Shown: in pieces, positions 1-64,000 of the stretch | How positions within the stretch are numbered: position 1 is the stretch's first letter | Layout: each line of letters starts with the position of its first letter | Assembly (NCBI RefSeq): GCF_000165835.1 | Contig: NC_014640.1 | Span: forward strand, 4,898,001-4,962,000 | Direction: 5' to 3' | DNA: 64,000 bases | Origin: Achromobacter xylosoxidans A8 | GTDB lineage: Bacteria > Pseudomonadota > Gammaproteobacteria > Burkholderiales > Burkholderiaceae_B | Program-made: the position numbers and the translations under genes | The notes under the pieces: generated by a model | What the model saw: only the letters and a program-made list of their open reading frames with translations | Told to the model about the DNA's origin: nothing | Databases searched by the model: none

Positions 1-29
1 GCGGCGTCGTACAGGGTTTCTTCAGCCAT
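1..29 (-). CDS. N-terminal fragment of a gene cut by the window edge
   Basis: Only the first nine codons are inside the window (MAEETLYDA...). An AAGGGGAA ribosome-binding site lies upstream on the minus strand at about 34-41, with good spacing to the ATG at 27-29, so this is very likely a true start. It follows the gene at 75-746 in the same direction and may share its transcript. Function cannot be judged from so few residues. Confidence 0.55.
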
Positions 30-74
30 GGGGTTCCCCTTGAATATGATGTTTGCTGCCAGGCCGCGACGGGC

Positions 75-746
75 TTAGCGCAGGTCGGCAGCCGCCAGCT
101 TCCAGCCCAGTTCCAGCAGCCAGGCGCCGGACGGATCGGCATCGAAGGCGCTGCAGGCCTGGTCGCGCAAGGCATGCGCGGCCGCCGCGGAGCTCGCCTC
201 CACCACGAACAGGGGCGCCAGCACGCGGTTCTCGGCGGACTCGCGCGGCAGGGGCGTGCTGAGCGCCGCATCCGGCACCAGCAGATAGGACTGCACGAAG
301 CCGTCGGCCTCTGCCAGCTGGGCGCCCAGCGCGCTGGCCCGGACGACCTGCGCCTCGCCGTCGCCAGTCGCCGGCAGCGGCAGGACCACGAGTTCGCTGC
401 CGGAGCCGAAGCCGGTCACGGCCCGCACGGCGCAGACGCGGCGCATGGGATCGCGCATCCGGTCCAGGTTGGTCACCGACCATGCGGTCTGGCGTTCGAA
501 CGCCGCGCGGTAATCGGACGTAGTGAAGGCCGCCAGCGATTCGGTGCGGTACAGGCCCAGGTACTTACGGCCGCCCTGCCGCGACAGGTAGCGCGCGCCC
601 GACAGGAAGCCGGGGATGCGCACGCGCTCTTCCACGTGCTCGCGGTCGTACCAGCGGTTGAAATCGGCGTCGTGGGCGGCGTCGGCGTCAGTAGCGACGA
701 ACAGCAGGCCGTGGGGCGGGAGAGAGGATTCGGTGTGCGTGCTCAT
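75..746 (-). CDS. EthD/DUF4286-like dimeric alpha-beta barrel protein
   Basis: A 223-residue protein with no signal peptide. The N-terminal third carries a DFNRWYDREHVEER segment followed by PGFLSGARY, the pattern of EthD/DUF4286-type ferredoxin-like barrels that act on small hydrophobic metabolites or only dimerise. The C-terminal half looks like a second, diverged copy of the fold. The ATG at 746 was preferred over an upstream in-frame ATG at 788 because the family pattern begins soon after it; neither has a strong ribosome-binding site. It lies 126 bp downstream of a LysR gene on the same strand. The substrate is unknown. Confidence 0.7.
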   Translation of the reverse strand: MSTHTESSLPPHGLLFVATDADAAHDADFNRWYDREHVEERVRIPGFLSGARYLSRQGGRKYLGLYRTESLAAFTTSDYRAAFERQTAWSVTNLDRMRDPMRRVCAVRAVTGFGSGSELVVLPLPATGDGEAQVVRASALGAQLAEADGFVQSYLLVPDAALSTPLPRESAENRVLAPLFVVEASSAAAAHALRDQACSAFDADPSGAWLLELGWKLAAADLR

Positions 747-872
747 GGGCGGAAGACAGGAAATTCCTTCGATTGCGGAAGGCTCCATCTTCAGCCGGCC
801 GACTGGCGGCGGACAAACGAGTAATTTTTCTGCGCGGCAACAGAATTACTGAAAGACGCCCTAGGGATAACA

Positions 873-1784
873 CTATTGCGCCGAGCCCAATCGCGGCGCA
901 ATGACCGAGGAAGTGAACTGGTCCGAAGCGCGGCTGGCGAGCTCGGCCACCAGCCGGATCGCATCCGACCCGGCGCTTTCCAGATAGCTCACCACCAGCA
1001 GCTGGGGCGGCACCGGAATGTCGCAGCGGATGATCTGCACTTCGCCGCGCGCCACGTACTCGTAGATGGGCGGCAGCGGCACCAGCGCGCGGCCGAATCC
1101 GCTGCGCACCAGCCGCGCCAGCGCGGAGATCGAACTGACGCAATGCACCTTGCCCTGCGGCATGCCGACTTCGCGGTACAGGGCCTTGAGCGCTTCATGC
1201 GGTTGCGATCCCGGACTCATGGTCAGCACCGGCTCGCTCAACAGTTGCTGCGTGGTCAGCGCTTCCTCGTCGCCGGCCGGCCCGACCCAGCCCATCTCCA
1301 TGGGCAGGCAGGTAGTGCTGATGATGCCGCTGTCGTTCAGCAGATCGGTCTGCAACGCGATGTCGAGCGTCCCTTCACGCAGGCCGCGGTGCAGGGCCCG
1401 CGTGGTCTCGGACGTGAGCTGCACTTCGATGCCCGGATAGGTGGAGCGCAGATTGGTCAGGAAGCCGATCAGCCAGGTATGCACCACGGTCTCGATGGCG
1501 CCGATGCGCACCAGGCCGAAGACCTCGTCACCGCCCTTGCCCAGCGACAGGATCTGCTGGCGGATCTCCAGCAGCCGCTCGCCGTAGTCCAGCAGCCGGG
1601 TGCCGGTGGCGGTCAGCCTGAGCTCCTTGGCGTCGCGCTCGAACAGGCGCGCGCCGATGTCCTCTTCCAGCGAGGCGATGCGGTTGGCCACGGCGGCCTG
1701 GGTGATGTGCAGGCGGTCGCTTGCCGCCCGGAAACTGCCCAGGCGCGCCGACCACAGAAAGGCTTCGACAAAACGCGTATTCAT
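873..1784 (-). CDS. LysR-family transcriptional regulator
   Basis: 303 residues, the usual LysR length. The N-terminal winged helix-turn-helix is clear (GSFRAASDRLHITQAAVANR, about residues 15-35), followed by the linker helix and a substrate-binding domain with two alpha/beta lobes. The open frame extends upstream to 1925, but the start at 1784 places the helix-turn-helix at the normal position. Same-strand genes downstream (75-746 and the edge fragment) are plausible targets. The effector cannot be inferred. Confidence 0.9.
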   Translation of the reverse strand: MNTRFVEAFLWSARLGSFRAASDRLHITQAAVANRIASLEEDIGARLFERDAKELRLTATGTRLLDYGERLLEIRQQILSLGKGGDEVFGLVRIGAIETVVHTWLIGFLTNLRSTYPGIEVQLTSETTRALHRGLREGTLDIALQTDLLNDSGIISTTCLPMEMGWVGPAGDEEALTTQQLLSEPVLTMSPGSQPHEALKALYREVGMPQGKVHCVSSISALARLVRSGFGRALVPLPPIYEYVARGEVQIIRCDIPVPPQLLVVSYLESAGSDAIRLVAELASRASDQFTSSVIAPRLGSAQ

Positions 1785-1996
1785 CTCGGTACGACGCGGC
1801 AAGGCATCGCGCAAGGGTCCAGAACCCCGGAGCGGCAAGCTCCGATCCCTCCACATGCTACCGCCATAAGGCCGGACGCGGCATGGGCTGCGGTGTGTCC
1901 GCATCAATGGTGCGTCGCGCACCAAAGTGGCTCAGGCGCGGCACCAGCGCGAGGCAGCCTGGTCCGCTCCCGCGCGCCGGCCTCACGGCCGGCAGT

Positions 1997-2012
1997 TGGC
2001 ACGGCTCTTGCT
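1997..2012 (+). promoter_or_regulatory. sigma-54 (RpoN) -24/-12 promoter
   Basis: TGGCACGGCTCTTGCT matches the sigma-54 consensus TGGCACG-N4-TTGCW at every defined position, with the GG and GC doublets 12 bp apart. Transcription would start near 2023 and run into the small ORF at 2074 and the GntR-family gene at 2147. It lies in the 362-bp gap between a LysR gene and a GntR gene. No RpoN activator gene is visible nearby, so the controlling bEBP would act from elsewhere. Confidence 0.8.
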
Positions 2013-2073
2013 TGATGCCTGGTATGCCAGCTTGTCCACCAGCGCCGCTTTCCGCGCACACCAGGAGTCCCGC

Positions 2074-2124
2074 ATGATCCGCCGCAACGCATCCGCCGCC
2101 GTCAACGCTCCCCGCGCTCGTTGA
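2074..2124 (+). CDS. 16-codon small ORF or leader peptide
   Basis: ATG to TGA encodes MIRRNASAAVNAPRAR. It has a good AGGAG ribosome-binding site at 2063-2067 and sits about 50 bp after the predicted start of the sigma-54 transcript. It ends 22 bp before the GntR gene. It could be a leader peptide or the surviving N-terminus of a deleted transporter or signal-peptide gene; basic starts like this are common in exported proteins. It has no recognisable family, and translation is inferred only from the ribosome-binding site. Confidence 0.45.
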   Translation: MIRRNASAAVNAPRAR

Positions 2125-2146
2125 ACCACCGATCCGAGGCCACTAT

Positions 2147-2854
2147 ATGGGAACCGCCTTTGCCATCATCGACATACCGCGCACGCTGGCCGATACCGCA
2201 TACGGCACGCTGAAGCGGGACATCCTGGACTTCCGGCTGGCGCCGGGCGACCGCTTTACGGAAACCGAAATCGCCGACCGCCTCCAGGTCAGCCGCACGC
2301 CGGTGCGAGAAGCCCTGTTCCGCCTGGAGCGCGAAGGCTATCTGGAGGTGCGGCAGCGCAACGGCTGGTTGGTCAAGCCGCTGGACTTCAACACGCTAGA
2401 CCACTTCTACGAGCTGCGCAGCGTGCTGGAAGCGGCCGCCGTGCAGGCGCTGTGCGTGTCCGCCAGCGCCACTGGGCGGCAGCGCGCGCTGCGCCCATTG
2501 GCCGACCTCTGGCTGGTCGACGAAAGCGAGCGCTCCAGCGATTGCGAGCGGCTGGCGGATCTGGACGAGCGCTTCCACATCGATCTGGTCGCCGCCGCCG
2601 GCAACCCGGAGATCGCACGAGTGCATCGCGCCGCCACCGAACGCCTTCGCATCGTGCACCGCTTGGCATTCACCGTGCCCGAGCGCATCGGCAAGGTTTA
2701 CGAAGAGCACGCCGCCACACTCGAAGCCGCGCTGGCCGGCGACGCGCCACGCGCGATGGCGCTGCTGCACGTGCATATCCAGGGCAGCCAGGCCGCGGCG
2801 CGTGAGATCACGCTGCACCGCCTGCATGCCGCCCGCGGCGCACGCGCGGCATGA
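2147..2854 (+). CDS. GntR-family (FCD-type) transcriptional regulator
   Basis: 235 residues. The N-terminal winged helix (about residues 12-75) contains LQVSRTPVREALFRLEREG, the typical GntR recognition region. The C-terminal all-helical FCD ligand domain shows the spaced D, H and H residues (DERFH, then HAATLEAALAGD and LLHVHI) that usually bind a metal and an organic acid. The ATG at 2147 has GAGG at 2136-2139. A sigma-54 promoter lies upstream. No catabolic gene adjoins it on the plus strand, so its regulon is not evident. Confidence 0.9.
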   Translation: MGTAFAIIDIPRTLADTAYGTLKRDILDFRLAPGDRFTETEIADRLQVSRTPVREALFRLEREGYLEVRQRNGWLVKPLDFNTLDHFYELRSVLEAAAVQALCVSASATGRQRALRPLADLWLVDESERSSDCERLADLDERFHIDLVAAAGNPEIARVHRAATERLRIVHRLAFTVPERIGKVYEEHAATLEAALAGDAPRAMALLHVHIQGSQAAAREITLHRLHAARGARAA

Positions 2855-2890
2855 CGTCTGCCCACGCGGGCGGTGCGCGCGTACCGCGCC

Positions 2891-3421
2891 TCAGCCCGCG
2901 CGCAGCCAACGATGCAGCAGGCGGAACACCAGGGGCATGCAGAGGTACACCATGACCGGCGTCAGGGCCACGCTGGTGATCAGCACGCGCCAGAACACCG
3001 GCAGGAGGCTCAGCGGTTCGCTGGCCAGAATGGAAAACGCCAGCAGCACCGGAAAATAAGCCAGCCAGATGCTGACGGCCTGTTTCCAACGCGGCGGCGC
3101 GCTGGTCCTGGGCGCGAACCAATCGTCCGTGCCGCTGACGCGGCGCTCGTGGCTGGCGCGCACCAGCGCCGCGCCGCGTTCCAGCCACATGCGGCGCGGC
3201 AGGGAGTTTTCCCAGCGGCCGAGGCTGGCCGCGTCGGCAAAGCGCAGCACGATCTGATACTGGTCTCCACCCTCCGGCGGCTGCAGCACGCCAGAGCCGA
3301 GAAAGCCTGGAAAGCCTGCGGCGAGGATTTCGCCCTGGCGCATCCAGGACAGGAAATCGCCATAGCGTTCGGGGGTGATGCGCCGGGTGACCAACAAGGT
3401 GATCGGGGCGGGACTGGACAT
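2891..3421 (-). CDS. Antibiotic-biosynthesis-monooxygenase-fold membrane protein
   Basis: 176 residues. Residues 1-95 form an ABM-type ferredoxin-like domain (TRRITPERYGDFLSW, then YQIVLRFADAASLGRWENS). Residues 110-170 hold two hydrophobic helices (WLAYFPVLLAFSIL and VLITSVALTPVMVYLCMPLV), giving a membrane-anchored form that is widespread in proteobacteria. An AGGAG ribosome-binding site seven bases before the ATG supports this start. The role is unknown; ABM folds act on quinones, haem or antibiotics, or have no enzymatic activity. Three phased 11-mers lie immediately upstream and may be an operator. Confidence 0.8.
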   Translation of the reverse strand: MSSPAPITLLVTRRITPERYGDFLSWMRQGEILAAGFPGFLGSGVLQPPEGGDQYQIVLRFADAASLGRWENSLPRRMWLERGAALVRASHERRVSGTDDWFAPRTSAPPRWKQAVSIWLAYFPVLLAFSILASEPLSLLPVFWRVLITSVALTPVMVYLCMPLVFRLLHRWLRAG

Positions 3422-3455
3422 GGCGGAACTCCTGGGACGGCGCGCAGCTTGTTAT

Positions 3456-3488
3456 GCGGTACTCATGCAGTATCAACGCAGTATTAAC
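3456..3488. repeat. Three tandem 11-bp repeats upstream of the ABM gene
   Basis: GCGGTACTCAT, GCAGTATCAAC and GCAGTATTAAC follow one another directly at 3456, 3467 and 3478. The 11-bp period places each on the same face of the helix. They lie 35 bp before the start codon of the minus-strand ABM gene, a normal position for an operator. The rest of the gap 3422-3758 shows no gene and nothing else that I recognise. Confidence 0.45.
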
Positions 3489-3758
3489 CCTAGCAAGCGG
3501 CATGCCAGGACTGTCTGCCCTCGCTGCGCCCCCGCCATGGCATGCGGCCGGGTTGCGGCGAGCGAGAGTGCGCACCGCGTGGCACACCACTATGGTGAAG
3601 CACCCGCATTCCGCACCACGCTGGTGCCTCTCGCGGCCAGAGCTGCGACGACATCAGGGCGTCATGATCCTGAATAACCATATCCGCGATCGTGATTGAG
3701 CGTGCCTGCGTACAGGTCTACACTGAGATTCCCGTCCACCCCTTGGAGCCTGCGCCCC

Positions 3759-4313
3759 ATGAGCACCTATAAGATTGCCGTTTTCGTCGGAAGCCTGCGC
3801 GCTGCCTCGTTCAACCTGCGGCTGGCCCGCGCGCTGGAAAAGCTGGTGCCCGCGGACTTCAAGTTCGAATACGTGAGCCTGGGCGACGTGCCGCTCTATA
3901 ACCAGGACAACGAGAACAACCTGCCCGCCCCCGCCGCCAAGCTCAAGCAGCAGATCGCCGACGCCCAGGGCATCCTGTTCGTTTCGCCCGAGCACAACCG
4001 CTCCGTGCCGGCTGCCATCAAGAACGCCATCGACTGGGGTTCGCGTCCCTGGGGCCAGAACTCCTGGACCGGCAAGGCCGTCGGCATCGTCGGCACCTCG
4101 CCCAGCGCCGCCGGCACCGCCCTGATGCAGCAGCACCTGCGCAACATCCTGGCCGCCGAGGGCGCCAATGCACTGACCACGCCGGAAGTCTTCCTGCAAT
4201 TCACGGAAGGCCTGGTCGACGACCAGTACAACATCACCAACGAAGGCACCCGCAAATTCCTGCAAGGCTGGGTGGACCGCTACGTGGACTGGATCAAGAA
4301 GTTCAACGCCTGA
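3759..4313 (+). CDS. NADPH-dependent FMN reductase-family flavoprotein
   Basis: 184 residues with the flavodoxin-like fold. KIAVFVGSLRAASFN at the N-terminus is the FMN phosphate loop, SPEHNRSVPAAIKNAIDW near residue 85 is the family signature, and GIVGTSPSAAGT follows. Such enzymes reduce FMN or quinones with NAD(P)H in the cytoplasm. The ATG at 3759 was preferred over one at 3696 because it gives the usual family N-terminus. It appears monocistronic, ending at a strong terminator (4381-4410). The physiological acceptor is not shown by the sequence. Confidence 0.9.
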   Translation: MSTYKIAVFVGSLRAASFNLRLARALEKLVPADFKFEYVSLGDVPLYNQDNENNLPAPAAKLKQQIADAQGILFVSPEHNRSVPAAIKNAIDWGSRPWGQNSWTGKAVGIVGTSPSAAGTALMQQHLRNILAAEGANALTTPEVFLQFTEGLVDDQYNITNEGTRKFLQGWVDRYVDWIKKFNA

Positions 4314-4353
4314 TCGCCGCCGCTGCCGGCGCGGGCTCCTCCCGGCCGGCAGA

Positions 4354-4379
4354 GATCGCCCGTCTACCTCCGGGCGATC
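4354..4379 (+). other. 9-bp perfect inverted repeat before the terminator
   Basis: GATCGCCCG (4354-4362) and CGGGCGATC (4371-4379) flank an 8-base loop. It sits one base before the rho-independent terminator, so the FMN reductase mRNA would end in two hairpins. It lacks a T-run and probably protects the 3' end or acts in the reverse direction. Confidence 0.5.
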
Positions 4380-4380
4380 C

Positions 4381-4410
4381 AGCCCCCCGATACGTCGGGG
4401 GGCTTTTTTT
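4381..4410 (+). terminator. Rho-independent terminator
   Basis: AGCCCCCCGA-TACG-TCGGGGGGCT followed by seven T. A textbook terminator ending the FMN reductase gene. It also marks the last chromosomal sequence before the island remnant begins. Confidence 0.9.
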
Positions 4411-4419
4411 GGTTCAACG

Positions 4420-4614
4420 ATGACTCCAGTACCGCAATTCCGGATTACGCCAAGGCTAGAGGTGGGCATGAAGCTCACAGGCCACAAGACCGTGGCGATG
4501 TTTATGCACTATGTTCATACCGAGGACAAACCGGTGCGGGATGCGGCCGAACTGGTGGCGAATCGGCGGCTTGCGATTATCGGGGTCTCCCGTTCTATGG
4601 AGGCAACAACATGA
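4420..4614 (+). pseudogene. C-terminal remnant of a tyrosine integrase
   Basis: The last ~45 codons read LTGHKTVAMFMHYVHTED...VRDAAELVANRR, the usual end of phage/island tyrosine recombinases. They include the GHK box and the tyrosine of the catalytic RHRY set; everything upstream (fold, Arg box) is missing. The first codons (4420-4450) are probably not native. It overlaps the next gene by ATGA, as a former operon would. It marks a decayed mobile element, and catalysis is impossible. Confidence 0.7.
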
Positions 4615-5777
4615 CAAGGAAGACGCCTGTGGCAGCGGAGAAACGCGCCGCCCTACCGGCTGGCTATGTCGGCATCCACGGTGGCATTGTGGAGTTACTG
4701 GATGCCGCGCGCCAGGCAGCGGCGCGCAGCGTCAATGCGCTAATGACGGCCAGCTATTGGGAGATTGGCCGCCGAATCGTGGAAGCTGAGCAGAAGGGCA
4801 GGCGGCGGGCCGGTTACGGCGAGCAGTTGATGGAGCGGTTGTCCGCCGATCTGACGGCTCGATTCGGTCGCGGCTTCGGCGTCAACAACCTGGAAAGCAT
4901 GCGGCGTTTCTTCCTCGCCTACCCCCAGCCCGAGATTTCCCAGACACTGTCTGGGAAATTGGAGAACGAGCCTCCCGCAGAGAAATCCCAGACAGTGTCT
5001 GGGAAATTAAGCCTGTCCGAACTGGCCCAGGTCTTCACCCTGCCGTGGTCGGCCTATGTTCGGCTGCTTTCGGTCAAGGATGACCATGCCCGCCGGTTCT
5101 ACGAGGCCGAGGCGCTGCGCGGGGGCTGGAGCGTGCGTCAGCTCGATCGGCAGATCGGAAGCCAATTCTACGAACGCACTGCCCTGTCCAAAGACAAAAC
5201 GGCGATGCTGCTCAAGGGTTCTGTCGCCAAGCCCGAGGATGCAGTCACGCCCAACGACGCGATCAAAGACCCGTATGTGCTGGAGTTCCTCGACCTCAAG
5301 GACGAGTATTCAGAATCCGACCTGGAAGCGGCCTTGATCCAGCGCCTGGAAGACTTCCTGTTGGAGCTGGGCGAAGGCTTCACGTTCGTCGGGCGGCAGC
5401 GCCGGCTACGCATCGACCAGACTTGGTATCGGGTGGATCTGTTGTTCTTCCATCGCAAGCTGCGTTGCCTGGTCATCATCGACCTGAAGCTGGGCAGCCT
5501 GACCCATGCCGATGTCGGTCAGATGCATATGTATTGCAACTATGCCAAAGAGCATTGGGCCTACCCGGATGAGAACCCGCCGGTGGGCCTCATCCTGTGT
5601 GCCGACAAGGGCCATGCTCTGGCGCGGTATGCGCTCGATGGCTTGCCGACCAAGGTGATGGCCGCCAACTATCGGACGGTGCTGCCGGATGCCGAGTTGT
5701 TGCAGAAAGAGTTGGAGGACACGCGGCGTCTACTGGAATCGCGCGCTTTGAAGAAGCCCGAGCAATCCCAGCGATAG
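4611..5777 (+). CDS. DUF1016/YhcG-family PD-(D/E)XK nuclease
   Basis: 388 residues. The N-terminal DUF1016_N half contains ASYWEIGRRIVEAEQ and YGEQLMERLSADL. The C-terminal PD-(D/E)XK half has D276 in RVDLLFF and D291-L-K293 in IIDLKLG, so the catalytic pair looks intact. GGAGG six bases before the ATG gives a strong start. The hinge (about residues 110-135) carries two SQT(L/V)SGKL copies encoded by perfect palindromes. The family occurs on mobile islands beside restriction and other defence genes; its target is unsettled. Here it stands alone next to an integrase remnant. Confidence 0.85.
   Translation: MTRKTPVAAEKRAALPAGYVGIHGGIVELLDAARQAAARSVNALMTASYWEIGRRIVEAEQKGRRRAGYGEQLMERLSADLTARFGRGFGVNNLESMRRFFLAYPQPEISQTLSGKLENEPPAEKSQTVSGKLSLSELAQVFTLPWSAYVRLLSVKDDHARRFYEAEALRGGWSVRQLDRQIGSQFYERTALSKDKTAMLLKGSVAKPEDAVTPNDAIKDPYVLEFLDLKDEYSESDLEAALIQRLEDFLLELGEGFTFVGRQRRLRIDQTWYRVDLLFFHRKLRCLVIIDLKLGSLTHADVGQMHMYCNYAKEHWAYPDENPPVGLILCADKGHALARYALDGLPTKVMAANYRTVLPDAELLQKELEDTRRLLESRALKKPEQSQR
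4942..5009. repeat. Paired palindromes inside the DUF1016 gene
   Basis: ATTTCCCAGACA-C-TGTCTGGGAAAT (near 4942-4966) and TCCCAGACA-G-TGTCTGGGA (near 4985-5003) are near-identical perfect palindromes about 43 bp apart, both read in frame as S-Q-T-(L/V)-S-G-K-L. They lie in the flexible linker between the two domains. They could be a transposed REP-like element tolerated in the hinge, or a binding site for a regulator of the gene itself. Confidence 0.6.
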
Positions 5778-5821
5778 CCGGGCGTCCCGGTGTGCGCTAC
5801 TGCGCGGCGTGGGGGCTCACA

Positions 5822-6403
5822 CTTATCCCCGCCATCTGTGGAGAAGGTTGAGGACAGCCTTGGGGCATAGTGAAAATCCCCTTTCCCGCCAGGCACTTGC
5901 AAGTGCCGATCAAAAATTGCGCAATCATCCTTTTGGATGATTTTTGGCCCACTTATCCACTGAAATCGGGATGAACCGGCGGACTTGCGCCGCAACCGCA
6001 AGGCAATGTGCATTTGTCCCCGCGTTCTGTGGAAAAGCATGAGGACAGTATGAGGGCAGGTCGGAAATCCCCTTGCATATCAAGCGCCTGCAAGGGGTGG
6101 TCAAGAATGGCTCAAACGCCGTATCGACGTGCCCCGGTTGTCCCCGGCAAATGTGGATAAGCCTGAGGACAGTATGAGGGCAGCCTGCAAAATTCCTTAC
6201 AGGCCAAGCACTTGCAGGGGCCGCTCAAGAAACGCTCAAGTCCCCCGGCCCGGCGATGCCGCGACGATAGAGGACGGCGGGAGACGAAAGCGAGACAGGC
6301 TTGTCCCCACCGAATGTGGACAAGCCTCTGCACAGTCGGATAACAAGCTGAAAAAACCTTTATCCGACAATCACTTGGAAGGCGTGCTCAAGAAAGGAGC
6401 AGC
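5822..6403 (+). repeat. Four degenerate ~104-bp direct repeats with DnaA-box-like motifs
   Basis: Units start at 5822, 6013, 6137 and 6300. Each runs: TTGTCCCC, 6-7 bases, TGTGGANAAGC, TGAGGACAGTATGAGGGCAG, then AAATCCCCTT, CAAGCACTTGCAAGGG and GCTCAAGAA. The TTGTCC...GGACAA halves pair as a hairpin (perfect CTTGTCC/GGACAAG in unit 4). TGTGGATAA at 6152-6160 is an exact DnaA box and TTATCCACT at 5953-5961 nearly so. No gene lies in 5778-6411. The block looks like an origin-type or end region of the mobile element whose integrase tail lies at 4420. No published counterpart is claimed. Confidence 0.7.
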
Positions 6404-6411
6404 AAGCGGAC

Positions 6412-6627
6412 TCACTCGTTCCCTTCCAGCCGCATGCCTATCTTCAAGCCGACCTGCCAGTGCGCCACCTTGCCGTCCTTGATGTGGCCGCGCACTTCGG
6501 TGACTTCGAACCAATCCAGGTTGCGCAGCGTCTCGGACGCGCGCGCAATGGCCTGGGCGATGGCATCGTCGGTGGACTTGGTGGAAGAGCCCACCAGTTC
6601 GATCTGCTTGTAGACATGATTCGACAT
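6412..6627 (-). CDS. Dodecin flavin-binding protein
   Basis: 71 residues, exact dodecin length. It starts MSNHVYKQIELVGSSTKS, contains NLDWFEVTEVRG (the Trp that stacks on the flavin) and HWQVGLKIGMRLE (with the conserved Gln). Dodecins form 12-mers that store flavins in the cytoplasm. The ATG at 6627 follows GGAGA by seven bases; a longer frame to 6729 is not credible. The gene's 3' end abuts the repeat block at 5822-6403. Confidence 0.95.
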   Translation of the reverse strand: MSNHVYKQIELVGSSTKSTDDAIAQAIARASETLRNLDWFEVTEVRGHIKDGKVAHWQVGLKIGMRLEGNE

Positions 6628-6815
6628 AGCTCGTCTCCGCTTAGGGGGTGAGTCGTGCATCGTCGGCCTGGCGGCGGTGTTCCGGCGCTTACGACCGGCA
6701 ATCCATTCGAACACACAGCATACGCCCACGGCGCTAGAGTGGTGTTACGAGTTCCGTCGCACCGGCCTCGGCGCGGCGGAGCGCGTTCCCGCAACGCAAG
6801 CAAGGAGGTGTCGTC

Positions 6816-7322
6816 ATGCCTGAACGAAAAACCCTGGAACGAGCGGCGCGCGACAAACGCCAAGGAAAATCCGCTTCCACGCAGGCCGGAGAATTCGTGC
6901 GCGAGGAAATCGAACACGTGCGCGAAGGCAAGCACGGCGTGCGCTCCACCAAGCAGGCCATCGCGATCGGGCTGTCCAAGGCGCGCCGCGCTGGCGTGGC
7001 GCTGCCCACGCCCAAGAAGGCCAGCGCAGCAACCAAACGCAAAGCCAAGCAGGACAGCGATGCGGCCCATGACGGACATGCCAAGTCCACCAAACGCGCC
7101 AAGGCCACCACCACCGCACTGAAGAAGGAAAGCGCCAAGCCCGCATCGCGCACCGCCTTGTCGCGACAGGCCAGCGCCTCGGCATCCAAGCGTAGCGCCG
7201 CCGCCCGCTCGGCCGCGGCCAAAAAGGCTGCCGCCACCAAGGGCGCTGCGGGACGTTCCGCAGCCGCGAAGAAGGCCGCCCGCACGCGCGCGGCGAACCA
7301 GCGGGCCAGCCATGCGCATTAA
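6816..7322 (+). CDS. DUF6496 protein with histone-H1-like tail
   Basis: 168 residues. Residues 1-60 hold the conserved DUF6496 block (QAGEFVREEIEHVREGKHG, then STKQAIAIGLSKARRAG). Residues 65-168 are a low-complexity Ala/Lys/Arg/Ser tail with repeated AAAKKAA-type units, like bacterial histone H1-like proteins. It is very basic and likely binds DNA or RNA. An AAGGAGG ribosome-binding site precedes the ATG. It is single-gene and divergent from dodecin. Confidence 0.85.
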   Translation: MPERKTLERAARDKRQGKSASTQAGEFVREEIEHVREGKHGVRSTKQAIAIGLSKARRAGVALPTPKKASAATKRKAKQDSDAAHDGHAKSTKRAKATTTALKKESAKPASRTALSRQASASASKRSAAARSAAAKKAAATKGAAGRSAAAKKAARTRAANQRASHAH

Positions 7323-7348
7323 GGCGTATGGCGATCTGTGAGGCCGGG

Positions 7349-8251
7349 CTAGCCGGCCTCGAACGCCTTGAAGCGCTCGTGCAGGAACTCGCGCAGGCGC
7401 TTGACCGCCGGCGACAGCAGCATGCGGTGCACGCACAGCAGATACAGCGGCGAGGGCTCGCTGGTGTAGTCGGCCAGGACTTCGATGAGCCGGCCCGCCC
7501 GCAGATCGGCCAGCACGTCATAGCGCGATTTGTAGGCCAGGCCATGGCCGGCCAGCGCCCATCGGCGCACCAGTTCACCGTCATCGCCCACGCGGTCCCC
7601 CTTGACCGGGACGGTGAGCGCGGCGCCCTCGTGCCTGAAGGCCCAGCGGTCATGCAGGGTTTCGCCCAGCACGAAGGACAGGCAGTTGTGGCGGCGCAGG
7701 TCATCGGGCACTTGCGGCACGCCATGGCGCGCCAGATAGGCGGGCGAAGCGCAGACGACGCGGCGGTTGTGCTCGGACAGCGGCAGCGCCACCAGCCCGG
7801 AGTCGTTCGGCGTGCCATAGCGCACCGCCAGATCGACCGGCTGTCGGTACAGGTCTGCCAGGCGGTCGCTGATGCGCACCTGGAGGTTGACGCGCGGATG
7901 CCGCTCCTGGAACTCGTCCAGCCACGGCAGCAGCACGTGGCGGCCCAGGTCGGACGGGATGGACAAGGACAGGGTGCCGGAGATCTCCGTCTTATTGCGC
8001 GCCACGGCGTTGCGGCCCGCTTCCAGCGCCGACAGCGCCGAGCGGGCATGCTCCAGGTAGCGTTCGCCGTCGCTGGTCAGCCTGAGACTGCGCGTCGAAC
8101 GCACGAACAGGCGCGCCTCCAGGGCCAGTTCCAGGCGCTTGAGCGCCGCGCTGGCGACGGCGGGCGTCAGGTCCAGTTCGCGCGCGGCGGCGGAAAAGCT
8201 GCCCTGGTCCGCCGCCGCCATGAATATCCTCAGATCCTCGAAGCGCACCAT
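7349..8251 (-). CDS. LysR-family transcriptional regulator
   Basis: 300 residues. Helix-turn-helix at residues 17-37 (GSFSAAARELDLTPAVASAA), the LysR substrate-binding domain after residue 90. It is divergent from an SDR and a quinone-oxidoreductase-like gene (8365-10188), the usual arrangement for a LysR and its target. The stop codon lies inside a GAGGCCGG/CCGGCCTC hairpin at 7340-7360 that may end transcription. Confidence 0.92.
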   Translation of the reverse strand: MVRFEDLRIFMAAADQGSFSAAARELDLTPAVASAALKRLELALEARLFVRSTRSLRLTSDGERYLEHARSALSALEAGRNAVARNKTEISGTLSLSIPSDLGRHVLLPWLDEFQERHPRVNLQVRISDRLADLYRQPVDLAVRYGTPNDSGLVALPLSEHNRRVVCASPAYLARHGVPQVPDDLRRHNCLSFVLGETLHDRWAFRHEGAALTVPVKGDRVGDDGELVRRWALAGHGLAYKSRYDVLADLRAGRLIEVLADYTSEPSPLYLLCVHRMLLSPAVKRLREFLHERFKAFEAG

Positions 8252-8262
8252 GCCGGCCTCAT

Positions 8263-8281
8263 TTTCAAAAAATTATTGAAA
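8263..8281. promoter_or_regulatory. Candidate LysR operator
   Basis: TTTCAA-N7-TTGAAA, an A/T-rich interrupted palindrome in an otherwise GC-rich gap, lies 12 bp upstream of the LysR start and ahead of the divergent SDR gene. Position and symmetry fit a LysR box. Confidence 0.5.
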
Positions 8282-8364
8282 CTGAGTGCGATGCTAGCCG
8301 CTTTTTCCCCGCTCTGGACTGGGTAATCATGGCTGCATTCCCCCGACACGCAAGGAGCCACCCC

Positions 8365-9159
8365 ATGAAAATCGAACTGAACGGCAAGAAGGCCCTGGTC
8401 ACCGGATCGTCCGGCGGCATCGGCCTGGCCATCGCCGCGGGCCTGGCCGAGGCCGGCGCCGAAGTCGTGCTGCACGGCCGCAGCGCCGACAAGCTGGCGC
8501 AGGCCGCCGCCTCGCTCGCGCAGCAGTTTCCCGCTGCCCGCGTGAGCACCGTGCAGGCCGACCTCGCCACCGCCGACGGCGCGGCCGCGGTCTCGGCCGC
8601 CCATCCCGATGTGGACATCCTGGTCAACAACGCCGGCTACTTCGCGCCCAAGTCCTTTACCGAAATCACGGACGACGACTGGCAATACATGCTGGACACC
8701 AACGTCATGAGCGGCGTGCGCCTGTCGCGCTATTACCTGCCGCGCATGCTGGCCGCCGGCTGGGGCCGCATGGTCTTCATCTCCAGCGAATCCGGCGTGC
8801 AGATCCCCGCGGAAATGATCCACTACGGCGTCAGCAAGACCGCCTTGCTGGGCGTGTCGCGCGGGCTGGCCGAATTGACCGCCGGCACCGGCGTCACCGT
8901 CAATGCCGTGCTGCCCGGCCCCACGCGTTCGGAAGGCGTGTCGGACTTCTTCGCAGAAATGGCCAAGGAGCAAGGCGTGACGCAAGACCAGATGGAACGC
9001 GACTTCATCGCCCAGCACCGCCCCACTTCGCTGCTGCGGCGCCTGGCCACGGTGGAAGAAGTGGCCAACATGGTCGTCTACACCTGCTCGACGCAAGCCG
9101 CGGCCACCAATGGCGCCGCGCTGCGCGTGGACGGCGGCGTCGTGCGCTCCATCATCTGA
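8365..9159 (+). CDS. SDR-family oxidoreductase
   Basis: 264 residues, classical short-chain dehydrogenase. TGSSGGIG binds the cofactor near residue 14, NNAG lies near residue 87, and the catalytic set is S of ISSES with YGVSK. HGRS after the second strand suggests NADP(H) preference. The ATG at 8365 follows AAGGAG at 8352-8357; an earlier in-frame ATG at 8329 has no such site. It is followed after 15 bp by a quinone-oxidoreductase gene and is divergent from a LysR gene. The substrate is unknown. Confidence 0.92.
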   Translation: MKIELNGKKALVTGSSGGIGLAIAAGLAEAGAEVVLHGRSADKLAQAAASLAQQFPAARVSTVQADLATADGAAAVSAAHPDVDILVNNAGYFAPKSFTEITDDDWQYMLDTNVMSGVRLSRYYLPRMLAAGWGRMVFISSESGVQIPAEMIHYGVSKTALLGVSRGLAELTAGTGVTVNAVLPGPTRSEGVSDFFAEMAKEQGVTQDQMERDFIAQHRPTSLLRRLATVEEVANMVVYTCSTQAAATNGAALRVDGGVVRSII

Positions 9160-9174
9160 TCACGGCCTGAACCC

Positions 9175-10188
9175 ATGAAAGCCATCGCCTACTTCAAGAA
9201 CCTGCCCGCCGACCACCCCGAAGCGCTGCAGGACATCACCCTCGCCGACCCCGTACCCGGCGAGCGCGACCTGCTGGTCGAGGTCCGCGCCATTTCGGTC
9301 AACCCGGTGGACGTGAAGATCCGCGCCAACCGCAAGCCCAAGGACGGCCAGCCCGAGGTCATAGGCTGGGATGCCGCCGGCATCGTGCGCGCGGTGGGCG
9401 CCAAGACCAGCCTCTTCAAGCCCGGCGACCGCGTCTGGTATGCGGGCGCGTTGAACCGCCCCGGGGCCAACAGCGAGCTGCATGCGGTCGACGAGCGCAT
9501 CGTCGGCCGCATGCCCGCCAGCCTGGACTTTGCCCAGGCCGCGGCGCTGCCGCTCACCACCATCACCGCCTGGGAACTGCTGTTCGACCGGCTGCGCGTG
9601 CTGGATAACGGCGCGCCCAGCCAGGGCAGCCTGCTGGTCATCGGCGCCGCAGGCGGCGTGGGATCCATCCTGGTGCAGCTGACGCGCCAGCTGACCGGCC
9701 TAACGGTGATCGGCACCGCCTCGCGTCCGCAAACGCAGGCCTGGGTCCGCGAGCTGGGCGCGCATCACGTCATCGACCACAGCCAGCCGCTGGCCGCCGA
9801 ACTCAAGCGGATCGGCTTCCAGCACGTCAGCCACATCGCCGGCCTGACCCAGACCGACCAGCACTTCGCGCAGATGGCCGAAGCGATCGCGCCGCAAGGC
9901 AAGATCGCCCTGATCGACGATCCCGCCGCGATCGACGTGCGCCTGCTCAAATCCAAGTCGGCGTCGCTGCATTGGGAGTTCATGTTCGCACGCCCGCTGC
10001 ACGGCACGCCCGACATGATCGCGCAGCACGAACTGCTGAATCAGGCCGCCCACCTGATCGACGAAGGCACGTTGCGCACCACGCTGGGCGCGCACTACGG
10101 CAAGATCAACGCCGAGAACCTGCGTCGCGCCCACGCCTTCATCGAAAGCGGCAAGGCACAGGGGAAGATCGTGCTGGAAGGTTTCTAG
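9175..10188 (+). CDS. Zinc-type alcohol dehydrogenase-like / quinone oxidoreductase
   Basis: 337 residues of the medium-chain dehydrogenase superfamily. N-terminal GroES-like domain (ISVNPVDVKIR, VIGWDAAGIV, FKPGDRVWYAG), then a Rossmann domain with IGAAGGVGSILVQL at about residue 157. Catalytic zinc ligands are not evident, so it more likely acts as an NADPH quinone or enone reductase. It follows the SDR by 15 bp, so the two are probably co-transcribed under the divergent LysR. Confidence 0.9.
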   Translation: MKAIAYFKNLPADHPEALQDITLADPVPGERDLLVEVRAISVNPVDVKIRANRKPKDGQPEVIGWDAAGIVRAVGAKTSLFKPGDRVWYAGALNRPGANSELHAVDERIVGRMPASLDFAQAAALPLTTITAWELLFDRLRVLDNGAPSQGSLLVIGAAGGVGSILVQLTRQLTGLTVIGTASRPQTQAWVRELGAHHVIDHSQPLAAELKRIGFQHVSHIAGLTQTDQHFAQMAEAIAPQGKIALIDDPAAIDVRLLKSKSASLHWEFMFARPLHGTPDMIAQHELLNQAAHLIDEGTLRTTLGAHYGKINAENLRRAHAFIESGKAQGKIVLEGF

Positions 10189-10352
10189 GAAGCCCGCGTC
10201 ATGCCTCGCCGCCAACCGCGGCGGGGCATCTCGCAATTGCAAGCAGAAAGCAGTACAAACTCGACTGCGCGCAATCGCATGCGCAACGCCATCGGGAGTC
10301 TCTTCTGCTCGACCACATTCTCAATCAGACGCTTGAACCCCTGCTCTGGGGT

Positions 10353-10586
10353 ATGGTGGCCTTTACCCTGCTGATGCTGAGGCTGGCGCCCCTGCAAGGC
10401 TGGAAGGCCGTCATCGTCGCCGGCATCACGGCGGGGCTGGTCTTCGACACCATCCAGTTCCGCGTAGGCCCGCCGCGCCTGTGGGACGCGCTGGTGCTGG
10501 GTTCGGTGCTGGCCGCCTTGCTGGCGGCCGCCGTGCTGGAACTGCTGTTCCTGCTGCTGCGCCGCTCGCGCCCCGAGCGGGCCTGA
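10353..10586 (+). CDS. Small integral membrane protein
   Basis: At least 77 residues with three hydrophobic segments (VAFTLLMLRLAPL, AVIVAGITAGLVFDTI, and a long C-terminal helix ALVLGSVLAALLAAAVLELLFLLLL-like region), ending in a basic tail. The frame is open upstream, and a GGGAG site at 10294-10298 points to a start near a CTG at 10305, which would add 16 residues. The ATG at 10353 has no ribosome-binding site. No family recognised. Confidence 0.65.
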   Translation: MVAFTLLMLRLAPLQGWKAVIVAGITAGLVFDTIQFRVGPPRLWDALVLGSVLAALLAAAVLELLFLLLRRSRPERA

Positions 10587-10598
10587 GGCGGCAGGCAA

Positions 10599-10620
10599 GC
10601 CTGCGGTCCGGACCGCAGGC
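10599..10620. terminator. Perfect palindrome between convergent genes
   Basis: GCCTGCGGTCC/GGACCGCAGGC, 22 bp with complete symmetry, sits between genes ending at 10586 (+) and 10638 (-). Without T-runs it is a weak bidirectional terminator or a mRNA-end stabiliser. Confidence 0.5.
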
Positions 10621-10637
10621 GCCTCGCGCGCACGCCG

Positions 10638-10994
10638 TCAGGCGCGCCCTTCCCGCTTGGCGCGGGCATGAGGATCGTTGATCTCGGCCTCCAGTTCGGC
10701 GATCAGCCACTCCAACCAGCCGTTTTCGCTGCGCGCGTAAACCACCGCGGCGGGCGTCTTGCCGCTGCGCCAGCCCGGCTGATGCGCATCCATCCACGCG
10801 CCCAGGCTCTTGTGCGGCGCCAGCAGGCCCGACAGCCAGGACCACAGGTAATCAGGCACGTTGCGGCGGAATCCTTGCGCGCAGGCGTAGAGGGTGGGCT
10901 CAAGCGGCAGGTTGCCGGCGCGGGCCAGCCTGGCCTGCACGCGGCGCAGGGTCTCGGCCGCGGCCTGCAATTGTTCGGTGCTGAGCTTTTTCAT
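10638..10994 (-). CDS. Hypothetical cytoplasmic protein
   Basis: 118 residues with no signal or membrane segment. Trp-rich centre (DYLWSWLSGLLAPHKSLG...AWMDAHQPGW) and acidic C-terminal helix (LEWLIAELEAEINDPHA). An AGGAG site seven bases upstream supports the ATG at 10994. I recognise no family; coding bias matches neighbours. Confidence 0.7.
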   Translation of the reverse strand: MKKLSTEQLQAAAETLRRVQARLARAGNLPLEPTLYACAQGFRRNVPDYLWSWLSGLLAPHKSLGAWMDAHQPGWRSGKTPAAVVYARSENGWLEWLIAELEAEINDPHARAKREGRA

Positions 10995-11069
10995 TCGAGG
11001 ACTCCTGATCTTGGTTTGCCCGGATTATCGCCGCAGGCAGCGGCGCTTTCCAAGCGCCGCTTGCAGCCA

Positions 11070-11978
11070 TCAGGAACGCGCCGCCCGGGGCGGTTCCAGG
11101 CTCAGCAACGCGGTCGCGCTGAAGCGCGCGCCCGGTTCCAGCACCCGCATGCCGGTGCGCGTCTCGCCGCCCGCCGCCAGGTTGAACGCGTCCGCCACAT
11201 TGGTGACCGGCTCCACGCACAGGAACTCCGAGCCCGCCGCCGTGTACACCACCAGGTGCGCAAAGGCCGGATCGGCATGCAGCGACAACTGATGCCCATC
11301 TGGCCAATGCAGGGTGGCCCGCCCTTCCCATTGCGACAAATAGGTATCGCAGCCGCTGGCCGAACGCCGCAGTTCGCGCACGTGCACGGCCTTGCTGCCG
11401 GCAGGCAGTCCCTCCGCGTCCGCGGTCCACTCGCGGCGCGCATGCAGCGTGACGCGCTCGGCCGTGAAATAAGGATGCAGCCCCAGACCGCAGGGCATGG
11501 ACGTGTCGCCCAGATTGACGATGGACAGCGCCACGCTCAGGCCGCGCGCGTCCAGCTGATAGCGCTGCACGCATTCGAAGGGCCAGGGCCAGCCCAGCAC
11601 GCCGGCGGGCTGCGCCAACACCAGGTCGACGCTGTCCGCGCTCAGGCTGCGCACGCTCCATGCCTGATACAGGCCCGCGCCATGGATCGCATAAGGTCGG
11701 CCGGGCACGGATTGCAACGCGTGCCTGGCGCCGTTGAAAGTGAACGCGCCGTCGCGGATGCGGTTGGAGTACGGCGCCAGCGGGTATGAGCCTGCCCGCG
11801 GCCAGCTTCCCGCGGGCCATTGCGTGTCGGTCAGCGGCACGATCCAGTCGTGCGCACCCGTGGACAGCCGGGTCAGGCGACCGCCGCCGCCCGGCGCAAA
11901 TTCGGCCTGGTGCGGGCCGCTGGCGATGGTGATGCGCTCGCTGGCGTCGAGCGTGGCCGGGACGGATAAAGCCTGCAT
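11070..11978 (-). CDS. Aldose 1-epimerase family protein
   Basis: 302 residues with the galactose-mutarotase beta-sandwich pattern. LAPYSNRIRDGAFTF near residue 70, IHGAG near residue 96, LHPYF (catalytic-type His) near residue 170 and CVEPVTN (catalytic-type Glu) near residue 255. These enzymes interconvert alpha and beta anomers of free or phosphorylated sugars. The ATG at 11978 gives the usual N-terminus; the frame is open to 12050 but that extension is basic and unlike the family. It lies downstream of a LysR gene on the same strand. Confidence 0.88.
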   Translation of the reverse strand: MQALSVPATLDASERITIASGPHQAEFAPGGGGRLTRLSTGAHDWIVPLTDTQWPAGSWPRAGSYPLAPYSNRIRDGAFTFNGARHALQSVPGRPYAIHGAGLYQAWSVRSLSADSVDLVLAQPAGVLGWPWPFECVQRYQLDARGLSVALSIVNLGDTSMPCGLGLHPYFTAERVTLHARREWTADAEGLPAGSKAVHVRELRRSASGCDTYLSQWEGRATLHWPDGHQLSLHADPAFAHLVVYTAAGSEFLCVEPVTNVADAFNLAAGGETRTGMRVLEPGARFSATALLSLEPPRAARS

Positions 11979-12066
11979 TTGAATGAAACTCCGGCGGCGG
12001 AAACGGGGCCGCGCGCTGCGATTGTGCCGTCCCCGGACTGGCGGGCGCAAGCGACTGCCGGACGCC

Positions 12067-12957
12067 TCATCCCGCCTCGACTTCGACGCCGCACAACGCC
12101 AGTAGCCGGCTCAACGCAGGATTCCGGTTGGTCTCCAACCACGCGATGCCATGCTGCAGCTTGGGCGCGTCCGCCGGCAACGGACGAAACACCACGCCCT
12201 CCATGTTGAGGGACTCGATGTCCCGCGGAATGATGGCCACGCCGGTGCCGGCCGCGACCAGGCACAGCAGGGTCTGGGACGCTTCCGTTTCCCGCACCAC
12301 GCGCGGCAGGAAACCCGCCTCCAGGCAGATGGCGTCCATGGCGCCGCGCAGGTGGAAGCCCTTGCCCGAGGGATAGGCGATGAACGGCTCTTGCGCAAGA
12401 TCCGCGACGCCCAGGTCCGCCTTGCTCGCCAGCGGATGCGCGTCGGCCAGCGCGATGGAGAACTCGCTGAGCATGAAGCCGTGCGACACGATATGTTTGC
12501 CCTCCAGGGGCAGAAAGCACAGTGCCGCATCCAGCGTGCCGTCCAGCAGTTTCAGACGCAGTTCGCCAGTCGGCAGCGGCCCCTGGATGTCCAGCGCGAT
12601 ATCGCTGTATAGGCGCCGGCAGTCGCGCACCAGCCCCGGCAGGCGCACATGGCTGGCGCGTCCGGTATAGCCCAGCCGCAGACTGCCGGTCTCGCCCCGG
12701 CCGGCCTTGCGGCAGGCCTCCACCGCGCCGTCCAACTGCCGGAACATGGGCTGGATGCTGTCCAGGAACACGCGGCCCGCCACCGTCAGCGCGACCTTGC
12801 GCGTGCTGCGGTCGAACAGCTTCACGCCCAGTTCCTCTTCCAGTTCGCGGATGCGCTGGCTCAAAGGAGGTTGGGCGATGTGCAAGCGCAGGGCGGCGCG
12901 GGTGAAGTTCAGTTCCGTGGCAAGGACCATGAAGCTATGCAGGTGGCGCAGTTCCAT
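12067..12957 (-). CDS. LysR-family transcriptional regulator
   Basis: 296 residues. Helix-turn-helix at 17-37 (NFTRAALRLHIAQPPLSQR), close to the BenM/CatM subgroup, then the substrate-binding domain. Divergent from the SDR-FAH-Bug cluster (13079-16285), which it most likely controls, since aromatic-pathway LysR proteins often sit this way. The intergenic region holds a clear AT-rich palindrome. Confidence 0.93.
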   Translation of the reverse strand: MELRHLHSFMVLATELNFTRAALRLHIAQPPLSQRIRELEEELGVKLFDRSTRKVALTVAGRVFLDSIQPMFRQLDGAVEACRKAGRGETGSLRLGYTGRASHVRLPGLVRDCRRLYSDIALDIQGPLPTGELRLKLLDGTLDAALCFLPLEGKHIVSHGFMLSEFSIALADAHPLASKADLGVADLAQEPFIAYPSGKGFHLRGAMDAICLEAGFLPRVVRETEASQTLLCLVAAGTGVAIIPRDIESLNMEGVVFRPLPADAPKLQHGIAWLETNRNPALSRLLALCGVEVEAG

Positions 12958-12975
12958 GTCGGGTATCGGTTATTG

Positions 12976-12990
12976 ATATTCCATGAATAT
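12976..12990. promoter_or_regulatory. Candidate LysR operator
   Basis: ATATTC-CAT-GAATAT, a perfect 15-bp palindrome in a markedly AT-rich gap, 19 bp from the LysR start and upstream of the divergent SDR. A second pair, TATCGG (about 12964) and CCGATA (about 13001), flanks it, so two nested dyads may form recognition and activation sites. Confidence 0.55.
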
Positions 12991-13078
12991 AAATGATGTT
13001 CCGATAATAAATTGGACGACTCAATCCCCAAGCCCTAACCTGCCACGCATCCAATAAACACACAGCGTGGAGACAAGC

Positions 13079-13867
13079 ATGGCTGATCTTTCGGGGCGGG
13101 TGGCCCTGGTAACCGGTTCGACCAGCGGCATCGGCCTGGCCGTGGCGCGGCGCCTGGCGCGCTCCGGCGCGACGCTGGTGCTCAATGGCCTGGCCGACGC
13201 TGCCGCAGCCGATGCGCTTTGCGCCGAGTTCCGCGACACCTATGGCGTGCCGGTCCGCTTCCAGCCCTGCGACCTGCGCAAGCCGGCCGAGATCGAGGCC
13301 ATGATGGCCGAGCTGAACCAGGTCTATGGCGCGCTGGATATCCTGGTCAACAACGCCGGCATCCAGCATGTGAGCCAGATCGAGGCCTTTCCGGTCGACA
13401 AGTGGGACGACATGATCGCCGTCAACCTGTCGGCCAGCTTCCACACCATGCGCACCGCGCTGCCGGCCATGCGCGCGCGCAACTGGGGCCGCATCGTCAA
13501 CATGGCGTCCATCAGCGGCTTGCGCGGCCGCGCCGGCAAGACCGGCTACAACGCCACCAAGCACGGCCTGATCGGCCTGACCAAATCCGTGGCGCTGGAA
13601 ACCGCGCAGACCGCCATCACCTGCAACGCCATCTGCCCCGGCTGGGTACACACGCCGCTGGTGCAGAAGCAGATCGACGCGCTGGCCGAACGCGAAGGGC
13701 TGGACAATGCCGCGGCCACAAACCGGCTGCTCGGCCTGCGCCAGCCTTCGGGCAAGTTCGTCACCCTGGAACAGATCGCCGGCCTGTGCGAATTCTTCTG
13801 CTCGCCCGACGCCGACGAAGTCCGCGGCGTGGCCTGGGCCATGGACGGCGGCACCACCGCAGCCTGA
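13079..13867 (+). CDS. SDR dehydrogenase, 3-hydroxybutyrate-dehydrogenase-like
   Basis: 262 residues. TGSTSGIG at residue 12, NNAGIQHV near 90, catalytic S in MASIS and YNATK near 155, ending in AMDGGTTAA. ICPGWVHTPLV and a long loop before the C-terminus match D-3-hydroxybutyrate dehydrogenases. GGAG six bases before the ATG at 13079 decides the start over a GTG at 13067. It heads a cluster with an FAH-family hydrolase and a Bug receptor, so it may oxidise a hydroxy-acid from that pathway rather than 3-hydroxybutyrate itself. Confidence 0.88.
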   Translation: MADLSGRVALVTGSTSGIGLAVARRLARSGATLVLNGLADAAAADALCAEFRDTYGVPVRFQPCDLRKPAEIEAMMAELNQVYGALDILVNNAGIQHVSQIEAFPVDKWDDMIAVNLSASFHTMRTALPAMRARNWGRIVNMASISGLRGRAGKTGYNATKHGLIGLTKSVALETAQTAITCNAICPGWVHTPLVQKQIDALAEREGLDNAAATNRLLGLRQPSGKFVTLEQIAGLCEFFCSPDADEVRGVAWAMDGGTTAA

Positions 13868-13943
13868 AGCCGCAGCGGCGGCCTCCATTGAACATGCGCG
13901 CAGGCCGCACAGCGATACCGACAACGCCCCCGAGGAGTACAAG

Positions 13944-15254
13944 ATGCTGGACCACACCCACGCGCCCACCGCCAAGAGCTGGGTCGACGGCGCCGACGGC
14001 CATCCGGATTTCCCGTTGCAGAATCTGCCGATGGGCGTGTTCCGCCACGATGGCGGCACGCCGCGAATCGGCGTCGCCATCGGCGAGCAGGTGCTGGATG
14101 TCCGGGCCGCCGTGGAACTGGGCCTGCTGGACGAGCTGGAGCCGGTCGCGCGCCAAGCGCTATCGACGCACAGGCTCAACGACTGGATGGCCTTGCCCGC
14201 CGCCGCCCGCAAGGCCGTGCGGCACGCCCTGTTCGCGCTGCTGGACGCCGCACACCCAGCCAGCGCGCGGCACGCCTCGCTGGCCGCGCGCCTGCTGCAT
14301 CCGCAGGCCCAATGCGAGCTGCTGCTGCCTGCGGACGTGGGCGACTACACCGATTTCTATGCCGGCATCCATCACGCCAGCCACGTGGGCAAGCTGTTCC
14401 GGCCCAACAACCCGCTGATGCCGAACTACAAGCACGTGCCCATCGCCTATCACGGCCGCGCCTCCTCCATCTGCGCGTCCGACACACCCGTGCGGCGGCC
14501 GCGCGGCCAGGTGAGGACGGCGGCCGGCGTCGACGTCCCGGCCTACCGGCCATCCGCGCAGCTGGACTTCGAACTCGAACTGGCGATCTGGATCGGCCCC
14601 GGCAACGCGCTCGGCGAGCCCGTGCCGCTGGAGCAGGCCGCCGGCCACGTGGCCGGCTATGGCCTGTTGAACGACTGGTCAGCCCGCGACATCCAGGCTT
14701 GGGAATACCAGCCGCTAGGCCCCTTCCAGGGCAAGAATTTCGCGTCCACGGTTTCGCCCTGGGTGGTGACTGCCGAAGCGCTGGCCCCGTTCCGCAGCGC
14801 CGCGATGGCGCGCGGCGATGGCGATCCTGAACTGCTGCCCTATCTGCGCCACGCCGACGACGCCGCCACCGGCGGACTGGCCATCGCGCTGCAAGCGTGG
14901 CTGTCCACACCGCTGATGCGCGAACGCTCACTGGCGCCGCAACGGCTGGCGGCATCCGATGCGCGCCATCTGTACTGGACTCCGGCGCAGATGGTGGCGC
15001 AGCACACGCTGGGCGGCTGCAACCTGCGCCCGGGCGACTTGCTGGGCTCGGGCACCATCTCCACGCCCGACGACAGCGGCCACGGCAGCCTGCTCGAACT
15101 GACGCATGGCGGCAAACAGCCCATTACCCTGCCCTCGGGCGAAACCCGGCTGTTCCTGGAGGCCGGAGACGAAGTCACCCTGACGGCCCATTGCAGCCGC
15201 GAGGGTTTCCAGCGCATCGGCTTCGGCGCAAGCCGGGCGCGCATTATCGATTGA
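13944..15254 (+). CDS. fahA: Fumarylacetoacetase-family hydrolase
   Basis: 436 residues, normal for full-length fumarylacetoacetase (C-C bond hydrolysis of fumarylacetoacetate to fumarate and acetoacetate). Small N-terminal SH3-like domain with MGVFRHD...GVAIG, then DYTDFYAGIHHASHVGKLFRP (metal Asp and catalytic His), FELELAIWIG, LLNDWSARDIQAWEY and GKNFASTVSPWVV. GAGGAG at 13932 precedes the ATG. No homogentisate dioxygenase adjoins it. The neighbouring SDR fits: the acetoacetate released could be reduced, or a related diketo acid used. Confidence 0.88.
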   Translation: MLDHTHAPTAKSWVDGADGHPDFPLQNLPMGVFRHDGGTPRIGVAIGEQVLDVRAAVELGLLDELEPVARQALSTHRLNDWMALPAAARKAVRHALFALLDAAHPASARHASLAARLLHPQAQCELLLPADVGDYTDFYAGIHHASHVGKLFRPNNPLMPNYKHVPIAYHGRASSICASDTPVRRPRGQVRTAAGVDVPAYRPSAQLDFELELAIWIGPGNALGEPVPLEQAAGHVAGYGLLNDWSARDIQAWEYQPLGPFQGKNFASTVSPWVVTAEALAPFRSAAMARGDGDPELLPYLRHADDAATGGLAIALQAWLSTPLMRERSLAPQRLAASDARHLYWTPAQMVAQHTLGGCNLRPGDLLGSGTISTPDDSGHGSLLELTHGGKQPITLPSGETRLFLEAGDEVTLTAHCSREGFQRIGFGASRARIID

Positions 15255-15325
15255 CGTTCAATACCAGGCATCCCGCTAGACCTGGAGCCGGCCGGCGAGC
15301 CGGCGGCACACAAAGGAGGAATGAC

Positions 15326-16285
15326 ATGAAGAAGATCCTGGCAGCAGGCATGATGGTCCTCGCAAGCGCAAGCAGCGCCCCCGCGCTGGCGCAGGACTTC
15401 CCCAACCACCCGATCCGCCTGATCATCCCCTACTCCGCCGGCGGCGTCACCGACGTGGTCGGCCGCGCCCTGGCCGAGCAATCCGGCAAGCGCCTCGGCC
15501 AGACCGTGGTGGTCGAAAACAAGACCGGCGCCAACGGCACGCTGGGCGCCACCCAGATGCTCAACACCGCGCCCGACGGCTATACCGTCACCATGGTGCC
15601 CATCGGCATCTTCCGCATGCCGCACATCACCGGCACGCGCTACGACCCGATCAAGGACCTGACCTACATCTCGATGATCGCCGGCTACAACTACTACGTC
15701 GCAGTCGCCGCGGACTCGCCCTGGAAGACGCTGGACGACCTGGTCGCCTACGCCAAGTCCAAGCCCGACACGATTTCCTATGGCACGCCGGGCGCCTACA
15801 GCAGCCAGCACATCGCCATGGTGCAGCTGGGCGAAGCCGCCCAGGCCAAGTGGACCCACGTCCCTTACAAGGGCGACGCCGACGCACTGACCGCCATGCT
15901 GGGCGGCCACATCCAGGTGCTGGTCGGCGCCAGCACCATCCTGCCCTACGTGGCCTCGGGCAAGGTCCGCATCCTTGCGTCGCTCGGCGACAAGCGCTCG
16001 CCGGACCTGCCGGACGTGCCCACCCTGAAGGAAGCCGGCTATCCCGTGGTGCACACCTCGCCTTTCGGCATCGCCGGCCCCAAGGGCATGGACCCGGCGG
16101 TCATCGCCAAGCTCGACGGCGCCTTCCGCGACACCCTCAAGGACGAGGCTTTCCTCACGCTGCTGCGCCAGTCCGGCGTGTCGCCGCAATACATGGATAC
16201 CGCGACCTACACCAAGGCCGCCCAGGCCAGCGCGGAGACGGAGCGTGAGGTCATCAAGAAGTTGGGGAACATCATGAACAAATGA
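15326..16285 (+). CDS. Bug-family periplasmic solute-binding receptor
   Basis: 319 residues with a signal peptide ending LAQD (MKKILAAGMMVLASASSAPALA). NHPIRLIIPYSAGGVTDVVGR is the Bug/TctC start, followed by VVVENKTGANGTLG and PDGYT. Bug receptors capture carboxylates and amides in the periplasm and sometimes act as sensors. AAGGAGGA precedes the ATG. It ends [11 protein letters not shown], a tail that recurs almost identically at 18237-18269. It is third gene of the LysR-controlled cluster and no TctAB permease adjoins it. Confidence 0.92.
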   Translation: MKKILAAGMMVLASASSAPALAQDFPNHPIRLIIPYSAGGVTDVVGRALAEQSGKRLGQTVVVENKTGANGTLGATQMLNTAPDGYTVTMVPIGIFRMPHITGTRYDPIKDLTYISMIAGYNYYVAVAADSPWKTLDDLVAYAKSKPDTISYGTPGAYSSQHIAMVQLGEAAQAKWTHVPYKGDADALTAMLGGHIQVLVGASTILPYVASGKVRILASLGDKRSPDLPDVPTLKEAGYPVVHTSPFGIAGPKGMDPAVIAKLDGAFRDTLKDEAFLTLLRQSGVSPQYMDTATYTKAAQASAETEREVIKKLGNIMNK

Positions 16286-16362
16286 GGTACAGGCAAGGTC
16301 CGCGTGCGTCGGATCCAACGCCCTCTCAACTGTAATAAAACGTAAAATCCCAAGTACCCAAG

Positions 16363-16388
16363 AAACGCCCCAGCAATGGGGCGTTTTC
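16363..16388 (+). terminator. Rho-independent terminator
   Basis: AAACGCCCC-AGCAAT-GGGGCGTTTT. Ends the SDR-FAH-Bug transcript. Confidence 0.85.
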
Positions 16389-16517
16389 CGTTGGGCCGGA
16401 TTCCGGCGCACGCGGGATGTGGAATGCACGCCACACCCCCCACTTTCCATGTCGGCGACCTGCTGGCATCATGCGGCGCGTAGGGCACCTGTCAAGCATC
16501 TGAACAAGGAAGAAAAA

Positions 16518-16925
16518 GTGCGATTCAGTTTTCTCAAGGCCCTGCTAGTCTGCCTGTGCGGCGCCATGCTGAGCGCCTGCACCACCTGGGACGTGGCGAT
16601 GCTGCGCCACAAGGGCAAGCCAGTCAACGACATCGTGACCGAGTGGGGCGTCCCCGATCGCGTGTACGCCAGTGAAGACCTGCCGATCGGGCAATTGGTC
16701 TACATGTGGCAGACCTCCGGCGAAGTCTCGTGGGACGAGGCCGTCGGCAGCTTCTACGTTCCCCCGCCGGGCGGCGTCAGCTACGGCTTCGGCAACAACA
16801 CGGGCACCATCTACCAGCGCCGCACCGGCGTCGCCAGCTGCTACACCATGCTCCACGTCGACGAGAAGGGCATCGTCGTCGGCGGCGACCTCGTCAACAA
16901 CGGCACGACCTGCAAAATGTGGTGA
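16518..16925 (+). CDS. Small outer-membrane-type lipoprotein
   Basis: 135 residues starting at GTG with AAGGAAG upstream. Signal sequence FLKALLVCLCGAMLSAC with lipobox LSAC. The mature part is aromatic and glycine-rich (FYVPPPGGVSYGFGNNTG) with two late cysteines. It shares the VNDIVTEWGVPDRVYASED feature seen in many short lipoproteins that resemble SmpA/BamE folds, but I cannot assign it firmly. It is followed 74 bp later by another small exported protein. Confidence 0.8.
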   Translation: MRFSFLKALLVCLCGAMLSACTTWDVAMLRHKGKPVNDIVTEWGVPDRVYASEDLPIGQLVYMWQTSGEVSWDEAVGSFYVPPPGGVSYGFGNNTGTIYQRRTGVASCYTMLHVDEKGIVVGGDLVNNGTTCKMW

Positions 16926-16999
16926 TGGCGGCGCCAGGCGGATCGCCCATGCGCCTCGCCAACCGGCCTCCCATCGGACAACCCGCAAGAGAATTCCTG

Positions 17000-17332
17000 A
17001 TGACGAACATGAAAACCACCCTCATCCCCTTGCTCGCCCTAGCTCTGCTGTCCGGCCCGGCCTTCGGCGCCGAGAAAAAGCCCACGGAGGGCGACATTTC
17101 CCGGGCCATCGCCTATACGGATGTGATGCGCGCCTACGCCTACAGCAAGCAAGCCGCCGAGTTCAAGGCGCGCTTCGACAAGATCGGCCCGGGCGCCGAC
17201 GGTCTGGAAGCCATGACCAATGCAGCCAACCTCATGAGCCTGGCAAACCAGGCCATGCGCGCGGCCTGCGCACGCGAACCGCATTATGTGGAAAAAGGCA
17301 TCGAGGCCTTTCGCTGCAGCAAGATCAAGTAG
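17000..17332 (+). CDS. Small periplasmic protein
   Basis: 110 residues with a signal peptide ending PAFGAE (cleavage near residue 24). The mature part is helical (DISRAIAYTDVMRAYAYSKQAAEF) with two cysteines (AACARE and FRCSK) that could form a disulphide. No family recognised. It probably shares a transcript with the lipoprotein before it; ribosome-binding site is weak and a second ATG at 17009 is possible. Confidence 0.7.
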   Translation: MTNMKTTLIPLLALALLSGPAFGAEKKPTEGDISRAIAYTDVMRAYAYSKQAAEFKARFDKIGPGADGLEAMTNAANLMSLANQAMRAACAREPHYVEKGIEAFRCSKIK

Positions 17333-17472
17333 CCGGTCCTGAACAAGCCGTTTGAACCGCCGTTGCAGAACTGACGGCGATTGCAATCGCACTCTTTCGC
17401 AGGAACCTGCAACCAGGCCGCCATGCCCGCGGCCTGCGGCTTTCGACAAGACCACCGCCCGTTCTCTTCAAT

Positions 17473-17937
17473 TCAGCGGGCGCCTGCTGGATGACGGGTA
17501 TCGGCTTTGTTGTTTCTCCCCTTGCTGGTCGTCGTGTCGTAGCCGCCGCTCAGATTGGACGTACTTCGGGAACTGGCGCCATCGCTGTATCTCGTGTCGT
17601 AGCCACCGCTCAAGTTGGACGTGCTGCGCGAGTTCCGCCCATCGCTGTAAGTCGTGTCGTAGCCGCCGCTCAGGTTGGACGTGCTCCGGGAGGTGGTGCC
17701 GTCGCTGTACCTCGTGTCCAAGCCGCCGCTCAAGTTGGATGTGCTGCGCGAAGTCCGCCCGTCGCTGTACATCGTGTCGTAGCCGCCGCTCAGGTTGGAC
17801 GTGCTCCGCGAGGTAGTGCCGTCGTCATAGGTGCAGTCTTGCCCACCCGACAGATTGGACGTGCATCTTTCCGCCTGCGCGGTCGCGGCTGCGAACACGG
17901 CAAGCACGACGAAAGACAACATGGGTGCGATTTTCAT
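17473..17937 (-). CDS. Exported protein made of six 20-residue repeats
   Basis: 154 residues. Signal peptide MKIAPMLSFVVLAVFAAATAQA, then six tandem units of 20 residues (consensus SRSTSNLSGGYDTxYSDGxT) from residue 23 to 142, then a short tail. The first unit has two cysteines (ERC, QDC) not present in others. Ser/Thr/Gly/Asp-rich composition suggests an extended or beta-strand surface or periplasmic protein, possibly metal- or glycan-binding through the YSDG turns. TAGGGATC before the ATG at 17937 supports the start. Function unknown. Confidence 0.8.
   Translation of the reverse strand: MKIAPMLSFVVLAVFAAATAQAERCTSNLSGGQDCTYDDGTTSRSTSNLSGGYDTMYSDGRTSRSTSNLSGGLDTRYSDGTTSRSTSNLSGGYDTTYSDGRNSRSTSNLSGGYDTRYSDGASSRSTSNLSGGYDTTTSKGRNNKADTRHPAGAR
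17512..17871 (-). repeat. Six 60-bp tandem repeats inside the exported protein gene
   Basis: Each 60-bp unit encodes one 20-residue module. Inner units differ by only a few bases, so copy number could change by slippage or unequal recombination without breaking the frame. Confidence 0.9.
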
Positions 17938-18188
17938 TTTGATCCCTATGGCGTGGAGGCTGATGCCGTCATCGCCGCGTTGTTGTGCGGCGTGGCGACC
18001 ACCATAGCGACTATTCCCGCGAGCGGATGCAGCGGTTTTGCGCAAAGCAATTTCAGCCGGTTTCGGGCCGGTTCAGTCGGTTTCCTGGCCTCATTTTCCG
18101 TACGCCCGCCCTGCCTGCCGGCGTAGCAATTCAATTGCTTCTGTTCTCGCCAAGCGCCGGCGACCGAGCAGTCGGCATGGCCATATTG

Positions 18189-18269
18189 ATACGACCTGGG
18201 GCAGCAGAGACCTGCGCCGACACAGGGCACGAGGTCATCAAGAAGTTGGGCAATATCATGAACAAATGA
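18189..18269 (+). pseudogene. C-terminal remnant of a second Bug receptor gene
   Basis: Reads [23 protein letters not shown] and stop. The last 12 codons differ from the end of the Bug gene at 15326-16285 only by silent changes, and the dozen before are recognisably related. No Bug sequence is found upstream of 18189, so only the tail survives. Its TGA overlaps an ATG in frame with mutS. It indicates that a paralogous receptor once stood directly before mutS, or that a fragment was copied there. Confidence 0.7.
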
Positions 18270-18334
18270 GTTCCGGACAAAACCAGCATCCGTCCCTCCC
18301 CGCAGCAGTCCAAGCGCCCGATACAATCACGGGC

Positions 18335-21019
18335 ATGAATTCCGCAACGCAAAACACCGCCGCCGACGCCCACCCGGGCCACACCCCCATGATGCAGCAG
18401 TACCTCCGCCTGAAGGCGGAGGCCGGCCCCCTGCTGCTGTTCTACCGCATGGGCGACTTCTATGAAATGTTCTACGAAGACGCGGAGCGCGGCGCGCGTC
18501 TGCTGAACCTGACGCTGACCAAGCGCGGCTCGTCCAATGGCACGCCGATCCCGATGGCCGGGCTGCCGGTGCATGCCATGGAGCAGTACCTGGCGCGGCT
18601 GGTCGCCATGGGCGAGTCCATCGCCATCTGCGAGCAGATCGGCGACCCGGCGACATCCAAGGGGCCGGTCGAGCGCCGCATCGTTCGCATCGTCACGCCC
18701 GGCACGCTGACGGACGACGCGCTGCTGCCGGCCAAGGCGGACCGCGCGCTGGCCGCCGTGTTCGTCGGCGGCACGGCGCGCGCGCCGCGTGCTGGGCTGG
18801 CCTGGCTGAACCTGGCCAGCGGCGAGTTCCGCGTGACCGAATGCGCGCCGGCGCAGCTGGAATCCGAACTGCACCGCATCGCGCCGGCCGAGATCATCTG
18901 CGCCGAGAGCGCCGAATTCGACTTCCCCTTCGAAGGCGCCCGCGCCCGCGTGCCCGACTGGCACTTCGAAGGCGACAGCGCGCGCGCCCACCTGCTGGCG
19001 CACTTCAAGACCGACACCCTGGCGGGTTTCGACATCGAGGACATGCCGGCCGGCATCTGCGCCGCGGGCGCCCTGCTGCGCTACGCGGCCCGCACCCAGT
19101 CGCAGGCCCTGGCCCACGTGCAGAGCCTGTCGGCGGAGCGCCCCGGCCAGTACGTGCTGCTGGACCCGGTCACGCGCCGCAACCTGGAACTGACGCAGAC
19201 GCTGTCCGGCGAAGATTCGCCGACGCTGTTCTCGCTATTGGACGGCTGCCGCACGCCCATGGGCAGCCGGCTGCTGCGCCGCTGGCTGCACCATCCGCTG
19301 CGCGAGAACGAGCAGGCGCTGGCGCGCCAGCAGGCCATCTCGGCGCTGCTGGCGGGCCGCATGGACGTGGAGCAGACCTTTGGCGCGGCCGGCTTTGGCG
19401 CGGCTGGATTTGGTTCGGCCGGCCTGCTGGAGTCCCTGCGCGGCGCGCTGAATGCATTCCCCGACATCGAGCGCATCGCCGCCCGGCTGGCGCTGCGTTC
19501 GGTACGTCCGCGCGAACTGGCCAGCCTGCGCGACGCGCTGCAGGCGCTGCCGGCGCTGCGCGACCTGGTGGAACCGATGGCGGACTCGCCGCGGCTGGGC
19601 GAACTGATCTCGCACCTGTCGGTGGATCCGGCCCTGGCCGCCCTGCTGGTGCGCGCCATCGCCGCCGAACCCGCTGTCGCCATCCGCGACGGCGGCGTGC
19701 TGGCGGCGGGCTTCGACGCCGAACTCGACGAGCTGCGCGGCCTGGCGGCCGACGGCGGCGACTTCCTGGTGCAGCTGGAAGCGCGCGAGCGCGAGCGCAC
19801 CGGCATCAGCAATCTGCGCGTGGAATTCAACCGCGTGCACGGCTTCTACATCGAAGTCACCAAGGGCCAGACCGCCAAGGTGCCGGAGGACTACCGCCGC
19901 CGCCAGACGCTGAAGAACGCCGAACGCTACATCACGCCCGAACTCAAGACCTGGGAAGACAAGGTGCTGTCGGCCCAGGACCGCGCGCTGGCCCGCGAGA
20001 AATGGCTGTTCGAGCAATTGCTGGACGTGCTGGCCGAACACGTGCGGCCGCTATCCGACTGCGCCGCCGCGCTGGCCGAACTGGACACGCTGGCCGCCCT
20101 GGCCGAACACGCCCGCCGCCACGATTGGATCGCGCCCGAATTGTCCGAGCAGGCCGACATCGACATCGAGGCCGGCCGCCACCCGGTGGTGGAACATGCC
20201 ATCGAACGCTTCACGCCCAATGGCTGCCGGCTGGAACCTGCGCGCCGCATGCTGTTGATCACCGGCCCGAACATGGGCGGTAAATCGACCTATATGCGGC
20301 AGGTGGCGCTGATCGCGCTGCTGGCGCGCATCGGCAGCTTCGTGCCCGCTTCGCGCGCCCGCATCGGCAAGATCGACCGCATCTTCACCCGCATCGGCGC
20401 GGCCGACGACCTGGCGGGCGGCCGCTCGACCTTCATGATGGAAATGACCGAAGCAGCCGCCATCCTGTCGGCCAGCACGCCCAACAGCCTGGTGCTGATG
20501 GACGAGATCGGCCGCGGCACGTCGACCTATGACGGCCTGGCGCTGGCCTGGGCCATCGCTTGCCGCCTGCTGGCCCACAACCGCGCGCTGACGCTGTTCG
20601 CCACCCACTATTTCGAACTGACCCGCCTGCCCGCGGAACAGCCGGCCTCGGCCAACGTGCACCTGGCCGCGGCGGAATCAGCCGGCGGCATCGTCTTCCT
20701 GCATGAAGTGCGCGAAGGCCCGGCCAGCCGCAGCTACGGGATCCAGGTGGCGCAGCGCGCGGGCGTGCCCGCCGCCGTGATCCGCCAGGCCACGCGCGAA
20801 CTGGAACGCCTGGAAGCCCAGGGCGCCCCCACGCCGCAGTTGGGCCTGTTCGCGGCCGCGGCGGACGCCGACGCCCAGGCCTATGCCGAAGCCGACCGCA
20901 CCGACGACCTGGAAGCCCTGGACGCCCTGCGCGAGGAACTCGCCGCCGTCGACCCGGACAGCCTGACCCCGCGCGAAGCGCTGGACGCCCTCTACCGCCT
21001 GAAGAAGCACCTGCAATGA
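18335..21019 (+). CDS. mutS: DNA mismatch repair ATPase MutS
   Basis: 894 residues. Mismatch-binding motif [11 protein letters not shown] near residue 40, connector and lever domains, then ATPase: Walker [14 protein letters not shown] near 645, Walker [17 protein letters not shown] near 720, ATHYFELT near 757. MutS recognises mismatches and loads MutL. The start at 18335 fits family length; an in-frame ATG at 18266 would add 23 residues. A tandem FGAAG triplet repeat (residues 349-363) in the lever/core region is unusual. The stop overlaps the next start by 4 bp. Confidence 0.97.
19379..19423 (+). repeat. Three 15-bp tandem repeats within mutS
   Basis: Three units (TTTGGCGCGGCCGGC and two variants) encode [15 protein letters not shown]. 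They sit between GRMDVEQT and LLESLRGAL, a surface loop ahead of the lever helices. In-frame gain or loss is possible by slippage. Confidence 0.8.
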
Positions 21020-22209
21020 ACCTCGACCTTCCCTTGGCCCTGCTGGGCAACCAGAGTCCCAACGACTTCATGCGCCGCCATTGGCAGCGCAAGCCCTTGC
21101 TGATCCGCCAGGCCATCCCCGGCTTCAAGCCCCCGCTCACGATCGCCGCCATCAAGAAGCTGGCGCGCCGCGACGACGTAGAGTCGCGCCTGATCTGGCG
21201 CGAGAACGGCGAGTGGCAAATGGAGAACGGCCCCTTCGCGCGCCTGCCCAAGGACAATGAAGGCGACTGGACCCTGCTGGTGCAAAGCGTGGACCTGCAC
21301 AGCGATGCCGCATCCGAACTGATGCAGCTGTTCCGCTTCATCCCCGACGCGCGCCTGGATGACGTGATGATCAGCATCGCCAGCCACGGCGGCGGCGTGG
21401 GTCCGCACTTCGACAGCTACGACGTGTTCCTGCTGCAGGCGGCGGGCGAGCGCGAATGGCGTTATGGCCGCCAGAAGGACCTGTCGCTGGAACCCGGCCT
21501 GCCGCTGAAGATCCTGAGCCGCTTCGAGCCCGAGGAAACCGCCGTACTAGCCCCGGGCGACATGCTTTACCTGCCGCCGCAGGCCGCCCATGACGGCGTC
21601 GCCGTGGGCGACGGCTGCATGACCATCTCCATCGGCTTTCGTGCGCCCACGCAGGCGACGCTGGCGCGCGGGCTGCTGGAAGCGGCCGCGGACCAGGTCA
21701 TGGCGCGCGTCGGCCTCCTGGGCGGCCCCTATGGCGAACCCGCTCTGCCCGGCCCCAAACTGTCCGCGGTCTATCGAGACCCCGGCCAGTCCGCCGTCGA
21801 CACGCCCGCCGCCCTGCCGGACGCGCTGGTGGCCGCGACGCTGGAAACCGTGGAAAAGCTGCGCTTCGACGATGCGCTGGCCTCGCGCTTCCTGGGCTGC
21901 TGGCTGACCGAGCCCAGCAACCTCAGCGTGTTCGATGCGCCCGAAAGCATGGACGTGGATCTGGAAGAGGATTGGCCCGCCAGCGGCAGGCTGGTGCTGG
22001 ACCGCCGCAGCCGCATGCTGTATCGCGGCAAGCAGCTCTTCATCAATGGCGAGACCGCCATGACGCCGGCCGACGCCGCCTTGCGCATGCTGGCGGATGC
22101 GCGCAGCCTGGATTGCTCGGACCCGTCCTGCGCCCGCCTCAGCGACGAAGCTCGCTCCTGCCTCGCGGACTGGCTGGACTCGGGCTGGATCCGCTACCAG
22201 TCTGCGTAG
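21016..22209 (+). CDS. roxA: Ribosomal protein uL16 arginine hydroxylase (JmjC oxygenase)
   Basis: 397 residues, YcfD/RoxA type. [20 protein letters not shown] at the N-terminus, then the JmjC cupin with [11 protein letters not shown] (H-x-D iron ligands, near residue 130) and [12 protein letters not shown] (distal His, near residue 194), followed by the helical and winged-helix dimer regions. It uses Fe(II), O2 and 2-oxoglutarate to hydroxylate an arginine of uL16. Translationally coupled to mutS by ATGA overlap. Confidence 0.93.
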
Positions 22210-22223
22210 CATCCGGACACCCT

Positions 22224-22266
22224 CGCGTATCAGTCCTGTACAGAAGGAAATCAGGTCTGATACGCG
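22224..22266. other. 10-bp inverted repeat after roxA
   Basis: CGCGTATCAG (22224-22233) and CTGATACGCG (22257-22266) flank 23 bases containing CCTGTACAG. No T-run follows. It may be an operator for the small lipoprotein at 22427 or a mRNA-end hairpin. Confidence 0.4.
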
Positions 22267-22426
22267 GGACACATCAAGAAAGAGATAACACGAAGCTGAA
22301 AGGTTTGTTGCCGTTAGGATGCGACCTTTTTAACTTTCATACGCGTTGCGCCCGTGTGTTCCTGTAGCCTGACCTCTGGTTTCCCCTAATGGGGTTTCAA
22401 GAGTCGTCATCTACAGGAGTCTAAAA

Positions 22427-22654
22427 ATGATGAGCAAAACCTTGATTATTGCCTCGGTGCTGGCCGTTGCGCTGAGCGCCTGCAACAAGAAGGAAGATGC
22501 CCCGGCGCCCGCGACCAACCCCGCTCCGGGCGCAAGCACGCCTGCCCCCACCACGACGCCCCCGGCCACCTCTCCGGCTCCGGCGCCCACGCCCAACACC
22601 ACGCCGGGCGGCGGTTCGACCACCCCGGGCGGCTCGACCACGCCCGCGTCCTAA
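22427..22654 (+). CDS. Pro/Thr-rich small lipoprotein
   Basis: 75 residues. Signal sequence with lipobox LSAC (SVLAVALSACNKKED), mature part almost wholly Pro, Thr, Ala, Ser and Gly (PAPTTTPPATSPAPAPTPN, GGGSTTPGGSTTP). Such tails are extended and probably span peptidoglycan or act as a spacer. AGGAG lies at 22413-22417. Followed by a strong terminator. No enzymatic domain. Confidence 0.8.
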   Translation: MMSKTLIIASVLAVALSACNKKEDAPAPATNPAPGASTPAPTTTPPATSPAPAPTPNTTPGGGSTTPGGSTTPAS

Positions 22655-22694
22655 TAAAAAAGCAGAGACGAACCCCCGCTCTGAGGACGCAAGA

Positions 22695-22728
22695 AAAAGC
22701 CCTGGCTGTACGCAGCCAGGGCTTTTTT
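22695..22728 (+). terminator. Rho-independent terminator
   Basis: AAAGCCCTGGCT-GTACGC-AGCCAGGGCTTTTTT. Ends the small lipoprotein transcript. Confidence 0.9.
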
Positions 22729-22830
22729 ACGTCCAGATGGCTTGTGAGCAAGAGACCGCAACCGCAGCGCATCGCGGCTCGGGGTTCGCGCGTCCCGCAG
22801 TCTGCAAGGCGCTTGCAAACCCGCCCAAAT

Positions 22831-22857
22831 AAAAAAGAGGCCCCAGCGGGGCCTCTC
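22831..22857 (-). terminator. Rho-independent terminator of the bamC operon
   Basis: On the minus strand AGAGGCCCC-GCT-GGGGCCTCT is followed by TTTTTTAT. Lies about 40 bp after the bamC stop. Confidence 0.88.
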
Positions 22858-22896
22858 TTGCGCAGGCCTGCGCATAAGCGCAGAACCGGGCCGGTC

Positions 22897-24021
22897 TTAC
22901 ATCTTGTCCTTCAGCACGCTCAGCAGGCGCTGGGCGGTGGCGCTGTTGTCGCGGGCGCCATTGGCATCCAGCACGGTCACCGTGGTCTGGTCGCCGGTGG
23001 CGGCCAGGTGGATACGGTACTGGGGCGCCTCGGCCTTCTTGTCGCCCGAGAACATGCGGCTGAAGAAGCCCGGCTGCTCGATCTTCTCGCCCGTGTCGGT
23101 GTCGACATAGCGGACGAAGTAGTCGCCAGCGGAGCGGTCGCGGTCATCCACGGCGAAGCCGCCGCCGTCCAGCGCCACGCCGACACGGCGCCATGCGCGG
23201 TCGAAGGATTCGCTGACGACGAGCGAGGCGCCTTGAGCGCGGACGTCCTGCTGCACGGCGGGCTTCTGCGGCGCGGCCTCGGCCTGCTGCACCAGCTTGC
23301 GGGCATTGTCGACGTCGGAACCCAGGTAGACCATCATGCGCGCCAGCATGGCGGCGTTCAGGCCCGGATCTTCCTTGCCGTTCTGCCATTGCACCTGGTT
23401 GCCGTCGGCGCCCACGCGCTTTTCCAGCATCTGGCGATGGCTGACGTAGACCTCGGTATGGCCGTTGACGCGTTCGACGCGAGTGCGGAATTTCTCGCGC
23501 TCGCCGCTATCCCAGGCCGATTCCAGGATCATGCCCAGCGCCTGGCGCAGCCAGCTTTCCGGGATCTTGGCGCGGTTTTCCGCCCAATCGGTTTCGATCA
23601 GGCCGGCGCTCGGGTTGTTGCTGGCCACGGTAAAGCCGCTTTCGGTCCAGAAGTCGACCAGACGCGGGAAGATGTCTTCCGGCGGACGGTCCACCACCAG
23701 CCAGCGCAGGTCGCCGTCGCGCTCGACGCGCATGTCCTGGCGGCCGGGCAGCACGTTGCTGGTCTTCGGCTGGCTGGCTTGCGCCTGGCCCTGTTGCTGG
23801 AACTGCGAATAGGTGGTCGAGCCCGAAGCCGGCGCGCGGTAGCGCGGATCGGCGTTGGCCTGGGTCAGGTCGGGCGGGATGCTGAGAGGCTCTCCACGCT
23901 GCGTGACTGCGCTCTTGTAGTTGACGGACTCTTCATTGCCCAGGAATTGATTGACCTCGCTGCAACCGGCCAACAACACCAGAGACATCAATGCCGACAA
24001 ACCGGCATGACGCTTGTTCAT
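22897..24021 (-). CDS. bamC: Outer membrane assembly lipoprotein BamC
   Basis: 374 residues. Lipobox LLAGC (residue 20), then the unstructured lasso region that holds BamD (NYKSAVTQRGEPLSIPPDLT), then two helix-grip domains (LRWLVVDRPPEDIFPRLVDFW and SFDRAWRRVGVALD). Part of the BAM complex that inserts beta-barrel proteins. The ATG at 24021 follows AGGA. It lies 17 bp after dapA, the same dapA-bamC order found across proteobacteria. Confidence 0.93.
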   Translation of the reverse strand: MNKRHAGLSALMSLVLLAGCSEVNQFLGNEESVNYKSAVTQRGEPLSIPPDLTQANADPRYRAPASGSTTYSQFQQQGQAQASQPKTSNVLPGRQDMRVERDGDLRWLVVDRPPEDIFPRLVDFWTESGFTVASNNPSAGLIETDWAENRAKIPESWLRQALGMILESAWDSGEREKFRTRVERVNGHTEVYVSHRQMLEKRVGADGNQVQWQNGKEDPGLNAAMLARMMVYLGSDVDNARKLVQQAEAAPQKPAVQQDVRAQGASLVVSESFDRAWRRVGVALDGGGFAVDDRDRSAGDYFVRYVDTDTGEKIEQPGFFSRMFSGDKKAEAPQYRIHLAATGDQTTVTVLDANGARDNSATAQRLLSVLKDKM

Positions 24022-24038
24022 ACGTATCCTCACGATAT

Positions 24039-24944
24039 TTAGAGCAGGCCCGTTTCCTGGAGCGCAGCGCGCACGGTCGCGTGGTGCTGTGTTCCCAGTT
24101 CCACCAGCGGCAGCCGGTAACCCAGTGCGCTGCGGCCCATTTCGGCCAACGCCCACTTGACAGGGATGGGGTTGGCTTCAACGAACAAAGCCTTGTTCAG
24201 ACGCGCCAGGTACGCATTAAGTTCACGCACCTTGGGCACATTGCCGGCCAGGGCGGCGGCACAGAGCTCGCGCATGAGCTTCGGCGCCACGTTGGCCGTA
24301 ACGGAAATATTGCCACGCGCGCCCAGCAGGATCAGGGCGGCGGCGGTGGGATCATCGCCGCTGAAGACCTGGAAACTGGCCGGCGCTTCGCGCAGCAGCA
24401 GGCCGCCGCGGGCGATGTCGCCCGTGGCGTCCTTGATGCCGATGATGCCCGGCACCTGCGCCAGGCGCAGGATCGTTTCGTTGCTCATGTCGGCAACGGT
24501 ACGGCCCGGCACGTTGTACAGGATATTGGGCAGATCGACGGCTTCCGCGATGGTGCGGAAGTGGCGGTACAGGCCTTCTTGCGAGGGCTTGTTGTAATAA
24601 GGAACGACCGACAGGCCGGCCTGCGCGCCCACCGCCTTGGCATGGCGCGTCAGGTGGATGGCTTCGTCGGTGGAGTTGGCGCCCACGCCGGCGATGACCG
24701 GAATGCGGCCCGCGGCGTGTTCGACTGCAACGCGGATCAACTCCGCATGTTCTTCCATGGAGACCGTGGGCGACTCCCCGGTGGTGCCCACCACCACCAG
24801 CGCGTCGGTGCCTTCCTGGATATGCCAGTCGATCAGCGACCGGTAGGCAGCGTAGTCCAGGCTGCCGTCGGGCTGCATGGGGGTGACCAGGGCCACCATG
24901 CTGCCTTGGAAATTAACGCCTGCGGCGGTTGCAGGGGATGCCAT
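24039..24944 (-). CDS. dapA: 4-hydroxy-tetrahydrodipicolinate synthase
   Basis: 301 residues. [11 protein letters not shown] (substrate-binding Thr pair), ILYNVPGRT (catalytic Tyr) and IGIKDATG (Schiff-base Lys) are all present. Condenses pyruvate with aspartate semialdehyde, first committed step to meso-diaminopimelate and lysine. The start at 24944 gives a common betaproteobacterial N-terminus ([20 protein letters not shown]); a start at 24899 would also keep the core. Confidence 0.97.
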
Positions 24945-25031
24945 AAATGTAGGGCTCCAACACCCCGCGGCGGGATGCCCCGGGGCCAGAATCAATGAAA
25001 CCGTTGAGTTTAACGGATATTGGCTGAAATC

Positions 25032-25679
25032 CTACAGAAACCACTGGACGATGGTCGTCCCCAGGGCGAGCACGGGGCGCATCAATAGCCAGAGCACGTC
25101 CGTCACCAGCAGGATGACGACGATCACCAGGCCATACGGCTCGATTTTCGAGTATTGCCAGGCCAGGCGGTTGGGCAGCAGGCTGAAGAGGATGCGTCCC
25201 CCGTCCAGCGGCAAAATCGGCAGCAGATTCAGGGCCATGAGCACCAGGTTGACATTCACGCCGGCGACGGCCATTTCGAACCAGAACGATTCCTGCAGGC
25301 CGGACTCCAGGAAGAGGCGCAGCGAAAACGCCCACAGCACCGCCATGAACAGGTTGGCCGCAGGACCTGCCAGCGCCACCCACAGCATGTCCTGCTTAGG
25401 ACGGCGCAAGCGGCCGAAATCCACCGGCACGGGCTTGGCCCAGCCGAACAGCATGCCCGGGCTGCCCAGCAGCTTGGACGCCAGCAGGATCGCCACCGGC
25501 ACCAGCAGCGTGCCGACCGGATCGATGTGCCGCGCGGGGTTCAGGCTGATGCGCCCGGCCTCATAGGCCGTGGGATCCCCAAACATGCGCGCGACAAAGC
25601 CATGCGCGGCTTCGTGCAGGGTAATGGCGAAGATGACCGGTATCGCGTAGACCGCAATGGTTTGGATGATGTCGTTCAT
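25032..25679 (-). CDS. M50 (site-2-type) membrane metalloprotease
   Basis: 215 residues with four to five membrane helices. Zinc motif HEAAH near residue 22 in the first helix and NLLPILPLDGGRIL near residue 160 supply the third ligand (Asp). GWAKPVPVD and ALAGPAANL are typical of the short M50B group lacking PDZ domains. It cuts substrates inside the membrane. It lies 87 bp upstream of dapA on the same strand. Confidence 0.9.
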   Translation of the reverse strand: MNDIIQTIAVYAIPVIFAITLHEAAHGFVARMFGDPTAYEAGRISLNPARHIDPVGTLLVPVAILLASKLLGSPGMLFGWAKPVPVDFGRLRRPKQDMLWVALAGPAANLFMAVLWAFSLRLFLESGLQESFWFEMAVAGVNVNLVLMALNLLPILPLDGGRILFSLLPNRLAWQYSKIEPYGLVIVVILLVTDVLWLLMRPVLALGTTIVQWFL

Positions 25680-25748
25680 GGCGAACCGGATTGTAGATGA
25701 GCCGCGCGCCGGCGCGTGCCGGCGTGCAGGTCGGCGCGGCGGACGCGC

Positions 25749-26375
25749 TCAGGCAAGACCGAGGGTGGCAGGATCGCCGCGTCCGACACGCACCACCACC
25801 GGCTCTTCGCTGGTAAGGTCGATCACGGTAGTGGGCGATTGCGGGCAGGCGCCCGCGTCGATGATGGCTGCCAGGTCGTGGTCGTAGCGTTCGCGGATTT
25901 CTTCCGCGTCGTTCAACGCTTCGGCCTCGTCCTTGGGGATGAGCGTGGTGGACAGCAGGGGCGCCCCCACCTGCTCCAGCAGGCCCAGCATGACCGCATG
26001 ATCCGGCACGCGGATGCCGATGGTCTTGCGCGACGGGTGCGACACGCGGCGCGGCACTTCCTTGGTGGCTTCGAGGATGAAGGTCCAGGGCCCCGGCGTG
26101 GCGGCCTTCAGCAATCTGTACTGGCGGTTGTCGACGCGCGCGAAGTGGCCGATTTCGGCCAGGTCACGGCACAGCAGCGTGAGATGATGGCGTTCGTCCA
26201 GGCCTCGCAGGCGGCGCAGCCCGTCGGCGGCGTTCTTGTCGTCCAGCCGCGCGACCACGGCATAGCTCGAATCGGTAGGCACCGCGACCAGCCCGCCATC
26301 GGCCAGCCATTGGGCCGCCTGCTTCAGCAGGCGCGGTTGCGGATTCGCGGGATGGATATCGAAATACAAGGCCAT
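25749..26375 (-). CDS. YciO/YrdC/Sua5-family protein
   Basis: 208 residues, YrdC-fold. GGLVAVPTDSSYAV near residue 28 and SRKTIGIRVPDH near 114 form the nucleotide/RNA-binding surface; GPWTFILEA follows. The longer YciO version rather than TsaC proper; TsaC makes threonylcarbamoyl-AMP for tRNA t6A, while YciO shows weak activity in that reaction. AGGAT lies seven bases before the ATG. A second TsaC elsewhere would be expected. Confidence 0.85.
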   Translation of the reverse strand: MALYFDIHPANPQPRLLKQAAQWLADGGLVAVPTDSSYAVVARLDDKNAADGLRRLRGLDERHHLTLLCRDLAEIGHFARVDNRQYRLLKAATPGPWTFILEATKEVPRRVSHPSRKTIGIRVPDHAVMLGLLEQVGAPLLSTTLIPKDEAEALNDAEEIRERYDHDLAAIIDAGACPQSPTTVIDLTSEEPVVVRVGRGDPATLGLA

Positions 26376-26461
26376 GGGTTTATCCTAACACTCTTGAAGG
26401 CTGCTCAGTACAGAGCGGCGATGCAAAATGGCGGGAACGCCGACCCGCCCGGAGAAACAGT

Positions 26462-27316
26462 ATGCGCCTTGATGACTCGCGCGAAAGCGACAATGTGGAA
26501 GACCGCCGTTCCAGCGGCCCACGCATCGGCGGCCGCGGCACCATCGGCATAGGCACGATCGTGCTGGCCCTGGTCGCCATGTATTTCGGCGTGGATCCCA
26601 GCGTGGTCCTGCAGATGGCCGAAGGCCCGCCCGCGCAGCAACAACAGGGGCCGGCCACGCGTCCGCCCGCCAACGATCCGCAGGCCATCTTCGTCTCGAA
26701 GGTGCTGGGCGAAACCGAAGACACCTGGAGCGCCATCTTCCAGAAGGACCTGAACCGCCAGTACGTGGCGCCCAAGCTGGTGCTGTTCCGCGGCGCCACG
26801 CCCACGGCCTGCGGCACCGGCCAGTCGGCCATGGGTCCGTTCTACTGTCCGGGCGACAGCAAGGTGTACATCGACCTGGCCTTCTTCGACGAATTGCAGA
26901 ACCGCTTCAAGGCGCCGGGCGATTTTGCCCAGGCCTATGTGATCGCCCATGAGGTCGGACATCATGTCCAGCACCTGCTCGGCATCTCGGACCAGGTAGA
27001 CAACCTGCGCCGCCGCAATCCGTCCCAGGCCAATGCCTTGTCGGTGCGCATGGAATTGCAGGCCGACTGCTTCGCGGGCTTGTGGGCGCAACGCGCCAAC
27101 GCGGCGCGCAACATCCTGGAAAGCGGCGACGTGGAAGAGGCGCTGGGCGCCGCCACCGCGATCGGCGACGACCGCCTGCAGAAGCAAAGCCAGGGCTATG
27201 CGGTGCCCGATTCCTTCACCCACGGATCGTCGGCGCAGCGCGTGCGCTGGTTCAAGCGCGGCCTGGAGAGCGGCAGCATCAAGCAATGCGACACGTTCGG
27301 CGCCACCTCGCTGTAG
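26462..27316 (+). CDS. ypfJ: YpfJ-type neutral zinc metallopeptidase
   Basis: 284 residues. N-terminal charged segment MRLDDSRESDNVEDRR, one membrane helix (IGIGTIVLALVAMYFG), then the peptidase domain with HEVGHHVQ (zinc ligands and catalytic Glu, near residue 163) and MELQADCFAGLWA (third ligand). Length and order match the KPN_02809/YpfJ family. Likely inner-membrane anchored, facing the periplasm. GGAGA precedes the ATG. Confidence 0.92.
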   Translation: MRLDDSRESDNVEDRRSSGPRIGGRGTIGIGTIVLALVAMYFGVDPSVVLQMAEGPPAQQQQGPATRPPANDPQAIFVSKVLGETEDTWSAIFQKDLNRQYVAPKLVLFRGATPTACGTGQSAMGPFYCPGDSKVYIDLAFFDELQNRFKAPGDFAQAYVIAHEVGHHVQHLLGISDQVDNLRRRNPSQANALSVRMELQADCFAGLWAQRANAARNILESGDVEEALGAATAIGDDRLQKQSQGYAVPDSFTHGSSAQRVRWFKRGLESGSIKQCDTFGATSL

Positions 27317-27337
27317 ACGCGTGAGCGCCTGCCGCCG

Positions 27338-27390
27338 CGCCGCCTCTTGAGCTGTACATCCATACAGCAAAAAGAGCGGCGCGGTCTTCA
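27338..27390. other. Long imperfect hairpin enclosing the LexA-like box
   Basis: CCGCGCCGC(C)TCTT and AAGAGCGGCGCGG pair over 13 bp with one bulge; the loop contains the LexA-like palindrome. As RNA from the ypfJ side it could act as terminator-like structure, though only short A/T runs border it. Confidence 0.5.
27352..27367. promoter_or_regulatory. LexA (SOS) box
   Basis: CTGTACATCCATACAG fits CTG-N10-CAG with an AT-rich alternating centre, close to the proteobacterial SOS consensus TACTGTATATATATACAGTA. It lies 131 bp before the gene at 27499 and after ypfJ. A TAAGAT hexamer at 27396 could be the -10 element downstream. Confidence 0.65.
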
Positions 27391-27498
27391 TCTTGTAAGA
27401 TGACGCCCCCTCGCAGTGTTGCGTGTGCGCCCGCCGCCGCGCGGCGCATGCCAGGCGCGCTTCCGGCGCGCGCATTTCCAAGACCCTAGATCAGTTCC

Positions 27499-28035
27499 AT
27501 GGCCAACAAGTTCGAACCGTTAATCACCGTTGATGAGGTGCAAGAGATTCTTGCCGAACCCAAGGAAACCGTAAAACCGATCGCCTGGGTGCCGAAACCC
27601 GCCGCCAGCAATCTCCAGTGGCTGGAATTCGCCTGTGCCTGCCGGGTCAAGGGCGACGTGCGCGAAGACGTGATCTTCCGCGCGATCTATCGCGGCGCGC
27701 GCACGGCCGTGCACGGCCAGGCCACCATCTTCCTGGCCGAGGCGTTCTGTGCCAGCCTCTTCGTGGGCCCGCACCGCGTGTTCGGCGTGGACACCGACGA
27801 CTCCTTCCACACCAGCCTGGTGGGCGAAGGCCGGCCGCAGTACCGCAAGCCGCTTGCGGACCGCAGCCATGAACACATCTGGGTGGACGAAGGCGAAGGC
27901 TATGCCGAACCCATCGTGCCCGCCCTGCAGAATATCGGCGCGCTGATGCAGTACTTCCTGCCGCGGGCGAACCTGACGCTGACCGGCGGATTCGCGCATC
28001 CCCTCAAAGGCCGCCAAATCGAACTGATCCTATGA
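27499..28035 (+). CDS. Hypothetical protein, first gene of SOS-box operon
   Basis: 178 residues, no signal or membrane helix. Contains ASNLQWLEFACACRVKGDVRED and a metal-like cluster of His and Asp (VFGVDTDDSFHTS, DRSHEHIWVDEGEGY), ending GGFAHPLKGRQIELIL. Family not recognised. Its stop overlaps the next start by 4 bp, so the two proteins are made together and may be partners. The LexA-like box upstream suggests induction on DNA damage. Confidence 0.75.
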   Translation: MANKFEPLITVDEVQEILAEPKETVKPIAWVPKPAASNLQWLEFACACRVKGDVREDVIFRAIYRGARTAVHGQATIFLAEAFCASLFVGPHRVFGVDTDDSFHTSLVGEGRPQYRKPLADRSHEHIWVDEGEGYAEPIVPALQNIGALMQYFLPRANLTLTGGFAHPLKGRQIELIL

Positions 28036-28796
28036 GCACTTTCCTGGAAGCCTCCGGCTGGACCGTCCTGCCGGCGGGCGAACACGCCATCCGCGCCATA
28101 TCGCCCATGACGCTGGGCCTGGACGGACAGCACGCGGCCTTCTTCATCGCGCATCCCGACGAGTCCACGTTCTACCTGACCGACGCCTGTGAGACCTCGA
28201 TGCACGCGTCCAGCTACGGCATCGACCTGGCGGCCAAGCGCATCGACATCCTGAACGAAACCCCGGGCGTCAGCCTGGCGCATTTCGACCGCGACGGCGC
28301 CATCGTCGCGTCCGGCCCCAATGCGCAGTTGCAGGAAGCCCTGTGGGATGCGGTCAAGCTGGCGATGGCGCTGTCGTTCCAATGCGCCAAGTGGATGCCC
28401 AAGTTCAGCCAGCTGCGCTTCCGCGCGCAAGTCGGGCGGGCGCTGGCGGCAGGCGTGGGCGCGAACCGCATGGTCAAGGGCGCGCGAGCCAAGGGCAGCA
28501 GCGGCCACACGGCGGATTTCGCCTTCGCCGTGCGCGCAGCCAGCAGCACCGCGCTGACGTACATCGAGCCCATCGCCCTGAAGGCCGGCAAGAAAATGGA
28601 TTGGACGCAGGTCTACCAGACCCACGGCAAGATGTCGGACGTGAAGATGGCGGACGCGCGCAACTCGCGCATGGTCATCCTGGAGGACGGCGCCTCGGCC
28701 GAGGAGTTCAAGAAGGCGGTGACCATCCTGGAACAGTCGGCGAGCGTGCAGACGCTGGCCAAGACGCGCGATTGGCGGGAAGTCTTTTCCGGCTAG
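28032..28796 (+). CDS. DUF1828/DUF1829-type protein
   Basis: 254 residues. The N-terminal half has the DUF1828 pattern (YLTDACETSMHASSYG, a D-x-C-E-T motif near residue 55), the C-terminal half resembles DUF1829 (a TADFAFAVRAAS segment and ARNSRMVILEDG). Proteins of this type occur on phages and islands; their role is unknown. Coupled to 27499-28035 by ATGA overlap under a LexA-like box. Confidence 0.7.
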   Translation: MSTFLEASGWTVLPAGEHAIRAISPMTLGLDGQHAAFFIAHPDESTFYLTDACETSMHASSYGIDLAAKRIDILNETPGVSLAHFDRDGAIVASGPNAQLQEALWDAVKLAMALSFQCAKWMPKFSQLRFRAQVGRALAAGVGANRMVKGARAKGSSGHTADFAFAVRAASSTALTYIEPIALKAGKKMDWTQVYQTHGKMSDVKMADARNSRMVILEDGASAEEFKKAVTILEQSASVQTLAKTRDWREVFSG

Positions 28797-28803
28797 GCCA
28801 GCG

Positions 28804-29076
28804 TCAGGCTGGCATGTTGGTCAGGCCGTCGACGATTTCGCGGCCATGCAGGATGGCTGCATGCACCGCTTCGCGCGGACTGTAGACAAAACCGCCCTCG
28901 GCAAAGCGCGGGACCGGATATTCGTCGCCGCCTTCGAGCACGGCGCCTGCCTGGACCACCATCACTGACGCGATAAATACGGGGCCGCTGGATTGCGCCT
29001 GAACCTCGGCGTCTGCGCCCCGGGACACTTTGGCCGTCAGCCGGTATCCCTTGTAGATCAAATTGTTCTGATGCAC
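28804..29076 (-). CDS. Small conserved hypothetical protein
   Basis: 90 residues from a GTG start: HQNNLIYKGYRLTAKVSRG, then FIASVMVVQAGAVLEGGDEYPVPRF and AVHAAILHGREIVDGL. The GTG has GAGGG eight bases upstream; ATG codons at 29106, 29121 and 29166 in frame have none. The shape (short beta-rich domain with a C-terminal helix) matches small stress-type proteins of Burkholderiales, but I cannot name the family. It converges on the SOS-box operon. 29077-29367 shows no gene. Confidence 0.6.
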   Translation of the reverse strand: MHQNNLIYKGYRLTAKVSRGADAEVQAQSSGPVFIASVMVVQAGAVLEGGDEYPVPRFAEGGFVYSPREAVHAAILHGREIVDGLTNMPA

Positions 29077-29367
29077 TTCGGATGCCCTCTTTGTGCGACC
29101 CAGCATACCCTGGCTGTCCATGACAGTTCGGATATGTTTTGTAACGCGCGCAGAAAATAGAAACACTGTTGCATCGCACGAATTGTGTCCCCATTTTTTG
29201 GAGACACCGCACAGGGAACCTGCCAGGCGCGCATGGCAAGGCCTGATGCGGCTTGCGGCGCGACGCGGAGCGCTATTCCATCACCTCTACGCACCGACTC
29301 CCGGGGATTTCCCTAGATCTGTTGCATATGCACACTTTGCCGCAAGCCGACGCCGGTCGCGCCGCGG

Positions 29368-30117
29368 CTACGCGGCAACATGCCGGTCGCGCTGCGCGGC
29401 GCCTGCGGCGGACTGGTCATCGGTTGGGCCGAAGAAGGCAGGAAACTGCTTTTCGCCCTTTTTCGAGACGCTCAGCGCGCGCGAATCCAGGTCCTTGCTG
29501 ATCCAGCCGCGGCGCGTCAGCGCATCCAGCAGGGCCGCGCCCAAAGCGCCGCCGAGGTGCGAACGGCGTTCGCTCCAATCCAGGCAGGAACACGCGAAGC
29601 GCCGCCGGCGTTGGCGCGCCTGCGCCACGTCCACGCCGATCTGCGCCAGCGCCGCCTCGCCCAAGGGAGTCAACATGTAGTCGCGCCCGTCCGCCGCCAG
29701 CCACTGGCGCGACAGCATGGCGTCGTGGATGCGCACGGCCAGCGTGCCCGCCATGTGGTCGTAGCAGGTGCGCGCTTCGCGCAGCGCGGAAGGGGTATTC
29801 GGCTTGAACGGCACCCGTTCGGCGCCCGCTACCACCAGCAGGGCCTCCAGCGCATGCCCGACCTCGCTGTTCGCCAGGCGGTAATAGCGATGCTTGCCCT
29901 GCACGGCCATTTCCACCAGGCCCCGCTCCCGCAGGCGTTGGAAATGGCTGCTGGCCGTAGAGGCGCCGATGTCAGCGGCGGCGGCCAGTTCGGTCGCCGT
30001 GCGGGCGCGGCCATCCAGCAGCACGCACAGCATGCGCGCGCGCGCCGGATCGGCGATGGCGCCCGCCACGGCGGAAAGACTGGCGTCGGCGAACTCGGAT
30101 TCCATGATTCGGCTCAT
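29368..30117 (-). CDS. ArsR-family winged-helix regulator
   Basis: 249 residues. N-terminal ArsR domain with IADPARARMLCVLLDGRA, TELAAAADIGASTASSHFQRLRE and a beta-wing GKHRYYRL. The extra C-terminal domain contains ACSCLDWSERRSHLGG, whose cysteines and histidine recall metal or redox sensing; this longer ArsR type commonly regulates an adjoining transporter. Divergent from an MFS gene across a 73-bp gap with an inverted repeat. Confidence 0.88.
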   Translation of the reverse strand: MSRIMESEFADASLSAVAGAIADPARARMLCVLLDGRARTATELAAAADIGASTASSHFQRLRERGLVEMAVQGKHRYYRLANSEVGHALEALLVVAGAERVPFKPNTPSALREARTCYDHMAGTLAVRIHDAMLSRQWLAADGRDYMLTPLGEAALAQIGVDVAQARQRRRRFACSCLDWSERRSHLGGALGAALLDALTRRGWISKDLDSRALSVSKKGEKQFPAFFGPTDDQSAAGAAQRDRHVAA

Positions 30118-30124
30118 ACCAAAG

Positions 30125-30165
30125 TGTTGTGTGCAATCTCAAGCATACTGCGACTCAACACAACA
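30125..30165. promoter_or_regulatory. Inverted repeat between arsR-type and MFS genes
   Basis: TGTTGTGT (30125-30132) and ACACAACA (30158-30165) are exact complements with 25 bases between. Their place in the shared promoter region suggests the ArsR-type operator. Confidence 0.5.
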
Positions 30166-30190
30166 GGACAGCCGGCTCCGCCGGACATTC

Positions 30191-31459
30191 ATGCGCGCAC
30201 CCCCGAAATTCTTTGGCTGGACGGTTCTTTACGCCACCTTCGCGCTGGCGGTCTTCGGCTGGGGCGTCGGCTTCTACGGCCCGCCCGTGTTCCTGCACGC
30301 GGTGGCGCAGCGCACCGGCTGGGGCGTAGCGCTGGTGTCGGGCGCCGTCACGCTGCACTTTCTTTGCGGCACCTTGGTGGTCGCCAATCTGCCGCGACTG
30401 TACCGGCACTGCGGCGTGCCCGCGGTAACGCTGAGCGGCGCCGTGCTGCTCGCGCTGGGCGTGGGCGGCTGGGCCACGGCCGCGCAACCCTGGCAGTTGT
30501 ATGCCTCCGCGCTGTTCTCGGGCATGGGCTGGGTGACGCTGGGCGCCGCCGCCGTCAACGCGCTGATCTCGCCCTGGTTCGTGCGCCAACGGCCTGCCGC
30601 GCTAGGCATGGCCTACAACGGCGCCAGCGTCGGCGGCATCGTCTTTTCGCCCTTGTGGGTCTACCTGATCAGCCAGGCAGGATTCGCCCAGGCGGCCTTG
30701 TGGGTCGGCGTGACGATGGTGGCGGTGATTGCCGTGCTCGCGCGCAAGGTTTTTGCCGTTACGCCGCAGCAGCTCGGGCAGGATCCGGACGGCGCCGCGG
30801 AGCCCCCCCAGGCGCCAGCGGCGGCCATGAACGCCGCAACGCCTGCGCCGGTGGCGGACCTGTGGCGCAACCGGCCCTTTCTTACTTTGGCCGCCGGCAT
30901 GTCATTGGGCCTGTTCGCCCAGATCGGCCTGATCGCGCATCTGCTTTCCCTGCTGGCGCCGCTGCTGGGCGCGCAAACCGCCGGCCTGGCCATGGGACTG
31001 GCGACGGCCGCGGCCATCGGCGGGCGCACGCTGGTGGGATGGTTGATGCCCGCCGGCGCAGACCGGCGCAAAGTGGCTTGCGTGGCTTACGCCATCCAGA
31101 TCGCCGGTTCGCTGGTCCTGATGCTGGCCGCTGAACACGCCTGGGCCATCTGGCTGGGCGTGTTGCTGTTCGGCTCGGGCATAGGAAACGCGACCTCGCT
31201 GCCGCCGCTGATCGCGCAAACCGAATTCGCCCGCGAGGACACGCAGCGCGTGGTGCCGCTGATCGTCGCCATGTCGCAAGGCGCCTATGCCTTCGCGCCG
31301 GCGCTGTTCGGCCTGCTGCGGGCATGGTCGGAACAGGCCGGACAGCCGCTGCTCTGGTTCCTGGCCTTGGCAGCCAGCCTGCAGGCCGCCGCCATCGTCA
31401 GTTTTTCCCTGGGGCGGACTACTCCAGCCCGCCGCGGCGGGCAACCAGCCCGGCCATGA
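30191..31459 (+). CDS. MFS transporter
   Basis: 422 residues, 12 predicted membrane helices with a central cytoplasmic loop rich in Ala and Pro (residues 200-220). GAAAVNALISPWFVRQRPAALGMAYNG (TM4-5 loop) matches the oxalate/formate and monocarboxylate branch. Divergent from an ArsR-type regulator that likely controls it. The 3' end overlaps the convergent PaiB-like gene by 41 bp. Confidence 0.9.
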   Translation: MRAPPKFFGWTVLYATFALAVFGWGVGFYGPPVFLHAVAQRTGWGVALVSGAVTLHFLCGTLVVANLPRLYRHCGVPAVTLSGAVLLALGVGGWATAAQPWQLYASALFSGMGWVTLGAAAVNALISPWFVRQRPAALGMAYNGASVGGIVFSPLWVYLISQAGFAQAALWVGVTMVAVIAVLARKVFAVTPQQLGQDPDGAAEPPQAPAAAMNAATPAPVADLWRNRPFLTLAAGMSLGLFAQIGLIAHLLSLLAPLLGAQTAGLAMGLATAAAIGGRTLVGWLMPAGADRRKVACVAYAIQIAGSLVLMLAAEHAWAIWLGVLLFGSGIGNATSLPPLIAQTEFAREDTQRVVPLIVAMSQGAYAFAPALFGLLRAWSEQAGQPLLWFLALAASLQAAAIVSFSLGRTTPARRGGQPARP

Positions 31460-32051
31460 CGGCATCGCCGTTTTCGCCCGCCAGGCCTTCCGCCACGCCG
31501 CGCCGGTCGGCAACCGTGCGGTTCTGGCTGACCTTCCATTTGCCTTCGATGCGCGTGATGGGAATCTCCACGCCCACGATGGCGCGCATCTGCGCCGCGA
31601 TGAAATCTTCCGGCGCGTCGGCCACGCGCCAAGGCTGCGCGCGCGCTTTTTCCTGGCTGTCGGTCAGCGCATCGAGCTGCGCACGCAGCCAGGCCGGATC
31701 GTCCTGGATCACCGGCGTGCCCCACACATGCACGGCGACGAAATTCCACGTAGGCACGACCTTGTGCGTCTCGGCCTTGGTCGGATACCAGGACGGCGTG
31801 ACGTAGGCCTGCGGCCCATGGAAAACGGCCAGGCATTCCCGCCCCGACGCCAGGTCGGCAAGCTGCGGATTGGCGCGGGCCACATGCAGGCGCAGCACGC
31901 CATGCGGCCCCTCGGGATACAGCAGACAGGGGATGTGGTTCGCCATCAGCCCGCCCTCCCCGCTGGTCGTGAGCACCGCAAGGGGATGGGCGCGGATGAA
32001 ATCATGCTGGACTTCGAGCGAGTCTTCGCGAAAGGCGGACGGCAGGTACAT
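31419..32051 (-). CDS. FMN-binding negative regulator, PaiB-like
   Basis: 210 residues. MYLPSAFRED at the start, HPLAVLTTSGEGGLMANHIP, the AYVTPSWYPTK motif and VPTWNFVAVHVWG are diagnostic of the PaiB/FMN-binding split-barrel family. In Bacillus PaiB affects protease and sporulation genes; in proteobacteria the role is unproven. The ATG at 32051 is supported by the family N-terminus. Followed upstream (same strand) by a GNAT acetyltransferase, as in the Bacillus paiAB pair. Confidence 0.9.
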   Translation of the reverse strand: MYLPSAFREDSLEVQHDFIRAHPLAVLTTSGEGGLMANHIPCLLYPEGPHGVLRLHVARANPQLADLASGRECLAVFHGPQAYVTPSWYPTKAETHKVVPTWNFVAVHVWGTPVIQDDPAWLRAQLDALTDSQEKARAQPWRVADAPEDFIAAQMRAIVGVEIPITRIEGKWKVSQNRTVADRRGVAEGLAGENGDAVMAGLVARRGGLE

Positions 32052-32146
32052 GGCGGATTCGGCGGTTGCGGGTAAAACGACAACATACCGCCATCGTGGC
32101 TCCATTTCCAGGACCAGCCAGGGTCCATTTCATGGAGCCAGAGGCG

Positions 32147-32635
32147 TCACGCCGGCAACCGCTTTTCCAGCAGGATGGTGGTGAAGCCGCTGTCCCATTC
32201 TTCATCAGGATAGGTGTCGATTTCGGCGTAGCCGTGCTTCCCATAGAACCGGCGGCTGCGCTGGTTGAAGGAGTCGGTCTCCAGCCGCGCGCGTCCAAAT
32301 CTCGCGTCGCGGATGGCCGCTTCCATCCAGGCCAGCAAGGCGCCGCCAACGCCCCGGCCTTGCCTTGCGGGGTGCACATGCAAGGCCCAGATGAAGTCGT
32401 TCTCCCAATCCGCCATGCCCGCCGGCACGCCGTCCATCTCGCACACCATGAAGAGGTTTCCCCGCGCGCGCACGTACTCGGCCGTCTTGCCGCTGGCGCG
32501 GAACTGCCGGTCCCTTTCCGCCGTCATCTCAGGCATCCACGTGCCTTCGTAGGTGCGCATCAACAAGTCTTCCAGCCAGGCTGCGTCCTCAGGCCGGGCC
32601 GGCCTGATCAAGAATTTCTGTTGTTGGTCCGTCAT
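32147..32635 (-). CDS. GNAT-family N-acetyltransferase
   Basis: 162 residues with the GNAT fold: FIWALHVHPARQGRGVGGALLAW holds the acetyl-CoA P-loop (Q-G-R-G-V-G), then RLETDSFNQRSRRFYGKHGY. It lies 95 bp upstream of the PaiB-like gene and probably shares its transcript, an arrangement like paiA-paiB where PaiA acetylates polyamines. The substrate here is not proven. Confidence 0.88.
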   Translation of the reverse strand: MTDQQQKFLIRPARPEDAAWLEDLLMRTYEGTWMPEMTAERDRQFRASGKTAEYVRARGNLFMVCEMDGVPAGMADWENDFIWALHVHPARQGRGVGGALLAWMEAAIRDARFGRARLETDSFNQRSRRFYGKHGYAEIDTYPDEEWDSGFTTILLEKRLPA

Positions 32636-32687
32636 GCGCGGCAGTGTAGCAATGCCCGCCGTGGCCTCGAAGCAGATGCGCGCGCGG

Positions 32688-32882
32688 CTATCGTCGCACG
32701 CGTTCGTATGCCTGGTTCATGCGGTCCCGCGCCCCGGTTTCGTTGGCGTAGGCGCGGTCGTAGGTGTCCAGGCAATCCTGTGTGGGATTCGGCCACTTGA
32801 TCGCGGCGATCGCGGCGGTGAGCTCGTCGCGGGACCGCTGCCAATCCTTGACGGCGGCATACCACTGCTTGGCGGTGTCCAT
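32688..32882 (-). CDS. Small helical hypothetical protein
   Basis: 64 residues, all helical and charged (DELTAAIAAIKWPNPTQDCLD, AYANETGARDRMNQAYERVRR). GGGAGA six bases before the ATG supports it. No family recognised. The gap to 33154 (271 bp) shows no gene. Confidence 0.65.
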   Translation of the reverse strand: MDTAKQWYAAVKDWQRSRDELTAAIAAIKWPNPTQDCLDTYDRAYANETGARDRMNQAYERVRR

Positions 32883-33153
32883 AGTTGTCTCCCTATGTGC
32901 ACTCGTCCATCGTAGTCCCGCTGCGGCTTCTTGCGGCGGCTATTACGGCCTACCCGGAATGGCGCTTCCGCTTGCCAAAAACAGCATCCGGTTTTCCCAA
33001 AATGGAATTCTGCTTTCCGGCGGAACAAGAGTTTCATGCCGCCTGTAGCGCTAAAGCCGGATCGGAATGGAGCAATAATTGGCCCGCCCCCGGCGCGCGT
33101 GCGGCCCTTTCCGCCCGCCGCGCCGGGCATCACTTTCAGGAAAAGAGAAGAAC

Positions 33154-33849
33154 ATGAAGATCCGCCTCGCTCTGGCCGCCTGCTGTGCGGCGATCGGCCT
33201 TGCCGGCTGCACCAACCTGCCCAAGCCGCAGAACTACTCCACCTCTCTGGGCGAAAACCAAAGCCGCCTCAAGCAGGATCCCGACTGGAGCGCCGGCATG
33301 GTCTGGGTGCGGCCCGGCCCGCCCATCGCCAGCCAGTATCAGAAAAAGCTCATCCTGGAACCGGTGCAATACATTCAAGGCGACCGGCCGGACGAACTGG
33401 ACATGAAGGGCGACAGCGCCATGCGCGAGCGCGCGCTGGCCTACTTGAACGAGGCGCTCCGGCGCGAGTTCGAACAAGCCGGCTATCAACTGCTGACTCG
33501 GCCCACGCCGCACGCGCTGCGCCTGAGCGCCGCCATCACCGGCACGTTCCGCAACGAACGCGACCCCAGGATGATGGAATACATCCCCATCGGCTTCGTG
33601 ATCGGCCAGACCGTCAAGGCGGCCGGCTACCGCGACCAGTCCGCGCGCCTGCTGCTCGAAGCCGCCTTGCGCGACGCCAATACCAACGAGTTGCTCATCA
33701 CCTCGCTGGGCACCGTCACGGGCGGCAATCTGCCCGCGGACCGCAAGCCCACCGCGGACGACGTGCGCAGCGCCATCGACGACTGGGCGCTCCACGCACG
33801 CGAACAGTTCGACCGCATCTGGCTGGAAGACCGGCCGGAAGCCGGCTAG
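33154..33849 (+). CDS. DUF3313 lipoprotein
   Basis: 231 residues. Signal MKIRLALAACCAAIGLAGC with lipobox LAGC. The mature protein has QKLILEPVQYI near residue 66, a helix ALAYLNEALRREFEQAGYQL, ALRLSAAITGTF, and an amphipathic end; this is the DUF3313 outline (a periplasmic alpha-beta domain). Secreted outer-membrane lipoprotein of unknown role. The frame is open to 33079 but the ATG at 33154 gives the signal peptide. Confidence 0.85.
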   Translation: MKIRLALAACCAAIGLAGCTNLPKPQNYSTSLGENQSRLKQDPDWSAGMVWVRPGPPIASQYQKKLILEPVQYIQGDRPDELDMKGDSAMRERALAYLNEALRREFEQAGYQLLTRPTPHALRLSAAITGTFRNERDPRMMEYIPIGFVIGQTVKAAGYRDQSARLLLEAALRDANTNELLITSLGTVTGGNLPADRKPTADDVRSAIDDWALHAREQFDRIWLEDRPEAG

Positions 33850-34049
33850 CGCCTGCGTCCATGCCAAGGGAGCGTCCTGTCAGAGTTGACAGGCCCTGAT
33901 CCTGCAGGGCGGAACATAAGAGGCTGGAGCGGGTCGAATCCATCGTTTTTTCACCTGAAAATCACGATGTGATGAATATTGACGTCAACCCTCACTTACC
34001 CAGCGCCACGGCTAATGCTACTGTTCCGCCTGTGCAAGGAGTACATGCA

Positions 34050-34217
34050 ATGGATCAGAAAACCAAGCCCTGGGCTTTTCCCAAGCCGCATCCGGAAAAT
34101 ACCCCGCGGGGCGAACGCAACAAACAGGAGTTCGACGCTCCCGCCCAAGACCCCAAACCCGCGGCCAAACCCCGCGCCAAGAAGGAGACGCCGGCCGCCA
34201 GCCGGGCTCGCACATGA
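34050..34217 (+). CDS. Small basic hypothetical protein
   Basis: 55 residues, Lys/Pro/Ala-rich and presumably disordered (MDQKTKPWAFPKPHPENTPR..., KPAAKPRAKKETPAA). AAGGAG at 34036-34041 gives a clear start. Its stop overlaps the ATG of the YiiX-type gene (ATGA at 34214). No family known. Confidence 0.65.
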   Translation: MDQKTKPWAFPKPHPENTPRGERNKQEFDAPAQDPKPAAKPRAKKETPAASRART

Positions 34218-34831
34218 GCCCGGCGCCGTGGGCGCGCGCCGCCACCGCGGCCGTACTGTCCGCGCTTTCCCTGGCCGCAGCCGCAACCGCCGATGTCCAG
34301 ACGGGCGACCTGGTATTCCAGCAATCCCGCTCTGCGCAAAGCCTGGCCATCCAGCAGGCCACGCATTCGCCATACAGCCACATGGGCATGATCGTCATGC
34401 GCCAGGGCGCCCCCTATGTGCTGGAAGCCGCGGCCAGCGTCAGCTACACGCCGCTCGAACAATGGGCCGCGCAAGGCGAACGCGGCCACTACGTGATCAA
34501 GCGCCTGCGCGACGATGCGCGGCTCACGCCTGCCGCGCGGACGCAGCTGGCAAACGCCGGCGCCGCGTTCGTGGGCAAGCCTTACGACCTGGTGTTTGCC
34601 TGGTCGGACGACAGGATCTACTGCTCGGAATTGGTCTGGAAGGTTTACCAGCGCGCGCTGGGCGTGTAAATCGGGGCGCTCGCGCCGCTCAAGCGCTTCG
34701 ACCTTTCATCCCCGGCGGTGCGCGCCAAGATGCAGGAGCGCTACGGACGGGACATCCCCTGGGATGAACCCATCATTTCGCCTGCCGCCATGTTCGATTC
34801 CTCCCTGCTCCGGACGGTGGCCGAACGCTAG
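34214..34831 (+). pseudogene. YiiX/YebB-family papain-like hydrolase interrupted by a stop codon
   Basis: Signal peptide (residues 1-26), then an NlpC/P60-like core: TGDLVFQQSRSAQSLAIQ, SPYSHMGMIV (His) and YCSELVWKVYQ (Cys). After GV at residue 151 the frame meets TAA (34667-34669), but the same frame continues without a break for 53 codons with family-like sequence (IGALAPLKRFDLSSPAVRAK, ERYGRDIPWDEPIISP) to a TAG at 34829. One base change, for instance from AAA or CAA, explains it. The truncated product keeps both catalytic-type residues, so residual activity is possible. Confidence 0.75.
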
Positions 34832-34907
34832 CGGCGCAGGCGGAACGACTGCGCAAGCTGCGCTAGCATTCGGCATCGACAAGGCGCAGCCGCGCGGAGA
34901 ACTGGCA

Positions 34908-36557
34908 ATGGCCATGATCACGGATCCGCTGCTGCGAGGCAGCGGCAAGATTACCGGAGTTTTTTTCGACCCGACCGGCGAAATCGCCGCCGTGGCTTCC
35001 GAATTTCCCTTGCTGGCGAATCCGCGTGCGCGCGCCGCTTATGGCGGGCAAGCCTTGCGATACCGCGTCGCCCTGTACCGCCGCGGCGGCCTCGCCCCTT
35101 TCGCCGCCCTCGACGATCTGCGCTTCCCCGTCAACGACGTGGCCTTCCATCCGGCCCAGAGCGTCGTTGCGATTGGCGCCGGCAGCTATGACGGCGGCTA
35201 CCTGTTCGAAGGCGACCTGCTCGCCTGGGACTGGCATAGCGGCCGGCGGCAGCGATTCTTCAACCGCATCCCCGAAGTCGTGCGCTGCGCCTACAACGCC
35301 GCCGGCGACCAGATCGAAGCGTGGGTCCGGCCCTGGGACGAGGAGTGGGAGGGACTGCCCGAGGACGTACACGACGCCGCGTTCAACACCCTGTTTGCGG
35401 TGCGCATCCCCTACGACCAAGCGAGCTGGTCCTCGCCCTGCTCCAAGGATCTGGAACTCTCCCGCGATGGGGGTTCGTCAGCGGACGAGCCGTCCGCCGA
35501 CACGCCGGCGCCCCAGGCCCGCCTTGCGCAATGGCTCGGTCTGCCCGAGCTGGCGAACCGGGGCGCGATCCGCGATCTCGCCTGGCTGGACCACCAACGC
35601 ATCGCCGTGGCGCACGACGGTTGCCTGCTCGAGATCCATGACACCGGCGGCGGCCCGATAGCAACATACACGGGCGCCGGATACGGAACCGAGATCATCC
35701 GGGCGGCGGGCATCCACGTGCACGTCGTGGAGCCTTCGAACCGGCCCGGCATGACATGGCGCCAGGACTCCAGGCTTTACTCGCTGACGGACGAAGGACT
35801 GAACCTCGTCGCCGAGTACGACGGCGAGTTCACATTCTCGGCATCAGCTCCCGGCATATTGCTGGGCCGCATGAACCGCGTCCCCGCGGCCAGGAACGCG
35901 CAGGACCGGTTGCGCGACCTGCATTCAGGCGCCGAACGGCGCGTGGACCTGGGACACTACGACTGCTTCAATCACTACATCCGCATCAGCGGCGCACCGT
36001 CGCTGTTCTGCGTGCAGGGCACGCCGGCAAGCTCCCACGAGGCCAAGCGCCTGTGCATGGTCGCGCCCGATGGCCAGGTCAAACCGCTTTGGCCCGTGCT
36101 CAAGGCCAACGGCAAGCCCGACAGCCACGCCATGGAGCTTTGCGGCTGCTATGTCGAGGATAAGCAAGGCGCCGGCCTGGTCGTCAGCGGCCGGCATTAC
36201 TCTCCCGCCGTCCACGTCGCCTGCGCCGGCTTCATATACCGCAAGCCGCTGGACCGCGACCGCGAACTCTGGCGCCATCCAACCACCGCGTCGGCCAGCG
36301 CGGTCATATTCCTGCCCCGCCCCGGACTGATCGCGGCCGCATTTCTGGACGGTGGCCTGTTGCTGCTGGACGCCGCCTCGGGCGCAGTCCGGCTGCGCGC
36401 CGCAATGCGGTTGGACGGTCTGCCTACGCTGGTCCACGCCATGGACGCGCAGGGCGAACAACTGGCTCTGGGAACAGCCGACGGCCGGATAGCCGTAACC
36501 ACCATCGGCGAGCTGCTGGCGCAGGACGCGGCGTCGGGCTGGGTGGAAATCGGCTAG
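34908..36557 (+). CDS. Beta-propeller-like (WD40-type) hypothetical protein
   Basis: 549 residues with no signal peptide. Repeated strands of the type ITGVFFDPTGEIAAVASE, VNDVAFHPAQSVVAIGAGS, IRDLAWLDHQRIAVAHDGCLLEIHD and TLVHAMDAQGEQLALGTADG suggest a seven-bladed WD40-like propeller. GGAGA lies eight bases before the ATG. Function and partners unknown; it sits alone between the broken YiiX gene and a LysR gene. Confidence 0.75.
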   Translation: MAMITDPLLRGSGKITGVFFDPTGEIAAVASEFPLLANPRARAAYGGQALRYRVALYRRGGLAPFAALDDLRFPVNDVAFHPAQSVVAIGAGSYDGGYLFEGDLLAWDWHSGRRQRFFNRIPEVVRCAYNAAGDQIEAWVRPWDEEWEGLPEDVHDAAFNTLFAVRIPYDQASWSSPCSKDLELSRDGGSSADEPSADTPAPQARLAQWLGLPELANRGAIRDLAWLDHQRIAVAHDGCLLEIHDTGGGPIATYTGAGYGTEIIRAAGIHVHVVEPSNRPGMTWRQDSRLYSLTDEGLNLVAEYDGEFTFSASAPGILLGRMNRVPAARNAQDRLRDLHSGAERRVDLGHYDCFNHYIRISGAPSLFCVQGTPASSHEAKRLCMVAPDGQVKPLWPVLKANGKPDSHAMELCGCYVEDKQGAGLVVSGRHYSPAVHVACAGFIYRKPLDRDRELWRHPTTASASAVIFLPRPGLIAAAFLDGGLLLLDAASGAVRLRAAMRLDGLPTLVHAMDAQGEQLALGTADGRIAVTTIGELLAQDAASGWVEIG

Positions 36558-36626
36558 GCGTAATCCCCTAGGTCCGCCGCGCGAGACACCCGCTATCCTC
36601 GCGAACGTGTCTATACGCGGCTACCC

Positions 36627-37529
36627 ATGACTCCTCGTCTGGATCTATATACCCTGCAGGTGTTCCTGGCAGTGCTGGAGGAAGGCAGCATCGCCGCTGC
36701 CGCCACGCGCGAGCACATCGCGCCATCCGCGCTTTCCAAGCGCTTGTCCGAGCTCGAACGCGTCCTGGACGTGCCGCTGTTCCAGCGCCATGCGCGCGGC
36801 GTGGAGCCGACCAGCGCCGCGCATGCGCTGGCGCGGCGCGCACGCACCCTGCTGCATCAAACCCAGGATCTGGCCGCGGAGATCCGCGACTACTCCACCG
36901 GCTTGCGCGGCCGCGTGCGCGTCGCGGCGAACCTGTCCTCCATCGCCCAGTTCCTGCCCATGGAACTGCGCCGCTTCCTGACGCAGCATCCCAACGTGCA
37001 GATCGATCTGGAGGAATCCGTCAGCGCCGGCGTCACGCGTGCCGTGATCGACAACGCTGCCGACATCGGCGTCTACACACAGTCCGATGACGAGATCGGA
37101 CTGGATATCTTTCCCTACCATCGCGACGTCATGGCGTTGGTCGCGCCAGCGGGACACCCTCTATCGCGGCACCTGCAGGTGTCGTTCGCCGATACGCTGG
37201 ATTACGACCACGTAGGCATGCACCGGGGCAGCGCCGCGAACTATCTGTTCACGCGCGAGGCTGCCTCCATGAACCGCTCGCTGCGGCTGCGCTTCCAGGT
37301 CACATCCTATGACGCACTGGTATCCATGGTGCGCGCGGACCTGGGGATAGGCATCGTGCCCACCAAGGCTCTGTCCGCGTACGTGTGTGACGAGCTTTGC
37401 ATCATTCCGCTGACCGATGCCTGGGCGCGCCGCCAATTGAAATTGTGCGTGCGCAGCAACGAATCGCTGTCGGGAGCCGCCCGGCTGCTGCTGGATCACC
37501 TGATCGTGCAAGCCGCAACGCAGCAATAA
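36627..37529 (+). CDS. LysR-family transcriptional regulator
   Basis: 300 residues. Helix-turn-helix at 20-40 (GSIAAAATREHIAPSALSKR). The substrate-binding domain has ADIGVYTQSDDEIGLDIFPYHRD and VPAGHPLSRH-type strands. It reads in the same direction as the lactonase/TRAP/CoA-transferase cluster starting at 37719 and most likely controls it. Confidence 0.92.
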   Translation: MTPRLDLYTLQVFLAVLEEGSIAAAATREHIAPSALSKRLSELERVLDVPLFQRHARGVEPTSAAHALARRARTLLHQTQDLAAEIRDYSTGLRGRVRVAANLSSIAQFLPMELRRFLTQHPNVQIDLEESVSAGVTRAVIDNAADIGVYTQSDDEIGLDIFPYHRDVMALVAPAGHPLSRHLQVSFADTLDYDHVGMHRGSAANYLFTREAASMNRSLRLRFQVTSYDALVSMVRADLGIGIVPTKALSAYVCDELCIIPLTDAWARRQLKLCVRSNESLSGAARLLLDHLIVQAATQQ

Positions 37530-37718
37530 GGCAACCAGGTCTGCCCGCGCGCGAAGCATCCGGCTCCAGCCATCGCATTTCGCGATACCCCGCCGAAGAT
37601 TCACGATTTGTCCTGCCTGGGTCCCATCGCAGAAGATGGTGGCCGACAACCCATGTCCCGGACATCGCCGCGCAAGGCCCCTGCGGGCGCAGGATCCGGG
37701 CGCCAGGAGACCGAAGCC

Positions 37719-38657
37719 GTGAGCCTTCCAGACCGAGTCGAAATCGTGGAAGTCGGCCTGCGCGACGGACTGCAGATCGAGTCCGAATTCGTGCCCACCG
37801 ACACCAAAATCCAGATCCTGAACGCGTTGATAGATGCAGGCGTGCGGCACTTCGAAGCCACGTCCTTCGTCTCGCCGCGCGCCGTGCCGCAGATGCGCGA
37901 CGCCCAGGAAGTGCTGCAGGGCGTGCGCAAGCGCCCCGGCGTGGTGCTGGGCGCGCTGGCACCCAACCGCAAGGGCGTCGAACGCGCGCTGCAATCGCAG
38001 GCCGACGAGATCGTCGTGTTCCTGTCCGCCACCGAAAGCCACAACACCAAGAACCTGAACCGTCCCGTCGAACAGTCGCTGCGCGACATCGAGGACATCG
38101 CGCAACTGCTGAAGGGCCATCCGATCAAGCGCAAGGGCGCGATCGCCGTCGCCTTCGGTTGCCCCTTCGACGGCGACGTCGACCTGGGCCGCATCCGGAC
38201 CATCTTCGACCATTTCGTCCGGCAGGGCTTCGACGCCGTGACGCTGGGAGACACCACCGGCATGGCCACGCCCAAACTGGTGCGCAGCACGGTGGAAGCG
38301 CTGCGCGCCGATCATCCCGACGTCAAGATCTCGCTGCACTTCCACAACACGCGCGGCATCGGTCTGGTGAATGTGGTGGAAGGCCTGCGCGCCGGCATCA
38401 CCTCTTACGAATCCTCGCTGGCGGGGCTGGGCGGCTGTCCGTTCGCACCCGGCGCCACCGGCAACATCTGCACCGAAGACCTGGTCTACCTGCTCGACGA
38501 GATGGGTGTGGACAGCGGCATCGACCTGGGCGCGCTGATCAAGGTGGCCCAGCGGCTGGAAGGCATCGTCGGCCGCGGCCTGCCCGGCCAGCTGATGAAG
38601 GCGGGGCCGCGCCTGCGTCTGCACGACTACAACGTCGCCGCCGGCGCGATCGGTTAA
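37719..38657 (+). CDS. HMG-CoA lyase-family enzyme
   Basis: 312 residues from a GTG with AGGAGA eight bases upstream; an ATG at 37653 has no such site. EVGLRDGLQ (metal-binding Asp, near residue 13), FEATSFVSP, LHFHNTRGIGLVN (metal His pair), and SLAGLGGCPFAPGATGN (catalytic Cys). A TIM-barrel lyase that cleaves 3-hydroxy-3-methylglutaryl-CoA or a similar 3-hydroxyacyl-CoA to acetyl-CoA and a ketoacid. First gene of a cluster with a lactonase, TRAP transporter and CoA-transferase. Confidence 0.9.
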   Translation: MSLPDRVEIVEVGLRDGLQIESEFVPTDTKIQILNALIDAGVRHFEATSFVSPRAVPQMRDAQEVLQGVRKRPGVVLGALAPNRKGVERALQSQADEIVVFLSATESHNTKNLNRPVEQSLRDIEDIAQLLKGHPIKRKGAIAVAFGCPFDGDVDLGRIRTIFDHFVRQGFDAVTLGDTTGMATPKLVRSTVEALRADHPDVKISLHFHNTRGIGLVNVVEGLRAGITSYESSLAGLGGCPFAPGATGNICTEDLVYLLDEMGVDSGIDLGALIKVAQRLEGIVGRGLPGQLMKAGPRLRLHDYNVAAGAIG

Positions 38658-38666
38658 GGAGGCCGC

Positions 38667-39635
38667 ATGGACAGAGAATCGAATCGCGACGCGCTGCTCG
38701 GCCTCTCGGCCGTGCGCGAGACCGGCGTCAACCTGAACCGCCCCGAATGCGTGCTGAGCACCGCGGCGGGCGATCTCTACGTGTCGGACAAGGCCGGTGG
38801 CATACGCCACATCCTGCCCAACGGCAACGCCCGCCTGATCGGCGCCCAGCCTGGCCTGATCCCCAACGGCTTCGCGCTGCTGCGCGACGGCTCGTTCGCC
38901 GTGGCGAACCTGGCCGACGACGGCGGCGTCTGGCGCGTGCAGCGCGACGGCGCCGCCGCGCCTCACATCATGGAGATCGACGGCGTGGGCCTGCCCAGCG
39001 TCAACTTCGTCTGGCTGGACGACCGTGAACGTCTGTGGATCTGCGTCAGCACCGTGCGCCGCGGCGACCACCAGTTCCGCCGCGACATCGCCGACGGCTT
39101 CATCGCCCTGCATGATGAAAATGGCACGCGCATCGTCGCGCAGGACGTGCATTGGACCAACGAATGCCGTACCGATCCCGCGGGCACGCACCTGTACGTC
39201 AACGAAACCTTCGGCCGGCGCCTGCTGCGCTTTCGCATCGGCGCCAACGGCGACCTCAGCGAACGCACGGTCATCACGGAGTTCGGCAAGGGCACCTATC
39301 CCGACGGCATGGCGGTCGATGAAGAAGGCCACATCTGGGTGGTCAGCGTGGTCTCCAACCGGGTGATACGAGTCAGCCCCAAAGGGGAGCAGCAGCTCGT
39401 GCTGGAAGACGGCGACGCCGCGCACATCGATCGGCTGGAGGCCGAGTACCTGGCCAACCGCCTGAGCCGCCCCATGGTCTACGACAACCACAGCAAGCGG
39501 CTGCAGAACATCACCAGCCTGGCGTTCGGCGGCCCCGACCGCAAGACCGCATACATGGGCTGCATCAATGGTTCAAGCCTGGCGGTGTTCGATTCGCTGG
39601 TAGCGGGCATCAAGCCCGTGCACTGGAACTGGTAG
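38667..39635 (+). CDS. SMP-30/gluconolactonase-like protein
   Basis: 322 residues, six-bladed propeller with the metal set seen as RPECV (Glu), SVNFVW (Asn), TNECR and YPDGMAVDEEGHIWV (Asp). Hydrolyses a sugar or hydroxy-acid lactone to the open acid; no signal peptide, so cytoplasmic. AAGGAGG lies before the ATG. Coupled by 9 bp to the HMG-CoA-lyase-like gene. Confidence 0.88.
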   Translation: MDRESNRDALLGLSAVRETGVNLNRPECVLSTAAGDLYVSDKAGGIRHILPNGNARLIGAQPGLIPNGFALLRDGSFAVANLADDGGVWRVQRDGAAAPHIMEIDGVGLPSVNFVWLDDRERLWICVSTVRRGDHQFRRDIADGFIALHDENGTRIVAQDVHWTNECRTDPAGTHLYVNETFGRRLLRFRIGANGDLSERTVITEFGKGTYPDGMAVDEEGHIWVVSVVSNRVIRVSPKGEQQLVLEDGDAAHIDRLEAEYLANRLSRPMVYDNHSKRLQNITSLAFGGPDRKTAYMGCINGSSLAVFDSLVAGIKPVHWNW

Positions 39636-39663
39636 GCCGGATCCGCATTCCGGAGGAGACATC

Positions 39664-40686
39664 ATGAACAAAAAACACTCGTCGTTCCTGGTCCGCGCCT
39701 CGGCATCCCTGCTGGCGCTGTCGGTAACCCTCGCCGGGGTGTTCGCGCCCATGGACGAGGCGCAGGCGCGGGAAATGAAGATCGCGACCATCGCCGCGTC
39801 CAACAGCCCCTGGGACCACGCCATGCGCGCCTTCGCCGAGGAAGCCGCCAAGCAATCCCAGAACGACCTGCAAGTGCACATCTACACAGATGGGCAATTG
39901 GGCGACATCAGCAAGATCCTGTCTTCCATGCAATTAGGCACCCTGGACATGGGCTACTTCGGCCTGGGCTCCGTCGTGTTCCTGCGCGGCGCCCAGCCGC
40001 TGAACATCCTGTACGCGCCTTATCTGTTCAAGAGCGGCGAACAGGCCGAGCGCATCATCAACAGCGACGAGTTCGCCCAGATCTTCGACGACGTGGCCAA
40101 GAAATCCGGGGTCCGGGTATTCGCGGCCTTCGGCATACGCTCGCCGCGCGCGCTGCAAACCGTGTCGCGCCCGATCAACAAGCCCGAGGACGTCAAGGGC
40201 CTCAAGCTGCGCGTTCCGTCCATTCCCATCCTGAAAACCACCTTCGAGAAGCTCGGCGCGCAGGTCGTGCCGCTGGGCATGACCGAGATCTACACCGCGC
40301 TGGGCCGCGGCATGATAGACGGCCAGGACAATGGCTTCGACCTGTCGATTCCGCTGCGCTTCCATGAAGAAGCCAAGTATTGGGCGGCCACGGATCACGC
40401 CTACGAGTTGACCGGCTGGTTCATTTCCGAGCGCGTCTGGCAAAGCCTGGACGCCAAGCAGCGCCAGGCGCTGACCGAGGCAGCCAAGGCCGGCGGCAAG
40501 GTCGCCACCAAGCTCGACCAGGAACTGGACGACAACGCGGTCAAGATCCTGAAGCAAGCCGGCGTCACGTACACGCAGCCCGACAAGGCCGCGTTCAAGG
40601 CGGCCCTGGCCACCGTCTATCAGCAGTACGAAGGCAAGGATTGGCCGGCCGGTATGGTCGAGCGCATCCAGAAGATGCAGGAGTAG
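39664..40686 (+). CDS. TRAP transporter solute-binding subunit (DctP-type)
   Basis: 340 residues. Signal peptide to about residue 36 (ALSVTLAGVFAPMDEAQARE). MKIATIAASNSPWDHAMRAFAEE, DVKGLKLRVPSIPILKTTFEKLGAQ (carboxylate-clamp Arg) and LGRGMIDGQDNG match DctP proteins. Captures organic acids in the periplasm. GGAGGAG precedes the ATG. The Q and M subunits follow. Confidence 0.93.
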   Translation: MNKKHSSFLVRASASLLALSVTLAGVFAPMDEAQAREMKIATIAASNSPWDHAMRAFAEEAAKQSQNDLQVHIYTDGQLGDISKILSSMQLGTLDMGYFGLGSVVFLRGAQPLNILYAPYLFKSGEQAERIINSDEFAQIFDDVAKKSGVRVFAAFGIRSPRALQTVSRPINKPEDVKGLKLRVPSIPILKTTFEKLGAQVVPLGMTEIYTALGRGMIDGQDNGFDLSIPLRFHEEAKYWAATDHAYELTGWFISERVWQSLDAKQRQALTEAAKAGGKVATKLDQELDDNAVKILKQAGVTYTQPDKAAFKAALATVYQQYEGKDWPAGMVERIQKMQE

Positions 40687-40689
40687 CAG

Positions 40690-41274
40690 ATGACCGCGCC
40701 CATGCCCGCGACGACGGTACGCCCGGCGGTTCACGCCACATCCGGCTGGCGCGGCCTGGTCCTGCGAGCCGACCGCACCGTGTGCTGGATCGGCCGGCTC
40801 GCTGTCGCCCTCACCCTGGCCATGATCCTGGTGTTCTGCTTCGCCCAGGTACTGGACCGGTATCTGCTGAAAACGCAGTTCGACGCCTGGGACCAGGTCG
40901 CCCGCATAGGCATGCTGTGGTGTGCGTTCGTCGGCGCCGCCATGGCCCTGCGCGAACGCCGCAACGTGGTGATAGACATCATCGACCGCCATTTGCCGGA
41001 ACGCTTGCGGCGCGCGCGCGACCGCCTGTTCGATGTCCTGCTGCTGGCACTGGCAGCGACCCTGTTCTACAAGGGCCTGGACGTGGTCGCCGTGGGGAAC
41101 TTCCAGGACATCGTGGGGACGCCGTTCACCTACGCGGTCAGCTACGCCTCGCTGACCGTGGGCATGGTGTTCTTCATGCTGTTCCTCGCCTTGCGCCTGC
41201 TGATCCCCAACGCTCCCCCGCCGCATGACGCCTTCGCGCACGACGAGCTCGACGCTTCGGGAACGCATCCATGA
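40690..41274 (+). CDS. TRAP transporter small permease (DctQ-type)
   Basis: 194 residues, four membrane helices (LTLAMILVFCFAQVL; WDQVARIGMLWCAFVGAAMAL; VLLLALAATLFYKGL; LTVGMVFFMLFLALRLL) and the AMALRERRNVVID signature. Forms the transport unit with DctM. Starts 4 bp after dctP; stop overlaps dctM start (ATGA). Confidence 0.93.
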   Translation: MTAPMPATTVRPAVHATSGWRGLVLRADRTVCWIGRLAVALTLAMILVFCFAQVLDRYLLKTQFDAWDQVARIGMLWCAFVGAAMALRERRNVVIDIIDRHLPERLRRARDRLFDVLLLALAATLFYKGLDVVAVGNFQDIVGTPFTYAVSYASLTVGMVFFMLFLALRLLIPNAPPPHDAFAHDELDASGTHP

Positions 41275-42551
41275 TCCTCTTCTCCGTCGTGCTTTTCGTT
41301 GTGCTCATCCTGGTGGGGCTGGACATAGGCTTCGCCATGATCACCGCGGCCCTGATCGGCATGCTGTTCAAGGGCGGCGGCGGGGTCGATATCGCGCAGG
41401 CTCCGCTCTCGATGCTGGGCGGCATAGACGAGACCGCGCTGGTCGCGATTCCGCTGTTCATCCTGGCGGGCGAACTCATGAACCGCGGCGGCGTCACGCT
41501 GCGGCTCATCAACTGGTCCATGGCCATGGTCGGACACATGCGCGGCAGCCTGTCGCAAGTGTCCCTGACCACCAACCTGGTCATGGCCGGCATCAGCGGT
41601 TCCGCCGTGGCGGATGCAAGCGCCATCGGCACCGCGATGATCCCCTCGATGAAGCGGGAGGGCTACCGGCGCGGCTATCCCGAGGCCGTCATCGCCTGCG
41701 GCGCCATGCTGGGCCCCATCCTGCCGCCGTCGATCCCGATGATCGTGTACGCGGTGCTGGCCAACCTCTCCATCATCCGCCTGTTCCTGGCCGGCATCAT
41801 TCCCGGCTTCATGCTGCTGGCAGGCTACATGGCGATTTGCGCCTGGCAGGCGCGGCGGCACGGCTACAAATCGCGTCCACGGGCCAGTTGGCCCGAACGG
41901 GCCAAGGTCACGCGCGCCTCCATCTGGGCGCTGATGATGCCGGTCCTGATCATCGCCGGCATACGCTTCGGCCTCCTGACCGACACCGAGGCGGCCGCGT
42001 TCGTTGCCATGTACGCCCTGCTCGTAGGCCTGGCCGTGTACCGGGAACTGAAGCCGGGCGAACTGGGGTCGGCGTTCTACTCGGCCGGACGCACCATGGC
42101 GGTGGTCCTGTTCCTGCTGGCAGCCGCCGGGCCGTTCAGCTGGCTGATCAGCGAGTCGCGCGTGGCGGCCACCATCGCCCAGGGCATACTGGGCATTTCC
42201 GACCAGCCCTGGGTCGTGCTGTTGACGGTGAACGTGTTCCTGATCCTGGTGGGCAAGATCCTGGAGCCGCTGCCGGCGATGATCATCACCTTGCCGGCGC
42301 TGCTGCCTATCGGAGTCCAGCTGGGCATGGACCCCATCCAGTACGCCATGATCCTGATCCTGAACCTGATGACGGGCATGCTGACCCCGCCTGTCGGCAT
42401 CCTGCTGTTCGTCACATCCGCCGTGGGCCGCACTCCAATAGGCCCCATCGTGCGCGAGATCATTCCCTTCTTCATCTGGTCGCTGATCGTGCTTGCGCTG
42501 ATCTGCGCCTTTCCTCCACTGACCTTATGGCTGCCAGGACTGGGCGGCTGA
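41271..42551 (+). CDS. TRAP transporter large permease (DctM-type)
   Basis: 426 residues, about 12 membrane helices. VALFIAMIGFAI-like first helix, AGELMNRGGVTLRLINW, GISGSAVADASAIGTAMIPSM and LGPILPPSIPMIVYAVLA are DctM signatures. Uses the sodium gradient to import the substrate held by the DctP-type protein. Confidence 0.95.
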   Translation: MILFSVVLFVVLILVGLDIGFAMITAALIGMLFKGGGGVDIAQAPLSMLGGIDETALVAIPLFILAGELMNRGGVTLRLINWSMAMVGHMRGSLSQVSLTTNLVMAGISGSAVADASAIGTAMIPSMKREGYRRGYPEAVIACGAMLGPILPPSIPMIVYAVLANLSIIRLFLAGIIPGFMLLAGYMAICAWQARRHGYKSRPRASWPERAKVTRASIWALMMPVLIIAGIRFGLLTDTEAAAFVAMYALLVGLAVYRELKPGELGSAFYSAGRTMAVVLFLLAAAGPFSWLISESRVAATIAQGILGISDQPWVVLLTVNVFLILVGKILEPLPAMIITLPALLPIGVQLGMDPIQYAMILILNLMTGMLTPPVGILLFVTSAVGRTPIGPIVREIIPFFIWSLIVLALICAFPPLTLWLPGLGG

Positions 42552-42573
42552 CCGAAAACCAAAATCTGAGCAG

Positions 42574-43761
42574 ATGCACACCATGCCACTTACCGGAATC
42601 CGCGTCCTGGACCTGACCCGCATCATCTCGGGACCGTACTGCACCTCCATCCTCGCCGACATGGGCGCAGAAGTGATCAAGATCGAAGCCCCCGGCGAGG
42701 GCGACCCGATCCGCCGCCAGGGGGTGGTCAAGGACGGCCTGAGCTGGTACTTCGCCAACTACAACCGCAATAAACGCTCGGTGACGCTGGACCTGTACAG
42801 CGCGGAAGGCAAGGACATCCTGCGCCAGCTGATACCGCATTGCGACGTCGTGGTCGAGAACTACCGACCCGGCATCATGGACAAGATGGGCTTCGGCGAC
42901 GAGGCCCTGAAAGCCCTGCGGCCGGACATCATCCATTGCAGCATCAACGGCTTCGGCACCTCCGGTCCCTATCGCGACCGGCCCGCGTTCGACTTCATCG
43001 CTCAAGCCATGAGCGGCTTCATGAGCCTGAACGGCGGCGAGGACGATCCGCCCATGCGCGCCGGCCCGCCCATCAGCGATCTGGTCGCCGGCCTGAACGG
43101 CGCGCTGGGCGTGGTCGCCGCGCTGTTGCGCCGCGAACGCACCGGCCGCGGCGACTCCATCAGCGTCAGCCTGCTGTCCAGCATGATAGGACTGCTCAGC
43201 TTCCAGGCGTCGAACTACTTCGCCAGCGGCGAGCTGCCCCCGCGCACCGGCAATGACCACGGCATCGTCGCGCCCTACGGGCTGTTCGAGACCGCCGACG
43301 GCCAGGTCGCGATCGCTCCGTCCAACGACGCCATGTACGAGAAACTGCTGGACGCGCTGGAACTGCCCGAACTGCGCGCGCATCCGGATTTCCGGGCCAA
43401 CGCCGACCGCATGCTGAACCGCGCCTCCATCAAGAGCGCCATCGAAGCTCGCACCCGCCAGAGGGACAGCCACTATTGGATCGAACGTCTGAACCAGTAT
43501 GGCGTGCCTTGCGGGCAAGTGTTGAACCTGCAGGAAGTCTTCGACGATCCGCAGGTGGCGGACCAGCAAATGGCGATCGACGTCCCGCATCCCGACGGCC
43601 AGCAAGTGCGTATGCTGGGCTTTCCCATCAAATTCGCCGAGGCCCCCTGCCAGGCCCGCAGCGCCGCGCCCGCGCTGGGCGCGGACACCGACGCGGTCCT
43701 GGAGGAACTGGGCCTGTCCCGCGACCGGATCCGGGAACTACGCGAGACAGGAGCCGTCTAG
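42574..43761 (+). CDS. CaiB/BaiF-family CoA-transferase
   Basis: 395 residues, family III. LDLTRIISGPYCTSILADMGAEVIKIE at the start, GEGDPIR, NRNKRSVTLDL, and ASFDF-type region RPAFDFIAQAMSGFMSLNG with the catalytic Asp. Moves CoA between carboxylates, commonly from succinyl-CoA. Follows dctM by 22 bp. In this cluster it may activate the acid opened by the SMP-30 lactonase so that the HMG-CoA-lyase-like enzyme can split it. A second ATG at 42583 is possible. Confidence 0.9.
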   Translation: MHTMPLTGIRVLDLTRIISGPYCTSILADMGAEVIKIEAPGEGDPIRRQGVVKDGLSWYFANYNRNKRSVTLDLYSAEGKDILRQLIPHCDVVVENYRPGIMDKMGFGDEALKALRPDIIHCSINGFGTSGPYRDRPAFDFIAQAMSGFMSLNGGEDDPPMRAGPPISDLVAGLNGALGVVAALLRRERTGRGDSISVSLLSSMIGLLSFQASNYFASGELPPRTGNDHGIVAPYGLFETADGQVAIAPSNDAMYEKLLDALELPELRAHPDFRANADRMLNRASIKSAIEARTRQRDSHYWIERLNQYGVPCGQVLNLQEVFDDPQVADQQMAIDVPHPDGQQVRMLGFPIKFAEAPCQARSAAPALGADTDAVLEELGLSRDRIRELRETGAV

Positions 43762-43887
43762 CCACCATGGCCTTATTTGTCGCCGCCCGCGGCAACCGAA
43801 CCCGCAGTACGCATCAGCAGCATCCGCAGTAACCGACGTCTGGCGCTCACGACCGGACGCGCCCACCAAGGAATGGAGACCACAACC

Positions 43888-44850
43888 ATGCTACGTGCCC
43901 TTATGCTCTCGGCCTGCGCGCTCGCCGCCTGCGCCCCCGCCGCTGCACAGCAGTACCCGAACCAGCCCATACGGGTCATCGTGCCGTTCACCCCTGGCGG
44001 CGGCACCGACTTCCTGTCGCGCACCGTCGCCGCCAAGCTGTCCGACTCGGTCAAATGGAACGTCGTCGCCGAGAACCGTCCCGGCGCCGGCGGCACCATA
44101 GGCATCACCACCGCCGCGCGCGCCAAGCCGGACGGCTACGAGATCGTCATGGGCCAGGTCGACAACCTGGCCGTGGCCCCCTCGCTCTACGCCAAGCTGG
44201 CCTATGACCCGGTCAAGGACTTCGAGCCCATCGGCATCGTCGGCGAAGCCCCGCTGGTGGTCGTGGCCGGCAAGAACGGTCCGTACAAATCCCTCAAGGA
44301 CCTGATCGCTGCCGCCAAGAAGGCGCCGGGAACGATCAACTACGGCTCGCCGGGAGCAGGCACCATCACCCACCTGGCCGCCGAACTGCTGCAGCTCCAG
44401 GCAGGCATCAAGCTCGTCCACGTGCCCTACAAGGGATCGGGGCCGGCCATGGCCGACCTGCTCGGCGGCCAGGTGCCCGTCATCTTCACGTCCATCCCCT
44501 CGGCCGCGCCGCAGATCAAGGCCGGCAGCGCCATTCCGCTGGCGGTGACCTCGCTCAAGCGCAGCCCGGCGATGCCCGACGTACCCACCATCGCTGAATC
44601 CGGCTATCCCGATTTCGACGTGCGCGTCTGGTACGGACTGCTGGCCCCCGCGAACACGCCCAAGCCCATCATCCAGACGCTGAACACGGAGCTCAACAAG
44701 ATCCTCGCGCTGAAGGATGTGCAGGACGCGCTGGCGGCGCAAGGCGCAACTGCCATGCCCACCACACCCGCGCAGTTCTCGCAGACCATCGCGGCAGACT
44801 ACAAGAAGTGGCGCGGCGTCATTCAGTCCGCCAATGTGAAGCTTGAATAA
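43888..44850 (+). CDS. Bug-family periplasmic solute-binding receptor
   Basis: 320 residues. Signal peptide ending APAAAQ. NQPIRVIVPFTPGGGTDFLSRTV and VAENRPGAGGTIG are Bug hallmarks, with VPYKGSGPAMADLLGGQV. Starts at 43888 with GGAG at 43875; ATG at 43873 is too close to a ribosome-binding site. Last gene of the cluster; might bind the same acid as the TRAP system or a precursor and may signal its presence. Confidence 0.92.
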   Translation: MLRALMLSACALAACAPAAAQQYPNQPIRVIVPFTPGGGTDFLSRTVAAKLSDSVKWNVVAENRPGAGGTIGITTAARAKPDGYEIVMGQVDNLAVAPSLYAKLAYDPVKDFEPIGIVGEAPLVVVAGKNGPYKSLKDLIAAAKKAPGTINYGSPGAGTITHLAAELLQLQAGIKLVHVPYKGSGPAMADLLGGQVPVIFTSIPSAAPQIKAGSAIPLAVTSLKRSPAMPDVPTIAESGYPDFDVRVWYGLLAPANTPKPIIQTLNTELNKILALKDVQDALAAQGATAMPTTPAQFSQTIAADYKKWRGVIQSANVKLE

Positions 44851-44958
44851 GGTCGGATCCAGGCTCCGCGGCGACCGCCGATACATCAAACCGCGACTTC
44901 ATTTCAACGCCCGCCCGGCCTTGAAAACAGCCTAGATCAAACGCATGCACCGCCTCAT

Positions 44959-44999
44959 GCGTATGCACGACGCTCCCTGGGGAAGCGCCGTGCATACGC
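44959..44999. other. 16-bp near-perfect hairpin after the catabolic cluster
   Basis: GCGTATGCACGACGCT and AGCGCCGTGCATACGC pair with one mismatch around a 9-base loop (CCCTGGGGA). No T-run. Position between the Bug gene and the gene at 45100, just outside the phage locus, suggests an mRNA end or an old insertion end. Confidence 0.6.
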
Positions 45000-45099
45000 T
45001 TGGATGATGGGCCCCAGCAGCATTGACAGCGATACGGCCAATCGAGACGATGACCTCGGCACCACAGGTTTCAACGTGGCGCAGTGAAGGAGGCTCATC

Positions 45100-45351
45100 A
45101 TGTCAATCTCATGTAGACGACTGGAGGATGTGATTGCGGTCTCGGCAGCTGGAGACCAATACCGGATCGAGCGACATATCATTCAAGAACCCGCGACGGA
45201 CGACAGTCCCGATCCACACATAGTGCTGCAATGCCGCCTGTCCACCGGCGGCACCGTGATCTGGGAGGGTAAGGACGTGTACCGGCTCAAATCAGGTGAA
45301 ATCCTCCGGCCGGTGAATCGCAGGAAGAAGAAGAATCCTTTTGAAGGGTAG
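45100..45351 (+). CDS. Small hypothetical protein bordering the phage locus
   Basis: 83 residues. AAGGAGG is well placed before the ATG. Beta-rich region (VIAVSAAGDQYRIERHIIQ, GGTVIWEGKDVYRLKSGE) and a basic end RRKKKNPFEG. No family recognised. It converges on the phage locus and is closed by a terminator at 45357-45387. Confidence 0.7.
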   Translation: MSISCRRLEDVIAVSAAGDQYRIERHIIQEPATDDSPDPHIVLQCRLSTGGTVIWEGKDVYRLKSGEILRPVNRRKKKNPFEG

Positions 45352-45356
45352 GAATG

Positions 45357-45387
45357 AAAAGCCCGCGGCTTGCGCTTGCGGGCTTTT
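45357..45387 (+). terminator. Rho-independent terminator
   Basis: AAAAGCCCGC-N11-GCGGGCTTTT. Symmetric enough to work in both directions, serving the gene at 45100 and the end of the phage lysis operon. Confidence 0.85.
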
Positions 45388-45494
45388 GCTTGGGGTGGTG
45401 AAAGACGGTCCGGAGCAACGGCCTGCCGGACTGCTCTCGACAATCTCCATGCTCTTTTGCAAGGCGGCGCCTTCAAACGAATGGTCAGGCCGCA

Positions 45495-45740
45495 TTAGGA
45501 ACTTTCCCACGCCTGCACCACCGCGCGATGCCGTGCCGCGCACTCCCCATACTGAACAGCCAAAGCCATATAGCTGCGCGCCAGATCATCCCAGCTATCG
45601 CTGGTCACCTCGGGCACTGGTGGACACGGCTGCGCCAGATTGGCCGGCAGAATTGGCGAGGCGGCCGGCTGCGTTGATGTACCGCAGCCGCTCAGCGTCA
45701 ATGCGGCAGCCAGCAGGCAGAGGGCTTTGGACTTCGACAC
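45495..45740 (-). CDS. Rz1-like spanin lipoprotein
   Basis: 81 residues from a GTG, with GAGG seven bases upstream. Lipobox LSGC after ALCLLAAALT; the mature part is Pro-rich (QPAASPILPANLAQPCPPVPE). Outer-membrane half of the spanin pair that fuses membranes at lysis. Starts inside the Rz gene in another frame (146-bp overlap), the classical nested order. Confidence 0.85.
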   Translation of the reverse strand: MSKSKALCLLAAALTLSGCGTSTQPAASPILPANLAQPCPPVPEVTSDSWDDLARSYMALAVQYGECAARHRAVVQAWESS

Positions 45741-45996
45741 GGGTATACCTCTCGATGGTCTTGGGAGCGGTGTTGCGCAGCGCAGCGAGCGCGCCCTCCA
45801 GGGTGTCGGAGATCCCGCCCAGACGTGCCGTCTGCCGCTTGAACTCGGCGAGCTCGGCCAGTGCGTGATCGGCGTTTGCCTGGTCGATGCCGGCCTGGTA
45901 TTGGTTGGCGCCATACCAACGCACGCCCAGGACGATGACGACCACTAAGGTCGCTCCGATCAGGTACGGCGCCAAGGCGCGCAGGGATGGAATCAC
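45595..45996 (-). CDS. Rz-like inner membrane spanin
   Basis: 133 residues from GTG with GGGAG upstream. One N-terminal membrane helix (YLIGATLVVVIVLGVRWYG) and a long coiled-coil periplasmic part. Partner of the Rz1-like lipoprotein. Overlaps the endolysin stop by 4 bp. Confidence 0.85.
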   Translation of the reverse strand: MIPSLRALAPYLIGATLVVVIVLGVRWYGANQYQAGIDQANADHALAELAEFKRQTARLGGISDTLEGALAALRNTAPKTIERYTRVEVQSPLPAGCRIDAERLRYINAAGRLANSAGQSGAAVSTSARGDQR

Positions 45997-46403
45997 GCGC
46001 TCCCTTTCCAATCGCGCGGAATCTGGAAATGCGGTCCGTCCTTGAGCGTCTTCCAGTCGCCACCCCATTCCACGGGAACCGCGAGTTCCGCTGCGCATGC
46101 TTTGACCACAACGGCCAGATCGACAAAGGCCTGCCAGTTGCTCCAGGGAATCGCCCCATCAATCAGAGGGGCAAGGTCCACGGCATGGCTCCAGCCATCC
46201 GCCTGCGGCAAGTGGTAGCTGGCCATCGTCAGGCTGGCGCCCTTGGCCACATTCTCGCGTTGCCGCGCTATGGTTCGGACTCCCTCGATCACGATGAAAT
46301 CGGTCAGCGTTCGTTGAATCGCCAGTTTGACAATCGCGACCAGGTCGGGATGCACACCGACGAGGCGATCCACGCTGCGTAGTGATAGCTGAAACGCGCT
46401 CAC
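45993..46403 (-). CDS. M15-family endolysin (L-Ala-D-Glu endopeptidase type)
   Basis: 136 residues from GTG. FQLSLRSVDRLVGVHPDL, SYHLPQADGWSHAVDLAP (zinc His and Asp) and PHFQIP (His) mark the peptidase M15 phage family. It cuts peptidoglycan cross-link peptides. No signal peptide, so it needs the holin. The GTG was preferred over an ATG at 46436 because the family begins at the SAFQLS segment. Confidence 0.87.
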   Translation of the reverse strand: MSAFQLSLRSVDRLVGVHPDLVAIVKLAIQRTLTDFIVIEGVRTIARQRENVAKGASLTMASYHLPQADGWSHAVDLAPLIDGAIPWSNWQAFVDLAVVVKACAAELAVPVEWGGDWKTLKDGPHFQIPRDWKGSA

Positions 46404-46437
46404 GGATGAGCTCTCCGGATGAATAGAACGATGCACG

Positions 46438-46746
46438 TCAGGCCCCTCTGCCGCGCACTCGGTCGATCACGGCCTGCCACAACGCGCCTATGGGAACAGC
46501 CTGCACCACATCCCATCCGCGAGAGACGACGGCCATGCCGAACATGCCAGTCAAGAACCCGGCAAGGCCTTCCGGAATCTCCAGCAGCAGCGATAGATAC
46601 GGGGCCGCGTAATACGCCACCAGCGAACCGCTTCCGGCCATGCTCAGCCTGGCCGGCCACGATCCTTGCAAATAGCGCATCGAAACAGCGGCCCCCAGAA
46701 CGCCGGCGAACTTTGCCGCAAGGGCATCGAAATCTTGGACGTTCAA
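46438..46746 (-). CDS. Phage holin
   Basis: 102 residues from a TTG start that has a perfect AAAGGAGG site six bases upstream. Two to three membrane helices (VSMRYLQGSWPARLSMAGSG, LVAYYAAPYLSLLL, GLAGFLTGMFGMAVV). It opens the inner membrane for the endolysin. Order holin-endolysin-Rz/Rz1 is standard. An ATG at 46797 is in frame but lacks a ribosome-binding site. Confidence 0.8.
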   Translation of the reverse strand: MNVQDFDALAAKFAGVLGAAVSMRYLQGSWPARLSMAGSGSLVAYYAAPYLSLLLEIPEGLAGFLTGMFGMAVVSRGWDVVQAVPIGALWQAVIDRVRGRGA

Positions 46747-46838
46747 TTTCGCCTCCTTTTGGAAAAGAAATGACCCCGCGAAGCGCGGCCTGTGCATACA
46801 CCAGATGGTATTGAAGACATCTGTACGCCATGGAACGG

Positions 46839-47249
46839 TCAGATATCTGGCGCAAGAAGCTCATCGCGCCGCTTCGGCAGCAGCAAACCTTTGCTGACGT
46901 ACAGATCGATCCCCGCAGCGACGGCTGGGTCCTCCAGGTCGATGAAGTCCGCCCGGTTGAAATCGTCGTAGACAAGGCCGACTTCCATGTCGGCAAGTTG
47001 CGCCTGGCGGATTGCCAACTGCTCGTCCATGGAAAAACGGCGAACGAATTCCCTTGAGGTGTAGCGTGTCTTGACAGGCAGAGGCGATGGCTCCGGTCGA
47101 GAGAAATTTCCGTCATTGAACGAGTCGCCAATCATGACTTCTCCGCTCACGCCCACCCAAATGAAGTCGGGATGGAATCGCCCCATGGGATCGACGTCGG
47201 TCAGTTCAGCGACCACGCCACCCTGAATATGCGCCCAAATTTGTCTCAT
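46839..47249 (-). CDS. Phage tail-fibre-associated protein
   Basis: 136 residues. MRQIWAHIQGGVVAELTDVDP, then a mixed helical end (FVRRFSMDEQLAIRQAQLADM). Opening residues resemble the small proteins that follow tail fibres in many betaproteobacterial phages; it may be a fibre chaperone or a distal tip component. GGTGAG precedes the ATG at 47249. Assignment is by position more than motif. Confidence 0.6.
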   Translation of the reverse strand: MRQIWAHIQGGVVAELTDVDPMGRFHPDFIWVGVSGEVMIGDSFNDGNFSRPEPSPLPVKTRYTSREFVRRFSMDEQLAIRQAQLADMEVGLVYDDFNRADFIDLEDPAVAAGIDLYVSKGLLLPKRRDELLAPDI

Positions 47250-47254
47250 ATCTC

Positions 47255-48307
47255 TCACCATTGAATAAGAACGGCGCCATGGGCGCCTGCCGCGCCGGCA
47301 GTGGCAATGCGCCCACCGCCGCCCATGCCAGGCGCAGGAACACGGCTCGGGTCAGCGCCCGCGAACGGCGACCATCCGCCGCCGCCGGCGCCCCCGTAGA
47401 GGGGCGCCGTTCCACTCCCGTACTGCGGGCAATTACCGTATGCGCCCCGCCACCCGAAACCCGTCGTTCCTGCCACGATCCCCCCTGCGGGACTGTTGGC
47501 GATAAGCAGACCGCCATCGCCGCCCTCGCACGAGCAATAAGTGCCGAACGACGACGCTCCGCCAGCCGTGCCGTTAGTACCGACGGACGGGCCACCCGCG
47601 CCACCCGCCCCGACCGTGACAGTGACGGACGAAACCGCCGAGATATCAAACAGCCCTTCCCAGTAGCCACCCTGACCGCCGCCGCTTGGCCCTGGCGCCG
47701 TGGCCACACCGCATGCGCCGCCTCCGCCGGCGCCATAGACGCGTACGTATACCTTTGACGTACCGGCCGGTTTGTCGAAGGTATACACGCCGGGTGACGT
47801 GTAGGGTTGATACCCGGTAACGGCGGCCAAGGCTTGTGCCATCTTGAGTGGCGTGATGGCAGTCGTGTCATCAGTCAGCGCCCGCGCCTGGGCGGTAGAG
47901 GCAATGCCCGCGGGAAGCCCTATCCAGTCCGCCCCGCCTGCATCGGGATTGCCCATGTTGTTGTCAGCCAGATTCAGCCAGTATCCATTCGCGGCCGCCT
48001 GCTTCAGCACGGTCCCTTTGGGATAGCCTCCTATGGCCGTGCTGAACGTGACATCGTAGGAGTAGCCGGCCCCGGCCTGCCCCCAACGCACAGCTGCACT
48101 GAGGAAGTTCAAGATCCCGTTGAAATCGGCGCCATACGGGGGAACCCCTCCCGCCGCCAGCGGCGTCATCGTCAAAGGCGGAAACCCATCGGTGAAAGAC
48201 GCTAGTCCGGGCGTTACTCCAGTCTGCGATGCGACAGGAATGGTGTTCTTCGTCCCGCTGTTCGCAAACGGGACGGCCGATTTGTTGGGTGCATTGCTAG
48301 CTTGCAT
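47255..48307 (-). CDS. Tail fibre with glycine-rich receptor-binding domain
   Basis: 350 residues. The N-terminal half attaches to the baseplate (FTDGFPPLTMTPLAAGGVPPYG, NGILNFLSAAVRWGQAG, phage-fibre repeats); residues 170-350 form a glycine-rich domain (YGAGGGGACG, VTVGAGGAGGPSVG, GGAGGGGWSPFAG) ending AHGAVLIQW. Gly-rich tips like this form stacked polyglycine-II layers in some adhesins and set host range. Overlaps the previous gene by 11 bp. Confidence 0.82.
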   Translation of the reverse strand: MQASNAPNKSAVPFANSGTKNTIPVASQTGVTPGLASFTDGFPPLTMTPLAAGGVPPYGADFNGILNFLSAAVRWGQAGAGYSYDVTFSTAIGGYPKGTVLKQAAANGYWLNLADNNMGNPDAGGADWIGLPAGIASTAQARALTDDTTAITPLKMAQALAAVTGYQPYTSPGVYTFDKPAGTSKVYVRVYGAGGGGACGVATAPGPSGGGQGGYWEGLFDISAVSSVTVTVGAGGAGGPSVGTNGTAGGASSFGTYCSCEGGDGGLLIANSPAGGIVAGTTGFGWRGAYGNCPQYGSGTAPLYGGAGGGGWSPFAGADPSRVPAPGMGGGGRIATAGAAGAHGAVLIQW

Positions 48308-48971
48308 TGATAAGCCCCGAAGAAGTGAAAAATACGCCCGAGCCGAACGGCTGCATCAGCGCCTCGTGGAATCCGAACGTGGTGGAAAGATCGACCTGCA
48401 GAATGTTCGCCAGGACCGCCGCCGGCTTGGGTATCGCGCCGGACTGAGTCAGGATGGCGATCTCATGGGGTGCCAGCGCAAACTCGAACACATAGCGGAA
48501 CTCCATCTTTCCGGTGTCCGATACGTAGCAACGCCCGCGCCCCGCAAACAGTTTCGACAGCAGCCGGTTCAAACTGGGCGAAGTGCAATCCGAAATATTG
48601 GCCAGCGCCTTGACCAGGATCAGCGTGCGATACGCATCGTCGGCCAGCCGATACGTCTGCGTCGCCTGCTCGCCCGTGTAAAACGGCGCCTGGTCGAAGG
48701 GCTGCCAGTTCAGCGCCTCGTCATACCCCAGGTAGGTGACGTCGCCCGGGATGGTCAGCATCCGGCCGACATCGACGATCCTGCCCCAGATGTCCAGCCC
48801 GAAGCCCTGCGCGGTCTCGACGTTCCAGACGAAGTCATGGAAGGAGTCGAAATCGGCGTCCGGGTTGATGTAGTCGTCCATGTCGTTGATCAACTGGACC
48901 AGCGTGGGACTGTTGGCGTACTGGCTGATGAGGGTGCGGGCCACCAGCCCCGGCTTCGGCGCGACGCTCAT
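48297..48971 (-). CDS. DUF2612 baseplate/tail tip protein
   Basis: 224 residues. LISQYANSPTLVQLINDMDDYINPDADFD and VWNVETAQGFGLDIWGRIVDVGR match DUF2612, the gpI-like component linking the fibre to the baseplate. Overlaps baseplate-J by 4 bp. Confidence 0.85.
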   Translation of the reverse strand: MSVAPKPGLVARTLISQYANSPTLVQLINDMDDYINPDADFDSFHDFVWNVETAQGFGLDIWGRIVDVGRMLTIPGDVTYLGYDEALNWQPFDQAPFYTGEQATQTYRLADDAYRTLILVKALANISDCTSPSLNRLLSKLFAGRGRCYVSDTGKMEFRYVFEFALAPHEIAILTQSGAIPKPAAVLANILQVDLSTTFGFHEALMQPFGSGVFFTSSGLINAS

Positions 48972-50179
48972 ATCAAGGTCACCGAGATATCATCGGCCGT
49001 CACCGTGGGCCGGCGGTTGATCGGAACGGCCAGGCTGGCGGCCGACGGCGTTGCCGCCCCCAGAAGCAAGGAAAGTATGGAGACCGCCGGGCTCAGCACC
49101 GAAATGGGCGCATAGAACCGGCTCGCATAAATGGTCGAACCGATACGCGCTCTCTGCCCGCCATCCCCGCCGTTGAAGGCGTCCGCGATCGCCTGCTTGG
49201 TCAAAGCCACAATGTCCGATGGCAGGGCCGGGTTGTCAGCCAGCTGCACCGCGAAACGCACGGGCAATGCCGCAGGCGTTTCCCATGTCACGACATACGA
49301 CGGGTAGGGATAGGCGTAGCCCTCCTTGTCCTCCATGGTGTAGGAGGTGTTGCCGTTGTAGTCGGAACCGTTGCTCTTCTTGCGCCAGATGGCATCGGCA
49401 ATATCCGCTGCCTCCCCGCCCGTCACCGCCACCCAGATGGAATGCGGACGCAGGACGACGCCGCCTACCGTCTTCGGCACGGCGAGATCATTCTCTGTCA
49501 CATAAACATCGATGACGCCCTCCACGTTCGCCACATTGGCGTAGATCGCGGGGATCGAGCCGCGCGCGTTCAGCGCCACCGACTGCCGCCGGCGCTCCTC
49601 GAACTCGGCCCTGCTTTCCAAATGGCTGCCCACCGTTGCGGCGTCTGCGTTCGACACCGAGTCCCAACCGGGGATGGCCTGATAGATCTGGTTCAGTGCG
49701 CCAGGCGCGCAATCCACCGGTCCATCGACCGAGCAGGCGAAGGGAAGATCGATGCGCCCGCTGGCAGGGATGGTTCCCGCCTGGGTGCACAGGTACAGAT
49801 TGCCATCCACCGCCTGGGCGCGGGCGCCCACTGGGATGGTCACGCCCGCCAGGCCTGTGCACGTGGCAATGACGGCGGTAGGCGTACCAGGCTTGCGGTC
49901 CAGGAAGTAGATCCGCCCGATGGCGTCCTGCATGCGCCCTTGCGCGAAGGCCGGGTCAACCTGGTTCACGTAGGCCGCGAATTCGTTGTTCTTGTCGCCG
50001 ATGATGGCGGTGGTGCTGGAGGCCAACTGGCCCTGGGGCGTTTCCAGCGCGGGATTCAGCCCGCCGCCGAACGCGGCGTCCATGTCGGACAGGACGCCGG
50101 CCAGGATGTCGGATTCGTTGGGCAACACCAGCCCTTCCGGCGTGAACTGCACGCGCGGTACTTTCGAGTTGTTCGGCAT
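48968..50179 (-). CDS. Baseplate J-like wedge protein
   Basis: 403 residues. Central motif of the Mu gp47/gpJ family (GVTIPVGARAQAVDGNLYLC, GSHLESRAEFEERRRQSV, VIDVYVTENDLAVPKTVGG). It forms the wedge ring that triggers sheath contraction. Consistent with its place in Mu- and P2-like baseplates. Confidence 0.9.
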   Translation of the reverse strand: MPNNSKVPRVQFTPEGLVLPNESDILAGVLSDMDAAFGGGLNPALETPQGQLASSTTAIIGDKNNEFAAYVNQVDPAFAQGRMQDAIGRIYFLDRKPGTPTAVIATCTGLAGVTIPVGARAQAVDGNLYLCTQAGTIPASGRIDLPFACSVDGPVDCAPGALNQIYQAIPGWDSVSNADAATVGSHLESRAEFEERRRQSVALNARGSIPAIYANVANVEGVIDVYVTENDLAVPKTVGGVVLRPHSIWVAVTGGEAADIADAIWRKKSNGSDYNGNTSYTMEDKEGYAYPYPSYVVTWETPAALPVRFAVQLADNPALPSDIVALTKQAIADAFNGGDGGQRARIGSTIYASRFYAPISVLSPAVSILSLLLGAATPSAASLAVPINRRPTVTADDISVTLI

Positions 50180-50186
50180 GGTTTCC

Positions 50187-50537
50187 TCAGAAACTGACGG
50201 TTTGCGTCGTTCCGTCTTGCAGGGTGATTGCGACGTAGCCCGCCAGGGCGCGGTCGGTATAGGAGGTCAGCGTGCAGATCGCGCTGGCCACTTCGGGGAC
50301 CGTCATCGCGGCACGCCTGACGTGCTCTCGCACCAAGGCCAGCGGCGGCTGATGGCCCAGGAATTCTTCCCAGTAGGGAACGCCAGGGAGGGTGTTGTAG
50401 AACAGTTCGCCCCTGAACAGCTTGATGGCGCTGGCGACGTCCTGCGCGACGGCATAGGGCTTGGACGCCAGCGCGATGTTGCCCGCGGCGTCGAGCACCA
50501 GATCCCAGGCGGTCCGGTCTAGCAGCAGGGTGTTCAA
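50187..50537 (-). CDS. Phage GP46-like baseplate protein
   Basis: 116 residues. DLVLDAAGNIALASKPYAVAQDVASAIKLFRGE and YFTDRALAGYV-like end place it in the gp46/gpW (T4 gp25-like) family that joins sheath start to wedge. Overlaps the spike gene by 4 bp. Confidence 0.85.
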   Translation of the reverse strand: MNTLLLDRTAWDLVLDAAGNIALASKPYAVAQDVASAIKLFRGELFYNTLPGVPYWEEFLGHQPPLALVREHVRRAAMTVPEVASAICTLTSYTDRALAGYVAITLQDGTTQTVSF

Positions 50538-51265
50538 TTGGGCGCTCCTGTATTTGCCGGCCCGCTCTGCACGCCGGAATGCGTGTGGGTACTGCCCACG
50601 TCCTTGCCGTTGTTGCGCAGCGTACCCAGCGTGTTCATGTCGCCTTGCCAGGTGGACGTGCCGCCCAAGGATCCGCCGCCCTGCCGCACCGTGCCGTTAA
50701 GCACGATCCGGGGAGAGTTCAACGCGCATTGCGCGCTGGCGTTCAATTCGATGTCGGGCGCGCTGACTGTCACCTTGGAGGGTGAGACCACGTTGATGCC
50801 GCCGGCCGTGAACTGCACGTACTGGACCGGCGTCCCATTCAGCAGACCACCGAAATACAGTCCATCCGCCATGTCGTGCGAACGCCAGGAACCAGGGTTG
50901 TTCTGCGCCTTCGAAGTCTTCACTAGCGAGATGTCCCGATTCGCGAAAGCCGCCATTCCGATATCGCCTGCCTTCGGGTCCAGGATGACGGCGTCCGCTC
51001 CGCCCTGCAGGCGGAAGTAAGGAAGGCGATGCAGGACGCCATGTGGCACGGCATTGCCGGCCCCATCGAGCTGGTTGACGAGCGGCTGCACATCGACGAA
51101 ACCCACCGGCGACAGCCCGCCTGAATTCGTCACCGACACCACCTTGACGAGCGTCGCCGTACTGACTCGATTCAGGGCCTGGCTGATCAGGAACTGCAAG
51201 GCGCCGAACTCGCTGTCGCCCTGGCCGGCTTGCGCCAGACCTGCGTATCCGTATTGCTCAGCCAT
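50534..51265 (-). CDS. Gp138-family membrane-piercing spike
   Basis: 243 residues. N-terminal OB-like Gp138 domain (LISQALNRVSTATLVKVVSV, GVLHRLPYFRLQGGADA), a beta-helix-like middle, and a C-terminal THTHSG near residue 228, the HxH pair that binds iron in spike tips. It punctures the target envelope at contraction. Confidence 0.88.
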   Translation of the reverse strand: MAEQYGYAGLAQAGQGDSEFGALQFLISQALNRVSTATLVKVVSVTNSGGLSPVGFVDVQPLVNQLDGAGNAVPHGVLHRLPYFRLQGGADAVILDPKAGDIGMAAFANRDISLVKTSKAQNNPGSWRSHDMADGLYFGGLLNGTPVQYVQFTAGGINVVSPSKVTVSAPDIELNASAQCALNSPRIVLNGTVRQGGGSLGGTSTWQGDMNTLGTLRNNGKDVGSTHTHSGVQSGPANTGAPN

Positions 51266-52139
51266 GGAGATTCCTTTCGCACACCGCCACTGACTGCCAG
51301 ACGCCGCCGGGGACTTCCGCCTCCAGCTTGTGGGACAGACTCACAATGATCCACTCGCCGTGCGCGGGTTCTACGGTGCTGATGACTTGCACTCTTTTTC
51401 CCAACCCAAGATGCGGGTTGTAGAGCGTTGTCAGTTGGAGTCCCTTGCTCGTAAAGGCCGGATATCCGATCAACCCCGTTTCCGGCGCCACGAGAATCGG
51501 ATCGCCCTTTCTGAATCCGCCCTCCGGCCAGACTGACAGGACGCCGCGGTCTATCGTGAAGTTGACTCGGGCGGCCTTCGCGCAACTGCGTAGTTGGTCC
51601 ATGTCGGTTCCGGAAAAATAGGGATCGGCCAATACATAGTCCTCCCCGCTTTTTTCACCCTTGTATCCCATCGATCTGGCGATATCGCACATGATTTCTT
51701 GCGCCTTTTTCGCGCCGCGAAAGGACCTGGCGGATGCGGACTTTAGCTGCTTGGCCCCGGCCACCTCGGCCTTGACCGTGAATACGCCCCCCGCAGCCGC
51801 TTTACCTTCTGCACCCATTCCATAGCCAGCCCAGGCTTCGAGGATGTCTCCCTCGTAGACCACGCAGGGAACACCGGAATCGTCCCCGGCGTCGATCCGG
51901 ACAAGGTTCTTTCCCCGGCGTTCCTTCATGACGGGTCCTATCGTCGTCAGCTTGTTCATCAGGTCTTGATTCAGCCCGTGGATCAGCAGGGTCAGCGGAC
52001 TGTTTTCGAAGGCGGTGTAGGCGGGAATATCCACCGTCGTCCGGTAGCCGCTGAGCGTTACGTCAGGCCCCTGCTCGTCGCCAAACTTTCCTTTACCCAG
52101 GCTGATGGTCACGTCCAGCCGTCGCTTGATGAAGCTCAT
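51258..52139 (-). CDS. Baseplate hub protein
   Basis: 293 residues, sited between spike and plug genes. LDVTISLGKG, YRTTVDIPAYTAFENSPLTLLIHGLN, and a tail with IISTVEPAHGEWIIVSLSHKLE; resembles the gp27/gp44-type hub that connects tube to spike. Assigned by position and length. Confidence 0.75.
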   Translation of the reverse strand: MSFIKRRLDVTISLGKGKFGDEQGPDVTLSGYRTTVDIPAYTAFENSPLTLLIHGLNQDLMNKLTTIGPVMKERRGKNLVRIDAGDDSGVPCVVYEGDILEAWAGYGMGAEGKAAAGGVFTVKAEVAGAKQLKSASARSFRGAKKAQEIMCDIARSMGYKGEKSGEDYVLADPYFSGTDMDQLRSCAKAARVNFTIDRGVLSVWPEGGFRKGDPILVAPETGLIGYPAFTSKGLQLTTLYNPHLGLGKRVQVISTVEPAHGEWIIVSLSHKLEAEVPGGVWQSVAVCERNLHG

Positions 52140-52435
52140 AGTTCCAGCGGCTCCAGGTAAGCCAGGACGAAGCGCGAGCCGAGATCCTGATACTGCGGGT
52201 CGGCGTGGCCCTGGGTGTCCACAAAGGCCAGATCCCCAACGAAGCCCAGGTAGGCAGCCCGCACAAGCCGTACCCGGTCATGGCAAAGCACCGTCGTCAC
52301 GATAGGCGCATTGTCGAGTTCAAGATCCAGATAGAGTCCGGTCGACTTCTGATGGACGGCGATCTGGCAGTTCTGCCCGGACAACACGACGCTGAGCGTT
52401 TGCGCCGGCACGGGTCTCAAGGGAATTCTCTTCAT
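52136..52435 (-). CDS. Baseplate plug family protein
   Basis: 99 residues, beta-rich (PAQTLSVVLSGQNCQIAVHQ, PIVTTVLCHDRVRLV, LAFVDTQGHADPQY). Matches the short plug proteins found next to the hub in simple contractile tails such as phage Pam3. Overlaps both neighbours by 4 bp. Confidence 0.8.
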   Translation of the reverse strand: MKRIPLRPVPAQTLSVVLSGQNCQIAVHQKSTGLYLDLELDNAPIVTTVLCHDRVRLVRAAYLGFVGDLAFVDTQGHADPQYQDLGSRFVLAYLEPLEL

Positions 52436-53076
52436 TGGATAGGCTCCAGATCCGCCACCTTGTTCTGGTCGCGCCGGGGATAGGCGTCAATCTCGAACGC
52501 CTGTACCTGGCCATTGCTCTCTTCATTCGCGCCGCTGGGGTCCTGCGTGGCCGGCGATAGCGGGACGGCCGTCTGCCGGACTTCGAGCAGGGTCAGATCG
52601 ACGACCAGGAGGCTGGAGCCGTTCTTGTCGGCGCGGGTGTACGAGTACTTCACCAGGTTGGCCGACGGATAGACGATCTCGGGCGTCACCACTGAGTACA
52701 GATCCGTGCTGCCGACGATGCGCTCCAGCACGGACAACATGACGTTGCGCGATGCCGGGTCGCCGCCGTGCGCCAGCTTGATGGTCGCCTCGAATGGCGC
52801 ATCGACCTTGTTGAAGGCTGAAAACCCACCCTGCTCCGAGGGATAACTGGATATCTGGGTGGTTTCACTGAAGGCGATGCTGAGAAACGTCTCGAAGACC
52901 AGCATCTGTTGCCCATCGGCGCCGTACAAGCCCCAGCGAGGAGGACCGAAGATCAGATCGGTCAGCGCCCCCGACCCGAAGCTTGCCAGCTCGGAGATGG
53001 AAGGAATGGTCACTTCGCGGAAGACCGCCGGTACGCCCGGACTGCTCGGGACATCGGGAAAAGGAACAAGTGGCAT
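52432..53076 (-). CDS. Baseplate structural protein
   Basis: 214 residues. Begins with a Pro/Val-rich segment, then FGPPRWGLYGADGQQMLVFETFLSI and a beta-domain (GGFSAFNKVDAPFEATIKLAHGGDP). Position between tape measure and plug suggests a hub-adjacent ring component. Stop overlaps the neighbour. Confidence 0.75.
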   Translation of the reverse strand: MPLVPFPDVPSSPGVPAVFREVTIPSISELASFGSGALTDLIFGPPRWGLYGADGQQMLVFETFLSIAFSETTQISSYPSEQGGFSAFNKVDAPFEATIKLAHGGDPASRNVMLSVLERIVGSTDLYSVVTPEIVYPSANLVKYSYTRADKNGSSLLVVDLTLLEVRQTAVPLSPATQDPSGANEESNGQVQAFEIDAYPRRDQNKVADLEPIQ

Positions 53077-54740
53077 CAGAACATCCCCGTATTGCCTTGT
53101 TGGACGAGATTCTGGGAGCCCCCCACTCGTCCCAAATCACGAGCGATTCCCGCACCATCCGTCGCCTGCGTCACAATCGTGATGGGGCCGTGGATATGGG
53201 TTTCGGAGGTATTGTTGGTGGTAGCCGTGCTGCTCGGAATGCCGGCAGCGCTGGCTTGCGCTGCCGCAGCTGTAGTAGCCGCAGCCGCGGCGCCTCGTTC
53301 CTGATCTTCAAGGGAAAGCGTCCCATGGATTGCTCCGGCAGCGGCGGCGAGCTTGCGCTCTTCGCTTGAGCTGGCCCCCTCGGACTTGCTCAACCCAAAG
53401 TGGCGGTACACGGCCACGCTGGCCTGGGCCGGGGTGGTCGCGGCTGCCAGATGTACTCCAGCCCTACGCCTGGTGCTCTCCAACTCGCTGGCGACGAAAT
53501 CCAGCTGCTGTTCAACCGTGGACTCGCGCATGTCCATGCCATATACGCGCTTGAAGTCGGCCTGGCGTCGCGGATTCCATAGTCCGATGCCAGCGGAAAC
53601 GCCATCAGCGCCCACGGCCCTGGGGTCCAAGTTGCTTTGGGCCTGCAGGTTGGCCACGAGCCCCACGGCCGCCTCCCGGGCATAGCCCTTGGACTCGAAG
53701 TACCTGACCGCATCGACGACCTCCTTGCTCTTCAGCGCGGGATTTCTCATCGCCGCCAAGGTTTCATCCTCGCCTGAGTTCAAGTCCTTGCTGCCGAACA
53801 ACGATGCGACGACTGCCGCGACAGGTCCCGCCGCTCTCAGCGCCACAGGTCCCAAGCGTTTCAACACACCCAGGCCTGTCGCCGCGCCAGCGCCCCCGAG
53901 GGTTCCAAGAGCCGTAGCCACGGCTCCCAAGGCAGATGCCAGGCTCAGCAGCGAATTCGCCCAGGACAGAATCTTGAGCGTCCCCAGCACGAGCAGGACG
54001 TTTTGCCATCCTCCCACCGCCTGCGCCGCCGAATCGACTGCATCAATGAACTTCACGATGGCCTGCGCCGCGCCGTCGACCCACTCGACGATCTCGTCTC
54101 GGTTCTCAAGCAGATAATCGCCCCAGCCCTGTGCGAGCGAGATAAGCCGCTCAAACGCCGGCATGAGCGCCAGCAGCACCTTGACGCTCACCGATTCAAA
54201 CGTGTCGCGCAGGTCCAGGTACCGGTCGCGCAGCTGCGAGGCAGCTTCCGCATCGTTGCTGGAGATGGCAGCGCGTTTCTCCTGGACCTGAAGCAGCCGT
54301 TCGAGCTCGTCTGGCCCGCGCTTGAACAGATTGAACAGGCCCTCGCTGATGCCCATGTCCTGGGCGGCCAGCGCGGCCTGGGCCCTGTCCTTCTGGTAAA
54401 GATCGGCAATGATCCTCGACCTGGCCAGCAGGTAGGTGTTCCCATCTTTGAGGTCGCCGACATTGCCGCCGTTGCGAAAGAACCCAGGTAGCGAGTCCGC
54501 GGCGGATCCGCGGTTGAATCTGGCGACCTCGCTCGAGGATTCCTTCAATTGGGCGGAAATGGCTTCGGCAGTTCCGCCCGCCCGCTCGGCCGCCTTCTGC
54601 CACGCGGACAGCCGCTCGGTGCTCATATCCAGATTCTGGGCCATTTGGGCCAGACTGACCGCACCGGAAAAGCTGTCCGCCGCGAAGCGCTTCGGATCGA
54701 ACCCCGCAGTGACGAGCAAGGCATCGATGATGGTGGCCAT
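53076..54740 (-). CDS. Tape measure protein with lysozyme-like domain
   Basis: 554 residues, short for a tape measure, implying a tail of roughly 80 nm at about 1.5 Angstrom per residue. Helical N-terminus, hydrophobic middle (ILSWANSLLSLASALGAVATALG, residues 255-320), and at 345-450 a tail lysozyme-like domain (YFESKGYAREAAVGLVANLQ, GIGLWNPRRQADF). Sets tail length and may degrade peptidoglycan during penetration. Confidence 0.88.
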   Translation of the reverse strand: MATIIDALLVTAGFDPKRFAADSFSGAVSLAQMAQNLDMSTERLSAWQKAAERAGGTAEAISAQLKESSSEVARFNRGSAADSLPGFFRNGGNVGDLKDGNTYLLARSRIIADLYQKDRAQAALAAQDMGISEGLFNLFKRGPDELERLLQVQEKRAAISSNDAEAASQLRDRYLDLRDTFESVSVKVLLALMPAFERLISLAQGWGDYLLENRDEIVEWVDGAAQAIVKFIDAVDSAAQAVGGWQNVLLVLGTLKILSWANSLLSLASALGAVATALGTLGGAGAATGLGVLKRLGPVALRAAGPVAAVVASLFGSKDLNSGEDETLAAMRNPALKSKEVVDAVRYFESKGYAREAAVGLVANLQAQSNLDPRAVGADGVSAGIGLWNPRRQADFKRVYGMDMRESTVEQQLDFVASELESTRRRAGVHLAAATTPAQASVAVYRHFGLSKSEGASSSEERKLAAAAGAIHGTLSLEDQERGAAAAATTAAAAQASAAGIPSSTATTNNTSETHIHGPITIVTQATDGAGIARDLGRVGGSQNLVQQGNTGMF

Positions 54741-54744
54741 GCAA

Positions 54745-55343
54745 TTACCTCGGTTCAGCTAGGACGCGCCTGTTGTGTGCGTCCACCGCAATCACCTCAA
54801 GCAAGTTGTACAGGTCCTCGGCACCATAGACCGTCTGCAGATCGTGCAGCAGGCCCGGGTGCCGGGAAATCACCGCGCCAATAATCCGGGGAATATTGGC
54901 GTAGCGGATCAGGCGCGTGCCGCCGTTGTGGACTTGGAGCCCGAAGTCGATGGGGCGGCGGCCGTAAAAAAATCCAGGTGCAAGCCCAGGACTTTCTTGC
55001 GCAGCGTGAACAGGGTCGCCACCTCCTCGACATCGCCGGACATGAGCTCGCGCGTCACATTCGGGCTGGGCTGGATCTGCACGCAATCCATCATCTTGTC
55101 CAGCAGCGGCTTGGCGCTGTCGAAAGGCAGCTTGGCGATGGCCTTCATGCCCATGGCAGCCACGCCGGCCAGCCCTGCCTCGGCGATGTTGTCCGGGATT
55201 TCCACCCCGGCGTTCATCAACGAAAACAGCGCCCGGCCGGCCCATTCCTCGGCCTCGTAGGCAGAAAGCTCCGTCAGGATGAACACCTTGCCCTTGTCGC
55301 GCCCTTCGGCGCCGATGGTCAGGGTTGTCTGCTTTCTGGCCAT
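54745..55343 (-). CDS. Frameshifted tail assembly chaperone (G-T type)
   Basis: Product of a -1 slip at the seven-T run 54966-54972. It keeps residues 1-126 of the shorter chaperone, then reads YGRRPIDFGLQVHNGGTRL and RYANIPRIIGAVISRHPGLL to a stop at 54745, total about 199 residues. The downstream frame has no ribosome-binding site or plausible start of its own but clearly coding sequence, as in lambda G/GT. The long form binds the tape measure while the short form coats it. Confidence 0.85.
54909..55343 (-). CDS. Tail assembly chaperone, short form (G type)
   Basis: 144 residues. MARKQTTLTIGAEGRDKGKVF, then a helical part (AAMGMKAIAKLPFDSAKPLLDKMMD, VTRELMSGDVEEVATLFTLRKKV). Typical of the chaperone before tape measure genes. 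The zero-frame tail after the slip site is Ala/Ser/Thr-rich and probably disordered. Confidence 0.85.
   Translation of the reverse strand: MARKQTTLTIGAEGRDKGKVFILTELSAYEAEEWAGRALFSLMNAGVEIPDNIAEAGLAGVAAMGMKAIAKLPFDSAKPLLDKMMDCVQIQPSPNVTRELMSGDVEEVATLFTLRKKVLGLHLDFFTAAAPSTSGSKSTTAARA
54966..54974 (-). promoter_or_regulatory. Programmed -1 frameshift site
   Basis: On the minus strand GAT-TTT-TTT-ACG. Two TTT codons in a run of seven T followed by A allow tandem slippage (T TTT TTT A). The -1 frame continues with conserved-looking protein for 73 codons; the +1 frame does not. Confidence 0.85.
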
Positions 55344-55344
55344 G

Positions 55345-55776
55345 TCACACCAGCGCCGGAGAGACGTTCTGCCAGGTGATCTGGAACGCCATGGGTTGGA
55401 GCATCGCCTTGGCGTCCGGCGCCGGCGGAATCTGCGTCAGCACACCGCGGGTCAGCGTGTACTTGCGATCGATCGACGGGATGTTGAGGGTTCCGTTTGC
55501 ATAGAACACTTCCCGGGCCGTTTCGCTGGCCGCCATCCAGATCTCGAAGACGCGCATGGACGGGGAGTCGGGCTGGATCGTGATGATCTGCACGCGGGGA
55601 ACCGGCACGTAGCTGGCCGACATGCGGCCGTCCACGCCCATGGTTACCTGCGCGGGCGTGGCAGCCTCGAAGGTGAAGGCACTTTCGGAGGCATAGCCCT
55701 CGATCTTCTGCGGCACCGGAAACACGCCGCCCACCGCAAGCATCAGAACCGAGTTGGCACTGGTCAAAGTCGCCAT
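55345..55776 (-). CDS. Tail tube protein
   Basis: 143 residues. ASESAFTFEAATPAQVTMGVDGRMSASYV and VQIITIQPDSPSMRVFEIWM, beta-rich as in DUF3277-like tubes. Next to the sheath gene, its normal partner. Forms the inner tube through which the spike is driven. Confidence 0.82.
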   Translation of the reverse strand: MATLTSANSVLMLAVGGVFPVPQKIEGYASESAFTFEAATPAQVTMGVDGRMSASYVPVPRVQIITIQPDSPSMRVFEIWMAASETAREVFYANGTLNIPSIDRKYTLTRGVLTQIPPAPDAKAMLQPMAFQITWQNVSPALV

Positions 55777-55785
55777 GTTGAATCC

Positions 55786-57264
55786 TTAAAGAATGGCCAG
55801 CGAGGCCAGGGTGATCTGCTGGACGGAACCGCCGTCCAGGTACCAGAACGTCAAGGGCGGCGTGCCGCGGGCCTCTCGCACCTGCGGGGTCGCGTCCTTG
55901 ATCTGCAGATACCAGCCGCGGGTCTGGAGCGTGTCGGAGATATCCACGCCGGCCTGGCTGTTGATCTGCGCCTTCTGCTGGCTCGACAGCGTCACGCCGG
56001 CGCGGATGGCGCCGAAGTTGACCGCGGCGTTGATCGGGTCCAGGCAGGCAGCGTCGATCAGCGTGTAGCCGTCGATGTTGTAGGGGATGGAGTTCACCTG
56101 GGTCAGCAACGTCATCAGCGCCTGTTGGAACGCCGCGTTCAGCCAGATCTGGTTGACGTAGGTGTCGACCCACTTCCAGTTGCCACTGACCTGGCCAGGG
56201 TAGAGGAAACGGAAGCGATCGTTGCTGGTCGCGTAGTCGCCATAGAAGTTGTAGCCGTTGTCGATCAGGGTCTGCGCGGTGGTGGCGTCGGTCACGGAGA
56301 ACGCGAGGCCCGACTGGCCCTTGAACGCCAGGGTGGCGCGGCCGTTGGTGCGTTCGAAGTCCAGCGACGCCACCGTGCCCAGCACAAAGGCCGCGTGCTG
56401 AACGTCCTTGTAGACCGGCACGGAGCCGGAGTACTCGTTGGCGCTGACGATGGCGGCCCAGTTGGACGTATTGCCCTGCTGCGTGGCGGTGACGTCAGTG
56501 TCCCAGCCGACGTAGGCGTAACGATCGCCCTGGGCGTTGGTCCAGGCCGAGAACGCCACTTTGCCGGCCGTATCGGGTTCGAACGTCGTCATGAACGCTG
56601 CCCAGTTCTGGGTCAGGTCGGTGATCCGGCCCATGTCCACTGCCGGAATGCCAGCCGCTGCGCCCTGCGACAGAACCGCGGCCGTGCCCTGCGTCAGCTT
56701 CAAGCCCGACGCGAGGGTGCCGCTGCCGTAGGACACCGTGCTGGCGGCGCCGTCGGTAGCCGAGGTGATGACAAAGGCGGCACGCTGCGCGTCATAGGTG
56801 CAACTTGCGCCCAGGGTGGTGAACGCCGCCTCGATGGTTGCAGCGGCATTCGAGAAACTCGTCGCCGTCGACAGGTCGATGCTGGCGGAGGTCTTGGCCA
56901 CGCCATCAATGGTCACCGTCAGGATGCCGGACAGCGCCTGCAGCTGGGTCAGCGTCACCGTGGCCATGGAGCCGCCACGCAGATAGGCCGAAACGGCTGC
57001 CGTCGGATATTGGGCGAACAGCAGATTGCCCGGCTTGCGGGTCGAGTTGTCGAACCCATTGAAGTAGACGTCGGCCAGGGCGGCCTCGGTCGAGGTTGGA
57101 CCGAAGAAGCGCTGTACGTCGCGCGCGGTCGCGAAACTCTGGACGGTGCCGATGGGGACGGCAGTATCGTTGGTCAGGATCAGGCCGTTCAAGTCGAGCG
57201 CCGATCCGCCGGCTGCGATCACGCCAGGGACTACCTGGACGATTTCACTGGCGGGAATGGACAT
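55786..57264 (-). CDS. Contractile tail sheath (DUF3383 family)
   Basis: 492 residues from the ATG at 57264 with GGGAG upstream. IVQVVPGVIAAGGSALDLNGLILT at the start, variable outer domain (residues 90-240), and the C-terminal part WVDTYVNQIWLNAAFQQALMTLL, GVTLSSQQKAQINSQAG that forms the sheath handshake. Its presence makes this a myovirus-type tail. Confidence 0.9.
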   Translation of the reverse strand: MSIPASEIVQVVPGVIAAGGSALDLNGLILTNDTAVPIGTVQSFATARDVQRFFGPTSTEAALADVYFNGFDNSTRKPGNLLFAQYPTAAVSAYLRGGSMATVTLTQLQALSGILTVTIDGVAKTSASIDLSTATSFSNAAATIEAAFTTLGASCTYDAQRAAFVITSATDGAASTVSYGSGTLASGLKLTQGTAAVLSQGAAAGIPAVDMGRITDLTQNWAAFMTTFEPDTAGKVAFSAWTNAQGDRYAYVGWDTDVTATQQGNTSNWAAIVSANEYSGSVPVYKDVQHAAFVLGTVASLDFERTNGRATLAFKGQSGLAFSVTDATTAQTLIDNGYNFYGDYATSNDRFRFLYPGQVSGNWKWVDTYVNQIWLNAAFQQALMTLLTQVNSIPYNIDGYTLIDAACLDPINAAVNFGAIRAGVTLSSQQKAQINSQAGVDISDTLQTRGWYLQIKDATPQVREARGTPPLTFWYLDGGSVQQITLASLAIL

Positions 57265-57268
57265 AGCG

Positions 57269-57802
57269 TTAAGCTCCCGTAGGGTAGGTGGTGTCGGCCT
57301 CGATGAGGCCCACGTGAAGTTGGTCCGCGAACTGCTGCGGCACGGTGATGGATGGGTTGAACTGCAGGACGGCGTCGAATGACCACCGCTCGAAGGTCTG
57401 GCTTGCTCCGCTGTCAAAAGGCAATTGCTTGAGCTCGCCCGCGTATAGCGGCTGGGCTCGTCCCAGGCTCTCCAGGAACTCGCACCCGTACTGGCTGCGC
57501 CAGGCGATCGCTAGCGTGAGCGCCAGGTCCTGGGCCCGTGCTCCGTAGCCATCCACCCGGGCAGACCATTGCGTGGCCTGGGTCATGCTGCGCGTCCCCG
57601 CCGCGGGCGACGGATCGGCATAGGCCATGACCGGAACAGAAAGTCCAAGCGCCGCCAGCGGCGTAATGACGATGCACTCGCGCGGCGGAGTGGGAACCCA
57701 ATTGGACAGGCCGCGGAAAACTTCGCAGTCGACCAAGGTCTTGAAGAAGGCGACGAGGTCCGCTACCAGCTGGTCTTCTGTGATGCTGATCTGAACGCTC
57801 AT
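57269..57802 (-). CDS. Neck/tail terminator protein (gp12-like)
   Basis: 177 residues. MSVQISITEDQLVADLVAFFKTLVDCEVFRGL, PRECIVITPLAALGL and ARAQDLALTLAIAWRSQYG match the phage neck terminator family that caps the tail. It is the last structural gene; no head-completion, capsid or terminase gene follows. The ATG at 57802 gives the family start; the frame is open to 58006 through the repeat. Confidence 0.85.
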   Translation of the reverse strand: MSVQISITEDQLVADLVAFFKTLVDCEVFRGLSNWVPTPPRECIVITPLAALGLSVPVMAYADPSPAAGTRSMTQATQWSARVDGYGARAQDLALTLAIAWRSQYGCEFLESLGRAQPLYAGELKQLPFDSGASQTFERWSFDAVLQFNPSITVPQQFADQLHVGLIEADTTYPTGA

Positions 57803-57854
57803 GGAGTTGGAGTCCTGCCAAAGAAGTAAGCATCGAAACGAAGCGCCAAAATGC

Positions 57855-57882
57855 AAAAGCCCCGGCACTTGGCCGGGGCTGC
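57855..57882 (-). terminator. Terminator before tail operon (left copy)
   Basis: On the minus strand AGCCCCGGC-CAAGT-GCCGGGGCT followed by TTTTGC. Shields the tail operon from early transcription. Confidence 0.7.
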
Positions 57883-58025
57883 ATTTGCTAGGGGCGCAAT
57901 GCCCCGGGCCCATTGTGACCGATTGCGTGACCTGAGAAACGGGGTCTTGTGACGGAACCGTCACACGCCATGCAGAATCGAGTCGGCGCCCTGCCGAAGA
58001 GGCCAAGGCAACATGCCCAAAAGCA

Positions 58026-58053
58026 AAAAGCCCCGGCGCGTGGCCGAGGCTTC
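58026..58053 (-). terminator. Terminator after early operon (right copy)
   Basis: On the minus strand AGCCTCGGCC-ACGC-GCCGGGGCT with TTTTTGCTT after it. Ends the operon 60269-58103. Confidence 0.72.
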
Positions 58054-58102
58054 ATTTCCTGGGGACGCAATGCCCCGGACCCATTGTGACCGATTGCGTG
58101 AC

Positions 58103-58363
58103 CTACGGGGCGGGGGCTTGTGACGGAACCGTCACACGCCATGCGTAGGTCCGCCCGTGGCCGCCCGCTACAGGCTCTTGAATCAGCACGCTGCCAGTAT
58201 CCTGCAGCGCATCCATGGCGCGCTGAATCCCTCTTTGCATGCGCGTCTTTTCCGGAAGGGACAAAGACCGGCCATGCGACACGTGCCGCACCAGCTCCAT
58301 CAAGCGGAATGAGCGTCCGGGATAGCAGGCCATCAAATCCATCACCTCGTGCGCGTACTTCAC
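58103..58363 (-). CDS. Small helix-turn-helix-like phage protein
   Basis: 86 residues from GTG with AAAGGAGG eight bases upstream. YPGRSFRLMELVRHVSHGRSLSLPE and GIQRAMDALQDTGSVLIQEP look like a winged-helix. Ends AWRVTVPSQAPAP, part of the repeated segment. Could regulate late genes. Confidence 0.65.
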   Translation of the reverse strand: MKYAHEVMDLMACYPGRSFRLMELVRHVSHGRSLSLPEKTRMQRGIQRAMDALQDTGSVLIQEPVAGGHGRTYAWRVTVPSQAPAP

Positions 58364-58716
58364 GCCAGCCTCCTTTCGACCAGGCTGCGAAACAGGCCCA
58401 GGTACAGTTTGTATTCGGTTTCGGTCAGGGCTACGCCTGTCGTATCGGCGATCCAGTCCAGCGCTTTCGCCATGCGCGCCCGGCCCTCCAGCTGGCCAAA
58501 CATCACGTTTTTCTGTGGGTACTCGGCGATGATGATCATCCGCTCGTGCCAGGGCAGTGCGGCATGCATCGCCTCGACCTCCATGGCGTGGTGATGGTTG
58601 ATGGGCCGGTAGTCCTCCTCTTCGGACACGTACACCTCCATGTTCCCCACCGTAGCGCCGGACCAGGTCCACCGTACCCAGTTCCATATCAAATCGTCGC
58701 CCGTCAATTTACTCAT
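58360..58716 (-). CDS. Hypothetical phage early protein
   Basis: 118 residues. Aromatic start MSKLTGDDLIWNWVRWTWSG, acidic middle, HHHAMEVEAMHAALPWHERMIIIAEYPQ. The size and place recall late-gene antitermination or DnaC-loader accessories, but no motif is decisive. Overlaps its downstream neighbour by 4 bp. Confidence 0.65.
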   Translation of the reverse strand: MSKLTGDDLIWNWVRWTWSGATVGNMEVYVSEEEDYRPINHHHAMEVEAMHAALPWHERMIIIAEYPQKNVMFGQLEGRARMAKALDWIADTTGVALTETEYKLYLGLFRSLVERRLA

Positions 58717-59452
58717 CAGCCACCTCGCATTGTTTACCTGTCTTGCCGTTGGAACCGTTCTTCAGACGGTCCGCTGTTTCCTGGCTTTCGCCCTTGGCGC
58801 GCTGGATCATGTCGGCAATGCCCTTGCTCGGGTAATCGCCGCGAGCGATGCGCGCTTCCCACTTTTCGATCCAACTCCGATGCGGGCGCCCACGGTCCCT
58901 CAATACCTTCTGCGCGCCCATTTTCTTGAGCGCCGCCTCGGCCTCGGCGCGCGTCGCCATGGTCTGTCCGGGCGCCGGCAGCGCCGGGCGCGGTAGCGGG
59001 ATGTCCGCCCATGCGCCCTTTGCCAGTTCCTCGTTCAAGGTCTTCTCCCACCGCGCCTTGATCGCCCCATAGGTGCAGCCCAGCAGATCCACCGTGCTGA
59101 CGCCTACCGCCGCCCAGTACACCGCCGGATGCGACCAGACGCCGGGCTCCCCCCGCCTGCGGGCGGACATGCCGCGCACCGCCTCGTGATAGGCCACTTC
59201 CGGGACCATCCACGGGCAACATGATTTGATGAACTGCGGCAGCGTCGGCGGCCATTCCTGGGTGAGGCAAGCGACCAGGCCACGGCGTACCTGGACTTCA
59301 TCCAGGCCCGCCAGTTTCTGATTCCATGAATCTTTCAGCTCCCGCGCCGTCAGGCCCTGCCATTGCTGCGCGAACTTGGCGCCGTACATCAGCAGCATTT
59401 CATTCACCACCAGCGCCCCAAGGGTGGCGGGCTGGACGTCAGCGGCTGGCAT
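58709..59452 (-). CDS. Phage replication protein P-like
   Basis: 247 residues. LYGAKFAQQWQGLTARELKDSWNQKL, WPPTLPQFIKSCCP and AVRGMSARRRGEPG resemble lambda-P-like helicase loaders of betaproteobacterial phages. Follows a DUF1376 (O-like) gene, the standard pairing. Overlaps it by 14 bp. Confidence 0.75.
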   Translation of the reverse strand: MPAADVQPATLGALVVNEMLLMYGAKFAQQWQGLTARELKDSWNQKLAGLDEVQVRRGLVACLTQEWPPTLPQFIKSCCPWMVPEVAYHEAVRGMSARRRGEPGVWSHPAVYWAAVGVSTVDLLGCTYGAIKARWEKTLNEELAKGAWADIPLPRPALPAPGQTMATRAEAEAALKKMGAQKVLRDRGRPHRSWIEKWEARIARGDYPSKGIADMIQRAKGESQETADRLKNGSNGKTGKQCEVADE

Positions 59453-60269
59453 CGATCGTCCCCATGTATCGTTCGCGCGGCCGGCCTTGGTCGGCCAGGA
59501 CCTCGCGCAGTTCATCGGTCCAGTCGGCCAGGCGTTGCGCCCTGCCTGTCGTGGGGTTGTTCCGGGTACGCGGAGGAAAGAGGCCCTGATACCCGCCCGC
59601 GATGCTGTTTGCGATCACGGCGCCCGGCTGGTGCCCTTCGGCGAGATAGCCAGCAAGCTGCTGCAACTGACGTCTGGCGCCCTGCTCGGTCACCGGCTTT
59701 TTGCGTGCCTTGCGATCGGCAATCCAGCTGACCCAGTCCTCGCGGTCGAGCCAATCCGGGAGATCGATCACGGAGGCGTCGAATGCGCTGCCTCGCTTGC
59801 GAGGGGTGGAGGGGTGATCTTCTGGTTCCTGGTTCTTGGTTCCTGGTTCTTGGTTAGCTTCCGATCCGGATTTTTCCCGGCCATGGCCGGGTTCCTCGTC
59901 GGAACCCATGGGAAACCCGCTGGGTTGTTCCGAACTGCGGTCGCCCTGCCTCGGCCGGCCTCCCCGCCTGCCGTTGGCTTTGGCGGTCTCGGCCTTGAGG
60001 TGATAAGCGGCAATCTCCACGTCCGCGCGCTTGTTGTGCCAATGGCCGTCCCGCAGGACGAAGAACTCGGACAGGACCTGCGTGGCGGCTTCCCTTTCTT
60101 CCTCGGTCCGCGCCCCCACCCACCGGAATACCTGCTGCAGGTGGTCCACGATGGGCTGCTCTTCCGCGTAGTACCGGCGCAGCAGACGGCTATAAATGGC
60201 ATCCTCAACCAGGCTGAGGTGCGCCGTGGCCTGGGCGTAGTCGCCTATGTTGTGGCTGTAGTAGTTCAT
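59439..60269 (-). CDS. DUF1376 (YdaU-like) phage replication initiator
   Basis: 276 residues. NYYSHNIGDYAQATAHLSLVEDAIYSRLLRRYYAEE is DUF1376; a low-complexity linker (EANQEPGTKNQEPEDH, from a 14-bp tandem repeat) follows; the C-terminus (DWVSWIADRKARKKPVTEQG) resembles O-like ends. First gene of the early operon, facing the repressor operators. Confidence 0.85.
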   Translation of the reverse strand: MNYYSHNIGDYAQATAHLSLVEDAIYSRLLRRYYAEEQPIVDHLQQVFRWVGARTEEEREAATQVLSEFFVLRDGHWHNKRADVEIAAYHLKAETAKANGRRGGRPRQGDRSSEQPSGFPMGSDEEPGHGREKSGSEANQEPGTKNQEPEDHPSTPRKRGSAFDASVIDLPDWLDREDWVSWIADRKARKKPVTEQGARRQLQQLAGYLAEGHQPGAVIANSIAGGYQGLFPPRTRNNPTTGRAQRLADWTDELREVLADQGRPRERYMGTIDASR

Positions 60270-60317
60270 GCGTGCTCCTGCATCCTCCGCCCGTTCTTAC
60301 CCGACTATCATTTTTAA

Positions 60318-60335
60318 ATCTTAGAATGCTAAGAT
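60318..60335. promoter_or_regulatory. Repressor operator 1
   Basis: ATCTTAG-AATG-CTAAGAT, a perfect 18-bp dyad in the AT-rich gap between the early operon and repressor. Shares CTTAG-N4-CTAAG with the second site. Confidence 0.75.
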
Positions 60336-60366
60336 TCTAAATGCAAGCCAACTAAGATTGTTTTTG

Positions 60367-60381
60367 TTTAGCATCCTAAGA
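60367..60381. promoter_or_regulatory. Repressor operator 2
   Basis: TTTAG-CATC-CTAAGA, overlapping the first base of the repressor ATG, which suits autoregulation. A half-site CTAAGAT lies at 60352-60358 between the two. The repressor has no ribosome-binding site and may be leaderless. Confidence 0.65.
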
Positions 60382-61484
60382 TGACCTTTCAGAAGCGAAT
60401 CACACAGGCGTTCAACGAGGAAGCGACCCGCCGGGCGGACGCGGCCGAACCACGCCTGACCAAGACAGACCTATGGAAGGCAGCAGGCGCCTCTTCCGGC
60501 GCGGCAACGCATTGGTTCAATGGCTCCAACGGCATGGACATGGCAACCTGCATCAAGGTTGCCCCGCTGCTGCGCGTGAACGCGCAATGGCTGTATGACG
60601 GCAGCCCGCCGAAACTGCCTGCACGCGATGGCTCCCTTGCAGCCGCTGCGCTGGCAATTCCCCCTGCGCCCTGGCCCTTCCCTGGCATCCCGGAAGAACA
60701 AGTGCGCGCCTTGCCCCCGGACCAGCTGAACAAGCTGCAGGGCGCGCTCGCATTGGCGATCGCTCAACTGAAGTTGGGGATCGATGTCTCGCCTACCCCT
60801 GCCGCGCCGCCGATGCCGATGCCGACGGTCCTGCGCAGCGACTCGCTGATAGACAGCTATCTGTCGCGCGACGAATTCCCGCTGCGCATCGATGGCCTGC
60901 CCGCGGCGCCGTGGGAGGGAGGCAAGACCACGCACCAGACCGAGCGCGAAGGCCGCGTCCGGATCAGCACGCAGACTGGCGTGGTGGCGAATGTGGGAGT
61001 GGGTGAGCCGCCCGCGGCCAACGACAGATTCGAGAAGGTTCCCGAGCTGGCCGACGTGCGCCTGGCGGCGGGCGACCCCATCGAAAATCACGCCGAAGAA
61101 CAGACCGGCATGATCCAGTTCCGCAAGTCGTTCCTGCGGTCGGTAGGTGCGGACAACGGCAAGGGGCGCGTCGTGTACGCGAAGGGCGACAGCATGGAAC
61201 CCGTCATCCGTGACGGCGCTGCCTTGCTGGTGGTCCCCAACGAAAGCCTGACGCTGCAGGACATCGCCGCCGGCGGCGTCTATGCCATCAACTACGACGG
61301 CAAGATGATCGTGAAGACGGTGGCCAGGGAACGGCTAACCGGGCAATGGGTGGCGCGATCGTTCAATTCCTTGCACGATGACATCCCGCTGGAGAACGGG
61401 GCATCGGTGCGGGTGCTGGGGCGGGTTGTGTGGGCGGGTGCACGGTTGCGGGATGATGAGGCGGGGCGGTGGCGGGCTGAGTGA
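60381..61484 (+). CDS. LexA-like (S24) phage repressor
   Basis: 367 residues. N-terminal helix-turn-helix (LTKTDLWKAAGASSGAATHW), a long linker, then an S24 domain. RLAAGDP around A230-G231 fits the Ala-Gly cleavage site of LexA; S271 in GDSMEP and K312 in MIVKTVA are the catalytic pair. RecA-stimulated self-cleavage would release the early and probably the tail operon after DNA damage. It is the only plus-strand gene of the locus. Confidence 0.9.
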   Translation: MTFQKRITQAFNEEATRRADAAEPRLTKTDLWKAAGASSGAATHWFNGSNGMDMATCIKVAPLLRVNAQWLYDGSPPKLPARDGSLAAAALAIPPAPWPFPGIPEEQVRALPPDQLNKLQGALALAIAQLKLGIDVSPTPAAPPMPMPTVLRSDSLIDSYLSRDEFPLRIDGLPAAPWEGGKTTHQTEREGRVRISTQTGVVANVGVGEPPAANDRFEKVPELADVRLAAGDPIENHAEEQTGMIQFRKSFLRSVGADNGKGRVVYAKGDSMEPVIRDGAALLVVPNESLTLQDIAAGGVYAINYDGKMIVKTVARERLTGQWVARSFNSLHDDIPLENGASVRVLGRVVWAGARLRDDEAGRWRAE

Positions 61485-61829
61485 TGGGAGTCTCGGACAC
61501 TCTCGGCCCTGACCGACTTACCGCCTGGCGGATTCCGCCGGGAGGAATGGCCCCCGACAACTAGCCGGAAACTCCTGGCGATCCGCAACTGGCAATAGCC
61601 GCCGCCCAACGAACCCAAGCACCTCAAAGACCCTGGGATGCCCCGAGCGGGGCAGGATACTCTGTCTACCAGGCAGCGAGCGATCTTACCGAAGCGAGTC
61701 TGGCTTGGCCGTCGAAATCGCAAAAGCCAGGCTGTAGGCGCCGTTAGGGCTTGAATTTCCTTGCCTGGGGCCACTCCACTTATCGGAATGCGGTCGACTC
61801 CAAGGTCAGCATTCCACCGCTGGCATCTC
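61485..61829. other. Gene-poor stretch right of the repressor
   Basis: No credible ORF. Contains a short GCCCC-GAGC-GGGGC hairpin at 61640-61653 and sequence that may be debris of the same IS as at 61830. Composition matches the chromosome. Confidence 0.4.
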
Positions 61830-61940
61830 TCACCGCCGCAGCGCACGGACGTAGTAGCCAGAGCGGCTGATGCCGAACATCCGGTAGATGTGGCTAACGG
61901 AATAGGCCTTCTGTTGCAGATGCGCCACCAAGACAAAGGT
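61830..61940 (-). pseudogene. IS3-type transposase fragment
   Basis: The last ~35 codons of the frame read AHLQQKAYSVSHIYRMFGISRSGYYVRALRR, the start of IS3-group OrfB (a DNA-binding SRSGYY box), then stop. The DDE domain and OrfA are absent, so only a scrap remains. The upstream part of the open frame shows no IS similarity. Confidence 0.5.
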
Positions 61941-62079
61941 CACTTGAATTCGCGAGCAAAGAAGGCGGTAGTGCCGGTACTGGCCCTCTGGAGCCAGCCT
62001 ACCAAGCCGCCCTTCCCCAAAAGCCCGCCTCCAGCGCTCCTGCCTAGAAACACCGCTTGCGCAAAAACAGAGAGGAGCA

Positions 62080-62736
62080 CTATTCCGACTTGTGCAGCAA
62101 AACCAATGCGCCCCCATTGTCAACGGCGGCTTTCGCAGAAACGTCCGATAGAGTTACGACGAACGCCCCTCCCGCCTTGGAGGTCAACGTGCTGAACACA
62201 TGCGGCGCTTGATCAATGAAGACCGCAAGGGCGGAAAACGTGAAGTCTTTACCCGTGTCATTCCTTACCTTGATGGTGAACTTCAAGTCCGTGGCGCCGA
62301 TCGGAGAATTTTTTTGAGCGGCAACAATCTTGGCCTTGATTTTCTGAGGAACGCCGACCGACAGTAGCCCCTCCTCATTGGATCCCAAGTTGATGTGCGA
62401 ATCCGACGCGAGCTTTCCGTCCCTGTCTTTGTCGAGAAAAATCGGCAATGAGAATCGTGCGAATGAATTGAACCCCTTTCGATAACACTCTGCGTACTTA
62501 GCATCGGAAAAAATGCCTGGAACGGCTTGCTGCACGTCCAGCAAGACCTCCGAGGGCTGGCGCGAATCCTCAAGACTTTCGCAGGCTGGAACCTCCACCA
62601 GTAGATTGCCTGCGAGTTGCTTGGTCGGCGAGGTAAGCAGGTCGGATAGGCTGACCTCAGTCTCGACCGTTGTCTTGCAGCCAGCGATCAAGGCCGTGGC
62701 AAAGGCTAACAAGGCGGCTTTTTTTACTCTCGACAT
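62080..62736 (-). CDS. DUF7424-type phage lipoprotein
   Basis: 218 residues. Lipobox IAGC in ALLAFATALIAGCKTT; mature part starts with TVETEVSLSDLLTSPTKQLAGNL, then a beta-domain (FARFSLPIFLDKDRDGKLASD). Such lipoproteins are frequent in Bordetella-type prophages near the early region and may alter the host surface. GGAGA precedes the ATG at 62736. Confidence 0.75.
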   Translation of the reverse strand: MSRVKKAALLAFATALIAGCKTTVETEVSLSDLLTSPTKQLAGNLLVEVPACESLEDSRQPSEVLLDVQQAVPGIFSDAKYAECYRKGFNSFARFSLPIFLDKDRDGKLASDSHINLGSNEEGLLSVGVPQKIKAKIVAAQKNSPIGATDLKFTIKVRNDTGKDFTFSALAVFIDQAPHVFSTLTSKAGGAFVVTLSDVSAKAAVDNGGALVLLHKSE

Positions 62737-63209
62737 TTTTTCTCCATATGCGATGTCGACGCCCACTTGTGCGTGCAATTGGGGGCAAGCCTTCTCACTT
62801 TAACAATTCCCGACGATTTGTATCCAAATCACTGCAGATTGGTTGCCCGCCTTGAGCGGCTTTTTTGCGCCGGTAACCGGTCACACGCAGTCGCCCCTGG
62901 GACACCTCGGCGGTAGACATTAGCGCAAACAGCCAGTGTCGAGTCTGGCCCGTTTCTTTCAGGATTCGCATACTGATTAACAAGGAGAACGAACATAGCC
63001 AATGCCCCACATCGGGGCCGCGCGCGGGCGCGCCCAGTTCCACGTAGATGGTGCGAAACAGCAACCGGGTGCCACCGCCGCGGAAGACCAACGCAAGCGA
63101 AGCACTGAAAGTGGAGACAGGCCGGATAGACGGTAGAGAAACGCCTGGTACTCGACCAGGCGGTTTCGGCCAGCGCTGCGAGTCAGCGCTTACCGAAGCT
63201 GGCGGCCGA
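62737..63209. other. Gene-poor stretch
   Basis: 473 bp with short frames on both strands (for example 62795-63091 on the minus strand) but none with a ribosome-binding site or family signature. Probably junction debris between phage locus and the genes that follow. Confidence 0.4.
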
Positions 63210-63482
63210 CTATCTGCATGCGTCCCAAAGGGCCTCGAAATCGGCAGCTGTAATCAATTGAGCTGTGAACTGCCGATCGATATTGATCTCTTCGACCGTC
63301 GGCACAGCCATCGTCCCAAGCGCTGTCCTAGGCGTCTCCTGAAAATCGGAAGCAGCATCAACGCTTCCGTCCTCAAAAAATTCCAGCTTCCGACGCTCGA
63401 AGCGGTCCGCGTCTAGCTCCGAAACCATCCGAATTGGATCCTCCTTAGATCCGGATGACCAAACCACACTGATGTACTCCAT
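63210..63482 (-). CDS. DUF6881 immunity-like protein
   Basis: 90 residues. MEYISVVWSSGSKEDPIRMVSELDADR, RRKLEFFEDGSVDAAS and PTVEEINIDRQF match DUF6881, a family found as immunity proteins next to polymorphic or contact-dependent toxins. AGAGGAG six bases before the ATG at 63482 decides the start. It follows a partial gene at 63619-64000, which could encode its toxin. Confidence 0.75.
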   Translation of the reverse strand: MEYISVVWSSGSKEDPIRMVSELDADRFERRKLEFFEDGSVDAASDFQETPRTALGTMAVPTVEEINIDRQFTAQLITAADFEALWDACR

Positions 63483-63618
63483 CCAATGCTCCTCTGAGTT
63501 CATATTTCGTCACCTCGCTGGCGGGCTAGCCACTACGCCGGTTCCGGATGCTCTCCTGCCTCAAGGTCCGCTGATAGCCCCGGCTCATGCCCCGCGTGCG
63601 GGGTGGTGCCCTTCGTGC

Positions 63619-64000
63619 TCACAAAGCAATATCACGCGAAGCATGGGGAGGGCACTTTCGACGCCAACGCTCTCCTACGCTGCCCCGATATTGCAGCCGA
63701 GGCGAATCGTCTGGCGAAGTTATTGCCTCGGCGATCAGTAGTTGTCGTTCCTTCAGGCCGGCGGGAGCTTCTTCATAATTCAACTCCTTCGCGCTGACAC
63801 TGGCCCAGACAAACAACGCGTCCTCGGCGATTTCGTATTCCTTTATGAGCTTTCCAGTCGGCCCGAGATAGCGCTTGTTGCCAATCTTTAGGCCCGTCGC
63901 GCCCGAGCGATTTGCCAGGCCCGCCAAGGTGTTCATGTCTTTTTCCCAAGCGGCAGCCACTCTCGGCGCGTACTTCAGCTCGATCGCACCGACTATGCGT
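63619..64000 (-). CDS. Partial protein with E-x-K nuclease-like motif
   Basis: Open to the right edge of the window. Visible: RIVGAIELKYAPRVAAAWEKD, then LANRSGATGLKIGNKRYLGPTGKLI and ALFVWASVSAKEL. The IELKY triplet on a predicted strand recalls the (D/E)-x-K half of PD-(D/E)XK nucleases, and the upstream Asp would lie outside the window. The C-terminal 20 residues look unlike the rest, so a late frameshift is possible. Could be the toxin partner of the DUF6881 gene. Confidence 0.5.
   Translation of the reverse strand, partial: RIVGAIELKYAPRVAAAWEKDMNTLAGLANRSGATGLKIGNKRYLGPTGKLIKEYEIAEDALFVWASVSAKELNYEEAPAGLKERQLLIAEAITSPDDSPRLQYRGSVGERWRRKCPPHASRDIAL

Follow-up and report, generated by a model that had tools for sequence, protein, structure and literature searches.

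The locus considered here raises the question of whether a prophage that has lost its head is a decaying remnant or a working weapon. It lies in a window of 64,000 nucleotides (the whole stretch of DNA analysed) of Achromobacter xylosoxidans A8, where the first-pass annotation had proposed an SOS-inducible tailocin. The conversion of a prophage into such a system is, according to a review (PMC10598620), poorly understood. We believe that the island is very probably a domesticated prophage working as a contractile tailocin; this reading is made at the bioinformatics level and is argued below from anatomy, comparison with related genomes and selection.

The features of the island are given in Table 1. 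The contractile tail and the lysis genes run uninterrupted, as the first-pass annotation had claimed; each gene class is in its place and no broken frame was seen in A8, including the tail genes, where frameshifts had been named as grounds for refutation. The presumed "neck protein" is present, but its family matches make it the tail terminator. The spike stands by its GpV apex motif; PF18352 (printed as xxxxx_N, presumably Gp138_N) is found only below the cut-off, with 20.8 vs 26.1 bits. The matches of the sheath are limited to DUF3383, phrog_205 and phrog_9590, and the baseplate, with its plug rightly called Pam3-like, is of the Pam3/E217 type, which agrees with the earlier statement that the tail is unlike P2-derived R-pyocins. 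A P2-type tailocin was rejected, as no P2-type sheath match was obtained. The overlap of the two chaperone frames contains a run of seven T in six of the seven lineage members (six T in G015), and the second frame is probably reached by a -1 frameshift at this run. Residues 1-160 of the fibre share 105-122 identities with each of six relatives and residues 161-350 far fewer, a pattern indicating a conserved base and a variable tip.

Table 1. Features of the A8 island (window positions).
Feature	Position	Strand	Evidence
Rz1 lipoprotein spanin, start by eye	45495..45740	-	PF23793 LysC, phrog_456
Rz spanin	45595..45996	-	phrog_1152 E 0.0022, position, membrane segment by eye
Endolysin, M15 peptidase	45993..46436	-	phrog_465 E 2.1e-53, PF13539
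Holin	46438..46797	-	phrog_2359
Fibre-chaperone-like gene (by position)	46839..47261	-	phrog_25252, unknown function
Tail fibre	47255..48307	-	phrog_12796 and others
DUF2612 baseplate protein	48297..48971	-	PF11041 E 5.8e-60
Baseplate_J wedge protein	48968..50179	-	PF04865, phrog_6
gp25-like wedge protein	50187..50537	-	phrog_120
Central spike	50534..51265	-	PF18946 apex motif (GpV) over cut-off; TIGR01644 below cut-off
Baseplate hub (E217_GP41)	51258..52139	-	phrog_196, PF22759
Baseplate plug	52136..52435	-	PF22479 Pam3_gp18
Distal-tail-like protein	52432..53076	-	phrog_1830; Dit_like below cut-off
Tape measure, 554 aa, with tail lysozyme domain	53076..54740	-	phrog_9570, PF18013
Tail assembly chaperone frames	54745..55343	-	phrog_1932, phrog_3976
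Inner tube (by position)	55345..55776	-	PF22764 E217_Gp32, phrog_1964
Contractile sheath, 492 aa	55786..57264	-	PF11863 (DUF3383) E 1.4e-142, phrog_205
Tail (neck) terminator, first gene past head deletion	57269..57802	-	PF23961, NF047498
Two tandem late-control units (palindrome/promoter-like/terminator)	57858..58136	-	after 86-aa gene
Late-control terminators	58027-58053; 57858-57880	-	
Late-control 12-nt direct-repeat sites	58083-58103; 57912-57932	-	
Late-control palindromes	58119-58136; 57948-57965	-	
Predicted winged-helix protein, 86 aa	58103..58363	-	phrog_20616 (unknown function); fold pLDDT 81
Early gene, 118 aa	58360..58716	-	dN/dS 0.113
P-like helicase loader, start uncertain	58709..59515	-	phrog_109
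O-like replication initiator, DUF1376 domain, 276 aa	59439..60269	-	phrog_678, phrog_6451, PF07120
Iteron-like AACCARG repeats, 7-nt period, 5 copies, inside O	59823..59855	-	
Operator-like palindromes, CI-O gap	60318..60382 (60318-60335; 60368-60382)	.	matches to ATCTTAGNATNCTAA
CI-like S24 repressor, 367 aa	60381..61484	+	phrog_4, PF00717; Ala230-Gly231, Ser271, Lys312

Among the island proteins there is no match to terminase, portal, capsid or protease families, as had been stated; the PHROGs filed under "head and packaging" that do occur bear generic structural names: phrog_587 (DUF2612), phrog_349 (plug), phrog_1964 and phrog_280 (tube). The integrase had also been given as absent; no intact one is present, but a remnant of 38 aa at 89% lies 2 kb past the window end and 0.24 kb from the phospholipase-D-like gene by the integration site, labelled cls here. 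The terminase, portal, capsid and whole integrase that would mark an intact prophage are not found in the island. Head genes elsewhere in A8 that would complete the phage had been named as a refutation. Across the whole genome, Terminase_3 (the sole terminase family sought at this scale) gave no match and a sibling capsid query found no relative (best E 0.47), while a sibling portal query gave one weak match (E 3.1e-6, 26%). This match belongs to another prophage, at 2.17-2.19 Mb, which is headed and has a tail of its own. On these three queries, the proposal that head genes elsewhere complete the island was rejected. The second prophage could be inducible by mitomycin C as well, and would then confound a mitomycin C test of the island.

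The comparison with related genomes, also suggested in the first-pass annotation, locates the loss. In three headed siblings (G011, G014 and G020) TerS, TerL, portal, capsid and connectors occupy exactly the interval that separates the 86-aa gene from the tail-terminator gene; G011 and G014 share the early module type of the island, and G020 (A. pulmonis), which also retains an integrase, sits at the same cls site. By this alignment of gene order, the island reads as a phage from which the head module has been removed, the deletion lying after the last early gene and before the tail terminator. Queries with portal, TerL and capsid found nothing in the 28 headless clusters examined, and portal and capsid were found in 8/8 headed ones. 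The headed DUF3383 prophages of Achromobacter and Bordetella (L046-L052, L072, L078) have the same tail order, with sheaths 65-85% identical, and carry terminase, portal and capsid. More remote are complete phages with DUF3383 over the whole sheath length (Pantoea phage PA-1, 49%; Bcep781, 42%); of 50,697 isolated-phage records 521 matched the sheath, all below 60%, with no close match.

Within the genus, 40 sheath loci were found among 43 genomes: 29 headless, 10 headed and 1 not classed. The headless clusters, one each in 29 genomes, belong to three sheath lineages (A, B and C), 17 B and C clusters being seen from their repressor side alone; two B-type sheaths escaped PF11863 and were found only with a B query. 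The sheaths of lineage A form one clade (support 100/99), and the A8 cluster order is shared by six relatives, making seven lineage A genomes with A8; in G004 the cluster is cut by a contig end at the terminator gene. G028 has other lysis genes, and the tape measure of G015 is divergent. Lineage A is spread discontinuously over two clades in the cls tree, and G017 has lost the tail; the lineage A tail is therefore dispensable. In lineage B, headless clusters occupy 12 of the 13 rows of one host clade.

These data bear on the possibility that the island is merely a defective prophage in decay, functionless and observed after a single large deletion. The integrase is reduced to a remnant, cro is lost in A8, G001 and G005, and there is further gene loss in G017 and G038. 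Against this, dN/dS is below 1 for all lineage A medians and all unsaturated pairs (medians: sheath 0.143, spike 0.090, CI 0.096), the medians across all genes tested being 0.07-0.57 and mostly below 0.27; no tail or lysis gene is broken in A8, and the lineage B clusters fill nearly all of their host clade. We consider simple decay very improbable; judged by substitution patterns, the cluster appears conserved rather than decaying. Rz has a median of 0.568, up to 0.855, which may be due to its overlap with Rz1.

The tailocin reading is supported by a complete contractile tail, a lysis cassette, conservation and the lack of head and packaging genes; R-pyocins and other contractile tailocins likewise combine a contractile tail and a lysis cassette with no head genes, and are usually without replication genes (PMC12090994). 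In the island, O and P are retained under purifying selection, and we therefore file it as a tailocin-like variant, not as a typical member. Several observations stand against the tailocin reading: the replication genes are kept, lineage A is patchily distributed in the cls tree and its tail, lost in G017, is dispensable, the lysis genes of G028 and the tape measure of G015 depart from the rest, the dN/dS of Rz is high, and a promoter scan of the island found no sigma-70 site, including where promoters are inferred. R-pyocins derive from P2-like phages and are without replication genes; the island, in contrast, derives from a lambdoid DUF3383 phage (Pam3/E217/Bcep781-like) and keeps O and P. 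The core proposal of the first-pass annotation, a headless contractile tailocin that is probably SOS-inducible and differs from P2-derived R-pyocins, is well supported by comparison: by the precise loss of the head module, the occurrence of the cluster in seven genomes, purifying selection and the intact repressor. That annotation overlooked O and P and the late-control unit, and the genus-wide set was beyond its view.

O and P belong to a lambda-like early operon and are retained in 18/18 clusters examined of lineages A and B, with median dN/dS of 0.186 (A) and 0.147 (B) for O and 0.154 and 0.092 for P. None of 500 synonymous-codon shuffles of the A8 O gene reaches the observed iteron-like repeat; the test is weaker elsewhere (G028 45/500, G035 20, G013 15, G003 13, G029 10), and in the headed sibling G011 the repeat is no better than shuffles (269/500). 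Considering that the replication genes are under selection and that A8 carries a headed prophage, one may propose a satellite that relies on its own O and P for replication and on another phage, e.g., the second A8 prophage, for the heads in which it is packaged. But the latter differs in its terminator and has a tail of the B type (sheath identity about 25-30%), the searches found no headed locus of either A or B type in the other six lineage A genomes (in G004, on drafts), and the integrase needed for excision is lost in A8. Satellites usually carry packaging-hijack genes, and none were recognised in the cluster; we find this proposal very improbable. It is tempting to propose instead a tailocin that amplifies itself: O and P would start replication at the iteron-like array, the A8 locus being copied in place and not excised because the integrase is gone, and the copies or the replication itself would drive the tails. 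We offer this as tentative and somewhat doubtful, and the conservation of the replication genes argues for a lasting role.

The regulatory region is consistent with induction by DNA damage. The first-pass annotation had correctly read the Ala-Gly cleavage site and the Ser/Lys pair of the S24 repressor, and these motifs are identical in 18/18 A and B clusters examined. The other SOS-related feature is the operator-like sites: the ATCTTAGNATNCTAA pattern has 3 matches vs 0.12 expected, and the palindromes of the CI-O gap are conserved by eye in lineage A. Another palindrome, TGTGACGNNNNCGTCACA, was rejected as the CI operator since it is absent from this gap; with 3 mismatches allowed it is no commoner than by chance (4 vs 3.2), and just two exact copies stand out.

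For late control, the 86-aa protein, predicted to be of the winged-helix type, is a candidate regulator. It is preferred by position, because the 118-aa protein has no Pfam, NCBIfam or PHROG match and is absent from 9/10 lineage C clusters, for which reasons the latter was rejected as an antiterminator. The 86-aa gene is present in 28/28 headless clusters examined; its model gave no PDB match reaching E 0.001. In lambda (Q, pR', tR') the regulator gene stands directly before the promoter and terminator; in the island the 86-aa gene, the repeats and the terminators follow one another in this order, and the 86-aa protein has no sequence relation to Q.

We presume the following course. A lambdoid DUF3383 phage would have integrated near cls, the head module would have been lost and the integrase would have decayed. 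Upon DNA damage, RecA would induce the CI repressor to cleave itself; transcription of the early operon O-P-118aa-86aa would follow, and the 86-aa protein would probably switch on transcription through the two tandem promoter/terminator-like units into the tail operon. The terminator protein, which has been retained, would cap the assembling tails, and holin, endolysin and Rz/Rz1 would burst the cell and free them to kill related bacteria, with the variable tip of the fibre selecting the targets. Other kinds of contractile tail deliver protein effectors, and the particle might accordingly be an injector that does not kill by membrane puncture. But the whole set matches phage tail and lysis, and the 118-aa early gene is the only leftover cargo candidate; we give such an injector hardly any credence.

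A close parallel to the presumed tailocin is rhizoviticin of Allorhizobium vitis, a headless prophage locus with killing shown and early-region genes needed for tail-gene expression (PMC10811719). It shares with the island a CI/LexA-like repressor, lysis genes, an integrase remnant and replication genes; it differs in having a flexible F-type tail and a chimeric locus, whereas the island has a contractile DUF3383 tail. Its replication genes are read in that paper as an early evolutionary stage, whereas those of the island are conserved over many species. In Achromobacter, no description of a tailocin was found in the literature searched. A cystic-fibrosis study (PMC7826576) reports a Bcep176-like tail sequence, without other structural parts, in every A. 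xylosoxidans isolate, and hence as ubiquitous in the species; its authors explain it by an ancestral acquisition followed by loss. They do not call it a tailocin; it may correspond to one of the lineages described here.

In Achromobacter, a genus that infects cystic-fibrosis lungs, many species harbour headless relatives. Several features make the step from phage to weapon readable here: siblings are still intact, and one of these occupies the same chromosomal site; the edge of the deletion is sharp; and headless lineages exist in parallel within one genus. If the self-amplifying reading is true, replication would be a working part of the weapon under selection, not an early-stage relic, and this would explain the need of early genes for tail-gene expression in rhizoviticin. 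The case casts doubt on the notion that replication is discarded in tailocins, and opens this notion to testing.

Family searches confirmed the gene list that the first-pass annotation gave for the headless contractile-tail island of A. xylosoxidans A8, a proposed tailocin, with one correction: its "neck protein" gene is present but encodes the tail terminator. Two genes of the island were missing from that list, the replication initiator-like O and the helicase loader-like P. Genes were called with a simple codon-usage script, and the tube and the fibre chaperone are named from position. The A8 genome is given in its published description as 7,359,146 bases, i.e., a chromosome of 7,013,095 and the plasmids pA81 and pA82 (PMC3669393).

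Gene order in the A8 island, read from the repressor side (positions in the window, chromosome 4,898,001-4,962,000)
Part	Position	Strand	Content
CI (S24 repressor)	60381-61484	+	first gene from the repressor side
Early genes after CI		-	O, P, 118-aa gene, 86-aa gene
Tail genes after the 86-aa gene		-	tail terminator, sheath, tube, two chaperone frames, tape measure, distal-tail-like protein
Baseplate side		-	plug, hub, spike, three wedge/baseplate genes, fibre, fibre-chaperone-like gene
Lysis end	last position 45495	-	holin, endolysin, Rz/Rz1

Among 43 Achromobacter genomes, one per species, the DUF3383 search found 38 loci in 30 genomes, and an added search with one sheath of each type brought the total to 40: 11 A-type (the lineage of the A8 island), 17 B-type, 10 C-type and two more distant. 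The tally of headed and headless loci covers 39 of the 40, the B-type locus of G040 being left out. Twenty-nine are headless (A 7, B 12, C 10), in 29 genomes with one apiece; 17 of the 22 B and C clusters were covered on the repressor side only (12.6-20 kb), where the tail is seen as far as the tube. Ten are headed: A-type in A. insuavis, A. marplatensis, A. pulmonis and G019, B-type in G019, G021, G009 and A8, plus those of G006 and G022. Portal, TerL and capsid queries gave no match in 28 headless clusters; the portal and capsid queries matched in all eight headed loci searched. The contig that holds the 29th, in A. anxifer (G004), breaks off 118 bases short of the terminator gene; we count this cluster as headless because these bases are the promoter/terminator unit, whereas headed phages have the connector gene there.

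The headed siblings have their genes for TerS, TerL, portal, a Mu-F-like protein, capsid and connectors in the interval that separates the 86-aa gene from the tail terminator; in the A, B and C clusters the terminator gene directly follows the 86-aa gene. In the sheath tree (bootstrap not converged), A is a single clade (100/99) nearest to headed Achromobacter and Bordetella prophages, two headed sheaths fall inside the B rows (93/89), and C has no headed member among the sheaths sampled, its nearest phage record being Burkholderia phage Magia (72%). The simplest reading of these sequences would be a separate head loss in each of A, B and C; whole tail modules may have been exchanged instead. 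A DUF3383 tail cluster of Bordetella sp. LUAb4 (L076, sheath 68%) is possibly a tailocin outside Achromobacter: the 10 kb upstream of it yielded no recognisable head gene.

On the repressor side, the PLD-like gene cls (PF13091) falls inside the sequence fetched for 6/7 A and 10/12 B clusters; it is on a separate contig in G004 and G013 and about 23 kb off in G022. The headed A. pulmonis prophage and others adjoin cls, with an integrase at that spot. Different phage-like elements adjoin cls in several genomes (L132, L134, L138, L139, L144-L146), which makes its neighbourhood an integration hotspot. The A. mucicolens (G015) cluster still has an integrase (PF00589) and, by a match below the cut-off, an excisionase-like gene. 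Just beyond the window, A8 retains 38 aa of that type of integrase (89%, E 2.9e-16; chromosome 4,964,053-4,964,166), 241 bases from cls; no such remnant was found in G001, G003, G005 and G028.

In the cls tree, which is one gene tree of 40 of the 43 genomes (G019, G021 and G032 absent), the C clusters form one clade (7/7 sampled), the B clusters occupy 12 of the 13 rows of another (the 13th, G034, is 57% complete), and the A clusters fall in two clades (4/7 and 3/4 rows). In G017 (L131) the tail genes are gone, while CI, O and P persist together with the 118-aa and 86-aa genes, at 89-96%; a lysis remnant is present in G038. At synonymous sites the island has diverged about as much as cls or somewhat more (A8 and A. 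aegrifaciens, G001: cls 0.23, ten island genes 0.12-0.47); other pairs show an excess at CI, O, the hub and the tape measure, which suggests recombination.

The gap between CI and O, which face each other, holds operator-like palindromes. A cro-like gene is present in G003, G015, G028 and in B; the 110-base gap of A8, G001 and G005 has none. Two tandem units separate the 86-aa gene from the tail. Each has a palindrome, an intrinsic terminator and the 12-nt direct repeat GGTCACNNNNTCGRTCACAAT, which ends in a -10-like hexamer. Two copies of this site occur in every A cluster seen whole (n=6), one in G017, and none in the remaining loci fetched for that comparison; the seven B and C gaps read have repeats of different sequence at the same place. 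A sigma-70 scan gave no sites against 3.3 expected, so promoters in these units are inferred. We take the layout of the 86-aa gene and the units to resemble lambda Q-pR'-tR'. The 86-aa gene occurs in 28/28 headless clusters examined, and a protein search lists 15 relatives. Its product is predicted to fold as a winged helix (pLDDT 81, model from 13 sequences); Foldseek matches are largely winged-helix domains, none at E 0.001.

A8 has a second prophage (G000:C1:2168000-2194000, about 2.168-2.194 Mb; L154, L155), which is headed and has a DUF3383 tail of the B type. Its genes include those for a terminase, a head protease and a major head protein, as well as a sheath (76% to lineage B) and a tape measure. 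Mitomycin C could induce both elements; finding headed virions in a lysate would therefore not be enough to refute the tailocin. In the B and C clusters of G012 (L055/L056), G037 (L061; PF00589) and G026 (L057), an integrase-family gene lies beside the fibre, between the fibre chaperone and the holin. An inverted fibre-like fragment with inverted repeats of about 60 bp (80%) adjoins it in G012, hence a fibre-switching system is possible there; similar repeats sought in G037 and G026 were not found.

A review describes tailocins as having no replication genes (PMC12090994), and a recent paper agrees (PMC13195805). Rhizoviticin retains them, as the Achromobacter A and B clusters do; its tail-gene expression falls when early genes are deleted, and its authors regard the retention as an early stage (PMC10811719). 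Relatives of O and P occur in none of the ten C clusters, although G026 has another pair in their stead; a headless cluster can therefore dispense with them. O of lineage A contains AACCARG repeats with a 7-nt period; 3-7 copies per 45 nt are found in 18/18 A and B clusters, though in several members the shuffle test is weak. A protein repeat does not account for them, since the period is not divisible by three. They resemble iterons.

Pairwise median dN/dS in lineage A (6 or 7 members) is 0.096 for CI, 0.186 for O, 0.154 for P, 0.113 for the 118-aa and 0.114 for the 86-aa gene; 0.262 for the terminator, 0.143 for the sheath, 0.090 for the spike, 0.225 for the tape measure and 0.263 for the fibre; and 0.067, 0.107 and 0.568 for the holin, endolysin and Rz, with values below 1 in every unsaturated pair. 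In lineage B (n=12), the medians are 0.147 (O), 0.100 (CI) and 0.092 (P). If the head was lost before each lineage split, as seems to be the case for A from the common junction, selection would have maintained the replication genes ever since. Their conservation suggests that they have a lasting role in the Achromobacter clusters.
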